Below, in pieces: positions 1-63,722 of a DNA stretch of 63,722 nt. Below the pieces are notes generated by a model. It worked only from the letters and a program-made list of their open reading frames with translations, made no database searches and was not told the origin of the DNA. Origin of the DNA: an uncultured Prevotellaceae bacterium (GTDB taxonomy: Bacteria > Bacteroidota > Bacteroidia > Bacteroidales > Bacteroidaceae); contig CACYPF010000014.1 of NCBI GenBank assembly GCA_902776195.1, positions 1 through 63,722 of the forward strand, read 5' to 3'. Position 1 is the first letter of the stretch; the number at the start of each line of letters is the position of its first letter. The position numbers were made by a program, and so were the translations under genes.

Positions 1-112
1 CCAGTGCCTCCTCTGCTGAATTGGCTGTAACCACCTCAAAACCTTCATTCTCGAGGTTATATTGCAGTATTTCACAGATATCCTGCTCATCATCTACAAC
101 AAGTATCTTCAT
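1..112 (-). CDS. Response regulator, N-terminal part only (runs off the window)
   Basis: Read on the minus strand from ATG at 112, the frame opens with MKILVVDDEQDICEIL and continues to the window edge (37 codons). This is the start of a CheY-like receiver domain: hydrophobic strand 1 (KILVV) followed by the acidic DDE pocket that binds magnesium next to the phosphoacceptor aspartate. The phosphoacceptor and output domain lie outside the window, so the regulator class cannot be stated. The call as a receiver domain is firm; its sensor kinase and targets are unknown. Confidence 0.85.
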   Translation of the reverse strand, partial: MKILVVDDEQDICEILQYNLENEGFEVVTANSAEEAL

Positions 113-496
113 AATTCTTCTGAATTTCAAGGCGCAAAGTTATATACTTTTTCCGAAAAATAGAAAGGATTTATATTACAATGTTATTAAATCTCAATAT
201 AGCAGGTGCTTTTGCATGATAATTATTGATTTACGTAAGTGTTCAGCCGCCTTTTCAAATTCGAGGGAATGATCTAGATGGTGCATCAGCAACTTTCTTC
301 ACACGCTGTGCTGTGCTTGCTCTGGTTACCCTATAAATCAGTTTGATACTCTATATAATGCTTGCCAAAGTGTCTCTGAATGTCATGATTTTATATGAGG
401 TGATACTTAAAAAAACGTAAATAGATAACCAAAATTTGTTCAGATGGAAAAGAAAAAGGAGTTGCGATTTCTCGTAACTCCTTGATTTTTAAGGCG
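113..496. other. Intergenic, no gene recognised
   Basis: AT-rich stretch between the divergently oriented response regulator gene and the tRNA-like remnant. An 83-codon open frame on the + strand (21-272) overlaps the response regulator and has no protein-like character, so it is not called. No clear hairpin-plus-T-run or TAnnTTTG box was identified for the response regulator. Confidence 0.5.
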
Positions 497-563
497 CTTC
501 AGGATGGGCTTGAACCAACGACCCCCTGATTAACAGTCAGGTGCTCTAACCAACAAGATACGA
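497..563 (-). pseudogene. tRNA-Asn(GTT)-like remnant, 5' part degraded
   Basis: On the minus strand the D-loop end (GTTGGTTAGAGC), a perfect anticodon arm CTGACTGTTAATCAG with anticodon GTT, the variable loop and the T-loop TTCAAGC are all present. The T-stem has a mismatch (GTTGG against CCATC). The usual TAGCTCA before the D-loop is replaced by unrelated sequence, and no clean 7-bp acceptor stem can be formed at normal spacing. This is the pattern left when only the 3' part of a tRNA is kept, as at integration sites. A divergent but functional tRNA is less likely. Confidence 0.55.
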
Positions 564-623
564 TGTTTTTCTGAATCTCACAAACTTTTTCGGGAAAAAA
601 TTCGTTTTTCCCTAATTTTTCCC

Positions 624-631
624 TAATTTTG
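624..631 (+). promoter_or_regulatory. Bacteroidota-type -7 box TAATTTTG for the S41 protease gene
   Basis: Matches TAnnTTTG and lies 25 nt before the ATG at 657; the next bases give a short leader. Confidence 0.6.
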
Positions 632-656
632 CAGCCATAATTAAAAGATTGCGAAG

Positions 657-2336
657 ATGAGAAAATACATTTTGATTGGTTTTCTGATGATTTTGCCTAC
701 GGTGATGACCCAAGCGCAGGAAGTTAAGAATCATAATCTGGAAGTGGCAAAGAATCTGGAAATATTCAATGCTATCTACAAGAATCTGGATTTGATGTAT
801 GTAGACACACTGGATGCAGGGACTGTCATCGGAACGGGTATCAACGCCATGTTGCGTTCACTGGACCCCTATACTGAGTTCTATCCAGAGGAGAAGCAGA
901 AGGACCTGAAACTACTGATGACGGGTAAGTATGCTGGTATCGGAGCCTTGGTGCGCTATCACCAGAAGTTGAAGCGTGTAGTGATAGAAGAGCCTTATGC
1001 CGGGATGCCTGCCGCAGAGGTGGGACTGAAGAAGGGTGATATTATCCTGCAGATAGACGACACGTTGATGACCGACAAGACCGTCTCTTATGTCAGTGAG
1101 CATCTTCGTGGCGATGCTGGTACCACTTTCGTATTAAAGATCCAGCGTCCCTCAACAGGCAAGAAGATGACTTTCAAGATTACCCGCCGGAGTATCAAGA
1201 TGCCAGAGATTACCTATTATGGTATGCGTCCCAACGGTATCGGATACATCAACCTGAATACTTTTACAGGAGAACCTGCGAAGCCGATGCGTCGTGCTTT
1301 CCTGGACTTGAAGAAGCAAGGTGCCACCAAACTGATCCTTGATCTTCGCGGCAATGGAGGTGGCTCTTTGGCTGAGTGTGTGGACATTGCCAACATGTGG
1401 ATTCCCAAAGGGGTGACCTTGGTAGAGACGAAAGGTAAGATACGTCGTGCCAATTCCGAGTATAAAACCCGTTTGGAGCCAATCGACACGGTGATGCCAC
1501 TCATTATCCTCGTCAATGACGAGACTGCATCAGCAAGTGAGATTGTCAGCGGTTCTGTACAGGACTTAGACAGGGGTATAATAATAGGTACACGCACGTA
1601 CGGGAAAGGACTGGTACAGATTCCCAATGTAGAGGTACCATATAACGGTAATCTGAAACTGACCACCTCGAAATACTATATTCCTAGCGGCCGTTGTATC
1701 CAAGCCATCAACTACAAACATACGGGTGGTGGTTATAAGGAACATGTTCCTGACTCACTGACTCGGGTGTTCTACACGAAGAACGGACGCGAGGTGAGAG
1801 ACGGCGGCGGTATCAAGCCCGATATTGAGGTGAAGCCCGACACAATGGCGAATATCACCCTGTATCTCGACCGTATCGACTCGACAGAAACGGTACTTGA
1901 CTATGTGGTCGACTATATCGCCAAACACCCCACTATCGCACCAGCCAAGGACTTCCATCTGACTGATGCGGACTATGCCGATTTCAAACAGCGGGTGGTA
2001 AAGGCAGGGTTCACTTATGACCAGGTGAGTAAGAAGCAATATGAGGAACTGGTAAAGGTGGCTAAGTTTGAAGGCTATTATGATGAGGCAAAAGCAGAGT
2101 TTGAGGCACTGAAGGCAAAACTCGACCACCATGACATTGGCAAGGACCTTGACTTGCGCAGGACAGAGATCCAACACTTGATAGAGCAGGATATTATCTC
2201 CGCATACTATTATCAGAAAGGGCAAGTGGAAGCGATGCTGCAATATGATAAAACTGTGAAAGAGGCAGAGCGGATCCTGAATACACCAGGAGAGTATGAG
2301 CGTGTTCTGACCCCTAAAAATGAAAATAATCAGTAA
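657..2336 (+). CDS. S41 family C-terminal processing peptidase (CtpA/Prc-like)
   Basis: 559 residues. An N-terminal signal peptide (residues 1-21, ending TQAQ) sends it to the periplasm. A PDZ domain follows at about 92-175 (GIGALV start), then the S41 core: LDLRGNGGG at 229-237, NDETASASE at 288-295 with the likely nucleophile Ser294, and TYGKG with the general-base Lys317. S41 enzymes use a Ser-Lys dyad to cut proteins near their C termini. The C-terminal 150 residues are helical and charged, as in other Bacteroidota family members. It has its own promoter and stands alone ahead of rimP. The exact substrate cannot be inferred. Confidence 0.9.
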   Translation: MRKYILIGFLMILPTVMTQAQEVKNHNLEVAKNLEIFNAIYKNLDLMYVDTLDAGTVIGTGINAMLRSLDPYTEFYPEEKQKDLKLLMTGKYAGIGALVRYHQKLKRVVIEEPYAGMPAAEVGLKKGDIILQIDDTLMTDKTVSYVSEHLRGDAGTTFVLKIQRPSTGKKMTFKITRRSIKMPEITYYGMRPNGIGYINLNTFTGEPAKPMRRAFLDLKKQGATKLILDLRGNGGGSLAECVDIANMWIPKGVTLVETKGKIRRANSEYKTRLEPIDTVMPLIILVNDETASASEIVSGSVQDLDRGIIIGTRTYGKGLVQIPNVEVPYNGNLKLTTSKYYIPSGRCIQAINYKHTGGGYKEHVPDSLTRVFYTKNGREVRDGGGIKPDIEVKPDTMANITLYLDRIDSTETVLDYVVDYIAKHPTIAPAKDFHLTDADYADFKQRVVKAGFTYDQVSKKQYEELVKVAKFEGYYDEAKAEFEALKAKLDHHDIGKDLDLRRTEIQHLIEQDIISAYYYQKGQVEAMLQYDKTVKEAERILNTPGEYERVLTPKNENNQ

Positions 2337-2364
2337 AATACTTGTGAGATTACGGAAAATTACG

Positions 2365-2372
2365 TAACTTTG
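2365..2372 (+). promoter_or_regulatory. -7 box TAACTTTG driving rimP-nusA-infB
   Basis: Matches TAnnTTTG. It lies 68 nt upstream of the rimP ATG, in the gap after the protease gene; no other box is seen before nusA or infB, so the three genes probably share this promoter. Confidence 0.6.
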
Positions 2373-2440
2373 CAACCGTTCAGCGGAATGAGGGGCTTGA
2401 AAAAGCCTCTCATTCTTGTTTTAATTACCAAATAAGGTGT

Positions 2441-2914
2441 ATGATTAATAAAGACGTAGTAAAAACAGCGGTTGAGGAATGGCTCTCTGGAAACGACTAT
2501 TTTCTGGTGGACGTAGAGATGACACCCGATGACCGCATCGTGATTGAAATCGACCATGCCGATGGCGTATGGATTGAGGACTGTGCAGAACTGAGCCGTT
2601 TCTTGCAGGAGAAACTTGGTGAAGAACTGGGCGATTATGAAGTGGAGGTAGGCTCGGCAGGTATTGGTCAGCCTTTCAAAGTGGTACAGCAGTACCGCAA
2701 CCATGTTGGGAAAGAGGTGGAAGTGCTTTCTCTTGATGGGAAAAAACAACAGGGTATCCTTAAGGAAGTGGCCGACGACGGGTTGTCGTTCGTGGTCACT
2801 GTGAAAGAGAAGCAGAAGCTGGAAGGCAAGAAGCGTCCTGTCATCGTAGATGTTGACAAGACCTTTACGACGGATAGTGTCAAATACACCAAATACCTGC
2901 TTTCATTTAAATAG
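2441..2914 (+). CDS. rimP: Ribosome maturation factor RimP
   Basis: 157 residues, the usual RimP length. The N-terminal alpha/beta domain includes VDVEMTPDDRIVIEID and CAELSRFLQEKLGE, followed by VEVGSAGIGQPFKVVQQY, the conserved linker motif where the usual form is VSSPG(L/I)xxPL. The C-terminal part is a small SH3-like barrel (residues about 90-157). RimP binds the 30S subunit during assembly. The order rimP-nusA-infB is the classical operon in most bacteria and supports the call. The stop is followed by 23 nt before nusA; that gap contains a duplicated ATAGAATATAA element. Confidence 0.95.
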   Translation: MINKDVVKTAVEEWLSGNDYFLVDVEMTPDDRIVIEIDHADGVWIEDCAELSRFLQEKLGEELGDYEVEVGSAGIGQPFKVVQQYRNHVGKEVEVLSLDGKKQQGILKEVADDGLSFVVTVKEKQKLEGKKRPVIVDVDKTFTTDSVKYTKYLLSFK

Positions 2915-2938
2915 AATATAAATAAAAATAGAATATAA
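2909..2938. repeat. Duplicated AT-rich element between rimP and nusA
   Basis: Two copies of AAATAGAATATAA-like sequence about 16 nt apart. The first copy contains the rimP stop codon and the second ends at the nusA start codon. Confidence 0.6.
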
Positions 2939-4197
2939 TGGCTACAAAGAAAGAAGTGAAAGGCCCTTCAATGATAGAGACCTTTCAGGAGTTTAAAGAG
3001 ACCAAGAACATTGACCGCACCACGTTGGTTAGTGTTCTTGAGGAGAGTTTCCGTAATGTGATTGCCAAAATTTTTGGCTCCGATGAGAACTTTGACGTGA
3101 TTGTGAACCCCGACAAGGGTGACTTCGAGATCCATCGCAACCGTATCGTAGTGGCTGACGGTGAGGTGCAGGACGAGAATAAGGAAATCTCACTGACAGA
3201 GGCTCAGAAGATTGAGCCCGACTACGAGGTAGGTGAGGAAGTCTCTGAGGAAGTCAACTTCCAGAAGTTTGGTCGTCGTGCCATCCTGAATCTTCGTCAG
3301 ACCCTTGCCTCCAAGATCCTGGAACTGGAGCATGACTCTCTGTATAATAAATATAAAGACAAGGTAGGACAGGTTGTCAGCGGTGAGGTATATCAGATGT
3401 GGAAGCGTGAGGTATTACTGATTGATGACGAGGGTAACGAGCTGCACTTGCCTAAGATGGAGCAGATTCCCAGTGACAACTACCATAAAGGTGAGACTAT
3501 CCGTGCCATTGTGAAAGAGGTGCAGAACGAGAACAACAATCCTCGTATCATCCTTTCCCGTACCAGTCCACAGTTCTTGGAGCGTCTGTTGGAAGCAGAA
3601 GTACCAGAGATCAATGACGGTCTGATCACCATTCGCCGTGTTGCCCGTATGCCAGGAGAGCGTGCCAAGGTTGCCGTGGAGAGCTATGATGATCGCATCG
3701 ACCCAGTAGGAGCCTGCGTTGGTGTGAAGGGTAGCCGTGTACATGGTATCGTCCGCGAACTCGGCAATGAGAACATTGATGTCATCAACTTCTCCAACAA
3801 TACCCAGCTCTTTATCCAGCGTGCCCTGAGTCCTGCCAAGGTCAATAGGATCGTATTGAACCCAGAGGAGCATAAGGCTGAGGTATACCTGAATCCAGAG
3901 GAGGTCAGCCTGGCAATTGGTAAGGGTGGCCTGAACATCAAGCTCGCTTCTATGCTGACAGAGTTTACCATTGATGTATTCCGTGACGTTAATGAAGCAG
4001 AGGAGGATGAGGATATCTACCTCGACGAGTTTGCTGATGAGATTGACCAGTGGATTATCGACTCCATCAAAGCCATCGGTCTGGATACCGCAAAGGCTGT
4101 ATTGAACGCTCCCCGTGAGATGTTGGTAGAGAAAGCAGACCTCGAGGAGGAAACTGTTGACCATCTGTTGGAAGTACTCCGTGCAGAGTTTGAGTAA
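2938..4197 (+). CDS. nusA: Transcription termination/antitermination factor NusA
   Basis: 419 residues. The N-terminal RNA polymerase-binding domain (about 1-130) is followed by an S1 domain (GQVVSGEVYQMWKREVLLID, about 141 onward) and two KH domains. Visible RNA-binding features are RIILSRTSPQFLERLLEAEVPE, DPVGACVGVKGSR and the second KH GxxG in VSLAIGKGGLN. It ends soon after a helical C-terminal segment and lacks the long acidic repeats of the E. coli protein, as usual outside proteobacteria. NusA modulates pausing, termination and antitermination. Middle gene of rimP-nusA-infB, 31 nt before infB. Confidence 0.97.
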   Translation: MATKKEVKGPSMIETFQEFKETKNIDRTTLVSVLEESFRNVIAKIFGSDENFDVIVNPDKGDFEIHRNRIVVADGEVQDENKEISLTEAQKIEPDYEVGEEVSEEVNFQKFGRRAILNLRQTLASKILELEHDSLYNKYKDKVGQVVSGEVYQMWKREVLLIDDEGNELHLPKMEQIPSDNYHKGETIRAIVKEVQNENNNPRIILSRTSPQFLERLLEAEVPEINDGLITIRRVARMPGERAKVAVESYDDRIDPVGACVGVKGSRVHGIVRELGNENIDVINFSNNTQLFIQRALSPAKVNRIVLNPEEHKAEVYLNPEEVSLAIGKGGLNIKLASMLTEFTIDVFRDVNEAEEDEDIYLDEFADEIDQWIIDSIKAIGLDTAKAVLNAPREMLVEKADLEEETVDHLLEVLRAEFE

Positions 4198-4228
4198 TTT
4201 TTAGATTTAGCTTTTAAAAAGAAGATTA

Positions 4229-6976
4229 ATGGGAGTAAGATTAAATAAAGTATTATCAGAACTGAATATAGGACTTCAAACGGCAGTTGATTTCCTAAAG
4301 AACAAAAAAGAACTTGGTGAGGTGAAGGACGAGATGACTCCTAACACGAAAATCTCGGACGAACAATATCAGGCGTTGGTCGGTGAGTTCAAAGGCGATA
4401 AAGCCGTGAAGACCCAGGCTGACATGATATTCACCAAGAAAGTCAAGGAGAAGAAACCCGAAAAGACGGAAAAAGTGGTGGAGAAGAAAATCACTGCCAC
4501 AGAGGAACAGCTGGAGCACCGTCCCCAGTTTAAGCCTGTGGGTAAGATAGACCTTGACAGTATCGGAAAACCTTCAGTGAAAAAAGAACAGACCCCTGTG
4601 GCTACTGCCGAAAGCCCTGCAGAGGAGGAAGCTGAGGTGAACACCAAGGAAGAGTTTGTAGAGGAAGAGCCTGTTGTGGAGGAATCTCCCGCTACTCAGA
4701 CTGAGCCTGAGAAAGAAACCCCAGAAGTAGAAGAGGAACCAGAGGCAGCTACCTCTGGAGTCAAAGTGATTGGTAAGATAGACCTATCCTCCATCAACCA
4801 GAGCACTCGTCCGAAGAAAAAGACCAAGGAGGAGCGCCGTAAGGAACGTGAGGAGAAAGCTGCTGCCCAGCATCAGGCAAATGGTGAGCGTAGAAAGCGT
4901 GAACGTATCCGTACCGGTAAGGTGGATATTGAGGCAGCCGCCAATCAGACAAGTCAGCAACAAGGTAAGAAAAACAAGAACAAGGGTGGTAACCAGAACT
5001 TCAGTGACAACCAACAGCAAGGCGGTGGCAAGAAGAATAAGAAAAACCGTCCCGTAAAGTCTCTGGAGGTGGATGATGAGGCTGTAGCTCGTCAGGTAAA
5101 GGAGACTCTGGCACGCCTGACCTCAAAAACCAATCAAAATAAAAAAGGTGCCAAGTACCGTAAGGAAAAGCGTGATGCCGTACAAGAACGCTTGAGTGAG
5201 GAGATGGCCGCAGAGGCTGCAGAGAGCAAAGTATTGAAACTGACAGAGTTTGTGACGGTCAGTGAGCTTGCCACTATGATGAACGTGGGGGTCAATCAGG
5301 TGATAGGTACCTGCATGAGCATCGGTATCATGGTAAGTATCAACCAGCGTCTTGATGCCGAGACCATTAATATCGTTGCTGAGGAATTTGGCTTTACCAC
5401 AGAATATGTGAGTGCAGAAGTTCAAAATGCTATCACTGAGGAAGCAGATGATGAGAACGACCTTATCAGCCGTGCGCCAATTGTCACTGTAATGGGTCAT
5501 GTCGATCATGGTAAGACCTCTTTGCTTGACCATATCCGTAATACGAATGTGATTGCTGGTGAGGCTGGTGGTATCACCCAGCATATCGGTGCCTATAACG
5601 TGAAACTGAAGGACGGTCGTCAGATAACCTTCCTTGACACCCCTGGTCACGAAGCGTTTACGGCTATGCGTGCCCGTGGTGCCCAGGTAACCGATATTGC
5701 CATCATTATTATTGCTGCCGATGACTCTGTGATGCCTACTACCAAAGAGGCAATCGCTCATGCTCAGGCAGCCAATGTGCCGATGGTGTTTGCCATCAAT
5801 AAGATAGATAAGCCAGGGGCTAATCCCGATAAGATACGTGAAGACCTTGCCAATATGAACCTTCTCGTAGAGGAATGGGGTGGTAAGTACCAGTGTCAGG
5901 AGATATCCGCCAAGAAAGGATTGGGTGTCGACGAATTGCTGGAGAAAGTTCTTCTGGAGGCAGAGATGCTCGACCTGAAGGCTAACCCGAACCGTAAGGC
6001 GACAGGTAGTATTATCGAGTCATCACTCGATAAAGGTCGTGGATATGTCAGCACCGTACTGGTATCTAATGGTACCTTGAAGGTGGGTGATGTCGTGATT
6101 GCCGGTACTGCCTGGGGTAAGGTGAAGGCGATGTTCAACGAGCGTAACCAACGTATAGAGAAAGCAGGTCCTGCAGAACCCGCTATCATCCTCGGTCTCA
6201 ATGGTGCTCCTACAGCAGGTGACTCCTTCCATGTGATGGAGACGGAGCAGGAGGCTCGTGAGATTGCCAACAAGCGTACCCAGTTACAGCGTGAACAGAG
6301 TCTGCGTACTACTAAGACTGTAGGTCTGGATGAGATTTCCCATCGTATTGCTTTGGGTGAGTTCCACGAGTTGAATATCATCGTGAAAGGTGATACCGAC
6401 GGTAGTATCGAGGCATTAAGCGACTCATTCATCAAACTGTCTACTGAGAAAGTTCAGGTGAATGTCATTGCCAAGGCAGTGGGACAGATTTCAGAGAATG
6501 ATGTTATGCTCGCTTCTGCATCCGATGCCATTATCGTCGGCTTCCAGGTACGTCCTTCTGCTGATGCCCGTAAAGCTGCCGAGCGTGAGGGTGTCGAGAT
6601 TAATACCTACTCTATTATCTATGATGCCATCGACGAGGTGAAGTCAACGATGGAGGGTATGCTCGACAAGGTGAAGAAGGAAGTAGTAACTGGTGAAATT
6701 GAGGTGAAGCAAGTGTTCAAAATCTCGAAGGTCGGTACTGTTGCCGGTGGTCTGGTTACTGAGGGTAAGGTACACTCAAAAGACAAGGCACGTGTCGTTC
6801 GCGATGGTATCGTGATCCACACTGCGCCTATTGACGCCCTGAAGCGTTACAAAGACGATGCCAAGGAGGTAGCAACAGGCTTGGAATGCGGTATCTCACT
6901 TGTTAACTTCAACGACATTCAGGTGGGTGATATCATCGAGACCTTCATGGAGATAGAGGTAGAACAGAAACTATAG
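4229..6976 (+). CDS. infB: Translation initiation factor IF-2
   Basis: 915 residues. A long, highly charged low-complexity N-terminal region (about 60-330, rich in E/K/P, with a repeated GKIDL(D/S)SI phrase) precedes the IF2_N segment ([11 protein letters not shown]). The GTPase core shows G1 GHVDHGKT at 423-430, G3 DTPGHEAF and G4 NKID. Domains 2 to 4 follow ([19 protein letters not shown]; ending [17 protein letters not shown]). IF-2 brings initiator tRNA to the 30S subunit and promotes subunit joining. Last gene of the operon; a heptamer array starts 2 nt after its stop. Confidence 0.98.
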
Positions 6977-6978
6977 TA

Positions 6979-7006
6979 ATTGACAATTGATAATTGACAA
7001 TTGACA
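6979..7006. repeat. Heptamer array, four units of ATTGACA type
   Basis: Four tandem heptamers (three ATTGACA and one ATTGATA) fill almost the whole gap between infB and sufB. It is one of several 4 x 7 nt arrays in this window, each with a different heptamer. Confidence 0.85.
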
Positions 7007-7011
7007 ATTAG

Positions 7012-8457
7012 ATGAGTAATAACAATGAATACGTTCGTCAGGTAGCAGAACAGAAATACGAGTTCGGATTCACGACGGATGTACATACTGAGATTATAGA
7101 GAAAGGGCTGAACGAGGATGTCGTTCGGCTCATCTCTGCTAAGAAAGGGGAGCCCGACTGGATGCTAGCCTTCCGGTTGAAGGCTTTCCGCTATTGGCAA
7201 GAGCAGGAACAACCGACATGGGGTCATGTGCATGTACCTCCTATTGACTATCAGTCAATCTCCTACTATGCCGACCCAATGGCTAAGAAACCGAAGGGTG
7301 ACGGAAAGATAGACCCTGAGTTGGAGAAGACCTTCGATAAATTGGGTATTCCTTTGGAGGAACGTCTGGCATTGAGTGGCAACGTGGCTGTGGATGCCAT
7401 CATGGACTCTGTGTCGGTGAAGACGACTTTCAAGGAGAAACTTTCTGAGTTAGGGGTCATTTTCTGCTCGATAGGTGATGCCATCAAGAATCATCCGGAC
7501 TTAGTACGTGAATATTTGGGTACGGTAGTGCCCTATCGCGATAATTTCTTCGCTGCATTGAACAGTGCAGTGTTTAGTGACGGTTCTTTCGTCTATATCC
7601 CTAAGGGCGTGCGCTGCCCCATGGAGCTGAGCAGTTATTTCCGTATCAATGCCCGCAACACAGGACAGTTTGAGCGCACATTGATTATTGCGGATGATGA
7701 TGCTTATGTGAGTTACTTGGAAGGTTGTACTGCTCCGATGCGAGATGAGAACCAGTTACATGCGGCTATCGTGGAGATTATCGTCAAAGATCGTGCTGAG
7801 GTGAAATACTCCACCGTTCAGAACTGGTACCCTGGAGACGAGAACGGCAAAGGTGGTGTGTTGAATTTAGTAACGAAGCGTGGTGACTTGCGTGGTGTTG
7901 ACTCAAAATTATCATGGACACAGGTGGAGACAGGTAGTGCCATTACATGGAAATACCCCTCCTGCGTGCTACGAGGTGACAACAGTACCGCAGAATTCTA
8001 TTCTGTCGCTGTGACCAACAACTACCAGGAGGCAGACACAGGAACGAAGATGATCCACATGGGTAAGAATACCAAGTCTACAATTATCTCGAAAGGTATC
8101 TCGGCTGGTCATTCCCAGAACTCCTACCGAGGTCTGGTACGTGCCACCTCCAATGCGGACAATGCCCGTAACTATAGCTCATGTGACTCCTTGCTCTTAG
8201 GTTCGGAATGTGGTGCCCATACCTTCCCCTATATGGACATCCACAACGACACAGCCGTGGTGGAGCATGAGGCGACGACCTCGAAAATCAGTGAAGACCA
8301 ACTCTTCTACTGCAACCAACGTGGTATTCCCACCGAACAGGCTGTTGGTCTCATCGTGAATGGCTATGCCAAGGAGGTGCTGAACAAGTTGCCCATGGAG
8401 TTTGCCGTGGAGGCACGTAAGCTATTATCAGTATCATTAGAAGGAACAGTAGGATAA
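7012..8457 (+). CDS. sufB: Fe-S cluster assembly protein SufB
   Basis: 481 residues, normal for SufB. Characteristic stretches are FNSAV-type [37 protein letters not shown], the beta-helix core with YLEGCTAP, and the C-terminal [22 protein letters not shown]. SufB is the scaffold subunit of the SufBC2D complex, on which Fe-S clusters are built in the cytoplasm from sulfur supplied through SufS. It leads the sufB-C-D-S gene run, 3 nt before sufC. No TAnnTTTG box was seen directly upstream, so it may be read through from infB or use a promoter altered by the heptamer array. Confidence 0.97.
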
Positions 8458-8460
8458 TAT

Positions 8461-9210
8461 ATGTTAGAAGTAAGAAACTTACACGCCAAGATTGGCGACA
8501 AAGAGATATTAAGAGGTATCAACCTCACGATCATGGATGGTGAGACCCATGCCATTATGGGACCCAATGGTTCTGGTAAGTCAACCCTCTCGGCAGTGCT
8601 GGTGGGTAATCCTCTCTATGAGGTGACAGACGGAGAGGTTTTCTTCAATGGCAAGGACTTGTTGGAGATGAAACCTGAGGACCGTGCCCATGAGGGGCTG
8701 TTCCTCTCTTTCCAGTATCCAGTGGAGATACCTGGAGTATCAATGACCAATTTCATGAAAGCAGCCATCAACGAGAAACGTAAGTATCAGGGACTTCCAG
8801 AGCTGAAAGCTTCTGATTTCATTAAATTGATGCGTGAGAAACAGAAGATTGTGGAGTTGGATAATAAACTCGCCAACCGTTCTGTCAACGAGGGATTCAG
8901 TGGTGGTGAGAAGAAGCGTAACGAGATTTTCCAGATGGCGATGCTGGAGCCAAAACTCTCCATCCTCGATGAGACGGACTCAGGACTCGATGTGGATGCC
9001 ATGCGAATTGTCGCCGAGGGTGTTAATAAGTTGCGCACCCCAGAGACTTCCTGTATTGTGATTACCCACTACGATCGTCTGCTGGAGATGATACGCCCTG
9101 ATGTGGTACATGTGCTCTATAAAGGACAGATTGTCAAGACGGCAGGTCCAGAGCTTGCCAAAGAGATACAGGAACGTGGTTACGACTGGATTAAGGCGGA
9201 AGTGGAATGA
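8461..9210 (+). CDS. sufC: Fe-S cluster assembly ATPase SufC
   Basis: 249 residues. An ABC-type ATPase: Walker A GPNGSGKST, Q-loop LSFQYPVEIPG, signature NEGFSGGEKKRNEI (the SufC form of LSGGQ), Walker B LSILDETDSGLD and H-loop ITHYDRLL. The DETDSGLDVDA sequence is diagnostic for SufC as opposed to transporter ATPases. It powers cluster assembly on SufB-SufD. It begins 3 nt after sufB and its stop overlaps the sufD start by 4 nt, indicating translational coupling. Confidence 0.98.
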   Translation: MLEVRNLHAKIGDKEILRGINLTIMDGETHAIMGPNGSGKSTLSAVLVGNPLYEVTDGEVFFNGKDLLEMKPEDRAHEGLFLSFQYPVEIPGVSMTNFMKAAINEKRKYQGLPELKASDFIKLMREKQKIVELDNKLANRSVNEGFSGGEKKRNEIFQMAMLEPKLSILDETDSGLDVDAMRIVAEGVNKLRTPETSCIVITHYDRLLEMIRPDVVHVLYKGQIVKTAGPELAKEIQERGYDWIKAEVE

Positions 9211-10532
9211 ATAGTGAGCAGCAATATATAGAACTCTACGAACAAGCTCGTGGGATGATTGTTCAGCATTCGTCTGATGTGATGAATGCCGTGCGTGATA
9301 CCGCTTTTGAGCAGTTCCGTTCCCTTGGTTTCCCCAGTCGGAAAGTGGAGCGGTATAAATATACCGATATGCAGGCGCTCTTTGAACCCGACTACGGTCT
9401 GAACCTGAACCGCCTGGAGATACCGGTCAATCCCTATGATGCGTTCCGCTGTGATGTCCCCAATCTGTCGACCATGCTCTATTTCGTGGTCAATGACGCA
9501 TTCTATTCTAAAGTACTGCCCAAGGGGCATCTTCCAGAAGGTGTCGTCATCGGTTCGCTGAGGGAGTTTGCCACCTCGGAATACTACAACCGCCTTGCCT
9601 CCAAGGATGAGGATGCCCTCACTTCGTTGAATACCATGCTGACACAGGACGGTCTTTACGTCTATGTACCCAAAGGCATTGTGTTGGATAAAGCCATTCA
9701 GGTAATTAATATACTACGTTCGGATGTCGACCTGATGGTCAACCGCCGTGTACTGATTATCGTGGAAGAAGGAGCAGAAGCCAAGTTCCTGTTCTGCGAC
9801 CATGCGGCAGATGATCGTCATTTTCTCACGACTCAGGTCATAGAGGCTTTTGTGGGAGAGAACTCCAAGCTCGACCTCTATTGTCTGGAAGAGACTCATG
9901 CTAAGAATGTTCGGATCAGTAATGTATATATCGACCAGCAGGCAAACAGCCGTGTCAATCACAACGTCATCACGTTGCATAACGGAGTGACACGTAATAA
10001 GCTCGACCTCGAGTTCAATGGCGAGGGTGCCGAGTGTTTCTGTAATGGTTGCGTGATAGCCGACAAAAAGCAGCATGTCGATAATAATACGTTGATTACC
10101 CATCATGTCCCTCATTGTACGAGTCATGAACTGTATAAATATGTACTGAATGATGAGGCTGTGGGTGCTTTCGCTGGTATGGTCTATGTGGCAAAGGATG
10201 CTCAGAAGACATCCTCGCAGATGACTAACCAGAACCTTTGTTCCACCAAGCAGGCGAGGATGTATACGCAGCCGATGCTGGAAATCTATGCAGATGATGT
10301 GAAATGTGCCCATGGCTCTACCGTCGGACAGTTGAACGATGCGGCGATGTTCTATATGCGACAGCGTGGTATACCAGAGAAAGAGGCGCGTCTTCTATTA
10401 CAGAACGCTTTCATCAATGAGGTTATCGACCAGATGGAATTAGAGCCATTGCGTGACCGCCTGCACTACTTGGTTGAGAAACGTTTCCGTGGAGAACTGA
10501 ATAAATGTGAAGGGTGTAAACTCTGTAAATAA
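9207..10532 (+). CDS. sufD: Fe-S cluster assembly protein SufD
   Basis: 441 residues. Paralogue of SufB with the shared C-terminal fold: CAHGSTVGQLNDAAMFYMRQRGIPEKEARLLLQNAF and a C-terminal helical tail ending with three cysteines (CEGCKLCK). The N-terminal helical part (RSLGFPSRKVERYKYTDM) is typical of SufD. It forms the SufB-SufC2-SufD complex. ATGA overlap with sufC. The reading frame runs on to TAA at 10530-10532, one nucleotide before the preferred sufS start. Confidence 0.96.
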   Translation: MNSEQQYIELYEQARGMIVQHSSDVMNAVRDTAFEQFRSLGFPSRKVERYKYTDMQALFEPDYGLNLNRLEIPVNPYDAFRCDVPNLSTMLYFVVNDAFYSKVLPKGHLPEGVVIGSLREFATSEYYNRLASKDEDALTSLNTMLTQDGLYVYVPKGIVLDKAIQVINILRSDVDLMVNRRVLIIVEEGAEAKFLFCDHAADDRHFLTTQVIEAFVGENSKLDLYCLEETHAKNVRISNVYIDQQANSRVNHNVITLHNGVTRNKLDLEFNGEGAECFCNGCVIADKKQHVDNNTLITHHVPHCTSHELYKYVLNDEAVGAFAGMVYVAKDAQKTSSQMTNQNLCSTKQARMYTQPMLEIYADDVKCAHGSTVGQLNDAAMFYMRQRGIPEKEARLLLQNAFINEVIDQMELEPLRDRLHYLVEKRFRGELNKCEGCKLCK

Positions 10533-10533
10533 T

Positions 10534-11757
10534 ATGTATGATATAAATAAGGTACGCGAGGACTTCCCCATTTTGTCAAGGGAGGTATATGGTAAGCCTT
10601 TGGTTTATCTCGATAATGCTGCGACGACGCAAAAGCCACTGTGTGTGTTGGACGCGATGCGAGAGGAATACCTGAATGTGAATGCCAATGTACACCGAGG
10701 TGTTCATTATCTGTCACAGAAGGCAACCGATCTGCATGAGGCGGCACGGGAGAAGGTGCGCCAGTTTATTCATGCTGCCAAGACAGAGGAGATTATCTTC
10801 ACTCGTGGTACGACAGAGGCAATTAATCTCGTGGCAGCTTCTTTCTGCGCGAGTCAGATGAAAGAGGGTGACGAGGTGTTGGTGACTGAGATGGAGCACC
10901 ATTCGAATATCGTGCCTTGGCAGCTGCAAGCACAACAACGAGGTATCATAGTGCGTCACCTGCCTATGACTGATGACGGACGTTTAGTAAGTTGCGATGA
11001 TATCGCTCCATTCCTCACAGAACGTACAAAACTGGTGAGTATCACCCATGTCAGTAATGTGCTGGGAACCATCAACCCTGTGGCTGATATTATCAGGATG
11101 GCTCATGAACGAGGTATTCCCGTCATGGTGGATGGTGCGCAAAGTGCCCCTCACATGGCGATAGACGTTCAGAACATGGATTGTGACTTCTATGCTTTCA
11201 GCGGTCATAAGATGTATGGACCAACGGGGGTTGGTGTGCTGTATGGCAAGGAGGAATGGCTGGAGAAATTGCCACCCTATCAAGGAGGAGGCGAGATGAT
11301 CGACAAGGTGACTTGGGAGAAAACCACTTTTGAGCGTTTGCCCTTTAAGTTTGAGGCGGGGACACCCGACTATGTTGCCACGCACGGACTCGCTACAGCC
11401 ATCGATTATATTCATTCCGTTGGTATTGAGAATATTCAGCAGCATGAACAAGAACTGACCGGCTATTGTATGGAGCAGTTGGAGTCCATCGAGGGTATGA
11501 GGATTTACGGACCACAACAGGCAATCCATAAGGATGCGGTCGTTTCATTCAATGTAGGAGCGATCCATCATCTGGATTTAGGAACGCTTCTTGACCGTCT
11601 GGGCATCGCTGTCCGTACAGGTCATCATTGTGCCCAGCCATTGATGGACCGTTTAGGAATTCAGGGGACAGTACGTGCTTCCTTCGCCCTTTATAATACC
11701 AAGGAAGAGGTGGATATCCTCGTAGCAGGTATTCGCCGGGTCAGCAAAATGTTCTAA
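10534..11757 (+). CDS. sufS: Cysteine desulfurase SufS
   Basis: 407 residues from ATG at 10534. An upstream in-frame ATG at 10507 would overlap sufD by 26 nt and add nine residues not expected for the family, so it was not chosen. The PLP-binding lysine is Lys226 in SGHKMYGPTG, and the active-site cysteine that carries the persulfide is Cys366 in RTGHHCAQP. TRGTTEAINLVA and MEHHSNIVPW are further class V aminotransferase motifs. It takes sulfur from cysteine for the Suf scaffold. No sufE or sufU gene follows; instead a WYL regulator starts 16 nt downstream. Confidence 0.96.
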   Translation: MYDINKVREDFPILSREVYGKPLVYLDNAATTQKPLCVLDAMREEYLNVNANVHRGVHYLSQKATDLHEAAREKVRQFIHAAKTEEIIFTRGTTEAINLVAASFCASQMKEGDEVLVTEMEHHSNIVPWQLQAQQRGIIVRHLPMTDDGRLVSCDDIAPFLTERTKLVSITHVSNVLGTINPVADIIRMAHERGIPVMVDGAQSAPHMAIDVQNMDCDFYAFSGHKMYGPTGVGVLYGKEEWLEKLPPYQGGGEMIDKVTWEKTTFERLPFKFEAGTPDYVATHGLATAIDYIHSVGIENIQQHEQELTGYCMEQLESIEGMRIYGPQQAIHKDAVVSFNVGAIHHLDLGTLLDRLGIAVRTGHHCAQPLMDRLGIQGTVRASFALYNTKEEVDILVAGIRRVSKMF

Positions 11758-11773
11758 AGAGCCTCTTCTTCTG

Positions 11774-12673
11774 ATGCGCCACGATAAGTTAGACAGAGAG
11801 TTGACGCTGATGCTTCTGATGACAGAGAACAGGAGATATACTGTCCAGCAGCTTTGTGAGCGGATGAATATCTCGAAGCGTACCTTATATTATTATCTGG
11901 ACTTCTTCCGTGACATTGGCTTTGTCGTAGAGAAAAGAGGAACGATATATAGTCTTGACAAGAGTTCACCTTTCTTCACGAAACTCTTCCGCAAAGTGCA
12001 TTTCACGGAGGATGAGGCTGTCACCATGCGTCGTATCTTGGAAAGCTCCGGTTCTCAGAGTGCCATGGTGGAGCATCTGAAGCGAAAGCTCGATTCCTTA
12101 TATGATTTGAATATCCTTGCCGATGAGCAGTTGCGTGAGCGGCAGGCTCTTAACCTGAGTGTCATCTATGACGCTATCAAGTACCATCGTAATGTGATTC
12201 TGCATCGTTATTCCTCTCCGCACAGCAATAGTGTGACAGACCGTATCGTGGAACCATTTATGCTGATGAACGATAACAATGAGGTGAGATGCTTTGAATT
12301 GACCAGCGGGATGAACAAGACTTTCAAACTCTCACGCATGGAAAAGGTGGAGTTGTTAGCAGACGGGTGGGAGCATGAGTCGGAACATCGACAGTTTTTC
12401 ACGGATATCTTCATGTTCAGTGCAGAGGAACAGATGCGGGTCACCCTTCTGTTAGGACGCTTGTCCTATAACCTGATGTTGGAGGAATACCCGAAGGCTG
12501 AGGCATATATCACCCCTCAAGACCAGCAGCACTGGCTATTGGAACTCGATGTATGCAACTATGCGGGTATAGGTCGTTTTGTATTAGGACTCTACGAGGA
12601 TATCACCATTATGGGCGACGAGGGCTTTAAGACGTATATACGCCAATATATTGAGAAGATACACCAAATGTGA
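11774..12673 (+). CDS. WYL-domain transcriptional regulator
   Basis: 299 residues. An N-terminal winged helix-turn-helix (about 1-60: TVQQLCERMNISKRTLYYYLDFFRDIGF) is followed by a linker and a WYL-type sensor region (about 130-210: ALNLSVIYDAIKYHRNVILHRY, then NEVRCFELTSGMNKTFKLSRM). WYL proteins are DNA-binding regulators whose barrel domain senses ligands or nucleic acid. It lies 16 nt after sufS on the same strand and is probably co-transcribed with the suf genes. Whether it regulates them is inference. Confidence 0.85.
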   Translation: MRHDKLDRELTLMLLMTENRRYTVQQLCERMNISKRTLYYYLDFFRDIGFVVEKRGTIYSLDKSSPFFTKLFRKVHFTEDEAVTMRRILESSGSQSAMVEHLKRKLDSLYDLNILADEQLRERQALNLSVIYDAIKYHRNVILHRYSSPHSNSVTDRIVEPFMLMNDNNEVRCFELTSGMNKTFKLSRMEKVELLADGWEHESEHRQFFTDIFMFSAEEQMRVTLLLGRLSYNLMLEEYPKAEAYITPQDQQHWLLELDVCNYAGIGRFVLGLYEDITIMGDEGFKTYIRQYIEKIHQM

Positions 12674-12782
12674 ACGGACGTTAATAATTAAAGTATATTA
12701 ACAAAGAAAATCGAAAAGTGAACTTATTGTGCACAGAATAGTTATTCCTTTGCATCGTAGATAACAATAAAAAATATACGAT

Positions 12783-13061
12783 ATGAAAAAGACAATGACT
12801 TTTCAGCACGAGGACAGCCTTCTCATCCTCTTTGCGAAGGCAGTACGTAAACCACTGGCAATGCTTGCAGGTTACTATTCCAAAGTATTAGAGACAGAGA
12901 TTAATCTTCGCCAGACTTTATTATTACTCAATGCCCAACTCGCTTTTTTCTTTACAGTATTCCCTATGTGCTCCCTCTTTCTCCGGGCTCTCTGCATCCT
13001 CTGGCTTTGTGATGCACTGATGAAGTGTAAGAAAGCAGGAGTCGTTCAACGGAAAGGATAG
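12783..13061 (+). CDS. Small hypothetical membrane protein
   Basis: 92 residues, not recognised. A charged N-terminal half (MKKTMTFQHEDSLLILFAKA) is followed by a strongly hydrophobic stretch at about 50-80 (LLLLNAQLAFFFTVFP and SLFLRALCILWLCDALM), room for one or two membrane helices, and a basic tail KCKKAGVVQRKG. A weak -7-like sequence TTCCTTTG lies at about 12748-12755. It stands alone between the WYL regulator and rnhB. Function unknown. Confidence 0.6.
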   Translation: MKKTMTFQHEDSLLILFAKAVRKPLAMLAGYYSKVLETEINLRQTLLLLNAQLAFFFTVFPMCSLFLRALCILWLCDALMKCKKAGVVQRKG

Positions 13062-13079
13062 AGAAAGAGTTCTTTTCTT

Positions 13080-13110
13080 TTTGGTGATTCAAGAAAATTG
13101 TTTACCTTTG
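13080..13110 (+). promoter_or_regulatory. Complete Bacteroidota promoter for rnhB
   Basis: TTTG at 13080-13083, 19-nt spacer, then TACCTTTG at 13103-13110. This matches the -33/-7 consensus of the phylum and lies 23 nt before the rnhB start. Confidence 0.75.
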
Positions 13111-13133
13111 CACGCAGAGATTTGACATAATCT

Positions 13134-13736
13134 ATGCTACAAAGTCATTTTTATGAAGGGAAAATAGAAGCCGGATGCGACGAGGCTGGACGTGGCTGTC
13201 TTGCCGGTAGCGTGTATGCGGCAGCTGTCATCTTTCCTGAGGACTATCAGAATGCGGAGTTAAATGACTCCAAGAAGCTGACGGATAAGCATCGTAAGCA
13301 GTTGCGCGAGATCATCGAGCGTGATGCCACCGCATGGGCTGTGGGAGTCGTCACACCAGAGGAGATTGACAAGATGAATATCCTCAATGCCTCTATCCTC
13401 GCTATGCACCGCGCCCTCGACCAGTTGAAAGTGCGTCCTGAGGCTGTCATTGTGGATGGTAACCGTTTTAAGCCCTATCAGCAGCTACCCCATACTACCA
13501 TTGTCAAAGGTGATGGGAAATACCTTTCTATCGCTGCAGCCTCCATCCTTGCCAAGACCTATCGTGACGACTATATGGACCGTCTTGCAGAGGAATATCC
13601 GCAATACGACTGGCTCTCAAACAAAGGTTATCCCACCAAGAAACACCGGGAGGCGATACGACAGTATGGTATCACCCCTTACCATCGCAAGTCCTTCAAT
13701 ATGCTGGGCGACGGACAATTATCCTTTGATTTCTAA
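13134..13736 (+). CDS. rnhB: Ribonuclease HII
   Basis: 200 residues. The N-terminal GCDEAGRGCLAG carries the catalytic Asp16-Glu17 pair; the central VDGNRF supplies a further catalytic aspartate, and ASILAKTYRDDYM completes the active site. RNase HII removes ribonucleotides embedded in DNA and cuts RNA in RNA-DNA hybrids. The length and motif order match the family. Own promoter; 12 nt before the next gene, which may be co-transcribed. Confidence 0.97.
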   Translation: MLQSHFYEGKIEAGCDEAGRGCLAGSVYAAAVIFPEDYQNAELNDSKKLTDKHRKQLREIIERDATAWAVGVVTPEEIDKMNILNASILAMHRALDQLKVRPEAVIVDGNRFKPYQQLPHTTIVKGDGKYLSIAAASILAKTYRDDYMDRLAEEYPQYDWLSNKGYPTKKHREAIRQYGITPYHRKSFNMLGDGQLSFDF

Positions 13737-13748
13737 AAACTGAATAAT

Positions 13749-15359
13749 ATGACATTACATTGCCTTTTCCTCGCTACCGTAGCATCCCTGCTGAGTCTCT
13801 TCGACCAGAAACAGGATGTGACATCAGCTAACCAATTCTTCCAACAGCTCGACAAAGAGCAGTTTACTGAAAGTAAGATACAGTTTTCTGCCGGCATACC
13901 AGTTGACTCCCTGCAACAGCAGGTGTGGTACTGGGCTGCGGAATGGTTGTATGACCAGCAGCAGTATAAAGAGGCAGAGAAATATGGACTGAAAGCATTA
14001 CCCTTGTTTCATGGGGGAAACGACAGCAAGGCGGACTGCCTGAACCTTCTGGGACTGGTCTATGTACGCATGGGCGACTTCAAGCATGCTGCGGAGTATG
14101 CCAAACAGTGTCTGGACATAGATCTGCGGAGTGGGGATGACGACCGTATCTCGTCGAGTATGAATACGGTGGCAGGCATCTATATGGCTGGATATCAAGC
14201 GAAAGAGGCGGAAAAGTATATCCTTGGGGCTTTGGAACATGCCGGGAAGGTAGATAACCCAGCTCGCAAAGCGGTCATCCTCGGTATGGCATCGGAAATC
14301 TACCATTCCCTTTCTGATGACCAGAAGGCACTTTCTTTCGCAGAACAAGCCTATGAGATAGACTCAAAGTTGAAGCGAGAGCCACAGGCAAGTATCCGAC
14401 TGTCGCAAAAGGGTGCGGCTTTACTCGGTCTGCACCGCTACAAAGAAGCAGAGAATATCTACCGGCAGGTAGCTCCTGTGCTGAAACAAGTGGGTGACTA
14501 CCATTCGTATGGCATAGCCTTGAACCGGCTGGGGACATCGTTGCTCGGTCAGGAACGACAGCAAGAGGCTATACCTTATTATAAAGAGGCTGCCGCTATC
14601 TTCTCAAAGATGGGCGATCTCTATAACGAGATCCATTCGCATCACGGACTCTATGAGAGTTACTGGAAACTGAATCCTGACTCTGCAAAGATAGAACTGG
14701 ACCGTTTCGACCTGTTGAAAGACTCGCTCTATACCCACAGTTCAGCAGAGGCTTTATCACGTTATAATGCAGAGTTTGGTAATGAACAGTTGCAACAGGA
14801 GAATGAGGAGGTGCGTGCAGCTCATCGTAACACCATCCTGATAGCCATCGTAGTCATCTTACTACTTGTCGCACTCGGTTGGTGGTATGTGCGTCGTCTC
14901 CATCGACAGGAGAAAGAGCATATAGAGGCATTGATGCGCGAGATAACCCTGTTGCAGGACCATGGGAACAATTCTGGTGATCCGTCGCTGGCAGACGGCT
15001 GTGATCACCAGAACCGTTCCCATGATCAGATACCCGACGAAGACCGCAGGTTCCTTATGCGTGTTGTCGAGGTGGTTAACGAGGGGATGTCAACGGGACA
15101 GATCAGTGTGGAAAATATCGCCTCCGAACTGAACATGAGTACGCAGACCTTCCGTCGTCGACTGCAGATGACAGCCGGTGAGACTCCCAAAGCTTTCATC
15201 TCGGCTATCCAAATGGAGAAAGCAGGTAAGTTGCTCAAGGAGAACCCAGGTCTCAGCATTCTCGACATCGCCATGCAGTGTGGTTTCGAGGAAGCCAGTT
15301 CCTTCGCCCACACCTTCAAACGTGTCTATGGCGTGTCTCCTTCACAGTATCGCAATTAG
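13749..15359 (+). CDS. Membrane-anchored TPR sensor with AraC-type DNA-binding domain
   Basis: 536 residues. An N-terminal hydrophobic segment is followed by TPR-like helical repeats (about 60-340; for example CLNLLGLVYVRMGDFKHAAE), one transmembrane helix near 360-382 (ILIAIVVILLLVALGWWYV), then a cytoplasmic C-terminal AraC/XylS helix-turn-helix domain (about 435-536: ISVENIASELNMSTQTFRRRL and SILDIAMQCGFEEASSFAHTF). The layout suggests a one-protein transmembrane signal-to-DNA regulator, common in Bacteroidales. The stimulus and targets are unknown. No histidine kinase or receiver domain is present. Confidence 0.85.
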   Translation: MTLHCLFLATVASLLSLFDQKQDVTSANQFFQQLDKEQFTESKIQFSAGIPVDSLQQQVWYWAAEWLYDQQQYKEAEKYGLKALPLFHGGNDSKADCLNLLGLVYVRMGDFKHAAEYAKQCLDIDLRSGDDDRISSSMNTVAGIYMAGYQAKEAEKYILGALEHAGKVDNPARKAVILGMASEIYHSLSDDQKALSFAEQAYEIDSKLKREPQASIRLSQKGAALLGLHRYKEAENIYRQVAPVLKQVGDYHSYGIALNRLGTSLLGQERQQEAIPYYKEAAAIFSKMGDLYNEIHSHHGLYESYWKLNPDSAKIELDRFDLLKDSLYTHSSAEALSRYNAEFGNEQLQQENEEVRAAHRNTILIAIVVILLLVALGWWYVRRLHRQEKEHIEALMREITLLQDHGNNSGDPSLADGCDHQNRSHDQIPDEDRRFLMRVVEVVNEGMSTGQISVENIASELNMSTQTFRRRLQMTAGETPKAFISAIQMEKAGKLLKENPGLSILDIAMQCGFEEASSFAHTFKRVYGVSPSQYRN

Positions 15360-15394
15360 TTTTCGTACTGCCCCCCACTGCTGCTACGCAGGCT

Positions 15395-15544
15395 TCATTT
15401 CTTATGATGGTAGTCCTGAATCAGTCCTTTCTTCACAAGGATAGAGTCGGGCTCCTTGCCGGGAACCAGTTCTTCATAGGGCTTCCACTTGTCAGCTTTG
15501 TAGTCAGCATAACTCGTAGGTGTATTCGGGTCGCAAATATACAT
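15395..15544 (-). pseudogene. Possible C-terminal remnant of a protein-coding gene (49 codons)
   Basis: From ATG at 15544 the frame reads MYICDPNTPTSYADYKADK and ends QDYHHKK. The codon use (AAG, GAC, CTG) and mixed charge look like real coding sequence, and the peptide is soluble and proline/aspartate-rich. No signal peptide or family was recognised. A TATATTTG box-like sequence sits right at the start, so it could instead be a free-standing small gene. Called a remnant because it begins abruptly in AT-rich non-coding sequence. Confidence 0.35.
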
Positions 15545-15622
15545 ATTTCATTCGTAGGAGCCAAGGAAAGTACCTTAAAAGTTTATTGTAATCGATTGTT
15601 ATAAGCATCCTAATCGGTTGTT

Positions 15623-15708
15623 GACTCCAGTCGGCAGACCTGCTGACTCCAGTCGACAAACCTGCTGACTCCATGTCAACAAACCTGCCGACTCCAGTCA
15701 ACAGGTAG
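15623..15708. repeat. 22-nt tandem repeat, about four copies
   Basis: Units start at 15623, 15645, 15667 and 15690, each beginning GACTCCAGTC (third unit GACTCCATGTC) and containing CAAACCTGC-like sequence. Units 1 and 2 are 22 nt, unit 3 is 23 nt, unit 4 is partial. Units are contiguous, not separated by spacers, so this is not a CRISPR array. Confidence 0.85.
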
Positions 15709-15791
15709 CTTATGATATCGTTTACTGCGTTTTGGAAGAAAATAACAACTAATTGGAAGATTTAAACAACCGACTTTGTGTTGTTTTATTG

Positions 15792-15799
15792 TACTTTTG
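15792..15799 (+). promoter_or_regulatory. -7 box TACTTTTG for the 58-codon gene
   Basis: Matches TAnnTTTG, 26 nt before ATG at 15826. It rules out the upstream in-frame start at 15778, which would precede transcription start. Confidence 0.65.
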
Positions 15800-15825
15800 C
15801 AACCAGAACCTATAAACTGATTGCA

Positions 15826-16002
15826 ATGGGCACAACGGACCGTAACCATGAGGCGAAGCAATTCTCCCTCGACTACCTTGACTACCTGATGGAACAGGAA
15901 GGCGTGGTGGAACGGATGGTGGACAGGAAACTGAAACTGATGGAACCGAAAATCGAGAAGCTCATCGAACAGAAGATACAAAAACTGATCAATAATAAAT
16001 AA
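15826..16002 (+). CDS. Small charged helical protein, unknown function
   Basis: 58 residues. It starts MGTTDRNHEAKQFSLDYLDY and continues with a strongly charged, probably alpha-helical, coiled-coil-like tail rich in Lys, Glu, Met and Ile, ending KIQKLINNK. No signal peptide or family was recognised. It has its own -7 box and lies 29 nt ahead of a run of secreted-protein genes on the same strand. Start chosen after the promoter box. Confidence 0.6.
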   Translation: MGTTDRNHEAKQFSLDYLDYLMEQEGVVERMVDRKLKLMEPKIEKLIEQKIQKLINNK

Positions 16003-16031
16003 AGTGTTTAACCATTTAAAACAAAAGTGTT

Positions 16032-16622
16032 ATGAAAAAAGTATTATTCAGTATCGCTATCGTGGCAGCAGGGCTGTTCGTGGCATCGTGTGGTAACAAG
16101 AGTGCGGCAAATGGTGAGGGTGCAGACTCTGCGGCAGTTGCTGAGGAACAAGTTGGCGAGGCAACAGAAGGCAAAATTATCATAAAAGAGAAAACCAGAG
16201 AGGGTGAAGATATGCTTGTGTCTGCTGAATTCACCTATCCTACAGATCAAGATATCAAAGTGGCAGAACGTGGCGATAATGGATTTTCTGTAACTAGCGA
16301 GAAGGGCAACTGGAAGCTTTTTATTCATATGCATGAATACGGTTACGACGAAATGAAAGAAAGGCATAAGAAAGAACCGAGTTTCAAAGAGTTGAAGATA
16401 GGCAACTATGATGCGTGGTATGATACTAAAACAGGTTTTGAGTTGAATATATTTTTTGAGAATGTTCCAAATATCGAAACTATACAGCGTTATGCTAGTG
16501 TTGAGGTTAGACCAGTAAGATTTTTTAATGACGGTCCTTCAGGTTTAGAGATTTTCGAAAGCAACGAAGATGTCAAAGCACTTATAAATACTGTAAAGTA
16601 CCTTGGAACAATTAAGAAATAA
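16032..16622 (+). CDS. Predicted lipoprotein, unknown function
   Basis: 196 residues. A lipoprotein signal peptide ends in the lipobox FVASC with cysteine at residue 20, followed by GNKSA and an alanine/glutamate-rich linker. The mature part is a compact alpha/beta-looking domain (TYPTDQDIKVAERGDNGF; NWKLFIHMHEYGYDEM). No catalytic motif is visible. Two other lipoproteins in this run (17627 and 21365) share the CGNK start of the mature chain. Stop is 3 nt before the next gene, so co-transcription is likely. Confidence 0.7.
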   Translation: MKKVLFSIAIVAAGLFVASCGNKSAANGEGADSAAVAEEQVGEATEGKIIIKEKTREGEDMLVSAEFTYPTDQDIKVAERGDNGFSVTSEKGNWKLFIHMHEYGYDEMKERHKKEPSFKELKIGNYDAWYDTKTGFELNIFFENVPNIETIQRYASVEVRPVRFFNDGPSGLEIFESNEDVKALINTVKYLGTIKK

Positions 16623-16625
16623 ACT

Positions 16626-17567
16626 ATGAACAAATCTGTAATAACAACCCTATTGCTGTGTCTGTGCGCTGTGCTTGGCGCACAGGCACAGATCAACGGA
16701 GGCAACTGGTATAATGGCTGGCTCGTGTATTCCGCTGACCAGCAGGCTGATGGGAAAATTGTGATGAATGCCATGGCGGAGGGTGAGGAGCATGAGTTCG
16801 TACTTGTCCCTGTGGCAGATAAGAAGGATACCTATCGGGTTGCGGATAGTCCCAACCATTACGTCAACGAGTATAGTAACATTGCCACTGTGCGCCATCT
16901 GAGACAAAGAAGGCTGGACGTGCTCTGCTTCTACAACCAGAAGAACCAGTTGCAGGCTGTGATGTCGAAAGAGTCGGAGTGGGATGCCGAGAAACTCGGC
17001 AAGAAACGTTGGCTTGGACATTTCTATGGCAATTACACCTCTGCGAAGGACGACTTGAGGTTGTCGTGGGGAGCTTATGATATAACTGCTGACGATGTGG
17101 CATCAGGTTATGAGGTAGTGACCTTCAATGGAATAGTGACAGGTCATGTGACCGTCGCCCAAGCCAAGGAGGGTACCAACAGACTGGAGGGAACCTGGGA
17201 GGTAGAGCCCACCTTGGAGGGTATCATCCTCCATAGTGTCACATTTGACCCAGAAGCGTATGTGTGGGTGCGTGACGGCATTGATATGTCGCTCAAGAGA
17301 ACCCTATATGATGACGGACGCTTTCCCTTTACCAGTCAGATTCTGCTGAACTCCCAGCCCCTTGCCAAGTACGATAAGAAGTCGCTCCGCATTATGCGTA
17401 ACGAGATACTGGCACGTCACGGCTATCGCTTTGAGTCGAAAGACCTGCAGGACTACTTCGGTAAGCAGTCATGGTATCAACCAGCAGCATCCAACGACCA
17501 GATAAAGCTATCGTTATTGGAGCAACTGAACATCGATTTGATTAAATTTGCGGAAAATTCGAAATAA
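16626..17567 (+). CDS. Secreted YARHG-domain protein
   Basis: 313 residues. Signal peptide 1-22 (ending GAQAQ). The C-terminal domain (about 245-310) contains LRIMRNEILARHGYRFESKD followed by LQDYFGKQSWYQP, the hallmark of the YARHG domain, a small extracellular domain of unknown function. The middle section is a beta-rich region not recognised. Start is 3 nt after the preceding lipoprotein gene. A second YARHG protein lies at 18303, suggesting paralogous duplication within the cluster. Confidence 0.8.
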   Translation: MNKSVITTLLLCLCAVLGAQAQINGGNWYNGWLVYSADQQADGKIVMNAMAEGEEHEFVLVPVADKKDTYRVADSPNHYVNEYSNIATVRHLRQRRLDVLCFYNQKNQLQAVMSKESEWDAEKLGKKRWLGHFYGNYTSAKDDLRLSWGAYDITADDVASGYEVVTFNGIVTGHVTVAQAKEGTNRLEGTWEVEPTLEGIILHSVTFDPEAYVWVRDGIDMSLKRTLYDDGRFPFTSQILLNSQPLAKYDKKSLRIMRNEILARHGYRFESKDLQDYFGKQSWYQPAASNDQIKLSLLEQLNIDLIKFAENSK

Positions 17568-17569
17568 AA

Positions 17570-17601
17570 TTTGGAACTTTGAGACAATTATTGTATCTTT
17601 G
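17570..17601 (+). promoter_or_regulatory. Promoter for the lipoprotein gene at 17627
   Basis: TTTG at 17570-17573, 20-nt spacer and TATCTTTG at 17594-17601, a full match to the phylum consensus. It starts 2 nt after the YARHG gene stop, so the cluster has an internal promoter. Confidence 0.75.
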
Positions 17602-17626
17602 CCCACAAACCAAAACCGAACAAGAT

Positions 17627-18280
17627 ATGAAGAGAACCTATTTATTCTTAACCATTTCATTGATAGTTGTTGCATGCGGCAACAAGAACACGCAGGCAGA
17701 GGGCAGCACAGCGGGTGCTGACTCTGCCCTTGCAAGCCAGGACAGCATTACTGTGGTGGAAGCACCTAATGAGGACGACCAAGCCTTTAACCAGTTCTTT
17801 GACCAACTGAACTTCGGGGATTTCGTGGAACTGCTGAAGAGTTCTGGTAAGGAAACTGCAAAGAAATGCGGACTGTCCTTTGTCTACCATGCTTACGATC
17901 CCGGTGATGGTGATGCCGACATGTCTGCAGATGTCTTTGGCTGGGGCATCGAAAAGGGAGAGAAGCAGGAGTTTGGTTATGACCTCAAAGCAACATCACC
18001 CCATGCCTGCTATTTCTACTATCAGGCAGACACCTCCCAACAGGCTGCCATGTGCTTCAAGAACAAAGCCGATGCCGACCGCTTCATGGAGAAAGCACTG
18101 GCGTATGGTATCGTCGATATCAACGGTGACTATCATATCGCTGATCAGAAACTGCCCAATGGAACAGTCAAAGCAGAATCGACCAGTGACTACAATATCC
18201 TGACGTCCATGGAGAAACCTGTCCTCGACGAGGAATACCACAAAGGATTCTATGTCATCCGTTTCTACTATTTTGCCTAA
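17627..18280 (+). CDS. Predicted lipoprotein, unknown function
   Basis: 217 residues from ATG at 17627; an upstream in-frame start at 17579 lies before the promoter box and is rejected. Lipoprotein signal MKRTYLFLTISLIVVAC with the lipobox cysteine followed by GNKNTQ. The mature domain is acidic and includes LNFGDFVELLKSSGKETAKK and a stretch around CYFYYQADTSQQAAMCFKNK. No family was recognised. It precedes the second YARHG gene by 22 nt. Confidence 0.7.
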   Translation: MKRTYLFLTISLIVVACGNKNTQAEGSTAGADSALASQDSITVVEAPNEDDQAFNQFFDQLNFGDFVELLKSSGKETAKKCGLSFVYHAYDPGDGDADMSADVFGWGIEKGEKQEFGYDLKATSPHACYFYYQADTSQQAAMCFKNKADADRFMEKALAYGIVDINGDYHIADQKLPNGTVKAESTSDYNILTSMEKPVLDEEYHKGFYVIRFYYFA

Positions 18281-18302
18281 ACTTTAAAAAACGATACAAT
18301 AT

Positions 18303-19010
18303 ATGAAGAAAGTACTACTCTTATTGACAGTCCTGCTAACCACACTGGGTGTGCAGGGACAGACAATCAGGAAAGGAGACAAGTTCTGGGACGGACAAAA
18401 ACTGTATACCGTCCAGGAGGTGAGAATGGGGACCTATGCCTATATGACGACCTCACAATATGAAGAGTTGACCCTTGAGAAAGTAGCGGGGAAGGCTGGT
18501 GAGTATAAGATTATCCCCAGCCGGCAGGCAGAGGAATGCCCTATCCGTGACGCAGAATGGAACAGCCGTGTGCAGTATGTCCGTAAGGACGGTATGTATT
18601 TCCTTGCCGTCCGCAAGCCTAATGGTGATGCGATGTGGACGATGGTGCTGACACCCGACAATGAGAAGAACTGCGACGCGCAGCAGGCTGACCTGATCAA
18701 TGCCAATTGGGAGAATGTCATCAACAACACGTTGTTGAACACCCCTTACCTGATGAATATCCCAAGGAAACAACTTCGTCTGATGCGTAATGCCATCCTT
18801 GCCCGTCACGGATATACTTTCAAGTCGAAGGACTTGAGAGATTATTTCAGCAAGAAACCGTGGTATAAGCCAGGTACGGATAATGCCGCCATTAAACTCA
18901 ACATCATTGAGCAGACGAACTTGGAGCTGATCAAGAGTGAGGAGACAATAGAGGCAGGACTCCATCCTGGCGACCTCATGGGTGACGACGGTGAATTAGT
19001 AGAAGAATGA
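18303..19010 (+). CDS. Secreted YARHG-domain protein (second copy)
   Basis: 235 residues. Signal peptide 1-19 (ending GVQG). YARHG domain at about 155-215: LRLMRNAILARHGYTFKSKD and LRDYFSKKPWYKPG. It resembles the protein at 16626 in this domain but is shorter in the middle and has an acidic C-terminal tail (GDLMGDDGELVEE). Likely exported to the cell envelope; function unknown. It is 14 nt upstream of the repeat-protein gene. Confidence 0.8.
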   Translation: MKKVLLLLTVLLTTLGVQGQTIRKGDKFWDGQKLYTVQEVRMGTYAYMTTSQYEELTLEKVAGKAGEYKIIPSRQAEECPIRDAEWNSRVQYVRKDGMYFLAVRKPNGDAMWTMVLTPDNEKNCDAQQADLINANWENVINNTLLNTPYLMNIPRKQLRLMRNAILARHGYTFKSKDLRDYFSKKPWYKPGTDNAAIKLNIIEQTNLELIKSEETIEAGLHPGDLMGDDGELVEE

Positions 19011-19024
19011 CCATATAGGAACAG

Positions 19025-20395
19025 ATGCCTATGAGAAAATTATTTATTTTAACCATCTTGCTGGGGCTATGTGCTTATAATAATGTATGCGCACAATCTG
19101 TGTCCCAGTGGTGTCTGAAGACAGACCAAGGACAGTACATCGAGATGGCTCGTGTGGCAATGCTTGCCGCTGTCGACGGACAGGCTGCCTTTGAGGTGGT
19201 CGTCCGTGAGGGGCAGGGAGCCGTGGGGGTGAAGAGTATCACCTTCGAGATGCACGAGTCAGACTATGTGGTTCCTGCTGATGACCAGCCTGTCGTCATC
19301 ACGGAGACAGGACCTTGGTGTCTGATAACAGATGCAGGTGACTCCATAGCGATGAGTCGTGTGGCGATGCTGGCAAGTGTCGACAGGAACAGCCAGTTTG
19401 AGGTCGTGACCACTGATGGTGCCAATAAGGTGGGTGTGTCCACCGCTCGTTTCGGACGAGGGAAGAGCAACGACAGTGGCGGTTTCAAACCGATTAGCGG
19501 AGAGGGTGGCAGTACGACAGACCCCAACCGCTATAACCCTTGGTGTATGATTACCGATAAGAACGACACCATTGCTATGAGCCGTGTGCAGATGATTGCC
19601 AATGTCGATGGCAACAATGCTTTCGAGGTCGTCGTCAGCGATGGTGCTAATGTGACTGGAGCAAAGTATGTGCGTTTTGCCCATGGTGACTCGAAGACGG
19701 CAGGTGGTTTCCAGAAGATAACAGCAGGACAAACCACTCCCACAGAACAGGGTACTGGTCCATGGTGCTTGATAACCGACAAGAACGACTCTATCGCCAT
19801 GAGCCGCGTATCTCTGTTGGCATATGTTGACCAGACGGGACTCTTCGAAGTGGTGACCCGTGAAGGCGAGGGTGCCACAGGAGTCAAGCAGGTACGTTTT
19901 GCCCGTGGTCTAAGCAAGGAGTCAGGTGGTTTCGTCGCCTATCAAGAGGGTGAGGAGCCTACGCCATCAGGAACGGGACCACTATGGCTAAAGACCGACA
20001 AGGGTGACAGTCAGCCGATGAGCAATGTCGCCATGTTGGCGAATGTCGATGCCAAGGGGCGCTTCGAGGTAGTACTCCATGAGGGAGGTAGTCTGACGGA
20101 TGTCAGCCATGTCACCTTCTTCAGGGACGTAGAGACTGCCATCAAACAGCCTAAGGTGGAGACGGGTGGTGAAAAGGAGGAGCCGATGCTCCGTCTGATG
20201 ACACCAGTACATTTTGAACTGAAACTCTCTGGCTGTGGGGATGCCACAAATGCCGTCGTCTATGACATGCGAGGTCAGAAGATGGCAGCGGCTCCCGTGG
20301 TTAACGGAACTACCACGATTGCCGTGGGTCATCTGATAACGGGTGTCTACATCGTGAGAGTAGGCGGCAAAGCCCTTAAATTCTTCAAAAAGTAA
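19025..20395 (+). CDS. Secreted five-repeat protein with type IX-style C-terminal segment
   Basis: 456 residues (ATG 19025, or 19031 for MRKLF). Signal peptide to about residue 24 (NNVCAQ). Five repeats of about 70-75 residues begin near residues 29, 97, 171, 246 and 320. Each shows W(C/L)(L/M)xTDxxDSIxMSRVxMLAxVD, then FEVVxxxGxxxxGVxxVRF. The last 70 residues (VVYDMRGQKMAAAP; ITGVYIVRVGGKALKFFKK) resemble a type IX secretion C-terminal sorting domain. It is probably surface-exposed or released. The repeats look like tandem copies of a small beta domain common in such proteins; the ligand is unknown. Confidence 0.75.
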   Translation: MPMRKLFILTILLGLCAYNNVCAQSVSQWCLKTDQGQYIEMARVAMLAAVDGQAAFEVVVREGQGAVGVKSITFEMHESDYVVPADDQPVVITETGPWCLITDAGDSIAMSRVAMLASVDRNSQFEVVTTDGANKVGVSTARFGRGKSNDSGGFKPISGEGGSTTDPNRYNPWCMITDKNDTIAMSRVQMIANVDGNNAFEVVVSDGANVTGAKYVRFAHGDSKTAGGFQKITAGQTTPTEQGTGPWCLITDKNDSIAMSRVSLLAYVDQTGLFEVVTREGEGATGVKQVRFARGLSKESGGFVAYQEGEEPTPSGTGPLWLKTDKGDSQPMSNVAMLANVDAKGRFEVVLHEGGSLTDVSHVTFFRDVETAIKQPKVETGGEKEEPMLRLMTPVHFELKLSGCGDATNAVVYDMRGQKMAAAPVVNGTTTIAVGHLITGVYIVRVGGKALKFFKK

Positions 20396-20416
20396 AAACT
20401 AAAACACCATATCATT

Positions 20417-21355
20417 ATGAAAAAGATTTTTGTAACCATGGCTTTAACAATAGCAGCTGCTACTGTTTCTGCACAAAGTGTGAACTATTTCCGTGTCCAG
20501 TTCTCAGAGAATCTGGAGCAAGTGAAAACTTATGCTGCTGATGGCAAGACATTCTTCAATCCTGCCTATGACTACATCGACTTCAAAGGTTCTCTGCCTT
20601 TCACACATGCCAGTCTGTCAGGCAATGTGGATGAGAATACCGACTACTATATTGGAAATGCTCCTAACGATAAATCTAGATTCACATTAGTAAGGAATGG
20701 CTCTCTGGCAATCAAGAAAATCTCTGCCTATACCCAACCCGTACAGACGATTACTGTCAGTTCAGAGGAGGGTACATTTACCAATGGTAAGAAACAGGTG
20801 ACCTTTACCTTCAACGCTCTGCCTCGTAATATAGAGGAACTGAAGACCTTGGAGGTGGACAATCGAAAGTATTTCGAGTCTCAGTATTTTGTGACAGCCT
20901 TGTTTATCTGCTGCCTGAATCGTATAGTTGATAACAGTGCTGATGCTTGGGAGATGATTAACTATCTGCGTACTCATACGGCAACAGTGGGTATGAATGG
21001 TGTCGAACTGGTTTCCAATGCCGATATGCAGAACATTGTACAGAGCAATTTGGTAGGTAAGGACACCAATGGCTATCCCGTTGTCAATGGACTTCGTAGT
21101 TATTTTGCAGGTTCTTCACCGTCTAATCTCTATACACCTACCACTCCTTATAAGGTGACTGTGGTAGAGCAGCATGCGGAGCCCCTTTACACACTCGATG
21201 GTGTCACCTATGCTCGTCTGCATGTCCTCAGTTCTGGTGCTGACAGTCCTGTTGGATGGCTTACCCTGCGTAAGACAAATAACCACGGTTGGCTGATTAC
21301 TGATGGTGAGAATTTCTTTACAGGTAGCAAGAAAAACCAGAAAGAAGAACTTTAA
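20417..21355 (+). CDS. Secreted protein, unknown function
   Basis: 312 residues. Signal peptide 1-19 (ATVSAQ). The N-terminal half contains QFSENLEQVKTYAADGKTFF; the rest is beta-rich with no catalytic motif. The C terminus is basic (GSKKNQKEEL) but not a recognisable sorting domain. 21 nt after the repeat protein and 9 nt before a lipoprotein gene, so part of the same secreted-protein run. No family recognised. Confidence 0.65.
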   Translation: MKKIFVTMALTIAAATVSAQSVNYFRVQFSENLEQVKTYAADGKTFFNPAYDYIDFKGSLPFTHASLSGNVDENTDYYIGNAPNDKSRFTLVRNGSLAIKKISAYTQPVQTITVSSEEGTFTNGKKQVTFTFNALPRNIEELKTLEVDNRKYFESQYFVTALFICCLNRIVDNSADAWEMINYLRTHTATVGMNGVELVSNADMQNIVQSNLVGKDTNGYPVVNGLRSYFAGSSPSNLYTPTTPYKVTVVEQHAEPLYTLDGVTYARLHVLSSGADSPVGWLTLRKTNNHGWLITDGENFFTGSKKNQKEEL

Positions 21356-21364
21356 GCAAAAGAT

Positions 21365-22162
21365 ATGATGAGAAATTTGATAGGACTATTTGTCGTGTTG
21401 CTGACAGTCTGTGCTTGTGGTAATAAGCAAGCACAGACAAACATAGCAGAAGACTCCACTCCATGGTATGAGAACGACTCGCTGCTCTTGGCACAACTGG
21501 ATGCCGCCATACAGGATGCGAAACAGTTGGATGCCTCAAAGATTTCCAAGAACCTGATGCCTGTGAAGAAAGGTACTCCGGGAGAGGAATGGGCAACCAT
21601 TGACGGGAAAGACATGGTACTGCTGGTGACACTGGTAGACTCCAGCCGTCTGCAGCGCTTCTTTGGACAAGAGGGTGTCTATCGTATCGACCGGGAACTG
21701 GGTACCTGGGCTACACTGCCTGTTGACTGGCTACGCAAGAAGGCTGCCTACGAAGGACTTGACAGTGTGGCTGCCCACATGCGAATGATACAGATGTATG
21801 GACTGAGTCCGGACTGTGACTATAACATCATGGTGCAGTTCTATGCCGACCCCAGCTATATGTTCCGTCCAGCCCACGACCCCGATATCACCACCACATC
21901 AGCAGGACTCGAGTTTCCTGCCTATGCGGATACCACCTACACGGTGGGTGAGACCAACTTCCGTGAATGGTACCGCTATAGCTTTGCCTCTGCCTATGAG
22001 GATGACAGTCCCCTGCCCTGGACCCAGTTAGGCTATACCTACGACTGGCATGAGGGAGCCAGCCATGAGGGGCTCTCCGAGTATATCGTCACACACCAGG
22101 CTCTCATCAAAGTGAAATCGTATGAGAGTGAATGGTCATTCATACAAGGTCTGTTGAAATAA
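21365..22162 (+). CDS. Predicted lipoprotein, unknown function
   Basis: 265 residues. Lipoprotein signal MMRNLIGLFVVLLTVCAC followed by GNKQAQ. The mature chain contains GTPGEEWATIDGKDMVLLVT and a Trp/Tyr-rich region near DTTYTVGETNFREWYRY, consistent with a folded envelope domain. It shares the CGNK mature start with the lipoproteins at 16032 and 17627. Last gene of the run, followed by a terminator at 22179. Confidence 0.65.
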   Translation: MMRNLIGLFVVLLTVCACGNKQAQTNIAEDSTPWYENDSLLLAQLDAAIQDAKQLDASKISKNLMPVKKGTPGEEWATIDGKDMVLLVTLVDSSRLQRFFGQEGVYRIDRELGTWATLPVDWLRKKAAYEGLDSVAAHMRMIQMYGLSPDCDYNIMVQFYADPSYMFRPAHDPDITTTSAGLEFPAYADTTYTVGETNFREWYRYSFASAYEDDSPLPWTQLGYTYDWHEGASHEGLSEYIVTHQALIKVKSYESEWSFIQGLLK

Positions 22163-22178
22163 GATTTTTTGTATAATC

Positions 22179-22222
22179 ATGCAGTTCCTTCCTTAAAAAA
22201 TAGGTGGGAACTGCATTTTTAT
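22179..22222 (+). terminator. Rho-independent terminator after the secreted-protein run
   Basis: A 10-bp stem, ATGCAGTTCC (22179-22188) with GGAACTGCAT (22207-22216), then a T-rich run. Confidence 0.8.
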
Positions 22223-22306
22223 TGCAAAATGTTTGGCTATTCAATGAATATTTGCGAACTTTGCAACCGTTTTTAAATAAGGAAAAGAATTCATTAGATA
22301 TCTATT

Positions 22307-24151
22307 ATGGCTGAATTAGAAGTAAAAGAGCTCGACCAAGTGGTTGTACGCTTCTCAGGTGACTCCGGTGACGGTATGCAGCTCGCCGGTAACATCTTCT
22401 CTACGGTGAGTGCCACCGTAGGTAATGGTATTTCTACGTTTCCCGACTATCCTGCCGACATCCGTGCCCCGCAAGGGTCACTGACTGGTGTGAGTGGCTT
22501 CCAGGTACATATCGGTGCCGGTAAGGTGTATACGCCAGGTGACAAGTGTGATGTGCTGGTAGCGATGAACGCTGCTGCCCTGAAGACACAATTGAAGTAT
22601 TCTAAGCCACAGGCTACCATCATCATCGACACCGACTCCTTCGGTCCTAATGACTTGAAGAAAGCTGAGTTCAAAAGTGAGGACTACCTGGGTGAGTTGG
22701 GCATCGACCCCGACCGTGTCATCCAGTGCCCCTTGACCACAATGGTGAAGGACTGTCTCGCTGATACGGGAATGGATAACAAGGCAATTCTGAAGTGCCG
22801 TAATATGTTTGCCCTCGGACTGGTCTGCTGGCTCTTTGACCGCGACCTCTCACTGGTCAACAACTTCCTGAAAGACAAATTCGCCAAGAAACCGGCTATT
22901 GCAGAGAATAACATCAAGGTCGTACAGGCTGGTTATGACTATGGACATAACACCCACTCCTCTGCCATCAATGTCTATCGCATCGAGACAAAAGAGAAGG
23001 AACCTGGACGTTATATGGATATCACCGGTAACAAAGCGACGGCTTACGGTTTTATCGCTGCTGCGGAGAAGGCAGGACTGAAACTCTATCTTGGCTCCTA
23101 TCCCATCACTCCTGCCACAGACGTGCTGCATGAGTTGTCAAAGCATAAGTCACTGGGTGTGACCACCGTACAGTGTGAGGATGAGATCAGTGGCTGTGCC
23201 TCTGCCTTAGGAGCCTCCTTCGCTGGTGCACTGGGTGTCACCTCTACCTCGGGTCCTGGTATCTGTCTGAAGTCTGAAGCGATGAACCTTGCTGTCATCA
23301 TGGAGCTGCCACTCGTCGTACTCGACGTACAGCGTGGCGGTCCTGCAACAGGACTCCCCACCAAGTCGGAGCAGACCGACCTCCTGCAGGTGCTCTTCGG
23401 ACGTAATGGTGAGAGCCCGATGCCCGTACTGGCAGCTACCAGTCCTGCCGACTGCTTCGACGCTGCTTATCAGGCTTGTAAGATTGCTTTGGAGCACATG
23501 ACACCTGTCGTACTCTTGACCGATGCTTACATCGCCAACGGCTCCGGTGCCTTCAAACTACCGGAGATGGCGAAACTTGATGCTATCAATCCTCCTTATG
23601 TCCCTGAGGAACTGAAAGGAAAGTGGACACCCTATATGCGTGCAGAGAACGGAACCCGCTACTGGGCTGTACCTGGTCGTGAGGGCTTCACCCATATCCT
23701 CGGAGGACTGGAGAAAGACTCGGATACGGGTGCTATCTCTACCAACCCAGAGAACCACGACCTGATGACTCGTCTGCGTCAGCAGAAGATTGCCAACATA
23801 CAGGTACCAGACTTGGAGGTGGAGGGTGACGTGAATGATGCCGACCTCTTGGTGGTAGGCTTCGGTTCTACATACGGTCATCTTCACTCTGCCATGGATG
23901 AGCTTCGTGCGAAAGGCTATAAAGTGGCACAGACCCACTTTAAGTACTTGAACCCATTACCCCAGAACACTGCTGAGATTCTCTCGAAATACAAGAAGGT
24001 GGTAGTGGCTGAGCAGAATATGGGACAGCTTGCCGCCTATCTGCGTATGAAGGTCGACAACTTCACACCGTCACAGTTCAACCAGGTTAAGGGTCAGCCT
24101 TTCGTAGTGGAAGAGTTAGTCAACGCATTTGAGGATATTTTAAAGAAGTAA
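22307..24151 (+). CDS. korA: 2-oxoacid:ferredoxin oxidoreductase, fused gamma-alpha subunit (KorA type)
   Basis: 614 residues. The N-terminal gamma domain (RFSGDSGDGMQLAGNIFS, about 10-190) is fused to the alpha pyrimidine-binding domain (SYPITPATDVLHELSKH; QCEDEISGCASALGASFAGA; STSGPGICLKSEA; RGGPATGLPTKSEQTDL), followed by a C-terminal transketolase-like domain. The fused layout is typical of 2-oxoglutarate:ferredoxin oxidoreductase in Bacteroidota. With KorB it converts 2-oxoglutarate and CoA to succinyl-CoA, CO2 and reduced ferredoxin, or the reverse. 4 nt ahead of korB. A -7-like GAACTTTG lies near 22255. Confidence 0.93.
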   Translation: MAELEVKELDQVVVRFSGDSGDGMQLAGNIFSTVSATVGNGISTFPDYPADIRAPQGSLTGVSGFQVHIGAGKVYTPGDKCDVLVAMNAAALKTQLKYSKPQATIIIDTDSFGPNDLKKAEFKSEDYLGELGIDPDRVIQCPLTTMVKDCLADTGMDNKAILKCRNMFALGLVCWLFDRDLSLVNNFLKDKFAKKPAIAENNIKVVQAGYDYGHNTHSSAINVYRIETKEKEPGRYMDITGNKATAYGFIAAAEKAGLKLYLGSYPITPATDVLHELSKHKSLGVTTVQCEDEISGCASALGASFAGALGVTSTSGPGICLKSEAMNLAVIMELPLVVLDVQRGGPATGLPTKSEQTDLLQVLFGRNGESPMPVLAATSPADCFDAAYQACKIALEHMTPVVLLTDAYIANGSGAFKLPEMAKLDAINPPYVPEELKGKWTPYMRAENGTRYWAVPGREGFTHILGGLEKDSDTGAISTNPENHDLMTRLRQQKIANIQVPDLEVEGDVNDADLLVVGFGSTYGHLHSAMDELRAKGYKVAQTHFKYLNPLPQNTAEILSKYKKVVVAEQNMGQLAAYLRMKVDNFTPSQFNQVKGQPFVVEELVNAFEDILKK

Positions 24152-24155
24152 AGCT

Positions 24156-25163
24156 ATGAGTACATATACAGCACAAGATTTCAAGAAAGGACAACCCCGT
24201 TGGTGTCCTGGATGTGGTGACCACTTCTTCCTGGCATCACTGCATAAAGCATTGGCAGAGATTGGCGTGGCTCCTTATGACACAGCCGTTATCTCTGGTA
24301 TCGGATGCTCCAGCCGTCTGCCACACTATATGGCAACGTATGGTATGAACACGATTCATGGTCGTGCGGCAGCTATTGCCACAGGTGCCAAGGTGGCTAA
24401 TCCCAACCTGACCGTCTGGCAGGTATCGGGTGACGGTGACGGACTTGCCATCGGTGGTAACCACTTCATCCATGCCAATCGTCGTAACATCAACCTGAAC
24501 ATGATCCTGCTCAATAACCGTATATATGGTCTGACGAAAGGTCAGTATTCTCCCACATCACCCCGTGGTTTCGTCTCTAAGTCGAGTCCTTATGGGACAG
24601 TAGAGGATCCTTTCCGTCCCGCAGAGCTATGTTTTGGCGCACGTGGACATTTCTTCGCCCGTGCCGTCGCCACGGACTCTCCCGGAACTATCGAGATTCT
24701 GAAGGCTGCCTATGAGCATAAGGGTGCTGCCGTCTGTGAGATCCTGCAGAACTGCGTGATCTTCAATGACGGAACGCATGAGAGTGTTTATAATAAGGAA
24801 GGTCGTAAGAAGAACGCCATCTATGTGAAACATGGAGAGAAGCTCGTCTTTGGAGAGAACAATGAGTTCGGACTGGTCCAGCAAGGTTTCGGACTGAAGG
24901 TGGTTCGTCTGGGTGAAGACGGATACACGCTGAAAGACGTACTTATTCACGATGCTCATTGCGAGGATAATACACTCCAACTGAAGCTTGCTTTGATGGG
25001 TAATGGAGATGGATTCCCCATAGCTTTAGGTGTGATTCGCGATGTGGATGCTCCCACCTACGATGAGGCCGTACATGCTCAGATAGCTGAGGTGAGCCGT
25101 CAGAAGAAATATCATAATTTCTCAGAACTCCTCGAAACCAATGATATTTGGGAGGTAAAATAG
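24156..25163 (+). CDS. korB: 2-oxoacid:ferredoxin oxidoreductase, beta subunit (KorB type)
   Basis: 335 residues. TPP-binding subunit with the N-terminal cluster-binding motif RWCPGCGDHFFLA, SGIGCSSRLPHYM, GRAAAIATGAK and the TPP/magnesium motif SGDGDGLAIGGNHFIHANRRN. NRIYGLTKGQYSPTSP is diagnostic for the KorB/PorB family. It partners KorA, encoded 4 nt upstream. Substrate preference for 2-oxoglutarate rests on the fused partner and is not proven by the sequence. Terminator follows at 25175. Confidence 0.94.
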   Translation: MSTYTAQDFKKGQPRWCPGCGDHFFLASLHKALAEIGVAPYDTAVISGIGCSSRLPHYMATYGMNTIHGRAAAIATGAKVANPNLTVWQVSGDGDGLAIGGNHFIHANRRNINLNMILLNNRIYGLTKGQYSPTSPRGFVSKSSPYGTVEDPFRPAELCFGARGHFFARAVATDSPGTIEILKAAYEHKGAAVCEILQNCVIFNDGTHESVYNKEGRKKNAIYVKHGEKLVFGENNEFGLVQQGFGLKVVRLGEDGYTLKDVLIHDAHCEDNTLQLKLALMGNGDGFPIALGVIRDVDAPTYDEAVHAQIAEVSRQKKYHNFSELLETNDIWEVK

Positions 25164-25174
25164 TAAAAAAGAAG

Positions 25175-25205
25175 AAGGCATCCGCTTGGGATGCCTTTTC
25201 TTTTT
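25175..25205 (+). terminator. Rho-independent terminator after korB
   Basis: AAGGCATCC (25175-25183) pairs with GGATGCCTT (25189-25197), followed by a T-rich run. It lies between convergent genes and may serve both directions. Confidence 0.85.
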
Positions 25206-25225
25206 ATCCTTTTGGTAGAAGAATT

Positions 25226-25855
25226 CTATCCAATGTACTGCAAGATGAGGTTTACGATCTCGTCCTCAGTCTTGCCATCGGCAGAGATAACGAGGTCGTA
25301 GTTGCGAGTGTCATAACGAGAAGAATTTGTGTACTTCTGGACATAGTTCTCGCGCATCTTATCGACCTTCTCAATAGTCTTGATAGCCTCTTCCTCCGTC
25401 ATGTTCTGCTTACGCATCACGCGTTCAATGCGATGGGGCATGGAAGCTTGGACAAGGATACTCAAGTGATTAGGCTCATTACGGAACACAAAGAAACCGC
25501 TACGACCTGTAATGACACACGATGCTGACTCTGCAATACCCTTCAGAATCTCTGTCTCCACTTTGAAAATCTCCTCGGTCGTGGGAATGTCAAGTTTTGT
25601 GGGAATCTGTCCGGTGGGTATCATACCCTGTCCTTCGCCTAAACGATTAAGAAGATCACGCCACCATGAATGGCTGCGACCCTTCATCTTTTCTATCTCT
25701 TCAGTAGATAGACTGAACTTTTCCGTCAAGGCCCTGATGAGCGCCTTGTCGCAAAACTCTACATTCAGTTTCTCTGCTAACTTACGACCTACGGTGCGTC
25801 CACCACTTCCCATCTCACGGTTAATCGTGATGACAAATTTCTCATTTTTGTTCAT
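25226..25855 (-). CDS. Cytidylate kinase-like family protein
   Basis: 209 residues on the minus strand. The P-loop region is FVITINREMGSGGRTVGRKLAEKL (Walker A-like REMGSGGR at about 13-20), then FCDKALI and a lid-like basic segment RIERVMRKQNMTEEEA, followed by YDLVISADG. These are features of the AAA-type cytidylate-kinase-like family, distinct from Cmk itself. Members probably phosphorylate a nucleoside or small molecule; the substrate is unknown. It is 35 nt downstream of upp on the same strand and may be co-transcribed. Confidence 0.8.
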   Translation of the reverse strand: MNKNEKFVITINREMGSGGRTVGRKLAEKLNVEFCDKALIRALTEKFSLSTEEIEKMKGRSHSWWRDLLNRLGEGQGMIPTGQIPTKLDIPTTEEIFKVETEILKGIAESASCVITGRSGFFVFRNEPNHLSILVQASMPHRIERVMRKQNMTEEEAIKTIEKVDKMRENYVQKYTNSSRYDTRNYDLVISADGKTEDEIVNLILQYIG

Positions 25856-25890
25856 AGCTTTCGTTATTTAATTGTTATTTGTTTTTTTTC

Positions 25891-26583
25891 TTATCTATTC
25901 TTGTCTGCTATCTTACGGAAGGATTGCAGTTTCTCACCGAAGCAGAGATCACCACAGTCTCCGAAGCCCGGTACGATGTATTTCTGGTCGTTCATGCCCT
26001 CGTCAATAGCGGCACACCAAATGGTAGAGCCTTCCGGTAAGGCCTCTTTTACCACCTCGATGCCCTCAGGGGCAGCAATCACACAGCATACATGAATCGT
26101 CTTTGGCTTACCCGCCTGCATCAATGCTTCTATAGCGGCAGCAAGACTACCACCCGTGGCAAGCATCGGGTCTACAATAAGTAATGTTTTGCCCCTTACA
26201 CTGGGAGTGGCAATGTACTCTGCATGTACTCCCACTTCCGTATGCTCACGGTTGAGATACATACGAAAGGCAGAGACAAAGGCGTTGTCGGCACCATCGA
26301 AGACATTGAGGAAGCCCTGGTGGAAAGGAAGACCCGCACGAAGGACGGTGGCGATGACCATGTCCTCCTCTTTCATCAAAGGAATATCAGTGGTTCCCAA
26401 GGGAGTCTTGATGGTCTTGGGTTTGTACTCCAATGTCTTGGAAATCTCATATGCCATCATCTCACCGATACGCTCCACGTTATGGCGGAACGTAAAACGG
26501 TTCTTTTGGTAGTTCTTGTCACGCAGCTCAGCCATATAATGGTTGATGATACTGTTCTCTTCTGCAAAATTTATTACTTTCAT
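25891..26583 (-). CDS. upp: Uracil phosphoribosyltransferase
   Basis: 230 residues on the minus strand. The PRPP-binding loop is LLIVDPMLATGGS; the uracil-binding C-terminal motif is YIVPGFGDCGDLCFG. The N-terminal half carries TVLRAGLPFHQGFLNVF, matching UPRT. It converts uracil and PRPP to UMP (pyrimidine salvage). It has a strong promoter upstream and precedes the cytidylate-kinase-like gene. Confidence 0.95.
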   Translation of the reverse strand: MKVINFAEENSIINHYMAELRDKNYQKNRFTFRHNVERIGEMMAYEISKTLEYKPKTIKTPLGTTDIPLMKEEDMVIATVLRAGLPFHQGFLNVFDGADNAFVSAFRMYLNREHTEVGVHAEYIATPSVRGKTLLIVDPMLATGGSLAAAIEALMQAGKPKTIHVCCVIAAPEGIEVVKEALPEGSTIWCAAIDEGMNDQKYIVPGFGDCGDLCFGEKLQSFRKIADKNR

Positions 26584-26609
26584 GGATGTCTTAGGTGTTT
26601 AAATTACTG

Positions 26610-26641
26610 CAAAGGTACAAACTCCTTTTGGTTTTTGCAAA
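26610..26641 (-). promoter_or_regulatory. Promoter for upp
   Basis: On the minus strand TTTG (26641-26638), a 20-nt spacer and TACCTTTG (26617-26610). Full match to the consensus; 26 nt from the box to the upp start. Confidence 0.8.
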
Positions 26642-26716
26642 GTGAAAGTGACAAAAATAGAACAACCACCCTCTTTTTTTGATACTTTAACCAAAAAACA
26701 AACTTACTAAAGCAAA

Positions 26717-26744
26717 TAATTCTTAATTCCTAATTCCTTATTCC
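26717..26744. repeat. Heptamer array, four units of TAATTCC type
   Basis: Four tandem heptamers (TAATTCT, two TAATTCC, TTATTCC) in the upp-pckA intergenic region, ending 11 nt before the pckA -7 box. Confidence 0.85.
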
Positions 26745-26755
26745 TATTTTCTTTG

Positions 26756-26763
26756 TAAATTTG
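26756..26763 (+). promoter_or_regulatory. -7 box TAAATTTG for pckA
   Basis: Matches TAnnTTTG, 50 nt before the pckA ATG. Confidence 0.65.
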
Positions 26764-26813
26764 CAGCGCAAAATTAAATAGGTAATAGTAAATTCAATTA
26801 AATAGTAAAGTTT

Positions 26814-28427
26814 ATGGCAAAGTTAGATTTGACAAAGTATGGCATCACTGGTTCTACTGTGATTGCTCACAACCCATCTTATGAGTACCTCTTTGAGGAG
26901 GAGACAAAGGCTGGGCTGACTGGTTTTGACAAAGGTGTAAACACCGAGCTGAACGCTGTTAACGTAATGACTGGTATCTATACTGGTCGTTCTCCTAAGG
27001 ACAAGTACATTGTTTGCGACGAGCAGTCTAAGGACAAGGTATGGTGGACTACTGAGGAGTACAAAAACGATAACCACCCCATGAGCGAGGAGGTTTGGGC
27101 AAAGGTGAAGGAGATTGCCATCAAAGAGCTCTGCAACAAGGAGCTGTATGTTGTTGATGCATTCTGCGGTGCCAACGAGGCTACCCGCCTTGCCGTTCGT
27201 TTCATCGTAGAGGTTGCTTGGCAGGCTCACTTCGTAAAGAACATGTTCATCCAGCCTACCGCTGAGGAGCTGGAGAAGTTCGAACCTAACTTCGTTATCT
27301 ACAACGCTTCTAAGGCAAAGGTAGAGAACTACAAGGAGCTGGGTCTTAACTCAGAGACTTGCGTAGCTTTCAACACTACCTCTCGTGAGCAGTGCATCAT
27401 CAACACATGGTATGGTGGTGAGATGAAGAAGGGTATGTTCTCTATGCAGAACTACTATCTGCCTCTGCAGGGTATCGCTTCTATGCACTGCTCTGCCAAC
27501 ACTGACATGGAGGGTAAGAACACCGCTATCTTCTTCGGTCTGTCTGGTACAGGTAAGACCACGCTGTCAACCGATCCTAAGCGTCTGCTGATTGGTGATG
27601 ATGAGCACGGATGGGACGATGAGGGTGTATTCAACCTCGAGGGTGGTTGCTATGCTAAAGTTATCAACCTGGATAAGGAAAGCGAGCCCGACATCTACAA
27701 CGCTATTCGTCGTGATGCCCTGTTGGAGAACGTGACCGTTGATGCCAATGGTAAGATTGACTTCGCTGACAAGAGCGTAACAGAGAATACCCGTGTATCT
27801 TATCCTATTGAGCACATCGAGAAGATTGCCAAGAAGGTGAATGGTAAGAGCGCAGGTCCAGAGGCTAAGAACGTTATCTTCCTCTCTGCTGACGCATTCG
27901 GTGTACTGCCCCCAGTATCTATCCTGACTCCAGAGCAGACTAAGTACTACTTCCTCTCTGGTTTCACTGCTAAGTTGGCTGGTACTGAGCGCGGCATCAC
28001 AGAGCCTACACCAACATTCTCTGCTTGCTTCGGACAGGCATTCCTCGAGTTGCATCCTACCAAGTATGCTGAGGAGTTGGTTAAACGTATGGAGAAGAGC
28101 GGTGCTAAGGCATATCTCGTAAACACTGGTTGGAATGGAACTGGTAAGCGTATCTCTATCCGTGATACCCGTGGTATTATCGATGCTATCCTCGGTGGCG
28201 CTATCCTGAAGGCTCCTACGAAGAAGATCCCTTATTTCGATTTCGAGGTTCCCACAGAGCTGGAAGGTGTTGACACCAACATCCTCGATCCTCGTGACAC
28301 TTATGCTGATGCAGCAGAGTGGAACAAGAAGGCTGAGGACTTGGCTAGCCGCTTCATCAAGAACTTCAAGAAGTACGAGGGTAATGAGGCTGGTAAGGCA
28401 CTGGTTGCTGCTGGTCCAAAACTCTAA
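26814..28427 (+). CDS. pckA: Phosphoenolpyruvate carboxykinase (ATP)
   Basis: 537 residues, normal for the ATP-type enzyme. Kinase 1a P-loop [11 protein letters not shown] at 242-252; kinase 2 motif [16 protein letters not shown]; the substrate loop [12 protein letters not shown]; and [17 protein letters not shown] near the C terminus. It interconverts oxaloacetate plus ATP with PEP, CO2 and ADP; in succinate-producing Bacteroidales it is usually run in the carboxylating direction. Codon use is strongly biased (GGT, AAG, TCT), as expected for a highly expressed gene. Confidence 0.98.
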
Positions 28428-28458
28428 GAAATTTTGTTATAGCACAAATAAAAAAGGG

Positions 28459-28496
28459 CATTGGCTGCACTGGAAAGTGTAGCCAATGTTTTTTGA
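28459..28496 (+). terminator. Rho-independent terminator after pckA
   Basis: A 12-bp stem (28459-28470 with 28477-28488, one G-U pair), loop TGGAAA, then a T-run. Confidence 0.9.
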
Positions 28497-28567
28497 TGTA
28501 AGTCAAAAAGAGATTTAAAGAGACCAAATAATCTATAACAGATAAGTGGGAAATGCGAAATTCTTTG

Positions 28568-28575
28568 TACCTTTG
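28568..28575 (+). promoter_or_regulatory. -7 box TACCTTTG for the 31-codon ORF
   Basis: Perfect match to TAnnTTTG. The next ATG in a good context is at 28644, giving a leader of roughly 65 nt. Confidence 0.7.
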
Positions 28576-28643
28576 CAAATGTAATCGAGACGATTATATT
28601 GTTATTCATTAGGTTAGTAGTTAATAGATTTAAGGTAAAGATT

Positions 28644-28739
28644 ATGTTATTAGATTTTCAAACAACGGTCATGTTGGTTTCTGTTACTATTGTGACGATT
28701 TTGAGTGTTATCACTCTTGTAAAAACCAACATCCGTTAG
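28644..28739 (+). CDS. 31-residue membrane peptide
   Basis: ATG at 28644, TAG at 28737. It begins MLLDFQTTVMLVSVT, continues with one hydrophobic helix of beta-branched residues and ends with a short basic tail LVKTNIR. It is preceded by a -7 box and A/G-rich leader (AAGGTAAAG) and followed by a perfect hairpin terminator, so the unit is bounded on both sides. The composition fits a single-span inner-membrane small protein or toxin-like peptide. No family was recognised. Confidence 0.6.
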   Translation: MLLDFQTTVMLVSVTIVTILSVITLVKTNIR

Positions 28740-28743
28740 GAAG

Positions 28744-28782
28744 GAGCGCGGAGTGAGTGATTCATACCGCGCTCTTTTTTTG
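28744..28782 (+). terminator. Rho-independent terminator after the 31-codon ORF
   Basis: Perfect 8-bp GC-rich stem GAGCGCGG (28744-28751) with CCGCGCTC (28767-28774), followed by eight T residues. Confidence 0.92.
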
Positions 28783-28866
28783 TTTACAAAATCTAAAATA
28801 TGGCATTTTATCATATAATTAACTTAATAAAAGGAAGAAAAATGTGGCTATTTGCAGAATTGTGAG

Positions 28867-28874
28867 TAAATTTG
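28867..28874 (+). promoter_or_regulatory. -7 box TAAATTTG for the DUF6242 gene
   Basis: Matches TAnnTTTG. It overlaps the in-frame ATG at 28872, which is therefore not the real start. Confidence 0.65.
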
Positions 28875-28898
28875 CACCCAAAAATTGAACGAAATCAA

Positions 28899-30263
28899 AT
28901 GAATAAACTGATGAAGACCGTATGTGCATTGTTTGCAGCTGTGTTGCTGTTGACATCATGCATGAAGTCAGATGATACAACAAGTACACTCTATAATGAT
29001 GCCGCTATAACAGGTTTCACATTGGGAACTCTGAACAGGTATCTTCATACTACTTCCTCTACAGGGGCAGACTCCATTTATAAGGTTACAGTTGCAGGCA
29101 GTGACTATAAAATGAGCATTGACCATGTGAACCACCTTATTTTCAATGTGGACTCCCTTCCTGCCAATACCGATGTGGGGCATGTGGTGTGTTCCATATC
29201 TTCCATGAATAATGGTACGGTTTTTATTGTGGACAAGGAGGATAGTGAAACATTGTATTTCCATAGCTCAACCGATAGTATAGACTTCTCTACGCCCCGT
29301 CAGTTACTGGTATACGCTACTGATGGTGTCTCTCATGCGGAATACACTGTCCAGCTGAATGTCCATCAGGAGGACAGTGAGCAATTTAACTGGGTGCGTC
29401 ATAAGGATTGCGCTGAGATGACCGGCATGGAGAATATCAAGGCTGTGATGGTAGGCGAGAATTTATACGTCTTCGGCGTTAAGGAAGGAAAGACACTTGG
29501 CTATATGACTACAGACGGAGACTCATGGACACCTCTGGTGGAATTTGATGATGCGGAGGCTTCTAAGAATGTCGTGGCATTTGAATATGGTCTTTATACG
29601 ATTGCCAATGGCTCTTTGCTGCAGTCTGATAATGGTTCCGACTGGTTCGTCGTCAATACTGCCCCGGAGGTGATGCAACTGGTGGCAGCCAGTTATACCG
29701 AGTTGTTTGGCCTGTCCAGCAATGGTACCTTGATGAAATCAGACGACAAAGGTGTGACATGGACAGAGGATGTGGTGGATAGCGATAAAAGTTGGCTGCC
29801 TACAGAGGAAGTCGCTTATGTTTCTTATCCTGCGAACATGACCTATTATTCCGACTATCTGTTGTTGGCAGGTGTTTCCACCGGTGTTGACAAAATAGCC
29901 TCCGTGTGGCGTAAGATTGTAGAATACGACCTGCAGGGTGACGAGAAATGGGTGTATATGGATCGTAATGACAATAACCGTTTCGCCCTCCCTCAGATGG
30001 AGAATCTTGTTCTGATGTATTACGATGACGGAATACTGGCGTGGGGTGTTAATGACAATGACTACACGCCAATCTTCCAGAGTCGCGACAACGGAATTGT
30101 GTGGAAAGAGAATTCTCGCTATCAACTGCCAGAAGACTTCGATACAGAAGCCGTTACCGCATTTGGTGCTACCACTGACGGTAAGGAGATCTGGCTCATT
30201 GGTGGTAATGGTCAAGTATGGCAAGGTCATCTGAACAGGGTGGCTTGGGAAATGTCAGAGTAG
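28899..30263 (+). CDS. DUF6242-family lipoprotein
   Basis: 454 residues from ATG at 28899. Lipoprotein signal with lipobox LLTSC (cysteine near residue 21) followed by MKSDD. The N-terminal domain (DAAITGFTLGTLNRYLHTTSS to about residue 145) matches the DUF6242 family of Bacteroidales; the rest contains repeated sialidase-like beta-propeller turns (SDNGSDWFVV, SDDKGVTWTED, SRDNGIVWKE). These Asp-box-like motifs suggest a propeller. Surface or periplasmic; function unknown. 5 nt before the next gene. Confidence 0.75.
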   Translation: MNKLMKTVCALFAAVLLLTSCMKSDDTTSTLYNDAAITGFTLGTLNRYLHTTSSTGADSIYKVTVAGSDYKMSIDHVNHLIFNVDSLPANTDVGHVVCSISSMNNGTVFIVDKEDSETLYFHSSTDSIDFSTPRQLLVYATDGVSHAEYTVQLNVHQEDSEQFNWVRHKDCAEMTGMENIKAVMVGENLYVFGVKEGKTLGYMTTDGDSWTPLVEFDDAEASKNVVAFEYGLYTIANGSLLQSDNGSDWFVVNTAPEVMQLVAASYTELFGLSSNGTLMKSDDKGVTWTEDVVDSDKSWLPTEEVAYVSYPANMTYYSDYLLLAGVSTGVDKIASVWRKIVEYDLQGDEKWVYMDRNDNNRFALPQMENLVLMYYDDGILAWGVNDNDYTPIFQSRDNGIVWKENSRYQLPEDFDTEAVTAFGATTDGKEIWLIGGNGQVWQGHLNRVAWEMSE

Positions 30264-30268
30264 AGCAA

Positions 30269-30946
30269 ATGTTGAGAAAGACGTTATTATCCATCTTGCT
30301 GTTGACCTTTACGGTTACACTCAGTGCTCAGGAAGATCCTGAATATCGTGCTGAGATAGGAGGTGGAATAGGTGTTGTTTCTTATCAGGGAGATTTCAAT
30401 GGGAATCTTTTTAAGAATATGCAGCCGATGTTCACGCTGTTGGGACGCTATAAGTTTAACCCGCGAATGGCATTGGCGTTGAATGTGAGCTATGGGAAAA
30501 TCAAAGGCTCATCGAAAGATGTGACCTCTTATCTTCCGCTTACGGAGGAGGTGAGTTTTAATCACGGACTTTTGGACGTGGGGGTGAGATATGAGCAAAA
30601 CTTCTGGGCTTATGGCACAGGAAAAGAGTATCGTGGGGCGAAGCGTATTACACCTTATATATTTTTAGGGCTTGGAGCGACATTCGTGAAACCCGACAAA
30701 ACGGAGGTGGCGTTCAATTTCCCGATAGGTGCTGGGGTAAAGTATAAAGTCGGCAGCCGCTCGAATCTGGCGTTGGAGTGGGCGATGCACTTCACGACAA
30801 GTGACTTGCTGGACGGTGTGAAAGACCCATACGGCATCAAGAGTAGTGGTATGTTCAAGAATACCGACTGCTATAGTCATTTTCGCCTGTCGTTCACCTA
30901 TGACTTATGGGCGAAATGTAAAACTTGTCATAATGATAGAGAATAG
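30269..30946 (+). CDS. DUF6089-family outer membrane beta-barrel protein
   Basis: 225 residues from ATG at 30269; the longer frame from 30218 overlaps the upstream gene and lacks a signal peptide at its start. Signal peptide MLRKTLLSILLLTFTVTLSAQ. The mature chain alternates polar and aromatic residues as in an 8-strand barrel (ALALNVSYGKIKGSS; ITPYIFLGLGATFVKP; FRLSFTYDLWAKC). In Bacteroidales this family sits directly upstream of uppS and bamA, as here, suggesting an envelope assembly role. Confidence 0.8.
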   Translation: MLRKTLLSILLLTFTVTLSAQEDPEYRAEIGGGIGVVSYQGDFNGNLFKNMQPMFTLLGRYKFNPRMALALNVSYGKIKGSSKDVTSYLPLTEEVSFNHGLLDVGVRYEQNFWAYGTGKEYRGAKRITPYIFLGLGATFVKPDKTEVAFNFPIGAGVKYKVGSRSNLALEWAMHFTTSDLLDGVKDPYGIKSSGMFKNTDCYSHFRLSFTYDLWAKCKTCHNDRE

Positions 30947-30955
30947 GATATAGAT

Positions 30956-31699
30956 ATGGCACAACAATTAGATATGACACGTATTCCGGCTCACATTGCC
31001 ATCATCATGGATGGTAATGGGCGATGGGCTATGGATCGTGGACTGGACCGCACGTTTGGTCACAAGGCAGGACTTGACAACTTAGAGACCGTTACTACCC
31101 TATGTTCAAACTTAGGTGTAAAGTATCTGACCGTCTATGCCTTCTCTATAGAGAACTTCAACAGACCGGCTTATGAAGTGGAGGCTCTGATGGGACTGGT
31201 CCTCAGTTTTATCAAGATGGATCTGTTCCACAACAACAATGTGAGTTTCCATGTGGTGGGTGATCGCGAACGCCTTCCTAAGAGTGTGCAAGATAAGTTA
31301 CGCTCTATGGAAGAGGAGACTGCGATGTATGATGGTATGGCAATGACTATAGCCATGGGGTATTCCTCTAAACAGGAGATAGTGAGTGCCACTAAAAGAA
31401 TTGCCCGTGAGGTACAGAGTGGTAAGATGAATGCTGACGATATCAGTGAGGAGACCATCAGCAGACATCTGTGGACGGCGTGGATGCCAGATCCCGACTT
31501 GCTGATCCGTACAGGTGGTGAGATCCGTATCTCAAACTATTTGCTTTGGCAGTGTGCCTATTCAGAGTTCTACTTCTGTGATACCTACTGGCCGGACTTC
31601 GGCGAGGAAGACCTTCATAAGGCTATTGCCAGTTATCAAAGTCGTCAACGCCGTTTTGGCAAGACAGAGGAACAAGTTGAAAACGAAGAAAGAATATGA
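30956..31699 (+). CDS. uppS: Isoprenyl transferase (undecaprenyl diphosphate synthase)
   Basis: 247 residues. IIMDGNGRWA at 17-25 with the catalytic Asp19, RTFGHKAG, TVYAFSIENFNRP, and the C-terminal LLIRTGGEIRISNYLLWQCAYSE. It builds the C55 lipid carrier for peptidoglycan and O-antigen synthesis from farnesyl and isopentenyl diphosphates. Its stop overlaps the bamA start by 4 nt, so the two are translationally coupled. Confidence 0.96.
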   Translation: MAQQLDMTRIPAHIAIIMDGNGRWAMDRGLDRTFGHKAGLDNLETVTTLCSNLGVKYLTVYAFSIENFNRPAYEVEALMGLVLSFIKMDLFHNNNVSFHVVGDRERLPKSVQDKLRSMEEETAMYDGMAMTIAMGYSSKQEIVSATKRIAREVQSGKMNADDISEETISRHLWTAWMPDPDLLIRTGGEIRISNYLLWQCAYSEFYFCDTYWPDFGEEDLHKAIASYQSRQRRFGKTEEQVENEERI

Positions 31700-34356
31700 G
31701 AGATATCAATAAGATAGTTATTTTGTTGACTGTCATGCTTGGTATAGGCATGCAGACGAATGCACAGGATGTGATTGTCAATCCTGACATTTCCTATGCA
31801 GGTACGCCAAGGACTTGTGAGATAGGTGGAATAGCCGTCAAGGGTGTCGAGGGATACGAGGATTATGTCCTGACCGGTCTTTCGGGGCTCTCCGTCGGTC
31901 AGGTCATTACTGTTCCTGGAGCGGAGATCACTGATGCGGTGAAAAGGTATTGGCGTCACGGCCTGTTCTCACGGGTATCTATCACTGCCGATTCTATTGT
32001 AGGTTCCAAGATTTACTTGTGTATCAACCTTGCCACTCGTCCACGTGTCAGTCGTATCAATTATTATGGTATCAAAAAGTCTGAGCGTGAGGATATGGAG
32101 GCAAAACTGGGTATCATGCGAGGTAGTCAGATTACCCCCAACATGATTGACCGTGCCAAGATTCTCGCCAAGCGTTATTTCGATGACAAGGGCTTCAAGA
32201 ATGCCGTGATTGAGATTGTGCAGCGTGATGATGTGACAGACAATAATATGGTTATCCTCGATGTCAGGATTGATAAGAAGGACAAGATGAAGGTCCGTCA
32301 TATTATCTTTGAGGGCAACAAACAGCTCTCGTCCAAGAAAATCAAGGGTAACCTGTTTAAGAAAGGCTCCTTCGGAAAGATTAATGAGGCAGGTAAGCTC
32401 AGTACGATTTTCAAGGCGAAGAAGTTCACGCAGGAGCGTTATGATGAGGCTAAGAAGACCCTGATAGAGAAATACAATGAGTTGGGCTTCCGTGACGCTA
32501 CCATACTGGAGGACTCCGTATGGAACAATGACGAGAAGCACGTCAATGTCTATGTGAAGATTGACGAGGGTCAGAAATACTATATCCGCAATATCACATG
32601 GGTAGGTAATACCGTGGTGACCACCGACTATCTGAATGCCTCGCTGGGTATGAAGAAGGGTGATGTCTATAACCAGAAATTACTGAAAAAGCGTCTGTCA
32701 GAGGATGAGGACGCTATCGGCAACTATTACTGGAACAATGGTTATCTCTTCTATAACCTCGATCCTACTGAGGTGAATATCGTGGGTGACTCCATTGATT
32801 TGGAGATGCGTATCCAAGAGGGAACACAGGCACATATCAGTAATGTGCGCATCTATGGTAACGACCGTCTTTATGAGGAGGTGGTGCGCCGTGAGCTGCG
32901 TACCAAGCCCGGTGACCTGTTCTCGAAGGATGCCATCCAGCGTTCTGCCCGTGAGATTGCCTCCATGGGCTACTTCGACCCGGAGAAGGTGAACCCGGAC
33001 ATCAAGCCTAACTATGAGGACGGTACCGTGGATATTAACTGGGAATTGGAACAGAAGTCCAATGACCAGCTGGAGTTCTCCTTAGGTTGGGGACAGACGG
33101 GTGTCATTGGACGTGTGGGTGTCAAACTGAACAATTTCTCCATGCGTAACCTCTTTGGTAAAAACAAGATGCACCGTGGTATCATGCCTATCGGTGATGG
33201 TGAGCAGTTGTCACTCTCTTTGCAGACCAACGGTCGCTACTATAGTTCTATCTCCACAGGTTATAGTACAGGATGGTTTGGAGGAAAGCGTCCGAATGCT
33301 TTGAATGTCAGTGCGTTCTACTCTAAGCAGTCTGATGTCTCCAGCAGTTATCGTAACAACAGCCTCTACAATAACTATTGGAACTATATGTCAGGTTATG
33401 GTTCAACTGGTTATGGCTACAATTATGATGCCATGTTGGATGACGACAAGTATATCAAGATGTTTGGTTTCTCAGTAGGGTGGGGAAAGCGCCTGCGTTG
33501 GCCTGATGACTATTTCCAGCTGTCTGTCCAACTGGCATATACCCGATATATGTTGCGCGACTGGAACTATTTCATCATTTCCAATGGTAACTGTAACAAC
33601 ATCAACCTGGGTGTGACCCTCTCACGTACATCTACTGACAACCAGCTCTTCCCGCGTCGTGGCTCGGAGTTCATGGCATCTGTCACACTCACCCCGCCCT
33701 GGTCTGCTTTCGACAATAAGGACTATGAGCATCTCGCCACCGACCGTACCTCTGCTACTTTTGACCAGGAGCAACAGGACAAATACCGCTGGATTGAGTA
33801 TCACAAGTGGAAGTTCAAGTCACGTACCTTCACTTCTCTGACGAATGGTCAGAAGTGTTTGGTGTTGATGACCCGTGTGGAGTTTGGCTTGTTAGGTTCC
33901 TATAACAAGTATAAAAAGTCACCCTTCGAGACTTTCTATGTCGGTGGTGACGGTATGAGTGGCTATTCCTCCGGTTATGCTGAGGAGACCATAGGACTGC
34001 GTGGTTATGACAATGGCTCTATCTCTAATACGGCAGCCTATCAGGCAGGAACAAGCGCTTACTATAATGCTTATGCCTACGACCGTTTCACCTTGGAGCT
34101 CCGCTATCCGTTCATGTTGGGTAACACCACCATCTACGGTCTCGGATTCCTGGAGGGTGGTAATGCTTGGGTGGACACCAAGAAATTCAACCCCTTCGAC
34201 ATGAAGCGCTCAGCAGGTCTCGGTGTCCGTATCTTCCTCCCTATGGTGGGTCTGATGGGTATCGACTGGGCATACGGTTTCGACAAAGTGTATAGTGGTA
34301 GCAGCTACAAGAAGGGTGGCAGCCAGTTCCACTTCATTTTAGGACAAGAGTTCTGA
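31696..34356 (+). CDS. bamA: Outer membrane assembly factor BamA
   Basis: 886 residues. Signal peptide about 1-24. POTRA domains follow (visible as IAVKGVEGYEDYVLTGLSGL, GIKKSEREDMEAKLGI, FEGNKQLSSKKIKGNLF, WVGNTVVTTDYLNASLGMK and IYGNDRLYEEVVRREL), then a large C-terminal beta-barrel with Bacteroidota-typical Tyr/Asn-rich loops, ending FILGQEF with the terminal phenylalanine of BAM substrates. It inserts barrel proteins into the outer membrane. It is flanked by uppS and ompH genes, the canonical cluster. Confidence 0.96.
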   Translation: MRDINKIVILLTVMLGIGMQTNAQDVIVNPDISYAGTPRTCEIGGIAVKGVEGYEDYVLTGLSGLSVGQVITVPGAEITDAVKRYWRHGLFSRVSITADSIVGSKIYLCINLATRPRVSRINYYGIKKSEREDMEAKLGIMRGSQITPNMIDRAKILAKRYFDDKGFKNAVIEIVQRDDVTDNNMVILDVRIDKKDKMKVRHIIFEGNKQLSSKKIKGNLFKKGSFGKINEAGKLSTIFKAKKFTQERYDEAKKTLIEKYNELGFRDATILEDSVWNNDEKHVNVYVKIDEGQKYYIRNITWVGNTVVTTDYLNASLGMKKGDVYNQKLLKKRLSEDEDAIGNYYWNNGYLFYNLDPTEVNIVGDSIDLEMRIQEGTQAHISNVRIYGNDRLYEEVVRRELRTKPGDLFSKDAIQRSAREIASMGYFDPEKVNPDIKPNYEDGTVDINWELEQKSNDQLEFSLGWGQTGVIGRVGVKLNNFSMRNLFGKNKMHRGIMPIGDGEQLSLSLQTNGRYYSSISTGYSTGWFGGKRPNALNVSAFYSKQSDVSSSYRNNSLYNNYWNYMSGYGSTGYGYNYDAMLDDDKYIKMFGFSVGWGKRLRWPDDYFQLSVQLAYTRYMLRDWNYFIISNGNCNNINLGVTLSRTSTDNQLFPRRGSEFMASVTLTPPWSAFDNKDYEHLATDRTSATFDQEQQDKYRWIEYHKWKFKSRTFTSLTNGQKCLVLMTRVEFGLLGSYNKYKKSPFETFYVGGDGMSGYSSGYAEETIGLRGYDNGSISNTAAYQAGTSAYYNAYAYDRFTLELRYPFMLGNTTIYGLGFLEGGNAWVDTKKFNPFDMKRSAGLGVRIFLPMVGLMGIDWAYGFDKVYSGSSYKKGGSQFHFILGQEF

Positions 34357-34379
34357 TTTAAATTAGAAAATTAGTAATT

Positions 34380-34895
34380 ATGATTAGAAAAATTCTTATG
34401 CTAATAGTGCTGTCTGCATCGGCAGTGACGATGCACGCACAGAAGTTTGCGCTTTTGGATATGGACTATATCCTCAAGAACATTCCCGCCTATGAGCGTG
34501 CCAATGAGCAGTTGGCACAGGTGTCGAAGAAATGGCAGGCTGAGGTGGAGGCTCTGCAGACAGAGGCGCAGACCATGTATAAAGACTATCAGAAAGAGGT
34601 CGTGTTCCTCTCTCAGGAGCAGAAGAGGGCACGTCAGGATGCCATTATGGAGAAAGAACGTGAGGCATCTGAGTTGAAGAAGAAGTATTTCGGTCCTGAG
34701 GGTGAGTTGTTCAAGAAGCGTACAGCTTTGATGTCACCCATCCAGGAGGAGATTTATAATGTGGTGAGTGAGCTTGCCGACCTGCGTGGCTATCAGTTGG
34801 TCCTCGACCGTGCCAGCGACAGCGGTATCATCTTCGGCTCTCCCAAGGTGGATATCTCCAGTGAGGTGCTGTCAAGATTGGGTTACGCTAATTAG
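34380..34895 (+). CDS. OmpH/Skp-family periplasmic chaperone (copy 1)
   Basis: 171 residues. Signal peptide 1-20 (VTMHAQ). LLDMDYILKNIPAYERANEQ is the family start; a long charged coiled coil (about 45-110) forms the tentacle region, and the C-terminal strand region contains GYQLVLDRAS. Skp-like proteins hold unfolded outer membrane proteins on the way to BamA. It directly follows bamA and is the first of three paralogues in a row. Confidence 0.88.
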   Translation: MIRKILMLIVLSASAVTMHAQKFALLDMDYILKNIPAYERANEQLAQVSKKWQAEVEALQTEAQTMYKDYQKEVVFLSQEQKRARQDAIMEKEREASELKKKYFGPEGELFKKRTALMSPIQEEIYNVVSELADLRGYQLVLDRASDSGIIFGSPKVDISSEVLSRLGYAN

Positions 34896-34899
34896 AAAA

Positions 34900-34944
34900 A
34901 TCTATAATATCTATAGTTCCTATAGTATCTATAGTTCCTATAAA
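34900..34944. repeat. 9-nt tandem repeat, five units
   Basis: Five contiguous 9-mers alternating ATCTATAGT-like and TCCTATAGT-like sequence between the first two ompH genes. It begins 5 nt after the stop of copy 1. Confidence 0.85.
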
Positions 34945-34981
34945 GAAACAATCAATAAATAATTTTTAAAAAAGAGAAAAA

Positions 34982-35479
34982 ATGAAAAAAGTACTTTTTA
35001 TGCTGTTGATGCTGGCTCCTATGGCAGCATTCGCACAGAAGTTTGGTCATGTTAATGCCCAGGAGGTTATTCAGGCTATGCCCGAGTTCACCAAGGCTCG
35101 TGCCGATATCGAGGCACTGACAAAGACCTACGAGGCTGACTTGAAGAATATGCAGGACGAGCTTCAGAAGAAGGCAGAGGCTTATGAGAAGGAGCAGGCT
35201 ACTCTGCCCGCTAATATCAAGGAGCGTCGTGAGAAGGAACTGCAGGATATGTATCAGAAGATCCAGCAGACCTATCAGGACAACCAGCAGGCTCTTGCCA
35301 AGGAGCAGTCTGAGAAGATGCAGGCTATCCAGACCAAGGTGATTGACGCTATCAAGCAGGTAGGTCAGGCTGGTGGCTATGTCTACATCATGGATGTCGC
35401 AGGCGGTGTACCTTATATCAGCACTACTCTCTCAACCGACGTTACTGCTCAGGTAAAGGCTAAGCTTGGTTTGAAGTAA
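34982..35479 (+). CDS. OmpH/Skp-family periplasmic chaperone (copy 2)
   Basis: 165 residues. Signal peptide 1-19 (AAFAQ). FGHVNAQEVIQAMPEFTKA is the classical Skp/OmpH opening; a central coiled coil rich in Gln, Lys and Glu (about 50-120) is followed by GGYVYIMDVAGGVPYIS. This copy is closest to the usual Bacteroidales OmpH. High AAG/GAG codon bias suggests strong expression. 16 nt before copy 3. Confidence 0.9.
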   Translation: MKKVLFMLLMLAPMAAFAQKFGHVNAQEVIQAMPEFTKARADIEALTKTYEADLKNMQDELQKKAEAYEKEQATLPANIKERREKELQDMYQKIQQTYQDNQQALAKEQSEKMQAIQTKVIDAIKQVGQAGGYVYIMDVAGGVPYISTTLSTDVTAQVKAKLGLK

Positions 35480-35495
35480 TTAGACAAAAAACAAT

Positions 35496-36008
35496 ATGAA
35501 ACGGTTTTTAGTTCTGTTATTAACCGTCATCTCCCTTTCAGCATCGGCGCAGACTGAGACACCGGTGCTGAAATTTGGCTTCTTAAGCTATGATGCCGTG
35601 CTGCGGTCAATGGACGACTATGCCATTGTGGAGGCTGGTATGGATGCCCTGAAGGAGCAATATGCGCAAGAGCAGCAGCGGGTAGAGGACGAGTTTAACA
35701 AAAAATACGAGGAGTTTCTGGACGGACAGCGTGACTTCCCACAGACGATTCTCCAGAAACGTCAGAGCGAGTTGCAGGAGCTTCTGGATAAGAATATAGC
35801 CTTCAAGAAGGAAAGTCAGCGTCTGCTTGCTGAGGCAAGAGAGAAGGCTATGCAGCCATTGAAAGCTCGTCTCTCAGATGCTTTGTCAAGAGTGGGAAGC
35901 TCTCTCGGTCTTGCTTTTATCGTGAATACCGACCAGAATGCCCTGCCTTGGATGAATATCACCATGGGCGAGGACGTGACGGAGGCGGTTATCAAGGCAT
36001 TACAATAA
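35496..36008 (+). CDS. OmpH/Skp-family periplasmic chaperone (copy 3)
   Basis: 170 residues. Signal peptide 1-18 (SASAQ). LKFGFLSYDAVLRSMDDYAI begins the mature domain; the helical tentacle region spans about 45-120, and GLAFIVNTDQNALPWMN the C-terminal body. It diverges more from copies 1 and 2. Three chaperone genes next to bamA suggest client specialisation or mixed trimers, which is inference. The stop is 5 nt before the preferred murI start. Confidence 0.88.
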   Translation: MKRFLVLLLTVISLSASAQTETPVLKFGFLSYDAVLRSMDDYAIVEAGMDALKEQYAQEQQRVEDEFNKKYEEFLDGQRDFPQTILQKRQSELQELLDKNIAFKKESQRLLAEAREKAMQPLKARLSDALSRVGSSLGLAFIVNTDQNALPWMNITMGEDVTEAVIKALQ

Positions 36009-36013
36009 GCGTG

Positions 36014-36850
36014 ATGGCACTACCGAGTAAACCAGGACCCATTGGTGTCTTTGACAGTGGCTATGGCGGACTGACCATCCTGCATGGCATCCGCCAGCTG
36101 TTACCTCAGTATGACTATCTCTACTTGGGTGACAATGCGCGTGCACCTTATGGCACCCGCTCTTTCGATGTGGTCTATGAGTTTACCCGTCAGGCTGTCG
36201 TCCGTCTCTTTGAGATGGGGTGCCATCTCGTCATCCTTGGTTGTAACACGGCATCTGCCAAGGCACTGCGCACCATTCAGCAGAACGATCTCCCCAGTCT
36301 CGACCCTCAGCGCCGGGTGTTGGGTATCATCCGTCCTACGGCGGAGGTCATCGGTTCGCTGACACATACCCGCCATGTGGGTATTTTTGCCACTGAGGGA
36401 ACGATTCGCAGTGAGAGTTACAATCTCGAAATTCATAAGTTCTTCCCCGACATACAGGTCAGTGGTGTCGCCTGTCCGTTCTGGGTTCCTTTGGTGGAGT
36501 ATAATGAGGCTGACTCCCCGGGAGCCGACTATTTCGTGAAAAAGCGCATCGACCAGTTGATGCGCTTGGACTCCGAGATAGACGCCATTATCTTAGGCTG
36601 TACCCATTATCCTTTATTACTGCCTAAGATTCATAAGTATATCCCCCGTGGCATCCGAATCATCTCCCAGGGCGAGTATGTTGCCGAAGCTTTGCAGAAG
36701 TATTTCCAGCGTCACCCGGACATCGAGCAGCGTTGTACACAGGGTGGGGCAGTGCATTACCTCACTACAGAGAATCCGGAGAAGTTCAAGGAACAAGCAC
36801 AGCTATTCTTACATGAGCCTGTCGAGGTCGAGAATATCACCTTAGGTTAG
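36014..36850 (+). CDS. murI: Glutamate racemase
   Basis: 278 residues from ATG at 36014. A longer frame from 35948 would read through the end of the ompH gene and was rejected. The start is decided by the family opening PGPIGVFDSGYGGLTIL. Catalytic residues: Cys77 in LGCNTASAKA and Cys196 in LGCTHYPLL. It makes D-glutamate for peptidoglycan. Last gene of the uppS-bamA-ompH-murI run; its 3' end overlaps the convergent permease gene by 4 nt. Confidence 0.95.
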   Translation: MALPSKPGPIGVFDSGYGGLTILHGIRQLLPQYDYLYLGDNARAPYGTRSFDVVYEFTRQAVVRLFEMGCHLVILGCNTASAKALRTIQQNDLPSLDPQRRVLGIIRPTAEVIGSLTHTRHVGIFATEGTIRSESYNLEIHKFFPDIQVSGVACPFWVPLVEYNEADSPGADYFVKKRIDQLMRLDSEIDAIILGCTHYPLLLPKIHKYIPRGIRIISQGEYVAEALQKYFQRHPDIEQRCTQGGAVHYLTTENPEKFKEQAQLFLHEPVEVENITLG

Positions 36851-38076
36851 TTCAACAGCCGTTTGGCAAAATAGCGGACGGGATACCAGACACTCAGGAA
36901 GCCTACCGTGATGACGGTGAGGAAGATGATGATGACATCCCAGGGATGCACGCTCACCGGATAGGCATCCACGATAAACGAACCCTCCGATTTCCCCAGA
37001 CGCACGATACCGTATTCCTGTTGCAGCCAGCAGAGCAGCAGTCCGACGGCAATACCTGCCACAGCACCCAACACACTGATCATGCGGCCTTCAAACAAGA
37101 AGATACGTATTATCTGCTTGTCGGAAGCCCCTAAGTTACGCAGTGTCACCACGTCATTCTTCTTGTCAATCATCAGCATCGAGATACTGCCGATGATATT
37201 GAAGCAGGCAATAACGAGGATGAAAGTTAGGAAGATATATGCCATCAGCTTCTCTATCTTCATGATGCGGAACGTGTCGTCCTGCTGCTCGTAGCGGTCA
37301 CGCACCAGGAAGCGGTCGCCGGCAATCTCCTGCATCTCTGCTTTCACCTGTTCGAAATTACTTCCGGGCTTCAGTCGCAATTCCAGCGAGGAGAGCATTC
37401 CCTGTTGGTCAAACAACTGCCGGGTAAAGGCTATCGACGTGATGATATAGCGTTTGTCATATTTCCCTTGTTTGATACTGAACAGCACTCCCGGGGAATA
37501 CAGCTCGTCCTCTACGAAACCGTCCTGCGGGTTCGCTAAGTTCAGCTGCCCCTCCCTACGTGGTGCGTAGATTTTCAGCGGATGCTCGTAGGTATAGCCT
37601 GTCCCTAACTGATAGGCGACACCCATGCCTAAGATACCATAGTTCATATCCGCGGCATGCAGCGCATAGTCACCGTCACCCTCCAGCACCTCACGGATAT
37701 GCGTCAGTTTGTCGAAGTTATCTTCCACACCTTTCAGACGTACCATCGCCTGACGCTCTCCATAGACGGCAAGTGCCTGGTCCTCCATCACCTCCGTCGC
37801 CACATCGACCTGCGGCAACTGGCGGATGCGTGTCAGCAACGAGTCGTCGGCAGCTACCACCTTACCCATCACCGGTGTGATCTTGATCTGCGGGTCCATC
37901 TGGGTGAAGAGGGATGCTACCATGTCGTGGAATCCGTTAAACACACTCAGGGTCACCACCAGTGCCATCGTTGCCACGGCAACCCCTACGGCGGAGATAC
38001 CGCTAATCACATTGATAGCGTTGGTGCTCTTCTTCGAGAACAGGTAACGGCGGGCGATGTAGAAAGGAAAGTTCAC
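36847..38076 (-). CDS. LolC/LolE-type ABC transporter permease
   Basis: 409 residues on the minus strand. Four membrane helices in the FtsX/MacB arrangement: one near residues 25-48 (ISGISAVGVAVATMALVV), then a large periplasmic domain (about 50-265), then three near 280-305, 330-350 and 375-400. The N-terminal FYIARRYLFSKKSTNAINVI is typical of LolC/E proteins, which extract lipoproteins from the inner membrane. No ATPase gene is adjacent in the window. Its start overlaps the rbfA stop by 4 nt. Confidence 0.88.
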   Translation of the reverse strand: MNFPFYIARRYLFSKKSTNAINVISGISAVGVAVATMALVVTLSVFNGFHDMVASLFTQMDPQIKITPVMGKVVAADDSLLTRIRQLPQVDVATEVMEDQALAVYGERQAMVRLKGVEDNFDKLTHIREVLEGDGDYALHAADMNYGILGMGVAYQLGTGYTYEHPLKIYAPRREGQLNLANPQDGFVEDELYSPGVLFSIKQGKYDKRYIITSIAFTRQLFDQQGMLSSLELRLKPGSNFEQVKAEMQEIAGDRFLVRDRYEQQDDTFRIMKIEKLMAYIFLTFILVIACFNIIGSISMLMIDKKNDVVTLRNLGASDKQIIRIFLFEGRMISVLGAVAGIAVGLLLCWLQQEYGIVRLGKSEGSFIVDAYPVSVHPWDVIIIFLTVITVGFLSVWYPVRYFAKRLLN

Positions 38077-38408
38077 TTTTTCAGCAGTTCGTCGATGTGG
38101 TCGATATAGTCCAGTGAGTCGTCAATGAAGAAACGCAACTCAGGGATGATACGCAGCTGGTAGCGAACCCTCGTGCCCAGCTCATAGCGTATTTGTTTCT
38201 CGTTCTTGTGGATATTCTCCATAATCTCCTCGCTCCGTTCGCTGGGGAAGATGCTCAGGTGTGCCGTGCAGATGCTCAGGTCAGGACTCACCCTCACCCT
38301 TGTCACACTCACCATCACCCCATGCATGCCACGGGTCTGCTGCTGGAAAATCACACTCAGCTCCTTCTGCAGTAGCCGTGCAATCTTATTCTGTCTTGTC
38401 TCTTGCAT
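38073..38408 (-). CDS. rbfA: Ribosome-binding factor A
   Basis: 111 residues from ATG at 38408. The in-frame ATG at 38435 lies inside the -7 box and cannot be used. Single KH-type domain: RQNKIARLLQKELSVIFQQQ, VSVTRVRVSPDLSICTAHLS and IPELRFFIDDSLDYIDHIDELL. RbfA helps 30S maturation and 16S rRNA 5' end processing. Translationally coupled to the permease gene. Confidence 0.95.
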   Translation of the reverse strand: MQETRQNKIARLLQKELSVIFQQQTRGMHGVMVSVTRVRVSPDLSICTAHLSIFPSERSEEIMENIHKNEKQIRYELGTRVRYQLRIIPELRFFIDDSLDYIDHIDELLKK

Positions 38409-38432
38409 ATCAATGTTATTTTTATTTGGTTG

Positions 38433-38440
38433 CAAAGGTA
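38433..38440 (-). promoter_or_regulatory. -7 box TACCTTTG for rbfA
   Basis: Perfect TAnnTTTG on the minus strand, 24 nt from the rbfA ATG at 38408. Confidence 0.7.
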
Positions 38441-38660
38441 CGATTAAGTGGGCACATATTAAAATTTTTTTTTAATTTTCTTTGAAGTTTAAAAATAATC
38501 TTGAAGTGAACCCGGAAAGTGACGACAGGATACTCAAACTTCGCAGCTTTGATACAATTTGTAGCGGTGATGAATAAGAGATGTCCTTTGTCCGGGGGGT
38601 GGTATGTCATTCCAAATGCAAAGAAAAACAAATATATTTGGTAGTTTGTCCGAATTACAC

Positions 38661-38668
38661 TACCTTTG
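38661..38668 (+). promoter_or_regulatory. -7 box TACCTTTG only 9 nt before the DUF4294 start
   Basis: Perfect TAnnTTTG on the + strand. ATG at 38678 follows after 9 nt, so the transcript should have almost no leader. Confidence 0.7.
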
Positions 38669-38677
38669 CCCCTTGAT

Positions 38678-39298
38678 ATGAGAACACTGACATTGGCACT
38701 TCTATTGCTGGTGGCATTGGGCATCTTTGCCCAGAGTGACCAGAAACGGCAGGACATCGATTTCGACAGTCCTACCTTCGTCCCTACCGTGAAGGTGGGG
38801 AAGGTGCTGGAGAATGGCGACAGTATCCAGTATATGGAGATGAATAATGTCTATGTCTACCCTCCCATCACGTTCAGCAGTAAGAAACAGCAACAGGCAT
38901 TCACCCGTCTGGTGAAGAATGTGAAGATCGTGTTGCCCATTGCCAAGGAGGCCCGTGCCATCATGATGGAGACAGCGGAGTTTCTGGAGACCCTGCCAGA
39001 CCAAAAGGCAAAGGATGCGCACATGAAACTGGTGGAGCGTAGCATCATGAAGGAGTACAAGCCACGGATGAAGAAACTGACATACTCACAGGGTAAACTG
39101 CTTATCAAACTGATTTACCGTGAGAGTAATTCCTCTGGCTATGAGTTGATTCAGGCTTTCCTCGGTCCTGTACGTGCAGGATTCTATCAGGCCTTCGCCT
39201 GGGCTTTCGGTGCCAGTCTGAAAAAGAAATACGACCCGGAGGGTATCGACCGTCTCACCGAGCGTGTCGTACTGATGGTGGAGGCAGGACAAATCTAA
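38678..39298 (+). CDS. DUF4294-family secreted protein
   Basis: 206 residues from ATG at 38678; the ATG at 38666 lies inside the -7 box. Signal peptide MRTLTLALLLLVALGIFAQ. The family core is YMEMNNVYVYPPITFSSKKQ, KNVKIVLPIAKEARAIMMET, RMKKLTYSQGKLLIKLIYRE and AGFYQAFAWAFGASLKKKYD. Conserved in Bacteroidota, periplasmic, function unknown. The 3' end overlaps the convergent helicase gene by 4 nt. Confidence 0.85.
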   Translation: MRTLTLALLLLVALGIFAQSDQKRQDIDFDSPTFVPTVKVGKVLENGDSIQYMEMNNVYVYPPITFSSKKQQQAFTRLVKNVKIVLPIAKEARAIMMETAEFLETLPDQKAKDAHMKLVERSIMKEYKPRMKKLTYSQGKLLIKLIYRESNSSGYELIQAFLGPVRAGFYQAFAWAFGASLKKKYDPEGIDRLTERVVLMVEAGQI

Positions 39299-41169
39299 TC
39301 ATTTGATTCCCGTAACGACTTGATATACTGCCATAGTTGGCGGTAGAAGGGATGACGTGTCAGGGTAGGGGCATCCCCCAGGATAATGACTTTCATGCGT
39401 GCCCTGGTGATGGCGACGTTCATGCGGCGGAGATCACGCAGGAAACCAATCTGTCCTTCTTCGTTAGAGCGCACCATCGAGATGAGGATGATGTCACGCT
39501 CCTGTCCTTGGAAGCCATCCACCGTATTGATACTGATCTGTCGGCGGAAGGGTTTGAAAAACTCTCGTTTCATCAGCAGACGGCGGAGATACTGCACCTG
39601 GGCACGGTAGGGTGAGATGATACCCACGTCGATGCGCTCGTCCAGCAGCCGTTGCTTGCCAATGCGCTCGAAATACTGCTGCAGCGTGTTCAGTGTCAGT
39701 TCTGCCTCTTCCTTGTTAATACGTCCGAACGACTCTCCCACGAACTCCTCCTTGAACTCATAGACTGAGGTATCATGCCATTCCATCGGAATGTCAAGGT
39801 CGAGGATACCACGGTATTTCACTTGTGGCGCACTCTCCACCTGTCCGTTATAAAAATAGTTAGAGGAGAACCGCATGATATCGTCATTCATACGGTATTG
39901 CATCTTCAACAGGGTGACGACCTCAGGCTTCATCTCCACGATACGCTCCATGAGTGTCTTTCCTAATCCTGCCTTCAGGGCAGCAATGCTCTTGACAGTG
40001 GGGGGCAGTTGGCAATGGTCACCGGCAAGGATGACACGGCTGGCACGACGGATTGGAATCCAACAGGCAGCCTCCAGTGCCTGTGCCGCCTCGTCGATGA
40101 ACAAAGTACCGAATTTCTGTCCGTCCAATAAGCGGTTGGCTGCTCCTACCAAGGTACAGGCAATGACACGTGCCTCTCCGAATAGTTCGTTGTTGATGCG
40201 TATCTCCAGCTCTGTGGCCCTGCCTTTCAGACTCTCCAGCTTCTGGTGGAATTTCTCGTCTCCCCGTTTGCGATGGGCACGCAGTTCCCGGATTGCCTTG
40301 CGGATCGCCCACAGGTGGGGATAGTCGGGATGTGCCTCAAAGCGTCGCTCATAGGTGAACGACAGCATCTTGTCGTTGACACGGGTGGGGTTGCCGATAC
40401 GCAGCACGTTGATACCTCTGTCCACCAGCTTCTCTGAGATCCAGTCGACAGCCATATTACTCTGAGCACATACCAGCACTTGGTTCTCACGCATCAGCGT
40501 CTCACGGATAGCCTCTACCAAGGTAGTCGTCTTACCAGTGCCGGGTGGTCCGTGTACGATTGCCACGTCTTTTGCCCGCAAGACCATATTGACGGCTTCC
40601 TCTTGGGTAGCGTTCAGATAGGGGATGTGTATGGGGGGGAAGACGAAGGTCTCCGCTTTCTGATGCGAATAGAAGAGGTCGCGCAGGTAACCGATACGCC
40701 CTTTCCCCTTGATGGCACGGTCGAGTGCCTCTAACATCAGCCGGTAACTCGTCTCATCGAAAGAGAGCTGCACGCCCAAATGCGGTGTGTTCTGTAAAGT
40801 AACCAGATAGCCGTTGTTGGGGATGATACATACCATACGGTCACCATCCACATAACTGACAGTGGCAGTAAAGGGAAGATATTTGATCTTATTCTCCTCG
40901 CAGGAGAAGAACATCACCGTCTTTCCAAACTCGAAGGTATGCTCTATCTCGTGGTCGGAGGTACGAACCACCTCCACGGCAAGTTGGTTGAGTGAGTTGT
41001 AGTAACTCTTCTCCACCTTTAAGGGCCACCACGCATCACCACGTTTGACTTTCCGCATCACCCCCATCTCCTCGGTCTGTTTGCGGAAAGCCTCCTTCTC
41101 CGTCTGGTACTCCAGCTGGAGCAGCAGCCGTTGTTGCTCTAATGCCTGTATCGGTGACCCCTGACTCAT
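39295..41169 (-). CDS. Superfamily 1 DNA/RNA helicase (UPF1/IGHMBP2-like)
   Basis: 624 residues from ATG at 41169; a GTG three codons upstream is inside the -7 box. Walker A GPPGTGKTTTLVEA, motif Ia-like VLVCAQSNMAVDWI, Walker B FIDEAAQALEAACW, motif III AGDHCQLPPT, motif IV LLKMQYRMNDDIMRF, motif V NTVDGFQGQERDIILISMVR and motif VI VAITRARMK. A beta-barrel insertion precedes motif I. This is the UPF1-like subfamily; the substrate in bacteria is unknown. It stands alone with its own promoter. Confidence 0.9.
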   Translation of the reverse strand: MSQGSPIQALEQQRLLLQLEYQTEKEAFRKQTEEMGVMRKVKRGDAWWPLKVEKSYYNSLNQLAVEVVRTSDHEIEHTFEFGKTVMFFSCEENKIKYLPFTATVSYVDGDRMVCIIPNNGYLVTLQNTPHLGVQLSFDETSYRLMLEALDRAIKGKGRIGYLRDLFYSHQKAETFVFPPIHIPYLNATQEEAVNMVLRAKDVAIVHGPPGTGKTTTLVEAIRETLMRENQVLVCAQSNMAVDWISEKLVDRGINVLRIGNPTRVNDKMLSFTYERRFEAHPDYPHLWAIRKAIRELRAHRKRGDEKFHQKLESLKGRATELEIRINNELFGEARVIACTLVGAANRLLDGQKFGTLFIDEAAQALEAACWIPIRRASRVILAGDHCQLPPTVKSIAALKAGLGKTLMERIVEMKPEVVTLLKMQYRMNDDIMRFSSNYFYNGQVESAPQVKYRGILDLDIPMEWHDTSVYEFKEEFVGESFGRINKEEAELTLNTLQQYFERIGKQRLLDERIDVGIISPYRAQVQYLRRLLMKREFFKPFRRQISINTVDGFQGQERDIILISMVRSNEEGQIGFLRDLRRMNVAITRARMKVIILGDAPTLTRHPFYRQLWQYIKSLRESND

Positions 41170-41177
41170 AACAGGCA

Positions 41178-41185
41178 CAAAGGTA
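41178..41185 (-). promoter_or_regulatory. -7 box TACCTTTG only 8 nt before the helicase start
   Basis: Perfect TAnnTTTG on the minus strand; the ATG at 41169 follows after 8 nt. Confidence 0.7.
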
Positions 41186-41302
41186 GTCGTTTCTCATGGG
41201 AGGAAGTAGTATATTAAGATTGTTTAACGAAAGATTCTTCATTTTCCATGCAAGTTTTCCGACTTTTGTGCTTTCATGTATAAAAAAGGATAAGAAAGGG
41301 AC

Positions 41303-41872
41303 GTGAACTTCTTCGCAAAAAACAAAGAAGAAAACCTGTCGAGGCGACTTCGCAATGGTGACAGCCATGCGATGCGTGAGTTCTATGCCCTTTACGGAAC
41401 CTATCTGACGGCAGTCTGTCTCCGTTATGTTCCTGACGAGGAAGATATGCGGGATGTGATGCAGGACTCGATGGTACAGGTAATTACTCATATCAGTGAC
41501 TTTACTTATCGTGGTGAGGGTTCCCTTCGTGCCTGGGCATCAAAGATTGTCGTCAGTCAGTCGTTGAGATTCCTGCGTGAGAAGAAACAATATGAATGGA
41601 TGATGCATGACGTGGAACTGCCGGATGTGCAAGAGGAGGAAGACCCTCCGATTAACGGGATTCCTCCAGATGTGATTCATCAGTTGGTGACAGAACTCCC
41701 AACAGGTTACCGTACTGTGTTCAACCTTTATGTCTTTGAGGGCATGTCTCATCAGGAGATAGCCCGGTTATTAGGGATAAAACCTGATACTTCCGCCTCC
41801 CAGCTCTGTAGGGCAAAGAACCTGCTGGCTAAAAAGATAAAACAATATCAGAACCTCCAAAAACAGTTGTGA
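41303..41872 (+). CDS. ECF-family RNA polymerase sigma factor
   Basis: 189 residues from GTG at 41303. Region 2 includes REFYALYGTYLTAVCLRYVP and DEEDMRDVMQDSMVQVITHI; region 4 includes LPTGYRTVFNLYVFEGMSHQ and EIARLLGIKPDTSASQLCRA, the recognition helix. Region 3 is absent, as in ECF sigmas. The following gene overlaps the end of this one (GTG 41869 or ATG 41872) and encodes a membrane protein with a cytoplasmic N terminus, the usual position of an anti-sigma factor. Confidence 0.93.
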   Translation: MNFFAKNKEENLSRRLRNGDSHAMREFYALYGTYLTAVCLRYVPDEEDMRDVMQDSMVQVITHISDFTYRGEGSLRAWASKIVVSQSLRFLREKKQYEWMMHDVELPDVQEEEDPPINGIPPDVIHQLVTELPTGYRTVFNLYVFEGMSHQEIARLLGIKPDTSASQLCRAKNLLAKKIKQYQNLQKQL

Positions 41873-43038
41873 TGAAAGAACAATGGCGAAAAGACATGCG
41901 ACAGAAATTGGCAGACTACCAGAAGCCTGCCCCTGTGTTGTCGTGGACTGACATTGAACAGGTTGCTGCTGTCCAACGGTCTGGTGCGGTGATGACTCCA
42001 TTAAAACGTAAGTGGGTGGCTGTCGCCGCTGCCGTTATACTTGCCGTGGGAGGCTTCTATCTTGCCTTTCAACAAAAAGAAGACGTGATGGGTTTACAGG
42101 TGAAACACTTAGTAAAAACGGAAGAGACTGTCAAGAAAGGAAGCCACACATCCCCGGATGTTTCTTCGGAAGTGCTGATTCCCCAAAAGACATCAGAGGT
42201 GATGTTGTTGGCAGAGGAGGTGAAGCCTGTCATAGAGAAAAGAGAAAACGAGCATAAGGAGGCAGGGATAGAGGAAGACACGATAGCCAAAGATACCAGA
42301 CAAGAACCGTCACTTCAGACTATTTTTCCAACTCATATCGGGAATGACGGGACTCAGGGGGGCCAGACGGTAATGCCACGAGAGAACCGTCTGACGGCAA
42401 AAGTCTATTTGTCGAATACGATGGCTGGGAATACAGGCAGCTCCTCTGTGGGAGGCACTTATGTGAACAGTATGCCCTCCAGTGATCCTGTCAATGTTGG
42501 AAGTACAATTCCACAGAGTACGTCATATCGTGAGGAGATACACCACCGGCAACCAATCCGGCTGGGTGTCTCGCTGCATTATCGTCTCAATGACCGCTGG
42601 GGTATAGAGAGTGGACTGTCCTATACCCGTTTGCTGTCAGACATTACAATCAAGTCGGCAACTCAGACAACGCATACTGAGCAGAAATTATCGTATATCG
42701 GTCTTCCTGTCAATGTCACCTATCGCTTGTGGAACAATCGCCATTTCTCTTGCTATCTCTCTGCTGGTGTCATGGCGGAAATGATGATCACGGGAAGTCG
42801 TACATCAGAAGGCAAGGAAGAGAATTTAAAGAATCAGCCCCTGCAGTTCTCCATAAATGGGGCTGCAGGAGCTGAGTATCAATTAGGCAATGTATTAGGA
42901 TTCTTTGTAGAACCTGGTCTTTCCTATCATTTTAAGAATAGCGGTGACATTCCTACCTTCTATCAGGAGAACCCCCTTGGCTTTAACCTGAACTTAGGAA
43001 TCCGGTTCTATCTTAATCGCCATAATACTGCCCGATGA
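41872..43038 (+). CDS. Sigma-factor partner: cytoplasmic tail, one TM helix and outer-membrane-type beta-barrel
   Basis: 388 residues from ATG at 41872. There is no signal peptide. Residues 1-47 are polar and basic near the membrane (PLKRKW), followed by one helix at about 48-66 (WVAVAAAVILAVGGFYLAF), a Glu/Lys/Thr-rich linker (about 70-220) and a C-terminal beta-barrel-like domain of the PorT type (LGVSLHYRLNDRWGIESGLS; FFVEPGLSYHFKNSG; FNLNLGIRFYLN). The arrangement resembles an anti-sigma factor fused to a barrel. Coupled to the sigma gene. The 3' end overlaps the convergent serpin gene by 26 nt. Confidence 0.75.
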   Translation: MKEQWRKDMRQKLADYQKPAPVLSWTDIEQVAAVQRSGAVMTPLKRKWVAVAAAVILAVGGFYLAFQQKEDVMGLQVKHLVKTEETVKKGSHTSPDVSSEVLIPQKTSEVMLLAEEVKPVIEKRENEHKEAGIEEDTIAKDTRQEPSLQTIFPTHIGNDGTQGGQTVMPRENRLTAKVYLSNTMAGNTGSSSVGGTYVNSMPSSDPVNVGSTIPQSTSYREEIHHRQPIRLGVSLHYRLNDRWGIESGLSYTRLLSDITIKSATQTTHTEQKLSYIGLPVNVTYRLWNNRHFSCYLSAGVMAEMMITGSRTSEGKEENLKNQPLQFSINGAAGAEYQLGNVLGFFVEPGLSYHFKNSGDIPTFYQENPLGFNLNLGIRFYLNRHNTAR

Positions 43039-44266
43039 AGAAGATGGTACCCGTAGAGTACTCGCTGATGACATAAAGGAACGGATGGTTGGCATGGAAG
43101 CTGACGTGGCGTGGTGCTGCCGGTACAGAGGCGTTAACCATCCCAATGGCAGTGACTGCGGCAGCCTCGGTACCTTGCTCATTGAGTTTGATACGGGCGC
43201 ATTGTTTCATGAGACCGATATAGGTCGGCTTATTGCAGAAATCTGGAAACTCTGCATTCTCAGTGAATGCTTTGGGCATACCTAAGCGAGCCATGATGTC
43301 GTTCAGGCTGATATCGGTATTTGACTCGAAGCGTGGCAGTTTTACGTCAACTATAGCAGTGTTCATATATTGGTAGTACTTCCATTCCTGTGTCGTCAGT
43401 CCTTGTAGTATGTCGTTGATGCTTTTTCCCTCCCGTGGCAACAGGATTGTCATCTGGTAGGCATGATTACCATAGGGGAGGCACAGCGCCTGGCATAACT
43501 CATTCTCAGTATATCCGAACTCTTCGTTCTGGTGCATCATGGGCACTGGTTTATTGCTACCCTCAAAAGCCTCGTCTTTTGTCTCGTCAGCATTGAACAT
43601 TTTCGACCACATACCTTTAAAATAGATGGCATTCAGGAGATAACTGACGGCATCGGGCCGGAACGACTGTTCATCGAGGATTTTCTCAATCATCTTCTCC
43701 GTATGGTCACTTGCCCATTGGTTGATGACATCCAGGGTCTTACCGTCATGGAAGTCGCGGGTCTCCGGCGTGGCGTCATAGAACTGTTTTGCCGTATTCA
43801 CAAAGTCATCTTTCAGTTGGTAGTCTTTATTCACAAAGATAGTATTGGCAATCATCACCTTCGTCAGTTCGTCCAGTTGGGGAGACTGGGTTAGCAATTT
43901 GTGGCAGAAAGTGTTGATGTCATTCACTCCAGACGCACTGAACCCCAATACCTCATTAATCTGTTTCTGTGTGTCACCGGCAGCACCGTTATTGAGCAGT
44001 CCCAGGGCATAGGTGATACTCAGTGGGGAGAGGATCTGGCTTTTACCTGTCTCTGCGGAGGCACGGAACAGGTTGAAGGCAAAGTCGTTGTTGTGACTGA
44101 CTAATTGTGCCTCCTTAGGGGTCAGCTTGATATCGACACGCTCGTTACCTGTAGGGCAGACAGTGAGCTTTGATCCGTCATCTTCTTTATCGTCTGACAA
44201 ACTGCAACTTGCTGTTCCCATTGCCATCAAGAGGGTGATGACAGCCCATACGCATTGTTTTTTCAT
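43013..44266 (-). CDS. Serpin-family protease inhibitor (lipoprotein)
   Basis: 417 residues on the minus strand. Lipoprotein signal MKKQCVWAVITLLMAMGTASC followed by SLSDDKEDD. Serpin core: NNDFAFNLFRASAETGKSQI, SPLSITYALGLLNNGAAGDT, IANTIFVNKDYQL and the C-terminal HPFLYVISEYSTGTIFFIG. The reactive-loop hinge EQGTEAAAVTA (about residues 363-373) has the small residues needed for loop insertion, so it should be inhibitory. The scissile bond lies in GMVNASVPAAP. Likely surface- or periplasm-anchored and directed at host or competitor proteases. Confidence 0.93.
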   Translation of the reverse strand: MKKQCVWAVITLLMAMGTASCSLSDDKEDDGSKLTVCPTGNERVDIKLTPKEAQLVSHNNDFAFNLFRASAETGKSQILSPLSITYALGLLNNGAAGDTQKQINEVLGFSASGVNDINTFCHKLLTQSPQLDELTKVMIANTIFVNKDYQLKDDFVNTAKQFYDATPETRDFHDGKTLDVINQWASDHTEKMIEKILDEQSFRPDAVSYLLNAIYFKGMWSKMFNADETKDEAFEGSNKPVPMMHQNEEFGYTENELCQALCLPYGNHAYQMTILLPREGKSINDILQGLTTQEWKYYQYMNTAIVDVKLPRFESNTDISLNDIMARLGMPKAFTENAEFPDFCNKPTYIGLMKQCARIKLNEQGTEAAAVTAIGMVNASVPAAPRHVSFHANHPFLYVISEYSTGTIFFIGQYYGD

Positions 44267-44378
44267 ACAAATTGGAATTTGGTGTTTATTCCATAAAGGT
44301 GCCTTAAAGGAAAAACTTGCATGCCATGGGGTTAAAAAATGTTATTGTCTGATATCTGCATCGGTGTGCCATCTCCCA

Positions 44379-47111
44379 TTATCTCATGATTCTTTTTTTG
44401 CCGTTCTGAATATAAATGCCTTTTGCCGGCTTGCTGACACGGTGTCCTTGAAGGTCATAGAGTGTGGATTCACCGGCTGTATCGGTATTACCGTTGACAG
44501 CATGTATTGCCGTACTGCCACCGTTGAAGGCGAAATGGAAGTCACGTTCCAGACTGATGCCGTCCTCTGTGGCTTTTACCTTGACGGTAAACAGGGTGCT
44601 GGCAGTGGCGGAGGGGGTGACAGTGAGCACGCCGTCTTTCTCATTGACAGCAACACCTGTCGGGGCACTGATGGTGTAGGAGGGATGGGTGTATCCTGCG
44701 AAATAGTCGGCAAGCGTAAGCGTCCCGGTATCGTCAATGCGGAAGTTGGGTACAGCGATCCAGTTCAGGTACTCCTCCAAGTCTGTATAATAGTCTCCGT
44801 CACGGTCTTCATTGTTGTTGGCTATGTCGGGACTGGTTCCTGTCAGTGCCTCAAACCAGTTGGGAATACCATCTTGGTCGGTATCCCACCCTGCCTCACG
44901 CTGTGTGGTGATGATACCCAGTTTCTCAAGGTCGAAACCCTCACAGCCAGCGTCTTCCTCTGAGTCGATAAGTCCTGCTCTTCCTGAGCGGCTTCCCTTG
45001 GTAGAGGTGGTACCTGTCAGCGTCTCATGAACCATGCGCTGGTCATGCAGGTCGAAGAATGGCTGGTTGCAGCCGACATCACTCAGCACATTCTTAAATG
45101 CTGCTTTTGCTGTCTCCATGTTGCCCTCTGGGTTGATAAAGCTGAACGGTGTCGTGGGGAGTGGGTCCCAGTCTACCACCTGTCCGCCAGAGGTGCTGTA
45201 TTTATAGGTGGTTCCTTTCTTGTCTTCCGTCAGGCTGCCGTTGTTCTTCTCCTGTCGGAGGTTACCGTTGACATAGACGCTCTGTGTCCCGGAGCCCGTA
45301 CCTTCTAATTGCAGGTTCATCAGGGTAGAGGTGCTGTTGGCACCCATCTTATAGTAGTTGTTACAGAAGTTCATCTCGTGAGTACCACCGTCTGTGGCTC
45401 GTCCTCCCCAGTTGTATACCACATTATTATATATGTCATGATGTCCGTCATAGGCTCCTTTTCCGTCCAAGCCTCCAGAGATACTCCAGTTACGACCCTC
45501 ACAGTGGGCAAGCAGGTTATGATGGTAAGAGCCAGGCTGTCCGCCCATCTCACCACCACCGATGGTGGCAGCATAGCCATGTCGGGTACCTGCCCCGTAG
45601 TTGGGATGTCCTGCCTGGTTCAAAGCCTCGCTGATGAGGGTATGCTGCAGGGTCAGTCCCTTGGCATTACGACTGCTGAACGCCTCGTCAATCGTCCATG
45701 ATATGGAGCAGTGGTCCATGATGGCATGGTCGTTGCCTGCCATACCCATACCGTCCAGTCCGCTAAGGGTGGTCTCCTCGTATTTGTCTCTGTCTGCCCC
45801 ATAGGCGGCATCGATATCTGCCGACTCCTTGGGTATGACTTTCCCACTGGTGAGCCGCTTGTGTCCCAAGCGCATCCTCATGAAACGGGTGATGCCGTCA
45901 CTCTGCATGCCGAAAGGACAGGTACGGAGCATGATGCCATTGCCGGGGGCGGTCTGACCGGCTATCGTCACATATTTGTCAGCACAGGTCAGACGACTCT
46001 TCAGGGAGATGACTCCTGCCACGTCAAAGACGATGGTACGTGGACCGCTGACCTTCTTGATACCGTAACGGAAAGAACCTTCTATGGGGTTATTGTCGTC
46101 ACCGTTGTCGTCGAGGGTGGTGACATGGTAGACACTGCCGCCACGTCCGCCGATAGCATAACGACCATATCCCTCTGCACCGGGGAAGGCAAGGCGGCGG
46201 GGTTGGAACTGGTATAGCTTACCTTTATACACCTTACCGTCGTTGTCTACCTCATCGACCCGCCACCAGTAGCTCTTCAGTGGTGAGAAACCGGTAGCTG
46301 TATAGTTGCTGGCACTGCCTTCGTATTGGTAGGTGGTGGCTGTCTCCACCTCTTCCTTGTCTGTTCCATAGACCAACCGGTGTGTCTTGGCTATGTCGGC
46401 GGGTAGCCATGAGAAGGTGACACGCCCGTCATCAGCATCCACGTGATAGTCCAGGTGGGCTGGGTAGGGGTCCATGACACCATAGGGGTTAACATCAAAT
46501 TCCAGACCGTTGATCATGATACTGGTGCGGTCGTAACTCTCACCAGTCTTAGGGACAGCGGTATATTTGATGACTACAGGCTGTCCCTCGGTAACGTTAA
46601 ACTCCACATACGAGGTGCCGCACTCTGAGAATTTGGTCTTGCCGGAGCTATGGGAACCTTTGCCGCTTAATACACCGTCAACACTTACCTCCACGTCGGG
46701 ATGGCGTTGGTTGGCATCGGTGTCGTTATGGTAGGCAAGCAGGGAGTGCTGTCCTGCGGAAAGACCGGTAATCGTGAGGGTGATGGCTGTCTTTCCCTCT
46801 TTGATCCATACATAGTTGCCATCCTCCAGATGACAGGCAAAGACACCGTCGCCCAGTAATTTACTTTGTGTGATGAGATTCTTGTTCCAGTTGGATGCTA
46901 AGCCTGTGGCTCCCTCTGCGGCGGCGACAGTGATGGTGACACCATTGTCCAGTGTCTTCTGTTCACTGGCGACACGACCGACAGCCCATGCGGTATATTC
47001 GGGGTCTGTGACTTCTGCCGATTGCCTTCCCGGGAAATCGAAATCAATACTTTGTGCCGTCATGGTGAGGGCGCAAAAGAGACATGCTGTAGTTAATAGT
47101 TTTCTTCTCAT
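44379..47111 (-). CDS. Secreted pectate lyase-like polysaccharide lyase
   Basis: 910 residues from ATG at 47111; upstream in-frame starts lie before the promoter. Signal peptide MRRKLLTTACLFCALTMTAQ. N-terminal beta domains (about 20-250) are followed by a fibronectin-like segment, then the right-handed beta-helix lyase domain (about 305-640: LAFPGAEGYGRYAIGGRGGS, VFDVAGVISLKSRL, ITRFMRMRLGHKRL, DHAIMDHCSISWTIDEAFS, EGRNWSISGG). A C-terminal segment LYDLQGHRVSKPAKGIYIQN resembles a type IX sorting domain. Probably degrades pectin outside the cell. Exact PL family not resolved. Confidence 0.88.
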   Translation of the reverse strand: MRRKLLTTACLFCALTMTAQSIDFDFPGRQSAEVTDPEYTAWAVGRVASEQKTLDNGVTITVAAAEGATGLASNWNKNLITQSKLLGDGVFACHLEDGNYVWIKEGKTAITLTITGLSAGQHSLLAYHNDTDANQRHPDVEVSVDGVLSGKGSHSSGKTKFSECGTSYVEFNVTEGQPVVIKYTAVPKTGESYDRTSIMINGLEFDVNPYGVMDPYPAHLDYHVDADDGRVTFSWLPADIAKTHRLVYGTDKEEVETATTYQYEGSASNYTATGFSPLKSYWWRVDEVDNDGKVYKGKLYQFQPRRLAFPGAEGYGRYAIGGRGGSVYHVTTLDDNGDDNNPIEGSFRYGIKKVSGPRTIVFDVAGVISLKSRLTCADKYVTIAGQTAPGNGIMLRTCPFGMQSDGITRFMRMRLGHKRLTSGKVIPKESADIDAAYGADRDKYEETTLSGLDGMGMAGNDHAIMDHCSISWTIDEAFSSRNAKGLTLQHTLISEALNQAGHPNYGAGTRHGYAATIGGGEMGGQPGSYHHNLLAHCEGRNWSISGGLDGKGAYDGHHDIYNNVVYNWGGRATDGGTHEMNFCNNYYKMGANSTSTLMNLQLEGTGSGTQSVYVNGNLRQEKNNGSLTEDKKGTTYKYSTSGGQVVDWDPLPTTPFSFINPEGNMETAKAAFKNVLSDVGCNQPFFDLHDQRMVHETLTGTTSTKGSRSGRAGLIDSEEDAGCEGFDLEKLGIITTQREAGWDTDQDGIPNWFEALTGTSPDIANNNEDRDGDYYTDLEEYLNWIAVPNFRIDDTGTLTLADYFAGYTHPSYTISAPTGVAVNEKDGVLTVTPSATASTLFTVKVKATEDGISLERDFHFAFNGGSTAIHAVNGNTDTAGESTLYDLQGHRVSKPAKGIYIQNGKKRIMR

Positions 47112-47129
47112 ATGCTGGTTTGTTTTAGT

Positions 47130-47186
47130 TTCTTTTTTTGCCGAGACGGAGTAATTTCGCCATCTGTGATGGCAAAGGTACAAAAA
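47130..47186 (-). repeat. Promoter-hairpin repeat, copy 1 (leader of the lyase gene)
   Basis: 57-nt element nearly identical (about 4 mismatches) to 55499-55554. On the minus strand it contains the -7 box TACCTTTG (47180-47173), a hairpin GCCATC-ACA-GATGGC, then TTACTCCGTCTCGGC and an A-run. It forms the promoter and most of the 5' leader of the pectate lyase gene. Confidence 0.8.
47173..47180 (-). promoter_or_regulatory. -7 box TACCTTTG for the pectate lyase gene
   Basis: Perfect TAnnTTTG inside the repeat; 61 nt from the box to ATG at 47111. Confidence 0.7.
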
Positions 47187-47187
47187 A

Positions 47188-47215
47188 TTCCTAGTTCCTA
47201 GTTCATAATTCATAG
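47188..47215. repeat. Heptamer array, four units of TTCCTAG type
   Basis: Two TTCCTAG units then TTCATAA and TTCATAG, in the divergent promoter region between the lyase and the pseudouridine synthase genes. Confidence 0.85.
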
Positions 47216-47222
47216 TTTTTTG

Positions 47223-47230
47223 TATTTTTG
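47223..47230 (+). promoter_or_regulatory. -7 box TATTTTTG only 8 nt before the pseudouridine synthase start
   Basis: Matches TAnnTTTG on the + strand; ATG at 47239 follows after 8 nt. Confidence 0.6.
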
Positions 47231-47238
47231 CAGAAGAA

Positions 47239-48660
47239 ATGCGCATACATTCCTTATATACCGACATCCCGAAGCCGGAACGGTTCACGTACCCGTTCTG
47301 CTATGAACCGCATCCGTTGTGCCAGCTGGCAGCGAAAGAGGTACAGGAGTATATCGCCAGCCATGAGGTCATCAGGGATGATGCGGATAACGGAAAGATG
47401 TTCGGGGTATTGATCGTGGAATCCCCAGGTGTTTCTCCCCCTCAACAGGGGGAGTCTGAGGGGGTCTTCTTCCTGGCTGCCTATAGCGGGTTGCTGGCTG
47501 GACGCAACGACTGGGACTATTTCGTCCCGCCTGTCTTTGACGCACAACAGCCCGACGGCTATTTCAAGACCAAGGAGCGTGAGATATCTCTCACCTCTCA
47601 CTCCTCACCTCTCACCACTAAAAAAATGTCCCAAGACCTCCAGTCATGGCTCTTCCATCAGTATCAGTTATTGAACGCACGGGGAGAGTCGAAAGACCTG
47701 GTGGACGTATGGCAGGAATACTATTCGCGACCTAAGTTACGTCGGAAATTCCCACTGCCGCCGGGTGGCACGGGGGACTGTTGTGCACCGAAACTATTGC
47801 AGTATGCCTATCAGCAGGGACTCAAACCTATCTGTATGGCGGAGTTCTGGTGGGGACAGCCGACAAAGGAGGAGCTGCGCCGGCATCTGAACTATTACCC
47901 TGCTTGTCGTGGAAAGTGTAAGCCAATCCTGACATGGATGCTGCAGGGCTTGGAGGTAGACCCTGACCCGGAGGCGCTGGGCTTCCAGCACATGGAGTTA
48001 CCTGTTGTCTATGAGGATGACGCTATCGTTGTCGTCGACAAACCCAGTGGTATGCTGTCTGTACCGGGACGTATCGAGGAATACAGTGTGGCGACGGTGA
48101 TGCGACAGCGTTACCCCGACTGTGTCATAGCCCATCGGTTGGATATGGGTACCAGTGGCTTGCTGATCGTGGCAAAAACAATGGAGGCATATCACCCGTT
48201 GCAGGAGCAGTTCATCCGTCACCAGGTGCGTAAGAAATATATAGCATTGCTGGAAAGTACCGCACTCTCCTCAGAAAGAAATTCTTCACTCTTCACTCTT
48301 CACTCTTCACTTAAATCAGGCACCATTTCCCTGCCTTTACGTCCAGACCCTATGAACCGCCCCCGTCAGGTGGTGGATATGGAGCATGGCAAACGTGCCG
48401 TCACAGACTACGAGTTTCTCTCACCTCTTACCTCTCACCTATCACCTCTTCAATTAGTCGCCCTCTACCCCCAGACAGGACGCACCCACCAGTTGCGCAT
48501 CCACTGTGCCCATCCCGACGGCTTGGGCTGTCCCATCAAGGGTGACGAACTCTACGGCACCAAGGCTGACCGCCTCTATCTCCACGCCTCAGAGATATGG
48601 TTCCGACACCCCATCACTGGCGATGAGATGCACCTCGTATCGCCCTCTCCCTTCTTATAA
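47239..48660 (+). CDS. RluA-family pseudouridine synthase with repeat-derived insertions
   Basis: 473 residues. The catalytic domain (about 250-473) shows DAIVVVDKPSGMLSVPGR, the catalytic Asp302 in IAHRLDMGTSGLL, QVRKKYIALL, PQTGRTHQLRIH and DELYG. An N-terminal domain (about 1-245) with a Trp/Tyr-rich segment is typical of the larger Bacteroidota RluA members. It isomerises uridines in rRNA or tRNA; the target site is unknown. Four stretches derive from repeats: a palindromic element at 47435-47472 and heptamer arrays at 47589, 48285 and 48419, adding residues such as SPPQQGESEG, LTSHSSPLTT, SSLFTLHSSL and LTSHLSPL. The frame stays open through all four. Confidence 0.9.
   Translation: MRIHSLYTDIPKPERFTYPFCYEPHPLCQLAAKEVQEYIASHEVIRDDADNGKMFGVLIVESPGVSPPQQGESEGVFFLAAYSGLLAGRNDWDYFVPPVFDAQQPDGYFKTKEREISLTSHSSPLTTKKMSQDLQSWLFHQYQLLNARGESKDLVDVWQEYYSRPKLRRKFPLPPGGTGDCCAPKLLQYAYQQGLKPICMAEFWWGQPTKEELRRHLNYYPACRGKCKPILTWMLQGLEVDPDPEALGFQHMELPVVYEDDAIVVVDKPSGMLSVPGRIEEYSVATVMRQRYPDCVIAHRLDMGTSGLLIVAKTMEAYHPLQEQFIRHQVRKKYIALLESTALSSERNSSLFTLHSSLKSGTISLPLRPDPMNRPRQVVDMEHGKRAVTDYEFLSPLTSHLSPLQLVALYPQTGRTHQLRIHCAHPDGLGCPIKGDELYGTKADRLYLHASEIWFRHPITGDEMHLVSPSPFL
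47435..47472 (+). repeat. Palindromic repeat inside the pseudouridine synthase ORF
   Basis: CTCCCCCT paired with AGGGGGAG, then a GAGGGGGTCTTCTT tail. Closely resembles the intergenic element at 48715-48750 just past the end of the same gene. Confidence 0.75.
47589..47616 (+). repeat. Heptamer array inside the pseudouridine synthase ORF (TCTCACC type)
   Basis: Four heptamers: two TCTCACC, one TCTCACT, one CCTCACC. Encodes a Ser/Thr/Leu-rich linker. Confidence 0.85.
48285..48312 (+). repeat. Heptamer array inside the pseudouridine synthase ORF (TTCACTC type)
   Basis: Three TTCACTC units and one TTCACTT. Nearly the same array occurs at 53524-53551. Confidence 0.85.
48419..48446 (+). repeat. 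Heptamer array inside the pseudouridine synthase ORF (TCTCACC type, second)
   Basis: Two TCTCACC units plus TCTTACC and TATCACC. Encodes LTSHLSP-like sequence just before the conserved VALYPQTGRTH motif. Confidence 0.85.
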
Positions 48661-48675
48661 AATAGAATACAGAAA

Positions 48676-48705
48676 AAGCCCCACCAATATGGTGAGGCTT
48701 TATTC
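48676..48705. terminator. Terminator between convergent genes
   Basis: AAGCC-CACC pairs with GGTG-GGCTT around loop AATAT, with A-rich and T-rich flanks on either side; it can serve both the pseudouridine synthase gene (+) and the GGGtGRT gene (-). Confidence 0.75.
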
Positions 48706-48714
48706 TTATCATAG

Positions 48715-48750
48715 CCTCCCCTCCACAGGGGAGGTTGGAGGGGTCTTCTT
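48715..48750. repeat. Palindromic repeat, intergenic copy
   Basis: CCTCCCCT paired with AGGGGAGG followed by GGAGGGGTCTTCTT. It ends at the stop of the GGGtGRT gene and is the sister of the coding copy at 47435-47472. Confidence 0.75.
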
Positions 48751-49766
48751 TACTTCTTATTCAGTGCCAGGTCGATAGCTACGGCAATAGCTACGGTAGC
48801 ACCTACCATCGGGTTGTTACCGATACCCAGGAAGCCCATCATCTCAACGTGAGCAGGAACAGAAGAAGAACCTGCGAACTGAGCGTCGCTGTGCATACGA
48901 CCCATGGTGTCTGTCATACCGTAAGAGGCAGGACCAGCAGCCATGTTGTCGGGGTGCAGGGTACGACCCGTACCACCACCGGAAGCTACAGAGAAGTAAG
49001 GCTTACCAGCCAGTGTGCGCTCCTTCTTGTAAGTACCAGCTACTGGGTGCTGGAAGCGGGTGGGGTTGGTAGAGTTACCCGTGATGGACACGTCTACATT
49101 CTCATGCCACAGGATAGCGACACCCTCGCGGACATCGTCAGCGCCATAGCACTTAACCTTCAGACGGCTGGGGTTGTTGCCGTAAGGTACCTCACGGACA
49201 ATCTTCAGCTCAGAGGTGAAGTAGTCGAACTGTGTCTGTACGTATGTGAAGCCATTGATACGGCTGATGATCTGTGCGGCATCCTTACCCAGACCGTTCA
49301 GGATGACACGGAGGGGCTTCTGACGCACCTTGTTAGCCATCTCGGCAATCTTGATGGCACCCTCAGCAGCGGCGAAACTCTCATGACCAGCCAGGAAGGC
49401 GAAGCACTCAGTCTCCTCACGCAGCAGACGGGCAGCCAGGTTACCATGACCCAGACCTACCTTACGGTCATCGGCAACACTACCGGGGATGCAGAAGCTC
49501 TGCAGACCGATACCGATAGCCTCGGCAGCGTCAGCGGCAGTCTTCACACCCTTCTTGATGGCGATGGCGGCACCGCAAACGTATGCCCACTTGGCGTTCT
49601 CAAAACAGATACGCTGGGTGTCCTCACACATCTGATAGGGGTCAACACCTGCCTTATCACAAATCTCGTTGGCTTCCTCAATACTATTGATGCCATTCTC
49701 TTTCAGAGCTGCAAGAACTTGGTTGATACGGCGCTCCTGGCTCTCAAACTGTACTTTTCTTATCAT
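48750..49766 (-). CDS. GGGtGRT protein
   Basis: 338 residues from ATG at 49766; the ATG at 49799 would lie within the preceding gene. The family signature is SVASGGGTGRTLHPDNMAAG. Other conserved stretches are FCIPGSVADDRKVGLGHGNL, CFAFLAGHESFAAAEGAIKI and the C-terminal FLGIGNNPMVGATVAIAVAI. Function unknown, but the family nearly always pairs with an Fe-S scaffold-like protein as here, suggesting they act together. Confidence 0.9.
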   Translation of the reverse strand: MIRKVQFESQERRINQVLAALKENGINSIEEANEICDKAGVDPYQMCEDTQRICFENAKWAYVCGAAIAIKKGVKTAADAAEAIGIGLQSFCIPGSVADDRKVGLGHGNLAARLLREETECFAFLAGHESFAAAEGAIKIAEMANKVRQKPLRVILNGLGKDAAQIISRINGFTYVQTQFDYFTSELKIVREVPYGNNPSRLKVKCYGADDVREGVAILWHENVDVSITGNSTNPTRFQHPVAGTYKKERTLAGKPYFSVASGGGTGRTLHPDNMAAGPASYGMTDTMGRMHSDAQFAGSSSVPAHVEMMGFLGIGNNPMVGATVAIAVAIDLALNKK

Positions 49767-49779
49767 CGTCGTGTCCTCC

Positions 49780-50481
49780 TTATTCTTTACGTGGGTCAAT
49801 AGCCTTCACTGCACCCTGCTCCTCTGTCGTACGACCGTAAGAGCCGGTGAACTTCTTCACAGCCTCGTTGGCATCCATACCGTTCTTGATGGCTTCCATC
49901 ATCTTGCCGAGGTGTACGTACTCGTAACCGCAAACCTCGTTGTTCTCGTCAAGGAACTGCTTGGTGATGTAACCCTCGGTGAGCTCCAGGTAACGGGTAC
50001 CCTTTGCCATGGTTCCATAGAGTGTTCCAGTCTGTGAGCGGAGTCCCTTACCAAGGTCTTCCAGACCGGCGCCGATTGCAAGACCGCCCTCAGAGAAAGC
50101 ACTCTGTGTGCGACCATAGACAATCTGCAGGAACAACTCACGCATAGCGGTGTTGATGGCATCACATACCAGGTCAGTATTCAGTGCCTCCAACAGGGTC
50201 TTACCAGGCAGAATCTCACTTGCCATGGCGGCAGAGTGGGTCATACCGGTGCAACCGATGGTCTCCACCAGTGCTTCCTGGATGATACCGTCCTTCACGT
50301 TGAGGCTCAGCTTACAAGCGCCCTGCTGTGGTGCGCACCATCCGATACCATGGGTGTAACCCGAAATGTCCTTAATCTCTTTTGCCTGAATCCATTTGCC
50401 CTCCTCGGGAATGGGTGCAGGTCCATGGTAAGCGCCCTTGCAGACACTACACATGTTCTTCACTTCAGTGGAATAAATCAT
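49780..50481 (-). CDS. Iron-sulfur cluster assembly scaffold-like protein
   Basis: 233 residues on the minus strand. The N-terminal MCSVCKGAYHGPAPIPEEG has a CxxC; the core GIGWCAPQQGACKLSLNVKD and ALVETIGCTGMTHSAAMASE resembles the NifU/IscU-type cysteine pattern. It directly precedes the GGGtGRT gene (13 nt between stop and start). Annotated in related genomes as an Fe-S assembly scaffold; direct cluster transfer is unproven. It may link to the separate suf operon at 7-12 kb, which lacks SufE and SufU, but that is inference. Confidence 0.82.
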   Translation of the reverse strand: MIYSTEVKNMCSVCKGAYHGPAPIPEEGKWIQAKEIKDISGYTHGIGWCAPQQGACKLSLNVKDGIIQEALVETIGCTGMTHSAAMASEILPGKTLLEALNTDLVCDAINTAMRELFLQIVYGRTQSAFSEGGLAIGAGLEDLGKGLRSQTGTLYGTMAKGTRYLELTEGYITKQFLDENNEVCGYEYVHLGKMMEAIKNGMDANEAVKKFTGSYGRTTEEQGAVKAIDPRKE

Positions 50482-50630
50482 TGTTATCTAAATTTGGATT
50501 AAATATAATATTAATACTCTAAATTGCAAAATTACTCGGATATTTTCAACTATCCAAACGGGAAACCACCTATTTAAGAACAATTAACAGAGAAAAATAC
50601 CTATTTCTTGTGATGTTGGCGGAATCTTTG

Positions 50631-50638
50631 TAACTTTG
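50631..50638 (+). promoter_or_regulatory. -7 box TAACTTTG 10 nt before the C_GCAxxG_C_C gene
   Basis: Perfect TAnnTTTG; ATG at 50649 follows after 10 nt. Confidence 0.65.
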
Positions 50639-50648
50639 TCATGTGAAA

Positions 50649-51137
50649 ATGGCAAATTCTGATTTAGAACAGCGTGTGGAGCGTGCCGTGGAGAATTTCA
50701 TGGCGGGCTATGGCTGCTGCCAGAGTGTGGTGGCTGCTTTCTGTGACTTGTATGGTCTCGACGAGGTGATGGCGAAACGGATCGCGGCGGGCTTCGGCGG
50801 TGGTGTCGGACGGATGCGGATGATGTGCGGTGCCGTGTCTGGCATCGTGATACTTGTCGGACTGGACTGTGGACAGACGGAAGGCAGCGACCGCGAGGGT
50901 AAGTCGGCTTGTTATAAGGTGGTACAGGAACTGCTGGCGAAGTCGAAGGAGGAGAACGGCAGTCTCATTTGTGCGGAGATCCTTGGTCTGAAAGGGGTAG
51001 AGAAAGCAGCGTGCAGCTACGTCCCTTCTCCCCGCACGGCAGAATACTATAAGACTCGTCCTTGTGCCGCCAAGGTGGAGAGTGCCGCACGTATCTTTGC
51101 GGACTATCTGAGGCAGAAATATACCCCCTCTGTTTGA
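50649..51137 (+). CDS. C_GCAxxG_C_C family protein
   Basis: 162 residues from ATG at 50649 (a GTG two codons upstream is possible but less likely). The cysteine pattern is GYGCCQSVVAAF, GRMRMMCGAVSGIVILVG, LICAEILG and RPCAAKVESAARI, the signature of this family, thought to be a small redox or metal-binding protein. Divergent from the Fe-S scaffold gene. No membrane segment or signal peptide. Confidence 0.88.
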   Translation: MANSDLEQRVERAVENFMAGYGCCQSVVAAFCDLYGLDEVMAKRIAAGFGGGVGRMRMMCGAVSGIVILVGLDCGQTEGSDREGKSACYKVVQELLAKSKEENGSLICAEILGLKGVEKAACSYVPSPRTAEYYKTRPCAAKVESAARIFADYLRQKYTPSV

Positions 51138-51207
51138 TGTACGTCAAGAACATACCTTTTTGGAGTAGATTTTCTTCTTTTTTCTTGTTGTGTTCGCACA
51201 CAATCAC

Positions 51208-51215
51208 TACCTTTG
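51208..51215 (+). promoter_or_regulatory. -7 box TACCTTTG for the 21-codon ORF
   Basis: Perfect TAnnTTTG; the ORF starts 82 nt downstream, after a duplicated AGATTGTTTCAGG. Confidence 0.65.
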
Positions 51216-51297
51216 CATCGTCAAAAGACAAAAGAGATTGTTTCAGGAGACATTAAATAAAGATTGTTTCAGGTATTAATTAAAAAGGAAGAAGATT

Positions 51298-51363
51298 ATG
51301 ATTATTTTGAATTACGTAGTAGTTAAGCTCGCTTCCAAAGCCATTTCAATGGTGAAGAAATAA
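51298..51363 (+). CDS. 21-residue peptide, candidate small membrane or leader peptide
   Basis: ATG at 51298, TAA at 51361. It begins MIILNYVVVKLASK and ends MVKK, giving a hydrophobic N-terminal half and a basic amphipathic C-terminal half. It is preceded by the purine-rich AAAAAGGAAGAAG and followed by the sequence AGTCGAGCC and a T-run. Own promoter and terminator. No family recognised; could also be a leader peptide within a small RNA. Confidence 0.45.
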   Translation: MIILNYVVVKLASKAISMVKK

Positions 51364-51411
51364 GTCGAGCCTTTTTTTAGAAAGATTGGAAAAATTGAGA
51401 GAATACACAAA

Positions 51412-51448
51412 AGTCCCTGTGAGTCGTGCAGACCCGCAGGGCTTTTTT
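51412..51448 (+). terminator. Terminator downstream of the 21-codon ORF
   Basis: CCCTG (51415-51419) pairs with CAGGG (51437-51441), extended by a bulged AG/CT, then a T-run. Confidence 0.7.
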
Positions 51449-51487
51449 AAATGAGAAATGACTCATTTCTCATTTCTTTCATTTCTC
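51449..51487. repeat. Inverted/tandem CTCATTT array at the dusB 3' end
   Basis: AAATGAG units face CTCATTT units, forming a palindrome, and further CTCATTT-like heptamers follow. The dusB stop codon (51479-51481) and its last codons lie within the array. Confidence 0.75.
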
Positions 51488-52432
51488 ATTTAAATACTCC
51501 CTGCATTCCTCCAGAATCCTTGTCAGTTCCTCCACTGTCTCTGCCCGTAGCATCGCAATGCGCGTCTGGCGGAAATTAGGAATTCCTTTGAAAACAGGCG
51601 ATGCCGCCAGGTGGCGACGGGTATGCAGAATACCCCGATACTCATCAATGCGTTCGACATTGATGCGTAATTGTTCTTCCAACACATCTATTTTCTCGTC
51701 GAGGGTCAATTCCTTCCTACTGAATATCCAAGGGCATCCGAAGGTGGCGCGCCCTATCATCACTGCATCTACGCCGTAAGTATCGAAAGCACGGTCGGCA
51801 TCTTCCAATGACTTAATATCACCATTACCGATGATAGGGATATGGATGCGGGGGTTCCGCTTCACCTCACCTATCAGTGTCCAGTCAGCATTACCCGTAT
51901 ACATTTGGGCACGAGTCCTGCCGTGGATTGTCAGCGCCTGTATGCCACAGTCCTGCAACTGCTCCGCCAAGTCGGTGATGATCAGCTGTTCCGCATTCCA
52001 TCCCAGTCGTGTCTTCACCGTGACAGGCAGTTTGACGGCATCCACCACCTTCCGGGTGATCTCCAGCATCTTCGGGATATTCTGCAGCATCCCAGCACCG
52101 GCACCCTTTCCCGCCACCTTCTTCACGGGGCATCCGAAATTCAGGTCGATGACATCAGGGTGTGCCTGTTCCACGATACGTGCCGCCTCCACCATCGCGT
52201 CCACGTCCCGACCATATATCTGGATACCCACGGGACGCTCCTCGTCGGCAATCGTCAGTTTCTGCACCGTCGATTTCACATCTCTTACCAGTGCCTCCGC
52301 CGATACGAACTCCGTATACACCATTGCCGCCCCGAACCGCTTGCACAGCATCCGGAACCCGATATCCGTCACGTCTTCCATCGGTGCCAGGAACACCGGG
52401 CGTTCTCCATATTCTATATTTCCTATCTTCAT
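51479..52432 (-). CDS. dusB: tRNA-dihydrouridine synthase (DusB type)
   Basis: 317 residues on the minus strand. FMN-binding TIM barrel: VFLAPMEDVTDIGFRMLCKR, catalytic Cys101 in LNFGCPVKKVAGKGAG, TVKTRLGW, LTIHGRTRAQMYTG, PIIGNGDIKS and VMIGRATFGCPWIF. It reduces uridines in tRNA D-loops. The DusB assignment rests on the overall match. Its last residues (NEK and the stop) are encoded by a repeat array. It is 6 nt downstream of dprA. Confidence 0.93.
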   Translation of the reverse strand: MKIGNIEYGERPVFLAPMEDVTDIGFRMLCKRFGAAMVYTEFVSAEALVRDVKSTVQKLTIADEERPVGIQIYGRDVDAMVEAARIVEQAHPDVIDLNFGCPVKKVAGKGAGAGMLQNIPKMLEITRKVVDAVKLPVTVKTRLGWNAEQLIITDLAEQLQDCGIQALTIHGRTRAQMYTGNADWTLIGEVKRNPRIHIPIIGNGDIKSLEDADRAFDTYGVDAVMIGRATFGCPWIFSRKELTLDEKIDVLEEQLRINVERIDEYRGILHTRRHLAASPVFKGIPNFRQTRIAMLRAETVEELTRILEECREYLNEK

Positions 52433-52438
52433 AAATTA

Positions 52439-53521
52439 TTAATTTACCAAATGATAGTTTCCTCCCGCATACGCTTTCACGATCCCTTTCATCTCCAGTT
52501 GGAACAGCAGTCCCGACAGTTGTCCCACAGGAATATTCGTCCTCACGCTCAGCATGTTCAGTTGTAAGTCATTCGTCTGTCGCAGCGCTTCCACCACGGC
52601 ACGCTCCTCCTCGGTGAGCTCAGGAAACAGTTCCCCCTCCCTCAGGTTTAATGTTTCAGGTTTCAGGTTTAATGTTTCAGGGTTCCATCCCATCGCCTTC
52701 ATGAAGTCCTCCGCCGACGTGATGAGTGCCGCCGTGTTATTCTGTATCATCCTGTTGCATCCCTCCGAGTACGGCATCCCCACCGCTCCGGGGAAGGCAA
52801 ACACGTCACGTCCATACTCTTGGGCGATGCGACAGGTAATCAGACCGCCCCCTTTGTACGCACTCTCCACCAAGATGGTAGCGTCCGACATCCCCGCCAC
52901 GATACGGTTCCGCTGCCGGAAATTATTAGGCAATGCCTGTGTCTGACTCATATATTCTGTCAGCAGTCCCCCGTGACTGACCATTGTGGCTGCTGTGTCA
53001 CGGTGGCGGTGCGGGTAAATCTGGTCCAGTCCATGGGCAAGGACACCCACCGTCTCAAACCCGTTTTCCAGTGCGTTACGGTGTGCATGGATATCCACTC
53101 CGTATGCCAGTCCGCTGACAATCAGCACGTCAGGGCACAGTTGTTTCAGGTCACTGATAAAGTGTCGGATGAGATCCTGTCCGTAGGTAGTACACTGCCG
53201 TGTCCCCACGATGTTGATGACATACTGTTGGTTCAAGTCCGCCGTTCCCTTGTAATATAATATAATAGGAGCGTCGACACACTCACGGAGCCGTCTGGGA
53301 TAGTCAGCATCATTCAAGGTCAGTACCCTGATATGGCTTTTCTCCACGAATGCCATCTCCGCCTCTGCCCTGCGCAGTGCCTCCTCCCAGTCGAAACGGT
53401 CCCGATATTCCTCATACACCGCCCAGGCACTGCCCATCGCCCTGTACAGCTGCAGCGTGACGGTATGGTTCACCCCCGTCAGCCGTGTCAATGCCATCGT
53501 ATATAACTCTTCGCTAACCAT
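52439..53521 (-). CDS. dprA: DNA-processing protein DprA with heptamer-derived insertion
   Basis: 360 residues on the minus strand. An N-terminal helical domain, then the Rossmann-like DNA_processg_A core (about 80-290): VNIVGTRQCTTYGQDL, VSGLAYGVDIHAHRNALENG, GVLAHGLDQIYPHRHRD, NRIVAGMSDATILVE and FAFPGAVGMPYSEGCNRMI. A C-terminal winged helix (about 300-360) follows. DprA loads RecA on incoming single-stranded DNA during transformation. Between the core and the winged helix, six heptamers (52643-52684) encode a repeated PETLNLK-type linker, exactly 14 codons. Confidence 0.93.
   Translation of the reverse strand: MVSEELYTMALTRLTGVNHTVTLQLYRAMGSAWAVYEEYRDRFDWEEALRRAEAEMAFVEKSHIRVLTLNDADYPRRLRECVDAPIILYYKGTADLNQQYVINIVGTRQCTTYGQDLIRHFISDLKQLCPDVLIVSGLAYGVDIHAHRNALENGFETVGVLAHGLDQIYPHRHRDTAATMVSHGGLLTEYMSQTQALPNNFRQRNRIVAGMSDATILVESAYKGGGLITCRIAQEYGRDVFAFPGAVGMPYSEGCNRMIQNNTAALITSAEDFMKAMGWNPETLNLKPETLNLREGELFPELTEEERAVVEALRQTNDLQLNMLSVRTNIPVGQLSGLLFQLEMKGIVKAYAGGNYHLVN
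52643..52684 (-). repeat. Six-unit heptamer array inside dprA
   Basis: Six contiguous heptamers (CAGGTTT and AATGTTT variants on the + strand), 42 nt, so it fits the reading frame exactly and encodes two copies of PETLNL. Confidence 0.85.
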
Positions 53522-53523
53522 TC

Positions 53524-53551
53524 TTCATTCTTCACTCTTCACTCTTCACTT
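53524..53551. repeat. Heptamer array, TTCACTC type, between dprA and the thioesterase gene
   Basis: TTCATTC, two TTCACTC, TTCACTT. It begins 2 nt before the dprA start codon side and supplies the TGA stop (53546-53548) of the thioesterase gene. Confidence 0.85.
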
Positions 53552-53953
53552 ATTCAAGTACGGTGCAAACGCCTTGTCATACTCCTCGCTCTCCCCCAGT
53601 CTGCCATTAACCAGACACACCAGCATGATTTTCCCCTTGAAGCATATCGCCTCATCCGAGGCACGGTAGATATCCTGGTGGAAGATATACTTAACCCCAT
53701 CCTTCTCCAGCCACAGCCGTGATATAAACTCATCGTCACAGCGCAGCGGTGCCTTATATTGCAGTTCCATGCGTGCCACCACTGCGTCAATCCCACGACT
53801 ATGCATCTCCGCGAAGCTCAGTCCGCAGTGTTTCAGGAACAAGTGGCGTGTATGCTCCGTATAATGCAGATAATTCGCGTTATTCACTATTCCCTCGATG
53901 TCACACTCGTAGTCACGTACCTCCATCCGGGCTTCAAAAACGTAGTTTCTCAT
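53546..53953 (-). CDS. Acyl-CoA thioesterase, hot-dog fold (YbgC/4HBT type)
   Basis: 135 residues on the minus strand. RDYECDIEGIVNNANYLHYT (catalytic Asp18) matches the 4HBT/YbgC active site; FLKHCGLSFAEMHSRGIDAV and LQYKAPLRCDDEFI complete the fold. It hydrolyses small acyl-CoA thioesters; the natural substrate is unknown. Stop codon supplied by a heptamer array. 20 nt downstream of the DUF2851 gene. Confidence 0.88.
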   Translation of the reverse strand: MRNYVFEARMEVRDYECDIEGIVNNANYLHYTEHTRHLFLKHCGLSFAEMHSRGIDAVVARMELQYKAPLRCDDEFISRLWLEKDGVKYIFHQDIYRASDEAICFKGKIMLVCLVNGRLGESEEYDKAFAPYLNK

Positions 53954-53955
53954 AT

Positions 53956-53983
53956 TTTATTATTTACTTTTTATTATTTATTT
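53956..53983. repeat. Heptamer array, TTTATTA type, at the DUF2851 gene end
   Basis: TTTATTA, TTTACTT, TTTATTA, TTTATTT. It supplies the DUF2851 stop codon (53974-53976) and its last codons. Confidence 0.85.
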
Positions 53984-55272
53984 CTCTTCAGGTATTCATA
54001 GCCTATACGACAACGCAGACAGTCCTTCTTGTCGCAGTATTCTTTCTTCAGTTGGATAAGTGCCTGCGAGTCGCCGGCATTCTTTACGTCCAGTCCGCAC
54101 TCCTTCCATAACCGGATGATATAATTGTTTTCCGCCTTGAGGTGTTCCAACACGTCGAAGGCACGGTCACAGAGCATCTCGTTGACAGTATGCCGTCCGT
54201 AGGCAAAGAGCATAGGGACGCAGGTGTTGATGATCAGCAGGTTGATGGAGAAGGGCGACAGGTTCTTCTCGTTAGGGTCACTTGCCGATCCGAAGGTATA
54301 GTGGGTCTCCCAGTAGGGTGTCACTTTCGTGCTCAACAGGTCATGTAAAGTAAGCACGTCCTTGCATTCAATCAATTGCGACAGTCCTGTCCTCCGCTCA
54401 TAATAGAGGTTGGCGAGTTGCGACAATCGTATATGGGGGAAGTTCTGGGGGCGCAACCGCAGGAACTTCCATAGTTTATAGTCCATGGGCTGCAGTGAGA
54501 ACTTATGGGCTAAATACAGGTATTCATTGCGTAACTTGGTAAAATAGCCCTCATTCAAGGCATTCTGCTGATACCGCTCAGGTACTGCCCCGATATCCAA
54601 CAGTCCCGCCTGTCCCATGAAGATCGCCTCTATCTGAAAGAGGTCGTCACGATGATGGGCGACAGCGGAGAGGGGGATATGTGCCGCCCACTGCTCAAAG
54701 GTGTCCCCGTTGATGCCGAAGCCGAAGTTACGGGCAAGGGTCATGAAATAGGCATCTTCCCATGAGTCGTTCATCCGGTGGGCTCGTTGTTTTATTGCCT
54801 CAGTTTTCTGTTCCAGCCGTTCTGTCTGCAATGCTGCCATCCATGAGTGGACGGTCAGTGTCGTCAGGTCGGGGATAATCTGGTAACAGGGTGGATACTG
54901 GTCGGTACGCAGCAGCTCCTCGTAGTTCTCCCTGACAGAGGAAGGGACTTCCAACTGCATCTGTGGGATGTACTGTCCTTCTGTGTTTGTCACCTCGCTA
55001 TCAGGGTTGCCTGTGACATGCAGCACGACATTGTCGTAAGCCTTGTCTTTGTCATGTCCATGCAGATACCAGTCGCTCGACTTGTCGTGGATCTCCACGT
55101 TACCCACCCAGAGGGTCTGGTTGATTTTCACCTTCGCATTGAAGAAATCCGGTCCACTGTTGTGATTATGCAGTCCGGGGTCAATCACCTCGACGGTTCT
55201 GCCGTCCGTCGTCTTGAGTTCTCCTAACGGAAACATCTTGTGCTTCCATACGTAATGTAATAGCTGTTCCAT
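53974..55272 (-). CDS. DUF2851 family protein
   Basis: 432 residues on the minus strand. The family N terminus is LLHYVWKHKMFPLGELKTTD with the conserved LHNHNSGPDFFNAKVKI and WVGNVEIHDKSSDWYLHGHD. These His/Asp-rich motifs suggest a nuclease-like metal site (inference). The C terminus contains a cysteine cluster CDKKDCLRCRIGYEYLK. Conserved in Bacteroidota, function unknown. 11 nt downstream of the ABC exporter remnant. Confidence 0.85.
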   Translation of the reverse strand: MEQLLHYVWKHKMFPLGELKTTDGRTVEVIDPGLHNHNSGPDFFNAKVKINQTLWVGNVEIHDKSSDWYLHGHDKDKAYDNVVLHVTGNPDSEVTNTEGQYIPQMQLEVPSSVRENYEELLRTDQYPPCYQIIPDLTTLTVHSWMAALQTERLEQKTEAIKQRAHRMNDSWEDAYFMTLARNFGFGINGDTFEQWAAHIPLSAVAHHRDDLFQIEAIFMGQAGLLDIGAVPERYQQNALNEGYFTKLRNEYLYLAHKFSLQPMDYKLWKFLRLRPQNFPHIRLSQLANLYYERRTGLSQLIECKDVLTLHDLLSTKVTPYWETHYTFGSASDPNEKNLSPFSINLLIINTCVPMLFAYGRHTVNEMLCDRAFDVLEHLKAENNYIIRLWKECGLDVKNAGDSQALIQLKKEYCDKKDCLRCRIGYEYLKRNK

Positions 55273-55282
55273 ACGCTAAATA

Positions 55283-55424
55283 TTATATTTCCTTTCCAGT
55301 ATATAGTTGGTAATATTTCCCTTTTTGTTGGAGCAGTTCCTCGTGGGTCCCCTGCTCGATGATGTGATGCCGTGACATAGGGTATCAGCACGAATCCCAT
55401 CACGAGGAATACCTTCTTTGTCAT
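55283..55424 (-). pseudogene. ABC exporter remnant: N-terminal and C-terminal ends joined out of frame
   Basis: From ATG at 55424 the frame reads MTKKVFLVMGFVLIP, a short hydrophobic start. In another frame the sequence reads MSRHHIIEQGTHEELLQQKG and ends with YYQLYTGKEI and TAA (55283-55285). The second piece is the unmistakable C-terminal tail of an ABC ATPase domain (I-EQGTHEELL). About 1.7 kb of transporter sequence between the two ends is missing and the frames differ, so the gene is dead. Two TAACTTTG boxes and a promoter-hairpin repeat remain upstream. Confidence 0.7.
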
Positions 55425-55458
55425 ACTAGTTTGTCGTGTTATTGTTAATAATTGGGGA

Positions 55459-55466
55459 CAAAGTTA
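55459..55466 (-). promoter_or_regulatory. -7 box TAACTTTG upstream of the ABC remnant
   Basis: Perfect TAnnTTTG on the minus strand, 34 nt before the remnant's ATG at 55424. Confidence 0.55.
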
Positions 55467-55498
55467 CGAAAAGTCGAGAGCAAAACAAAGAAATTCGT

Positions 55499-55554
55499 TT
55501 CTTTTTTTGCCGAGACGGAGTAAGTTCGCCATCTTTGATGGCAAAGTTACGAAA
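55499..55554 (-). repeat. Promoter-hairpin repeat, copy 2
   Basis: Nearly identical to 47130-47186. It contains TAACTTTG (55549-55542) and hairpin GCCATC-AAA-GATGGC on the minus strand, then TTACTCCGTCTCGGC and an A-run. Confidence 0.8.
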
Positions 55555-55695
55555 ATTTCGGTTAAACGAGCACAAAAGAAGTTTATTTCTTTTGTTGAGT
55601 GTGAGAAATTTATCTATATTCTATCGCTCATCAAGTTTTTTTGCCTTTAAATGTGATTTTTCTTTAAAAATATTTGTCAGTTTAAAATAATTGTT

Positions 55696-55703
55696 TAAAT
55701 TTG
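55696..55703 (+). promoter_or_regulatory. -7 box TAAATTTG for a candidate RNA
   Basis: Perfect TAnnTTTG on the + strand with no ORF directly downstream. Confidence 0.55.
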
Positions 55704-55884
55704 CACCCGAAACCTGTCCACGAGAGGGCGGGCACGAACAATAACTCGAAAGGACGTTTTCGAAACGTTACCTGTCTGTATTCCCAAATCTAGCAAATTT
55801 GAACTTCATGCAGCGGTGATGCAACAGAGACGTCCGCGTGGGTTGATTAAATGATATCCGCCTGCGGCTATCTTTCTCCTTTTG
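55704..55884 (+). ncRNA. Candidate structured RNA, unassigned
   Basis: Starts at a perfect -7 box and ends near a hairpin (GATA-CCGC / GCGG-TATC at 55853-55872) followed by TTTCTCCTTTT. Internal pairing is possible: ACGTTT-TCG-AAACGT (55754-55768), or long-range GGACGT (55752-55757) with ACGTCC (about 55830-55835). It is GC-richer than the surrounding DNA and has no ORF. It does not match the SRP RNA or tmRNA core. It could also be the leader of the following RNA. Confidence 0.4.
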
Positions 55885-55922
55885 TATATATATAATAAGG
55901 TGTACTCCATTCATGGGCGTAC

Positions 55923-55930
55923 TATCTTTG
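55923..55930 (+). promoter_or_regulatory. -7 box TATCTTTG for the 6S-like RNA
   Basis: Perfect TAnnTTTG. Transcription would begin a few nucleotides downstream, just before the closing stem. Confidence 0.65.
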
Positions 55931-55935
55931 CGTAT

Positions 55936-56088
55936 ATAGCAGGCGTGGGGGGAGGTATGTTGTAGTGTAGGATAGCATCATCTGACGTGGGCAGGCTTGA
56001 AGTTGCTTATCCTCATGAAGGGGCAATGCTAGAGCCTGGGGATAAGGATAGGCGCGGAGAGAAACATTACTCCCACGTCTTTTTTTTA
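55936..56088 (+). ncRNA. 6S RNA-like regulatory RNA (Bacteroidales-1-type candidate)
   Basis: About 153 nt bounded by a -7 box and a T8 run. The 5' GCGTGGG-GGAG (55944-55954) pairs with 3' CTCCCACGTC (56070-56079), forming a closing stem that also acts as terminator. A terminal arm has CTTATCC (56006-56012) with GGATAAG (56040-56046) and an inner GGC/GCC pair. The unpaired middle on both sides gives the closing stem-bubble-terminal stem layout of 6S RNA, which binds housekeeping RNA polymerase. The assignment is by architecture only; no covariance search was run. Confidence 0.6.
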
Positions 56089-56222
56089 TATCCATACGTT
56101 TTTGGCTGTTTTTAAAATGGCGAATGAATGACCGGCAAGGGGAGTGTCGGTTGGCACCTTCGTGTGCCCTTGCTGCAAGCAAATTAGAATTCGATATTTT
56201 AAAACTTAAACATTTAAAAACG

Positions 56223-56315
56223 ATGATGGACAATAAAGAATTTTCACTGAATGTAACTCTCGCGCTGGAGTCCGCCTTTGAGGCCAGCATGGGAGGGGAG
56301 GTGCTTGGCACCTGA
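56223..56315 (+). CDS. 30-residue peptide ending near a double-glycine motif
   Basis: ATG at 56223 (MMDNKEFSLNVTLALE), TGA at 56313-56315. It has a Glu/Asn-rich start, an amphipathic helix and a GG motif (SMGGEVLGT) at the end. The upstream AT-rich leader resembles Bacteroidota ribosome landing sites. A +1 shift near the G-rich run at 56289-56300 would extend the frame to about 56388, so it may be a frameshifted longer peptide. No modification enzyme is nearby. Confidence 0.4.
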   Translation: MMDNKEFSLNVTLALESAFEASMGGEVLGT

Positions 56316-56418
56316 CGATAATCCTCTTGCCTGTGTGCTGCCCATGTGGTCAGCCATAGGAAATTCGCAAAATGAATTTAATTTTTAATTATTTTTTGTA
56401 TAACAAAATTTTACTCAA

Positions 56419-58878
56419 ATGAAAAAGAATTTTAAGTTTATGCTTGTGGCACTGCTGGCCGTATTCGGCTTTGGCAGCGCTATGGCTGCTGAGTTGGTTA
56501 ACTCTACTCAGTATGACACTAATGGCTTCCAGTACGTCATTAAGTCCATGGCTAAGACTGCTGGTAAGTGGTCTGGTACTGTGAGCATTAAGAAGAATAC
56601 CTTCAGCGGTAATTCAATCACTATTAACCCAACAGTCAATATTACTGTTGAGGGTACAGTAAGCGGCGAGGCATGTTCGGGTACTGTTACGTTCGATATC
56701 GTAGAGATTGCGGAAAACGGTTTCGCAGATCTGGAGGACGTTACCAGTATTACATTCGCTGATGGCTGCAAGATCAATAAAATCGGTGAAGGTGCTTTCG
56801 CTGGTACAAAAATCGAGACTCTTGACCTGACAAACACTAAGGTTGAGGTTTTGAACAAACTGTTCGAGGATGGCAATACATCTCTTACGAGAGTGATTCT
56901 GAATGCATCGCTGACTGAGATTGCTAATGATGGTTTGGATCACTGCTTTGCATTGAGCGAGATTGATGCTTCAAAAGCAACAAATCTTGTAACTCTTGGT
57001 GCAAACTGCTTCGGTGATAACGTTGTTGAGACTCTTGACCTGAGCAAGACTAAGGTTGAAGATCTGAGCAACAATCCTTTTGTAGGTTCTACTACTGGTA
57101 CGAAGAACAAGACTCTCAAAACTCTTACACTTCCTAAGACCGTTGTAACTCTTGGCACAGGTTTGGCTAACCTCTACAATATGGAGGAAGTAAACCTGCA
57201 GGATACACAGATCACTACTGTAGGTAACTTGGCTTTTGAGAATGACAAGGCACTTAAGTCATTGACATTCCCCAATACCCTTACCACTATTAGCACTACT
57301 ACCGATGATCAGGAAGTATTCAGAGGTTGTGCCAAACTCGCTGAGTTGACATTCGACTACAAGGCTCTGACTACTGTTGGTAATGGAGCAAAAGCTCTGT
57401 TTGCTGAGGCTACTGCTGGTGACGGTACACTCGCTGCCCTGAAGACTCTGAAGTTTATCACTGAAAAACCAGCAGATAATACTTTCAAGGCTAATATTGG
57501 TGCCAATGCTTTCAGTAACTGCACAGCCATCACTAAAGTAGAGATTGCTGAAGGTGGAGAGATTGCTAGTGGTGCCGTTCTGGCTGCAAATGCTATCACT
57601 CTTTCTGTCACTGAGAAATCTACAGTAAAACTCGGTAAACTGTCAAAATCTCCTGAAGCTGGTTTCATCGCTGGTCCTATCGCAACAGGTATTGAGGCAG
57701 ACGTAACTATTGGTGAAGTTGCTGCTGAAGTGGCTACTAACACTGCTATCGTATCAGGTAACATCGGTACATTCACTGTTGGCAAATTGACTGCCGCTCT
57801 GCAAGTAGAGGCTATCGGTGCTGCTGCTAAGATTGTGTTCGGTGGTAATATCACTACTGCTCTCACTGTTGCCGGCTCTCGTGTCCCCAACACCCGTCTG
57901 ACTGAGATTGACTTCGGTAAAATTGCCATCACTGCTGCTATGTTCCCCGCAGCCGCTTTCGATGAGGATAACGCTCCTAACCTGGTAAAGGCAACCTGGA
58001 CGCCCGCCGCTGCAACTAAAGCTTTCGACCAGGCAACATTCGGTAAAAATGAAGTAGATGAACTTGCTAAGATCGAGTTCTCAACTACTGAGGATGTTGC
58101 TGGCAAATATCCTCAAAATACCAACGAGCCTATCGTTGACAAAGACCTCTTTAATGTAGTGTTCAAATATGTTGCAACTCCTGTAGATCCAGAAAAACCA
58201 TTGACTTTCAAAGTTTACGGACCTGAGGATGGCAGTTCATTCATTGGCTACGTAAAAGCAACTGGCAACAACTATAAGATTGCAAAGTCTCAGGAAGGTG
58301 CTACCATTACTGTATTCTCTGCATTTATCGATGAGTCAGACAACAAACTCTACATGGATCCCCTGCAGATTGTTGATGGTAATTTCATTGTGAAGCAGAA
58401 TGAAGTTGTTATTGTTCGCAGCACATCCTCCGCACCTGTTGTGTATACTAAGACCGCTGATAATGAAACAATGCGTCACAATTATAACGGTGATCTTATT
58501 AACGACCTGAAGTTCACTGAAACTGCTATCTCTGCCGATGAGTTGGGTACACAATACTATGACCAAGGTCAGTTTATCTATCGTCTGGACAACCCCAAGA
58601 AAACTGGTGCTGTAAGTTTCACAGTTCTTAGCAACACTCAATATCTGCCAAAGAATAGTGTTTACACCGTTCGCAATGGTAAGGCTGCTGAAGCCCGCGG
58701 ACTGGACATCGTATGGCTTGATGGCAGTGAGAATGTTACTGGTATCATTGAGAATATCGCTGACAAGAAGGCTGTTAACAATAACAATGGTGTTATGTAC
58801 AACCTCGCTGGTCAGAAGGTTGGTGCCGACTATAAGGGTATTGTTATCATGAATGGTAAGAAGATGATTAAGAAGTAA
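56419..58878 (+). CDS. BspA-like leucine-rich-repeat surface protein
   Basis: 819 residues. Signal peptide 1-23 (GSAMAA). Treponema/BspA-type LRR_5 repeats from about 90 to 320 and beyond (ENGFADLEDVTSITFADGC, IGEGAFAGTKIETLDL, LTEIANDGLDHCFALSEID, NCFGDNVVETLDLSKTKV). A second beta-rich half follows, and the C-terminal segment VMYNLAGQKVGADYKGIVIM ends NGKKMIKK, a type IX-style sorting domain. BspA proteins bind host matrix and other bacteria. The codon use is AT-richer than neighbours and the gene is probably surface-expressed. Confidence 0.85.
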   Translation: MKKNFKFMLVALLAVFGFGSAMAAELVNSTQYDTNGFQYVIKSMAKTAGKWSGTVSIKKNTFSGNSITINPTVNITVEGTVSGEACSGTVTFDIVEIAENGFADLEDVTSITFADGCKINKIGEGAFAGTKIETLDLTNTKVEVLNKLFEDGNTSLTRVILNASLTEIANDGLDHCFALSEIDASKATNLVTLGANCFGDNVVETLDLSKTKVEDLSNNPFVGSTTGTKNKTLKTLTLPKTVVTLGTGLANLYNMEEVNLQDTQITTVGNLAFENDKALKSLTFPNTLTTISTTTDDQEVFRGCAKLAELTFDYKALTTVGNGAKALFAEATAGDGTLAALKTLKFITEKPADNTFKANIGANAFSNCTAITKVEIAEGGEIASGAVLAANAITLSVTEKSTVKLGKLSKSPEAGFIAGPIATGIEADVTIGEVAAEVATNTAIVSGNIGTFTVGKLTAALQVEAIGAAAKIVFGGNITTALTVAGSRVPNTRLTEIDFGKIAITAAMFPAAAFDEDNAPNLVKATWTPAAATKAFDQATFGKNEVDELAKIEFSTTEDVAGKYPQNTNEPIVDKDLFNVVFKYVATPVDPEKPLTFKVYGPEDGSSFIGYVKATGNNYKIAKSQEGATITVFSAFIDESDNKLYMDPLQIVDGNFIVKQNEVVIVRSTSSAPVVYTKTADNETMRHNYNGDLINDLKFTETAISADELGTQYYDQGQFIYRLDNPKKTGAVSFTVLSNTQYLPKNSVYTVRNGKAAEARGLDIVWLDGSENVTGIIENIADKKAVNNNNGVMYNLAGQKVGADYKGIVIMNGKKMIKK

Positions 58879-58974
58879 TATTTCTTATCCCAATAGTACG
58901 GGGGTAGCAGATTGCTGCTCCCGTTTCTATGGGGAAAGGACTATTATCAAATAATAATTATTACAATAGAGAAA

Positions 58975-59127
58975 ATGGATAAGAAAAATTACATGACTCC
59001 GGAGATGGAGTTGATTACAATTGACACGATGCAGTTGTTGAGTGCTTCTGCAGGTGCTGGAATTAACAGTGATTACTCAGTACCTTCTGGTAACGAGCCC
59101 TCTTCTGAACAACCAGAAGAGTGGTAA
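58975..59127 (+). CDS. 50-residue peptide of the KxYMxPEME type
   Basis: ATG at 58975 after an in-frame upstream ATG (58912) that would lie in poor context. MDKKNYMTPEMELITIDTMQ, then LLSASAGAGIN, ends with an acidic, proline/glutamate-rich tail. In Bacteroidales, short peptides with Y-M-x-P-x-M-E and LL-x-S phrases are common next to surface-protein genes and may be processed precursors; this is inference. 96 nt after the BspA-like gene and followed by a terminator. Confidence 0.6.
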   Translation: MDKKNYMTPEMELITIDTMQLLSASAGAGINSDYSVPSGNEPSSEQPEEW

Positions 59128-59154
59128 ATAGAACTAAGAAGGTAATTTATAAAA

Positions 59155-59193
59155 GGTGCGCAGGCGCAATTAGTGTACTGCGCACCGTTTTCT
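59155..59193 (+). terminator. Terminator after the 50-codon gene
   Basis: Perfect 9-bp stem GGTGCGCAG (59155-59163) with CTGCGCACC (59178-59186), then GTTTTCT. Confidence 0.88.
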
Positions 59194-59253
59194 AAAAAGT
59201 CAGCAGAACGACTCTGCCATCCGCACTAATTGAAAATATTTAATTTTAAACAG

Positions 59254-59400
59254 ATGGCACGATGTTTAAACTGCCCTGCAGAAAAACCTGTCAGTGTGAC
59301 AGACTATTTCCGCTTCCGCTACGGCAAATGGGAATATGTCAGTGCATATTGTAGGCGTCTTCCAAGAAGACTATGCAGACTCCTCTGGTTCAGGGGTTGA
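59254..59400 (+). CDS. 48-residue CxxC peptide, uncertain
   Basis: ATG at 59254, TGA at 59398-59400. MARCLNCPAEKPVSVTDYFR has a CxxC at residues 4-7, and the C-terminal half is strongly Arg-rich (RRLPRRLCRLLWFRG). The first 35 residues look protein-like; the rest may be repeat-derived. No family recognised. It lies between a terminator and the UUCG hairpin at 59411. Confidence 0.4.
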   Translation: MARCLNCPAEKPVSVTDYFRFRYGKWEYVSAYCRRLPRRLCRLLWFRG

Positions 59401-59410
59401 CCAAAGAACC

Positions 59411-59426
59411 AGCGTCCTTCGGGACG
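59411..59426 (+). terminator. UUCG-loop hairpin upstream of repeat A
   Basis: GCGTCC-TTCG-GGACGC, an exceptionally stable tetraloop hairpin, followed by TTTATATA. Weak T-run, so it may be a stabiliser or part of the repeat rather than a true terminator. Confidence 0.5.
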
Positions 59427-59436
59427 CTTTATATAT

Positions 59437-59491
59437 CGCAAAGCCGCCATACGATGGCGCAAGGAAGAGCGAAACTTCGCTTTGCGACAAA
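59437..59491. repeat. Repeat A, left copy (55 nt)
   Basis: CGCAAAGCC start, then GGCGCAAGG, the palindrome AGCGAAACTTCGCT and TTTGCGACAAA end. Three mismatches to the copy at 61026-61080. It lies immediately upstream of the HEPN-like gene. Confidence 0.9.
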
Positions 59492-59517
59492 AAACATTTA
59501 TCATTTATATTATAGCA

Positions 59518-60834
59518 ATGGCCAGTGAATTAATCCTTCCAGGACGATATGAACATATGAATGCGGTATCTCAACTCAATGGTAGCTGGGACCAAATCAA
59601 GTTATCCATTCGTGATGATTATCAAAATGACCCTGTCCTAGATAAAGCAAAGGCGGCAAATGAAGCAGGTCTTAATGATGCTGCCATCAACTATATATGG
59701 AACCTAGCAATGTATGACCTGCGTCGTAAAATAGTCACTTATGGGATAGAGTATTTTGCGTCAGCAATTAACTGGGGCGGTAGTCAATTGCGTACAATAG
59801 AGGATCTTAATGAAGTAAAGGATTATGAAGTGATTAATGGCGCCTATACCTTAGGTATATTGTTGCCTGAGGCGCATTTTCATTTGCAGCATTGTCGTGA
59901 AATCAGGAATAAATTCTCTACAGCCCATTATCCGATGGGGGAGATAGACGGAATTGAGTTGCTTAACTTTGTTAAAAACTGCGTGAAGTATGTCTTGACT
60001 TTCGACCTTCCTGTCCCTGGTCTGCAGATAAAGGACCTCATTAGTAAACTATCCGCAGAGAAGGTTGAAGCAAATGATAAGACTACGTTGTTGATAGAAG
60101 GACAAGCAGGAAAAATACGTGAAGCAATAATGCATTCATTTTTCTCAAGTTTTATCAAGCAGGATTGTGATGCGACTCTAAAAAGTAATATCAAAGTCAT
60201 TGCTCCGGAAATATGGAAAACATTAGATGACGAATTTCGTAGCAATGTTGCTGTTCGTTATGTTTCACTGAAGGATGTCAAAAGTGATGATGAGATCCAT
60301 GAGGCTGAAGAGTTTTTGAAGTTAGTAGGAGGAATAAAGTATATCCCAGAAGACAACCGTGCTATTATATTCAACCGAGTTGCTCAACAATTTCTTGATG
60401 CTCATAATGGTTGGAACAACTTCTACAATGAGCCAACCTATGCAAAAGCCTTGCATGCCCTTGATAAAGAAGTTCCTATGGAGGCTTTAAGGACTTATGT
60501 TCTTTCTGTTGTTTCATCTTTTGTCGGGAATGGATATGGAGTCTCGAACGCAGCTCAGCCCTTTAATATTAAAATGCTTGAAAGTTTGTCTCAGGCGGGG
60601 GTTGATATGGTGTTTAAACTTTTTGCAAACGATTTAGACTTGATGGGCACAATGACGTATACCAATCCTGCAAAACGGATGAACCTCCTTATGGAAATAT
60701 TAAAGGAGAAAACTATCAGTGCAGAACATGAAGTCATATTTAAGTTCTATATAGGTTCTGATTCGAGGGCAATAAAAAAACATTTTGCAGAAAGATATAG
60801 GGAACGTACAGATTTGAAACCAGAGAATTCATGA
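59518..60834 (+). CDS. Helical protein with HEPN-like R-x6-H motif, candidate defence protein
   Basis: 438 residues from ATG at 59518; an earlier TTG frame from 59482 begins inside repeat A. Predicted largely alpha-helical. The N-terminal domain has AINYIWNLAMYDLRRKIVTY and EAHFHLQHCREIRNKFSTAH (Arg130-Asn131...His137), followed by a helix with FVKNCVKYVL. The RN-x5-H pattern in a helical pair resembles HEPN ribonucleases of abortive-infection and toxin proteins. The C-terminal part (about 170-438) is unrecognised. AT-rich, surrounded by repeats, next to an AriA-AriB pair. The HEPN call is inference. Confidence 0.55.
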   Translation: MASELILPGRYEHMNAVSQLNGSWDQIKLSIRDDYQNDPVLDKAKAANEAGLNDAAINYIWNLAMYDLRRKIVTYGIEYFASAINWGGSQLRTIEDLNEVKDYEVINGAYTLGILLPEAHFHLQHCREIRNKFSTAHYPMGEIDGIELLNFVKNCVKYVLTFDLPVPGLQIKDLISKLSAEKVEANDKTTLLIEGQAGKIREAIMHSFFSSFIKQDCDATLKSNIKVIAPEIWKTLDDEFRSNVAVRYVSLKDVKSDDEIHEAEEFLKLVGGIKYIPEDNRAIIFNRVAQQFLDAHNGWNNFYNEPTYAKALHALDKEVPMEALRTYVLSVVSSFVGNGYGVSNAAQPFNIKMLESLSQAGVDMVFKLFANDLDLMGTMTYTNPAKRMNLLMEILKEKTISAEHEVIFKFYIGSDSRAIKKHFAERYRERTDLKPENS

Positions 60835-60861
60835 AAACCCTTAGAAAGACTACAAACAAAA

Positions 60862-60936
60862 AGTCGGGGACTCTTGCTCTGGCAAGCGACTTCGTCGATG
60901 ACTGAATGATCCACTTAACGACTTTTGTCGATGACT
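60862..60936. repeat. Repeat B, left copy
   Basis: Begins with TCGGGGACTCT, then CGACTTCGTCGATGACT, then a 29-nt core at 60908-60936 (GATCCACTTAACGACTT and TTGTCGATGACT) identical to 63624-63652. CGAC-TTTT-GTCG forms a short hairpin. Confidence 0.85.
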
Positions 60937-61025
60937 CAACAATTCACAGGGATTGATTTATGCATGTTAATTCTATATTAGTTGATAGGGGACAGGATTC
61001 ATGCTTTACGTCCAGAAATAAAAAA

Positions 61026-61080
61026 CGCAAAGCCGTCATGGGATGGCGCAAGGAAGAGCGAAACTTCGCTTTGCGACAAA
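61026..61080. repeat. Repeat A, right copy (55 nt)
   Basis: 52 of 55 positions identical to 59437-59491, same orientation, 1.59 kb apart. It lies 41 nt before the AAA ATPase gene. Confidence 0.9.
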
Positions 61081-61121
61081 TAGAATAAAGGGAGGCATAC
61101 AAAGATAAATAATAAAAACGT

Positions 61122-62540
61122 ATGAAAGCAGAAATAGAGAATTTTAGCATTAAAGGACTTTTCGGCAAGAAAGACGTTAGTCTATCTTTCGAAAACAGGG
61201 TACAAGTCTATGTAGGAGAGAACGGTTTTGGCAAGACCACTGTTCTCAATCTGCTATACTATCTTCTGAGTTTTAAGTTTGAAGAAATGCTGAAAATAAA
61301 CTTCGTTTCGGTTTCAATTCAAATTAAGGGGAAGTCATACGATTTTACAAAGACTCAAATTCAAGCTTATGTTGAAAGGGATATTCCAACATATAGCCGA
61401 TCTCCGTATGTTAGATTTTTTTTGGCGAATTTGAGACCCACTGACATACGCGAGCTTAAAAAAATAATAGACAATTCTTCATTTGACAGAATTAGGAAAA
61501 TAAAGATGGTTTCAGACTACTTTCACAAAGTTGGACGAAATATTACTAATATTCCGTTAAATGAACAATATAACGCTGTTGTACAGGCTATTGCTTCAAA
61601 GGAAAAAACAGAAATATTCGATACATACATTGATTCTGTCAAGAGGCTGAATTATAAGATATTATATTTTCCTACATATCGACGTATTGAGATAGACAAA
61701 GAAAAGATTAGAAAGTCAATTCAAGGTAACGAGGACAAAGAAAGTTTCTTCTTTAATCTAGAGCAAGAGGAACAAAAAAATAGTTTGACCAAGATATCCC
61801 AGTTCATACATATGGGTATGGATGACTTTGTTGAGCGTAAAGACAAATTGTTGGAAAGAATATCCGATATTTCGCGAAGGAAACTTGATGCACTGTCTAC
61901 GGATATAATAAAGTGTGAAATTCAAGGGTATCCAGGAAGTACTAAGATAAAGGATAGTGATATTGAAACCGTACAGACTCTGCTGAGCCGCTCGCATATT
62001 GGCCTGGTCGATGATGACTTGAAGAAAGTAATAGAAATGATATCGAATGGAGAAGTGTACCTTGACAAAAATAAGGTACTCCTATATGTCATACGTCAGC
62101 TTCTCGATATATATAATTCATATGCAATTTATGACAGAGGACTGAAAAAGTTTGTCGAAGTTTGTAATCATTACTTGAATGATAAGCAGTTGATGTACGA
62201 TCAGGTAGCCTTAGAACTTTATATCCAGTTTAATGATGAACAGAGTAAGAGCGACATAGGATTTGACTTGCTTTCGTCTGGCGAAAAGCAAATCATCTCA
62301 ATGCTCGCAGAGGTATATTTGGACCCTGACAATAATTTTATCTTTATGATAGATGAACCGGAACTCTCGCTCTCTGTTTTCTGGCAGAAAATGCTAATAC
62401 CTGATATTATGGAATCTAATAGGTGCGCTCTGTTGTTTGCGGTGACCCATTCACCATATATTTTTGAGAACGAATACGACAGCTGTGCAGTAGGGATGAG
62501 TGAGTTTGTACAATTTAACAAGACAGAGGAGAGTGTATGA
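61122..62540 (+). CDS. AAA-family ATPase, AriA-like (PARIS)
   Basis: 472 residues. An ABC/SMC-type ATPase split by a long helical insertion. Walker A GENGFGKTT at 32-40; signature SSGEKQ at 385-390; Walker B FIFMIDEPELSL at about 406-417; H-loop His443 in VTHSPYIF. The start IENFSIKGLFGKKDVSLSF is typical of AAA_15-type defence ATPases. The downstream gene encodes a DUF4435 protein with a 4-nt overlap; this pair and these lengths match PARIS (AriA ATPase scaffold holding AriB). No independent family search was run. Confidence 0.78.
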   Translation: MKAEIENFSIKGLFGKKDVSLSFENRVQVYVGENGFGKTTVLNLLYYLLSFKFEEMLKINFVSVSIQIKGKSYDFTKTQIQAYVERDIPTYSRSPYVRFFLANLRPTDIRELKKIIDNSSFDRIRKIKMVSDYFHKVGRNITNIPLNEQYNAVVQAIASKEKTEIFDTYIDSVKRLNYKILYFPTYRRIEIDKEKIRKSIQGNEDKESFFFNLEQEEQKNSLTKISQFIHMGMDDFVERKDKLLERISDISRRKLDALSTDIIKCEIQGYPGSTKIKDSDIETVQTLLSRSHIGLVDDDLKKVIEMISNGEVYLDKNKVLLYVIRQLLDIYNSYAIYDRGLKKFVEVCNHYLNDKQLMYDQVALELYIQFNDEQSKSDIGFDLLSSGEKQIISMLAEVYLDPDNNFIFMIDEPELSLSVFWQKMLIPDIMESNRCALLFAVTHSPYIFENEYDSCAVGMSEFVQFNKTEESV

Positions 62541-63442
62541 CTTATGTAGATAAATTAAGGAGTGCACGTAATACGGTTCAGGATTGCTATATGCAGTATA
62601 ATGAAATCCGCCGTAAGAGACCAGATGCGTTCATAGCTTTTCTGGAGGGATATGATGCACCCTATTATCTGCCGTTTATAGAATCCATTATTGGTACGCA
62701 CCCGGAGCAGGTAATATGTCATAATAAGGCAAATGTTATATCTGTATATGATAGTCTATTAAAAAAGAAATTGTTGAAGAAGGCAAAGACAGGATTTTTT
62801 GTAGACAGGGATTATGATATCAATACTGTACTCATAAAGGATATCAATAACTTCTACGTGACAGAAGGCTATTCCGTTGAGAATTTCTATTGTACACAGA
62901 CTGCTTTAGAAAGAATTCTAAAGGATTATATGCACTATAATTGCGCCCACAAGGATTATGATGTGTTGGTAGAAAATTATCTAACCTTACAGCGCCAATT
63001 TAATCTTGCTATAGTTGACTTTAATGCCTATTACTGTAGCTTAAAAAGAAATAATATCAAAGTAGGCTGGAGCCTTTGTGAATCAGTTCCGTCACAATAT
63101 GTTGCTGTAGATTTTACTAACTATACTGTGGTCAAAGGGTATAATTGGGAGACTATTCGCCATAATTATCCTGCTAAGCCAGTTCCTTCAGCAGATGATG
63201 TAAAACATAATGCATTATGGATAATGAAGAATGTTGTAATGAATGTGAGAGGTAAATATGAATTCTCTTTCTTAATAAAGTTTCTTCAATCCTTACCTAA
63301 AGTAGTAAATGACCCTGCATCTGGTTTTGAAAATCATCCAATGAATTTTTCTATGGGTTATGCCGATGCTTTGTCTGCATTGGCTCAATATGCAGACAAA
63401 GATGATGGTTTGGCAAGCTATATACGCAGAAGGGTGGCTTAG
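62537..63442 (+). CDS. DUF4435 TOPRIM-like protein, AriB-like (PARIS effector)
   Basis: 301 residues. DUF4435 signatures: IAFLEGYDAPYYLPF (Glu37), FFVDRDYD (Asp90, Asp92, Asp94) and TEGYSVENFYC (Glu114). These form the acidic metal site of a TOPRIM-like nuclease. In PARIS, AriB is released from AriA on detecting a phage anti-restriction protein, then cuts host tRNA. Overlaps the ATPase gene by 4 nt. Followed 7 nt later by repeat B sequences. Function here is inferred from the family and pairing. Confidence 0.78.
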   Translation: MTYVDKLRSARNTVQDCYMQYNEIRRKRPDAFIAFLEGYDAPYYLPFIESIIGTHPEQVICHNKANVISVYDSLLKKKLLKKAKTGFFVDRDYDINTVLIKDINNFYVTEGYSVENFYCTQTALERILKDYMHYNCAHKDYDVLVENYLTLQRQFNLAIVDFNAYYCSLKRNNIKVGWSLCESVPSQYVAVDFTNYTVVKGYNWETIRHNYPAKPVPSADDVKHNALWIMKNVVMNVRGKYEFSFLIKFLQSLPKVVNDPASGFENHPMNFSMGYADALSALAQYADKDDGLASYIRRRVA

Positions 63443-63722
63443 TAAAAATCGGGGACTCTTAAAAATCGGGGACTTTAATGACCAATCCATTTTGACGAAA
63501 CGAGGGAGCCAAATTTTTTATTATTTTTATATTATTGTTCACATATTATATTAACCTATAGGAAATGAAAAGTATTTTGGAACTATCATGCGTAAAAGGG
63601 GAAACTCGGGGACGGCTCTGAAAGATCCACTTAACGACTTTTGTCGATGACTTCATAGGAAATCGAGAACTGAATGGTTAAAAAGGGAGGAAAAAGTTGG
63701 AAGTATCGACAGAATGATGTAT
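63443..63722. other. Window end, no gene recognised
   Basis: Apart from the repeat B pieces, only a 16-codon stub (ATG near 63565) and AT-rich sequence are seen. The accessory region may continue beyond the window. Confidence 0.5.
63449..63652. repeat. Repeat B, right copies
   Basis: TCGGGGACTCT at 63449, TCGGGGACTT at 63468 and TCGGGGAC at about 63606, followed by GCTCTG and the 29-nt core at 63624-63652 identical to 60908-60936. The stretch is AT-rich between these pieces. Confidence 0.8.

Follow-up and report, generated by a model that had tools for sequence, protein, structure and literature searches.

The tandem heptamer arrays of this Prevotellaceae genome are probably single arms of a widespread, hardly described and mobile-looking element that resides between the genes of operons. 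The element carries a small gene of family PF05635 (23S rRNA intervening-sequence protein), which is otherwise familiar from the intervening sequences (IVS) inserted in rRNA. Below, we describe the arrays, their relationship to PF05635 genes and the alternatives to this interpretation.

Heptamer arrays exceed chance and have a preferred length

The analysed window is a 63,722-nt stretch of genomic DNA, for which an initial annotation had listed eight loci with four contiguous heptamers each. All eight arrays are present at their coordinates and are also reported by Tandem Repeats Finder (TRF; 8 of 8). A stricter period-7 scan (score of at least 13) retained seven arrays, six of these eight plus the one in dprA, with those at 47589-47616 (TRF score 44) and 53956-53983 (TRF score 40) falling under its cut-off; no array arose when the window was simulated 50 times with a first-order Markov model, compared with seven in the real sequence. 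An Rfam scan of the window at gathering scores detected one tRNA and nothing else, and a phage origin was rejected after one query with positions 48200-48600 gave no near match among phage records.

Table 1. Heptamer arrays and related features in the window.
Feature	Position	Strand	Context
AATTGAC x4.6 orphan array	6978..7009	+	Fills the gap between the IF-2 gene, whose stop codon ends at 6976, and a SufBD-family gene starting at 7012
GGAATTA x4.3 orphan array	26717..26746	-	Intergenic, upstream of PEP carboxykinase gene; identical in genome G040
TTCCTAG/TTCATAG x4.3 array	47188..47217	-	Closely upstream of pseudouridine-synthase-family gene 47239-48660
TCTCACC x4 array	47588..47616	-	In frame, variable linker of pseudouridine-synthase-family gene
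ATTC(TTCACTC)3TTCACTT array	48283..48314	-	Variable loop of pseudouridine-synthase-family gene; GAGTGAA-family borders
TCTCACC x4.3 array	48418..48449	-	Variable loop of pseudouridine-synthase-family gene
AAATGAG inverted array pair (both arms, without gene)	51449..51491	.	
dprA linker array, 21-nt unit (3 x 7)	52642..52685	-	dprA gene 52439-53521
AAGTGAA(GARTGAA)3GAAT array	53519..53551	-	Exactly between thioesterase-family gene and dprA
TTTATTA x4 array, weak, A/T-rich	53956..53983	-	Junction of DUF2851 gene and thioesterase-family gene

In 463,722 bp sampled from this genome, we identified 31 arrays of period 7 and none of periods 3-6, 12 or 13. Periods 8, 9, 10 and 11 gave 4, 6, 1 and 2 arrays respectively, the multiples of seven gave 20 (period 14) and 7 (period 21), and periods 22 (13 arrays) and 18 (9 arrays) were raised too. 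Copy number, which the initial annotation had taken to be constant, is largely so in this genome: 30 of the 55 period-7 arrays that score at least 9 in 565,983 bp contain 4.0-4.7 units, with 19 shorter and 6 longer. This peak in the genome sample is no product of the threshold; in other Prevotella, the distribution extends further towards long arrays.

While the arrays themselves were thus borne out, the accompanying claims that every locus has a different heptamer and that unit sequence is free were not. Within the window, TCTCACC is found at two loci, as is TTCACTC, and 13 of the 38 arrays in the genome sample belong to just two unit families. Units recur as genome-specific families, and two of these families have the same units as the arms at the ends of PF05635 elements. 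In the GAGTGAA type, furthermore, the borders AAGTGAA...GAAT are retained at 9 of 10 distinct sites, of which two are element arms.

PF05635 genes are flanked by inverted arrays

Previous knowledge of PF05635 comes mainly from insertions in rRNA and from its relationship to Avd. In PMC11270868 it is introduced as a common family without functional characterisation. Both PF05635 genes of this genome whose proteins match the family above cut-off have 4x7 arms, with units GAGTGAA and GAGGTGA respectively, and one of the proteins matches the solved chain 2rld_A (E 5.8e-27). On the sense strand, the left arms of both elements are rich in purines and have stop codons in every frame; the best ungapped arms of the two are 26 and 42 nt long. 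RNA folding predicts stems around the gene (z -9.3 and -4.3). In other genomes, the arm units are 7, 8 or 9 nt long.

Among 28 Prevotella PF05635 genes, drawn from the approximately 30 best-scoring hits of each search rather than at random and excluding the contig-end loci L188, L190, L192 and L201, inverted flanking arrays reach a score of at least 14 in 20 and of at least 12 in 24, leaving eight below 14. The corresponding counts for 1002 control ORFs of the same size are 2 and 14, and the top-scoring control ORF is itself a PF05635 gene. In a set of 58 distinct PF05635 genes, 42 reach 14 or more, as compared to 10 of 343 combinations with arms swapped between elements. In a phylum sample, 11 of 30 PF05635 genes attain this score, against 2 of 120 position-shifted controls and 10 of 232 arm swaps, the latter control being raised because arm sequences are common to related genomes.

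Orphan arrays share units with element arms

Within this genome, 13 of 38 other arrays have exactly the units of the element arms, versus 5 of 140 elsewhere (Fisher p 1.2e-6). Similarly, a 9-mer in common with arms of the same stretch is present in 20 of 90 orphan arrays, as against a mean of 4.7 and a maximum of 17 over 2000 permutations. PF05635 copy number correlates with array density over 20 genomes (Spearman 0.70, uncorrected for kinship), and density per 100 kb is 4.7 in zero-copy genomes as against 14.0 in those with at least seven copies (p=0.003, likewise uncorrected; 15 of 20 and 16 of 20 stretches kept, respectively, after those shorter than 9 kb were dropped). On the other hand, several observations argue against this link. 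Nineteen of the 38 other arrays are at least two changes away from the units of this genome's two elements, and GAGTTGA, the second commonest family (6 of 38), has no matching element here. In addition, genome G018 has arrays despite having zero PF05635 copies, and period-8 arrays are similarly frequent in the zero-copy and high-copy groups (6 versus 5).

Elements lie in sense orientation between co-directional genes, and their spacers have alternative alleles

Of 46 elements (arm scores below 12, duplicates and elements without a neighbour on each side being left out), 45 are sense-oriented between co-directional called protein-coding genes; among genes overall, the strand is the same as that of the two neighbours in 203 of 340. 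The sole exception is one of two near-identical PF05635 genes in G134, which are 99.5% identical over 1070 bp and form part of a larger duplication without visible element borders. In the phylum sample, orientation is sense in 26 of the 28 assignable cases out of 30. Given this position inside operons, the PF05635 gene probably depends on the operon promoter; conversely, the orientation could come from selection on genes that lack a promoter of their own.

The spacer between pta and ackA illustrates the range of alleles found at one site. We compared 21 genomes, mostly closest hits (this genome, G040, 18 more and G075; G052, the same assembly as G040 with the same 227,250-bp contig and spacer, was counted once). 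A lone array of 28-38 nt, placed between stop and start codon, is present in 9, which together use at least six different units, and 5 contain unrelated inverted-repeat elements instead; the spacer of G006 (L343) was left unparsed. Six carry a complete PF05635 element in a spacer of 497-632 bp, a fraction that is no rate since G070, G004 and G075 were picked for a PF05635 gene beside ackA. In the alternative alleles at this site and at a spacer near L176, the spacer is replaced, not interrupted. We saw no clean empty site with a target duplication, another array usually being present in the alternative allele, as at pta-ackA.

The pseudouridine-synthase-family gene of G040 has a longer TCTCAAC array in the linker matching 47588..47616, and that of G007 has no array matching 48283..48314 and a 24-nt gap in place of 48418..48449. 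At the site of the inverted pair, G040 has a one-direction form. The dprA array consists of about two copies of its three-heptamer unit, and the dprA linkers in L001, L007 and L035 contain a quite different heptamer array, also in a 21-nt layout.

Trying 72 arrays of a single close pair of genomes, we could match 25 sites (flank identity 86-99.8%); array length is exactly equal at 17 of them and differs by 21 or 42 nt at 3. At some equal-length sites all units have changed together. At L171:11884, for example, four units read GAGTTGC and the G040 counterpart reads GAGTTGA; at L089:9409, TTAGACC/TCAGACC stands against TCTCACC in G040. The initial annotation had interpreted the arrays as a poor fit to slippage and as the possible product of a process that writes or expands units of free sequence to a set length. 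The data bear out the poor fit to plain slippage and a preferred length, but not the freedom of sequence.

A model for the origin of the arrays

On this evidence, we think it reasonably likely that the arrays are mostly orphan arms of operon-resident elements resembling 23S rRNA IVS. A complete element would begin with about four 7-nt units as its left arm, continue with a PF05635 gene and end with an inverted copy of the left arm; it would lie in sense between the stop codon of one gene and the start codon of its downstream neighbour. Pairing of the arms in RNA is predicted to enclose the gene in a long stem, similar to the stem that RNase III cuts in the 23S rRNA IVS. Orphan arms may stay or spread in operon spacers and also in protein loops, there mostly in the stop-free orientation, and entire spacers may be exchanged for others with new units and similar length. 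Our results document the arrays, the link between PF05635 genes and arms, shared units, orientation, alternative alleles and predicted stems; we infer the descent of orphan arms from elements (and not the reverse), mobility, processing by RNase III and the mode of unit homogenisation. A more far-reaching proposal, which we regard as tentative and unlikely, is that PF05635 elements constitute a phylum-wide class that is mobile at the RNA level, entering in sense between cistrons, excised through the stem and linked to a process that writes and rewrites arms. This process, perhaps hairpin-templated repair or copying, would generate arms with roughly four units of 7 nt, and would also rewrite orphan arms that persist in spacers and in the loops of proteins.

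It is improbable, in our assessment, that the arrays are ordinary long simple sequence repeats (SSRs) that arise through slippage during replication, the footprint of the polymerase favouring 7 nt and, inside genes, only 21-nt changes surviving, so that four units (1+3) are the smallest in-frame gain. In most of the genomes surveyed, heptamers are described as the most frequent type of long SSR in bacteria, and the polymerase-footprint idea has been put forward (PMC4679880, PMC4692102); the length changes of 21 or 42 nt and the tail of longer arrays also fit this explanation. Against it stand the retained GAGTGAA-type borders, the recurrence of the same units at many loci, the inverted 7-, 8- and 9-nt arrays around PF05635 genes, the lone arrays of 28-38 nt in the pta-ackA spacers too and the unit switches at unchanged length.

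Still less probable is that the arrays are functional intercistronic spacers, selected for translation coupling or spacing, which PF05635 genes happen to enter. The stop-to-start arrays of differing units in 9 of the 21 pta-ackA spacers are what such a function would predict, but the unrelated elements in 5 others are not, and the matched inverted arms are left unexplained. Moreover, roughly half of the arrays, or more, are located within genes (approximately 23 of 40, a rough figure because our home-made hexamer caller missed the L089 gene at about 12-13 kb and over-extended the opposite ORF 44379-47288, within which it placed the array at 47188..47217). Finally, chance, low-complexity composition or assembly artefact, for which only the draft state of the genome (42 contigs) speaks, has a negligible probability and is refuted by the simulations and by arrays common to a second assembly, the signal also being period-specific.

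Relationship to known systems

MITEs and REPINs are short dispersed inverted repeats without a gene that rely on a gene elsewhere. The repeats described here would share these traits, but their arms are tandem arrays and no target duplication was seen. A closer parallel is provided by the bacterial 23S rRNA IVS, called selfish or possibly mobile, of which one example described in PMC4990558 is 428 nt long with a 28-bp stem and an S23p/PF05635 ORF. In common with IVS, our elements have this ORF, a similar size, terminal inverted repeats able to form a stem and a probable location within a transcript. In contrast to IVS, which are insertions in a 23S rRNA helix, all but one of the 46 elements examined lie between called protein-coding genes of the same strand; they are often multicopy per genome, their arms are built from 7-9-nt units in tandem, and orphan arms occur scattered over the genome.

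The long heptameric SSRs of Mrazek et al. 2007, as cited in PMC4679880 and PMC4692102, include GGGAATC in Xanthomonas, and the same two sources place TAACTGA in Beggiatoaceae, Cyanobacteria and five Bacteroidetes. These SSRs are likewise dispersed, tandem and often intergenic, and four is reported to be the most frequent number of units in the Xanthomonas arrays. Unlike them, the arrays analysed here also form the inverted arms of a protein gene, include one family with near-fixed borders and belong to genome-specific unit families. Avd of diversity-generating retroelements resembles PF05635 (PMC10053308), but a search of this genome (93.55% complete) detected no RVT_1 reverse transcriptase, which sets our elements apart from that system and led us to reject writing of the units by reverse transcriptase.

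If the proposed origin is correct, it would provide a cause for bacterial heptamer repeats, which have so far been catalogued without a settled explanation, and a setting for PF05635. The nature and movement of IVS elements would become testable outside rRNA, and one could predict which spacers in operons and which loops in proteins change fastest in these bacteria.

Period-7 arrays in the window and its genome

All eight four-heptamer arrays listed in the initial annotation are present in the sequence and in the Tandem Repeats Finder output, the TTTATTA array with a score of 40. A period scan of the window returned seven arrays at period 7, namely six of these eight and the six-unit dprA array, versus none in 50 first-order Markov simulations, so that a randomised control does not reproduce them. 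The 463,722 bp sampled from the same genome contained 31 period-7 arrays, none at periods 3-6, and 4, 6, 1 and 2 at periods 8, 9, 10 and 11, respectively; periods 22 (13 arrays) and 18 (9 arrays) were likewise raised. Genome-wide, TTCACTC doublets (at most one mismatch) occupy 35 overlapping positions versus 4 for the reversed pattern. Among loci drawn from one search, the 38 of Prevotella type (720,111 bp) contained 75 period-7 arrays and the six from Flavobacteriales, Bacteroides and Pseudanabaena (125,459 bp) none.

For DprA of the window, the best-matching relatives come from Prevotella and Prevotellaceae assemblies, several with ruminant names. The nearest is isolate RUG037 (G040), 91.5% identical over 7.5 kb of the window; identity varies by stretch, from a low-identity segment that looks like a block of different ancestry (Table) through 88% and up to 94-98%.

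Of 40 arrays in the genome sample, 23 lie inside called genes, which cover 86% of it, and 17 between them. The purine-rich strand, which bears stop codons in the main unit families, is opposite the coding strand in 18 of these 23.

Array length is preferred and one unit family shares its borders

The lengths of 55 period-7 arrays scoring at least 9 in 565,983 bp peak at 4.0-4.7 units (30 arrays), with 19 arrays below this range and 6 above it. Because shorter arrays also pass the threshold, it does not produce the length peak, and the set copy number proposed at the outset largely holds for this genome. Lengths were exactly equal at 17 of 25 orthologous sites matched to RUG037; the difference was 21 or 42 nt at three others and -24, -6, -1, +3 and +27 nt at the remaining five.

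The accompanying claim that heptamer sequence is free did not survive. GAGTGAA-type arrays have an outer AAGTGAA and an inner GAAT border in 11 of 13 listed copies or, per distinct site, 9 of 10 (two of the ten being arms of the elements described below); at one of these nine sites the array comprises three units rather than four. These shared borders are unlike the outcome of independent slippage from random seeds, and plain slippage, as initially suspected, fits badly. Comparison with relatives indicates that the units at one site can differ jointly (L171 and L089 in the Table); the dprA linker array differs from that of three other stretches (L001, L007, L035), with a 21-nt three-unit layout in common.

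Features located in the window and in other sequence stretches (L-numbers; G052 is the RUG037 assembly)
Feature	Location	Observation
Low-identity block	window 9000-15358	76-84% identical to RUG037
Adjacent segment	window ~15.7-28.9 kb	95% identical to RUG037, on another contig than the block
22-nt tandem repeat	window 15622-15703	3.7 copies
9/18-nt tandem repeat	window 34900-34943	A/T-rich
GAGTTGC array	L171:11884	GAGTTGC in all four units; RUG037 counterpart GAGTTGA
TTAGACC/TCAGACC array	L089:9409	RUG037 counterpart TCTCACC
Paired arms	L249, near 4181	RUG037
Spacer swap	L249, near 4144-4290 (reverse strand) vs L176:60-110	also alters first codons of the downstream transporter gene
~64-nt element	L087:13050-13113	AATTGAY units, between divergent genes; many places in RUG037, both orientations
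Dispersed repeat pieces	L094:16256-16691	pieces of ~180 nt and ~100 nt carrying ATTTGATTTAC palindromes; >30 places in RUG037, some in both orientations
Weak PF05635-like ORF	L178:1060-1950	TTCTAGAA repeats clustered around it; sequence similar to the L094 pieces nearby
Another PF05635 gene	L344 (G052:C32:700-2700)	long compound arms of GAGTTTA/GAGTGGA units interrupted by GCGCAAGCGC motifs; corresponding site not found in the window's genome

PF05635 genes often lie between inverted arrays

The pta-ackA spacer of the window's genome includes ~490 bp that are absent from RUG037, where a degenerate 28-nt heptamer array occupies this place. The insert encodes a protein of PF05635, the 23S rRNA intervening-sequence (IVS) family, and ends in inverted GAGTGAA arrays with AAGTGAA/GAAT borders. 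The genome's other above-cut-off PF05635 gene has inverted four-unit GAGGTGA arrays on both flanks; a third, sub-threshold match has no flanking arrays as judged by eye. We call such a gene with its two arms an element, and a lone arm-like array an orphan array.

PF05635 matches occur in 175 of 200 genomes of a genus sample, up to 15 per genome. We scored inverted flanking repeats for these two genes and the 30 best-scoring genus loci; of the 28 with both flanks present, 20 reached 14 and 24 reached 12, versus 2 and 14 of 1002 same-size control ORFs, the top-scoring control being itself a PF05635 gene (in L094). Judged by eye, the arms consist of tandem 7-, 8- or 9-nt units and vary from genome to genome. 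Of 58 distinct genes, 42 reach score 14 with their own arms; when arms were swapped, 10 of 343 comparisons did so. In a phylum sample (PF05635 in 157 of 198 genomes), 11 of the 30 best-scoring loci reach 14, as do 2 of the 120 shifted controls.

In 45 of 46 cases the element is flanked by two genes that share its strand, and of the 46 it has an arm at most 35 nt from the upstream gene in 36 and from the downstream gene in 36; the baseline in the genome sample is 203 of 340 genes with both neighbours on the same strand. Among the 30 phylum loci, both neighbouring genes run in the same direction as the PF05635 gene at 26 and do not at 2; the other 2 are not assignable.

Elements and lone arrays alternate at pta-ackA

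We read the pta-ackA spacer in 21 genomes, three of them picked for a known PF05635 gene there. Six contain an element (spacer 497-632 bp) and nine a lone 28-38-nt array (best period 7 in six, 8 in three; at least six different units among the nine); one could not be parsed. The remaining five (L327, L328, L331, L336, L339) carry an unrelated inverted-repeat element of 128-190 bp with C-rich/G-rich ends CCTCCC...GGGAGG. Thus lone arrays and complete elements alternate at a fixed site, and the unit changes as well.

Orphan arrays and element arms

Exact units of the genome's two elements recur in 13 of its 38 other arrays, versus 5 of 140 arrays elsewhere in Prevotella; a single change separates 6 of the 38 from these units, 19 are farther off, and GAGTTGA occurs in six arrays with no matching element in this genome. 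Of 90 orphan arrays in 38 stretches surrounding PF05635 genes, 20 have a 9-mer in common with the element arms of their own stretch (2000 permutations: mean 4.7, highest 17); some genomes contribute several stretches to this set, and it may include as "orphans" some arms of overlooked elements. Kinship ignored, array density follows PF05635 copy number (Spearman 0.70, 20 genomes), with 4.7 arrays per 100 kb in zero-copy versus 14.0 in genomes with at least seven copies, a gap confined to period 7 (5 vs 35 arrays; period 8, 6 vs 5). From these comparisons, orphan arrays appear to belong to the same family as element arms.

Orphan arms would be remnants of elements that lost their gene and their other arm or, alternatively, would have spread independently. 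One RUG037 site (L249) has two arms without a gene; its counterpart here, flanked by the same pair of genes, is a lone AATTGAC array. Units might be rewritten by copying from one hairpin arm to the other or among dispersed arrays; the order of unit variants is identical in both arms of the RUG037 copy of the L176 element, which fits copying between arms.

Relation to known repeats and IVS elements

PMC4679880 and PMC4692102 describe heptamers as the most abundant long-SSR class in most surveyed genomes, offer a polymerase-footprint idea for them, and give a mode of four units for Xanthomonas heptamer arrays. PF05635 is said to resemble Avd (PMC10053308), is called functionally uncharacterised in a paper that also mentions IVS cutting by RNase III (PMC11270868), and is named in a figure legend (PMC10910872). 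None of the literature matches listed, largely from outside subscription journals, tied heptamer arrays or operon spacers to PF05635.

RNA folding predicts for both of the genome's elements a structure in which the two arms pair and enclose the gene (z -9.3 and -4.3). This predicted design is that of 23S rRNA IVS elements, one of which, described in PMC4990558, has a 28-bp stem from terminal repeats and is cleaved by RNase III. By analogy, we infer that the elements reside in operon transcripts as IVS elements do in rRNA.
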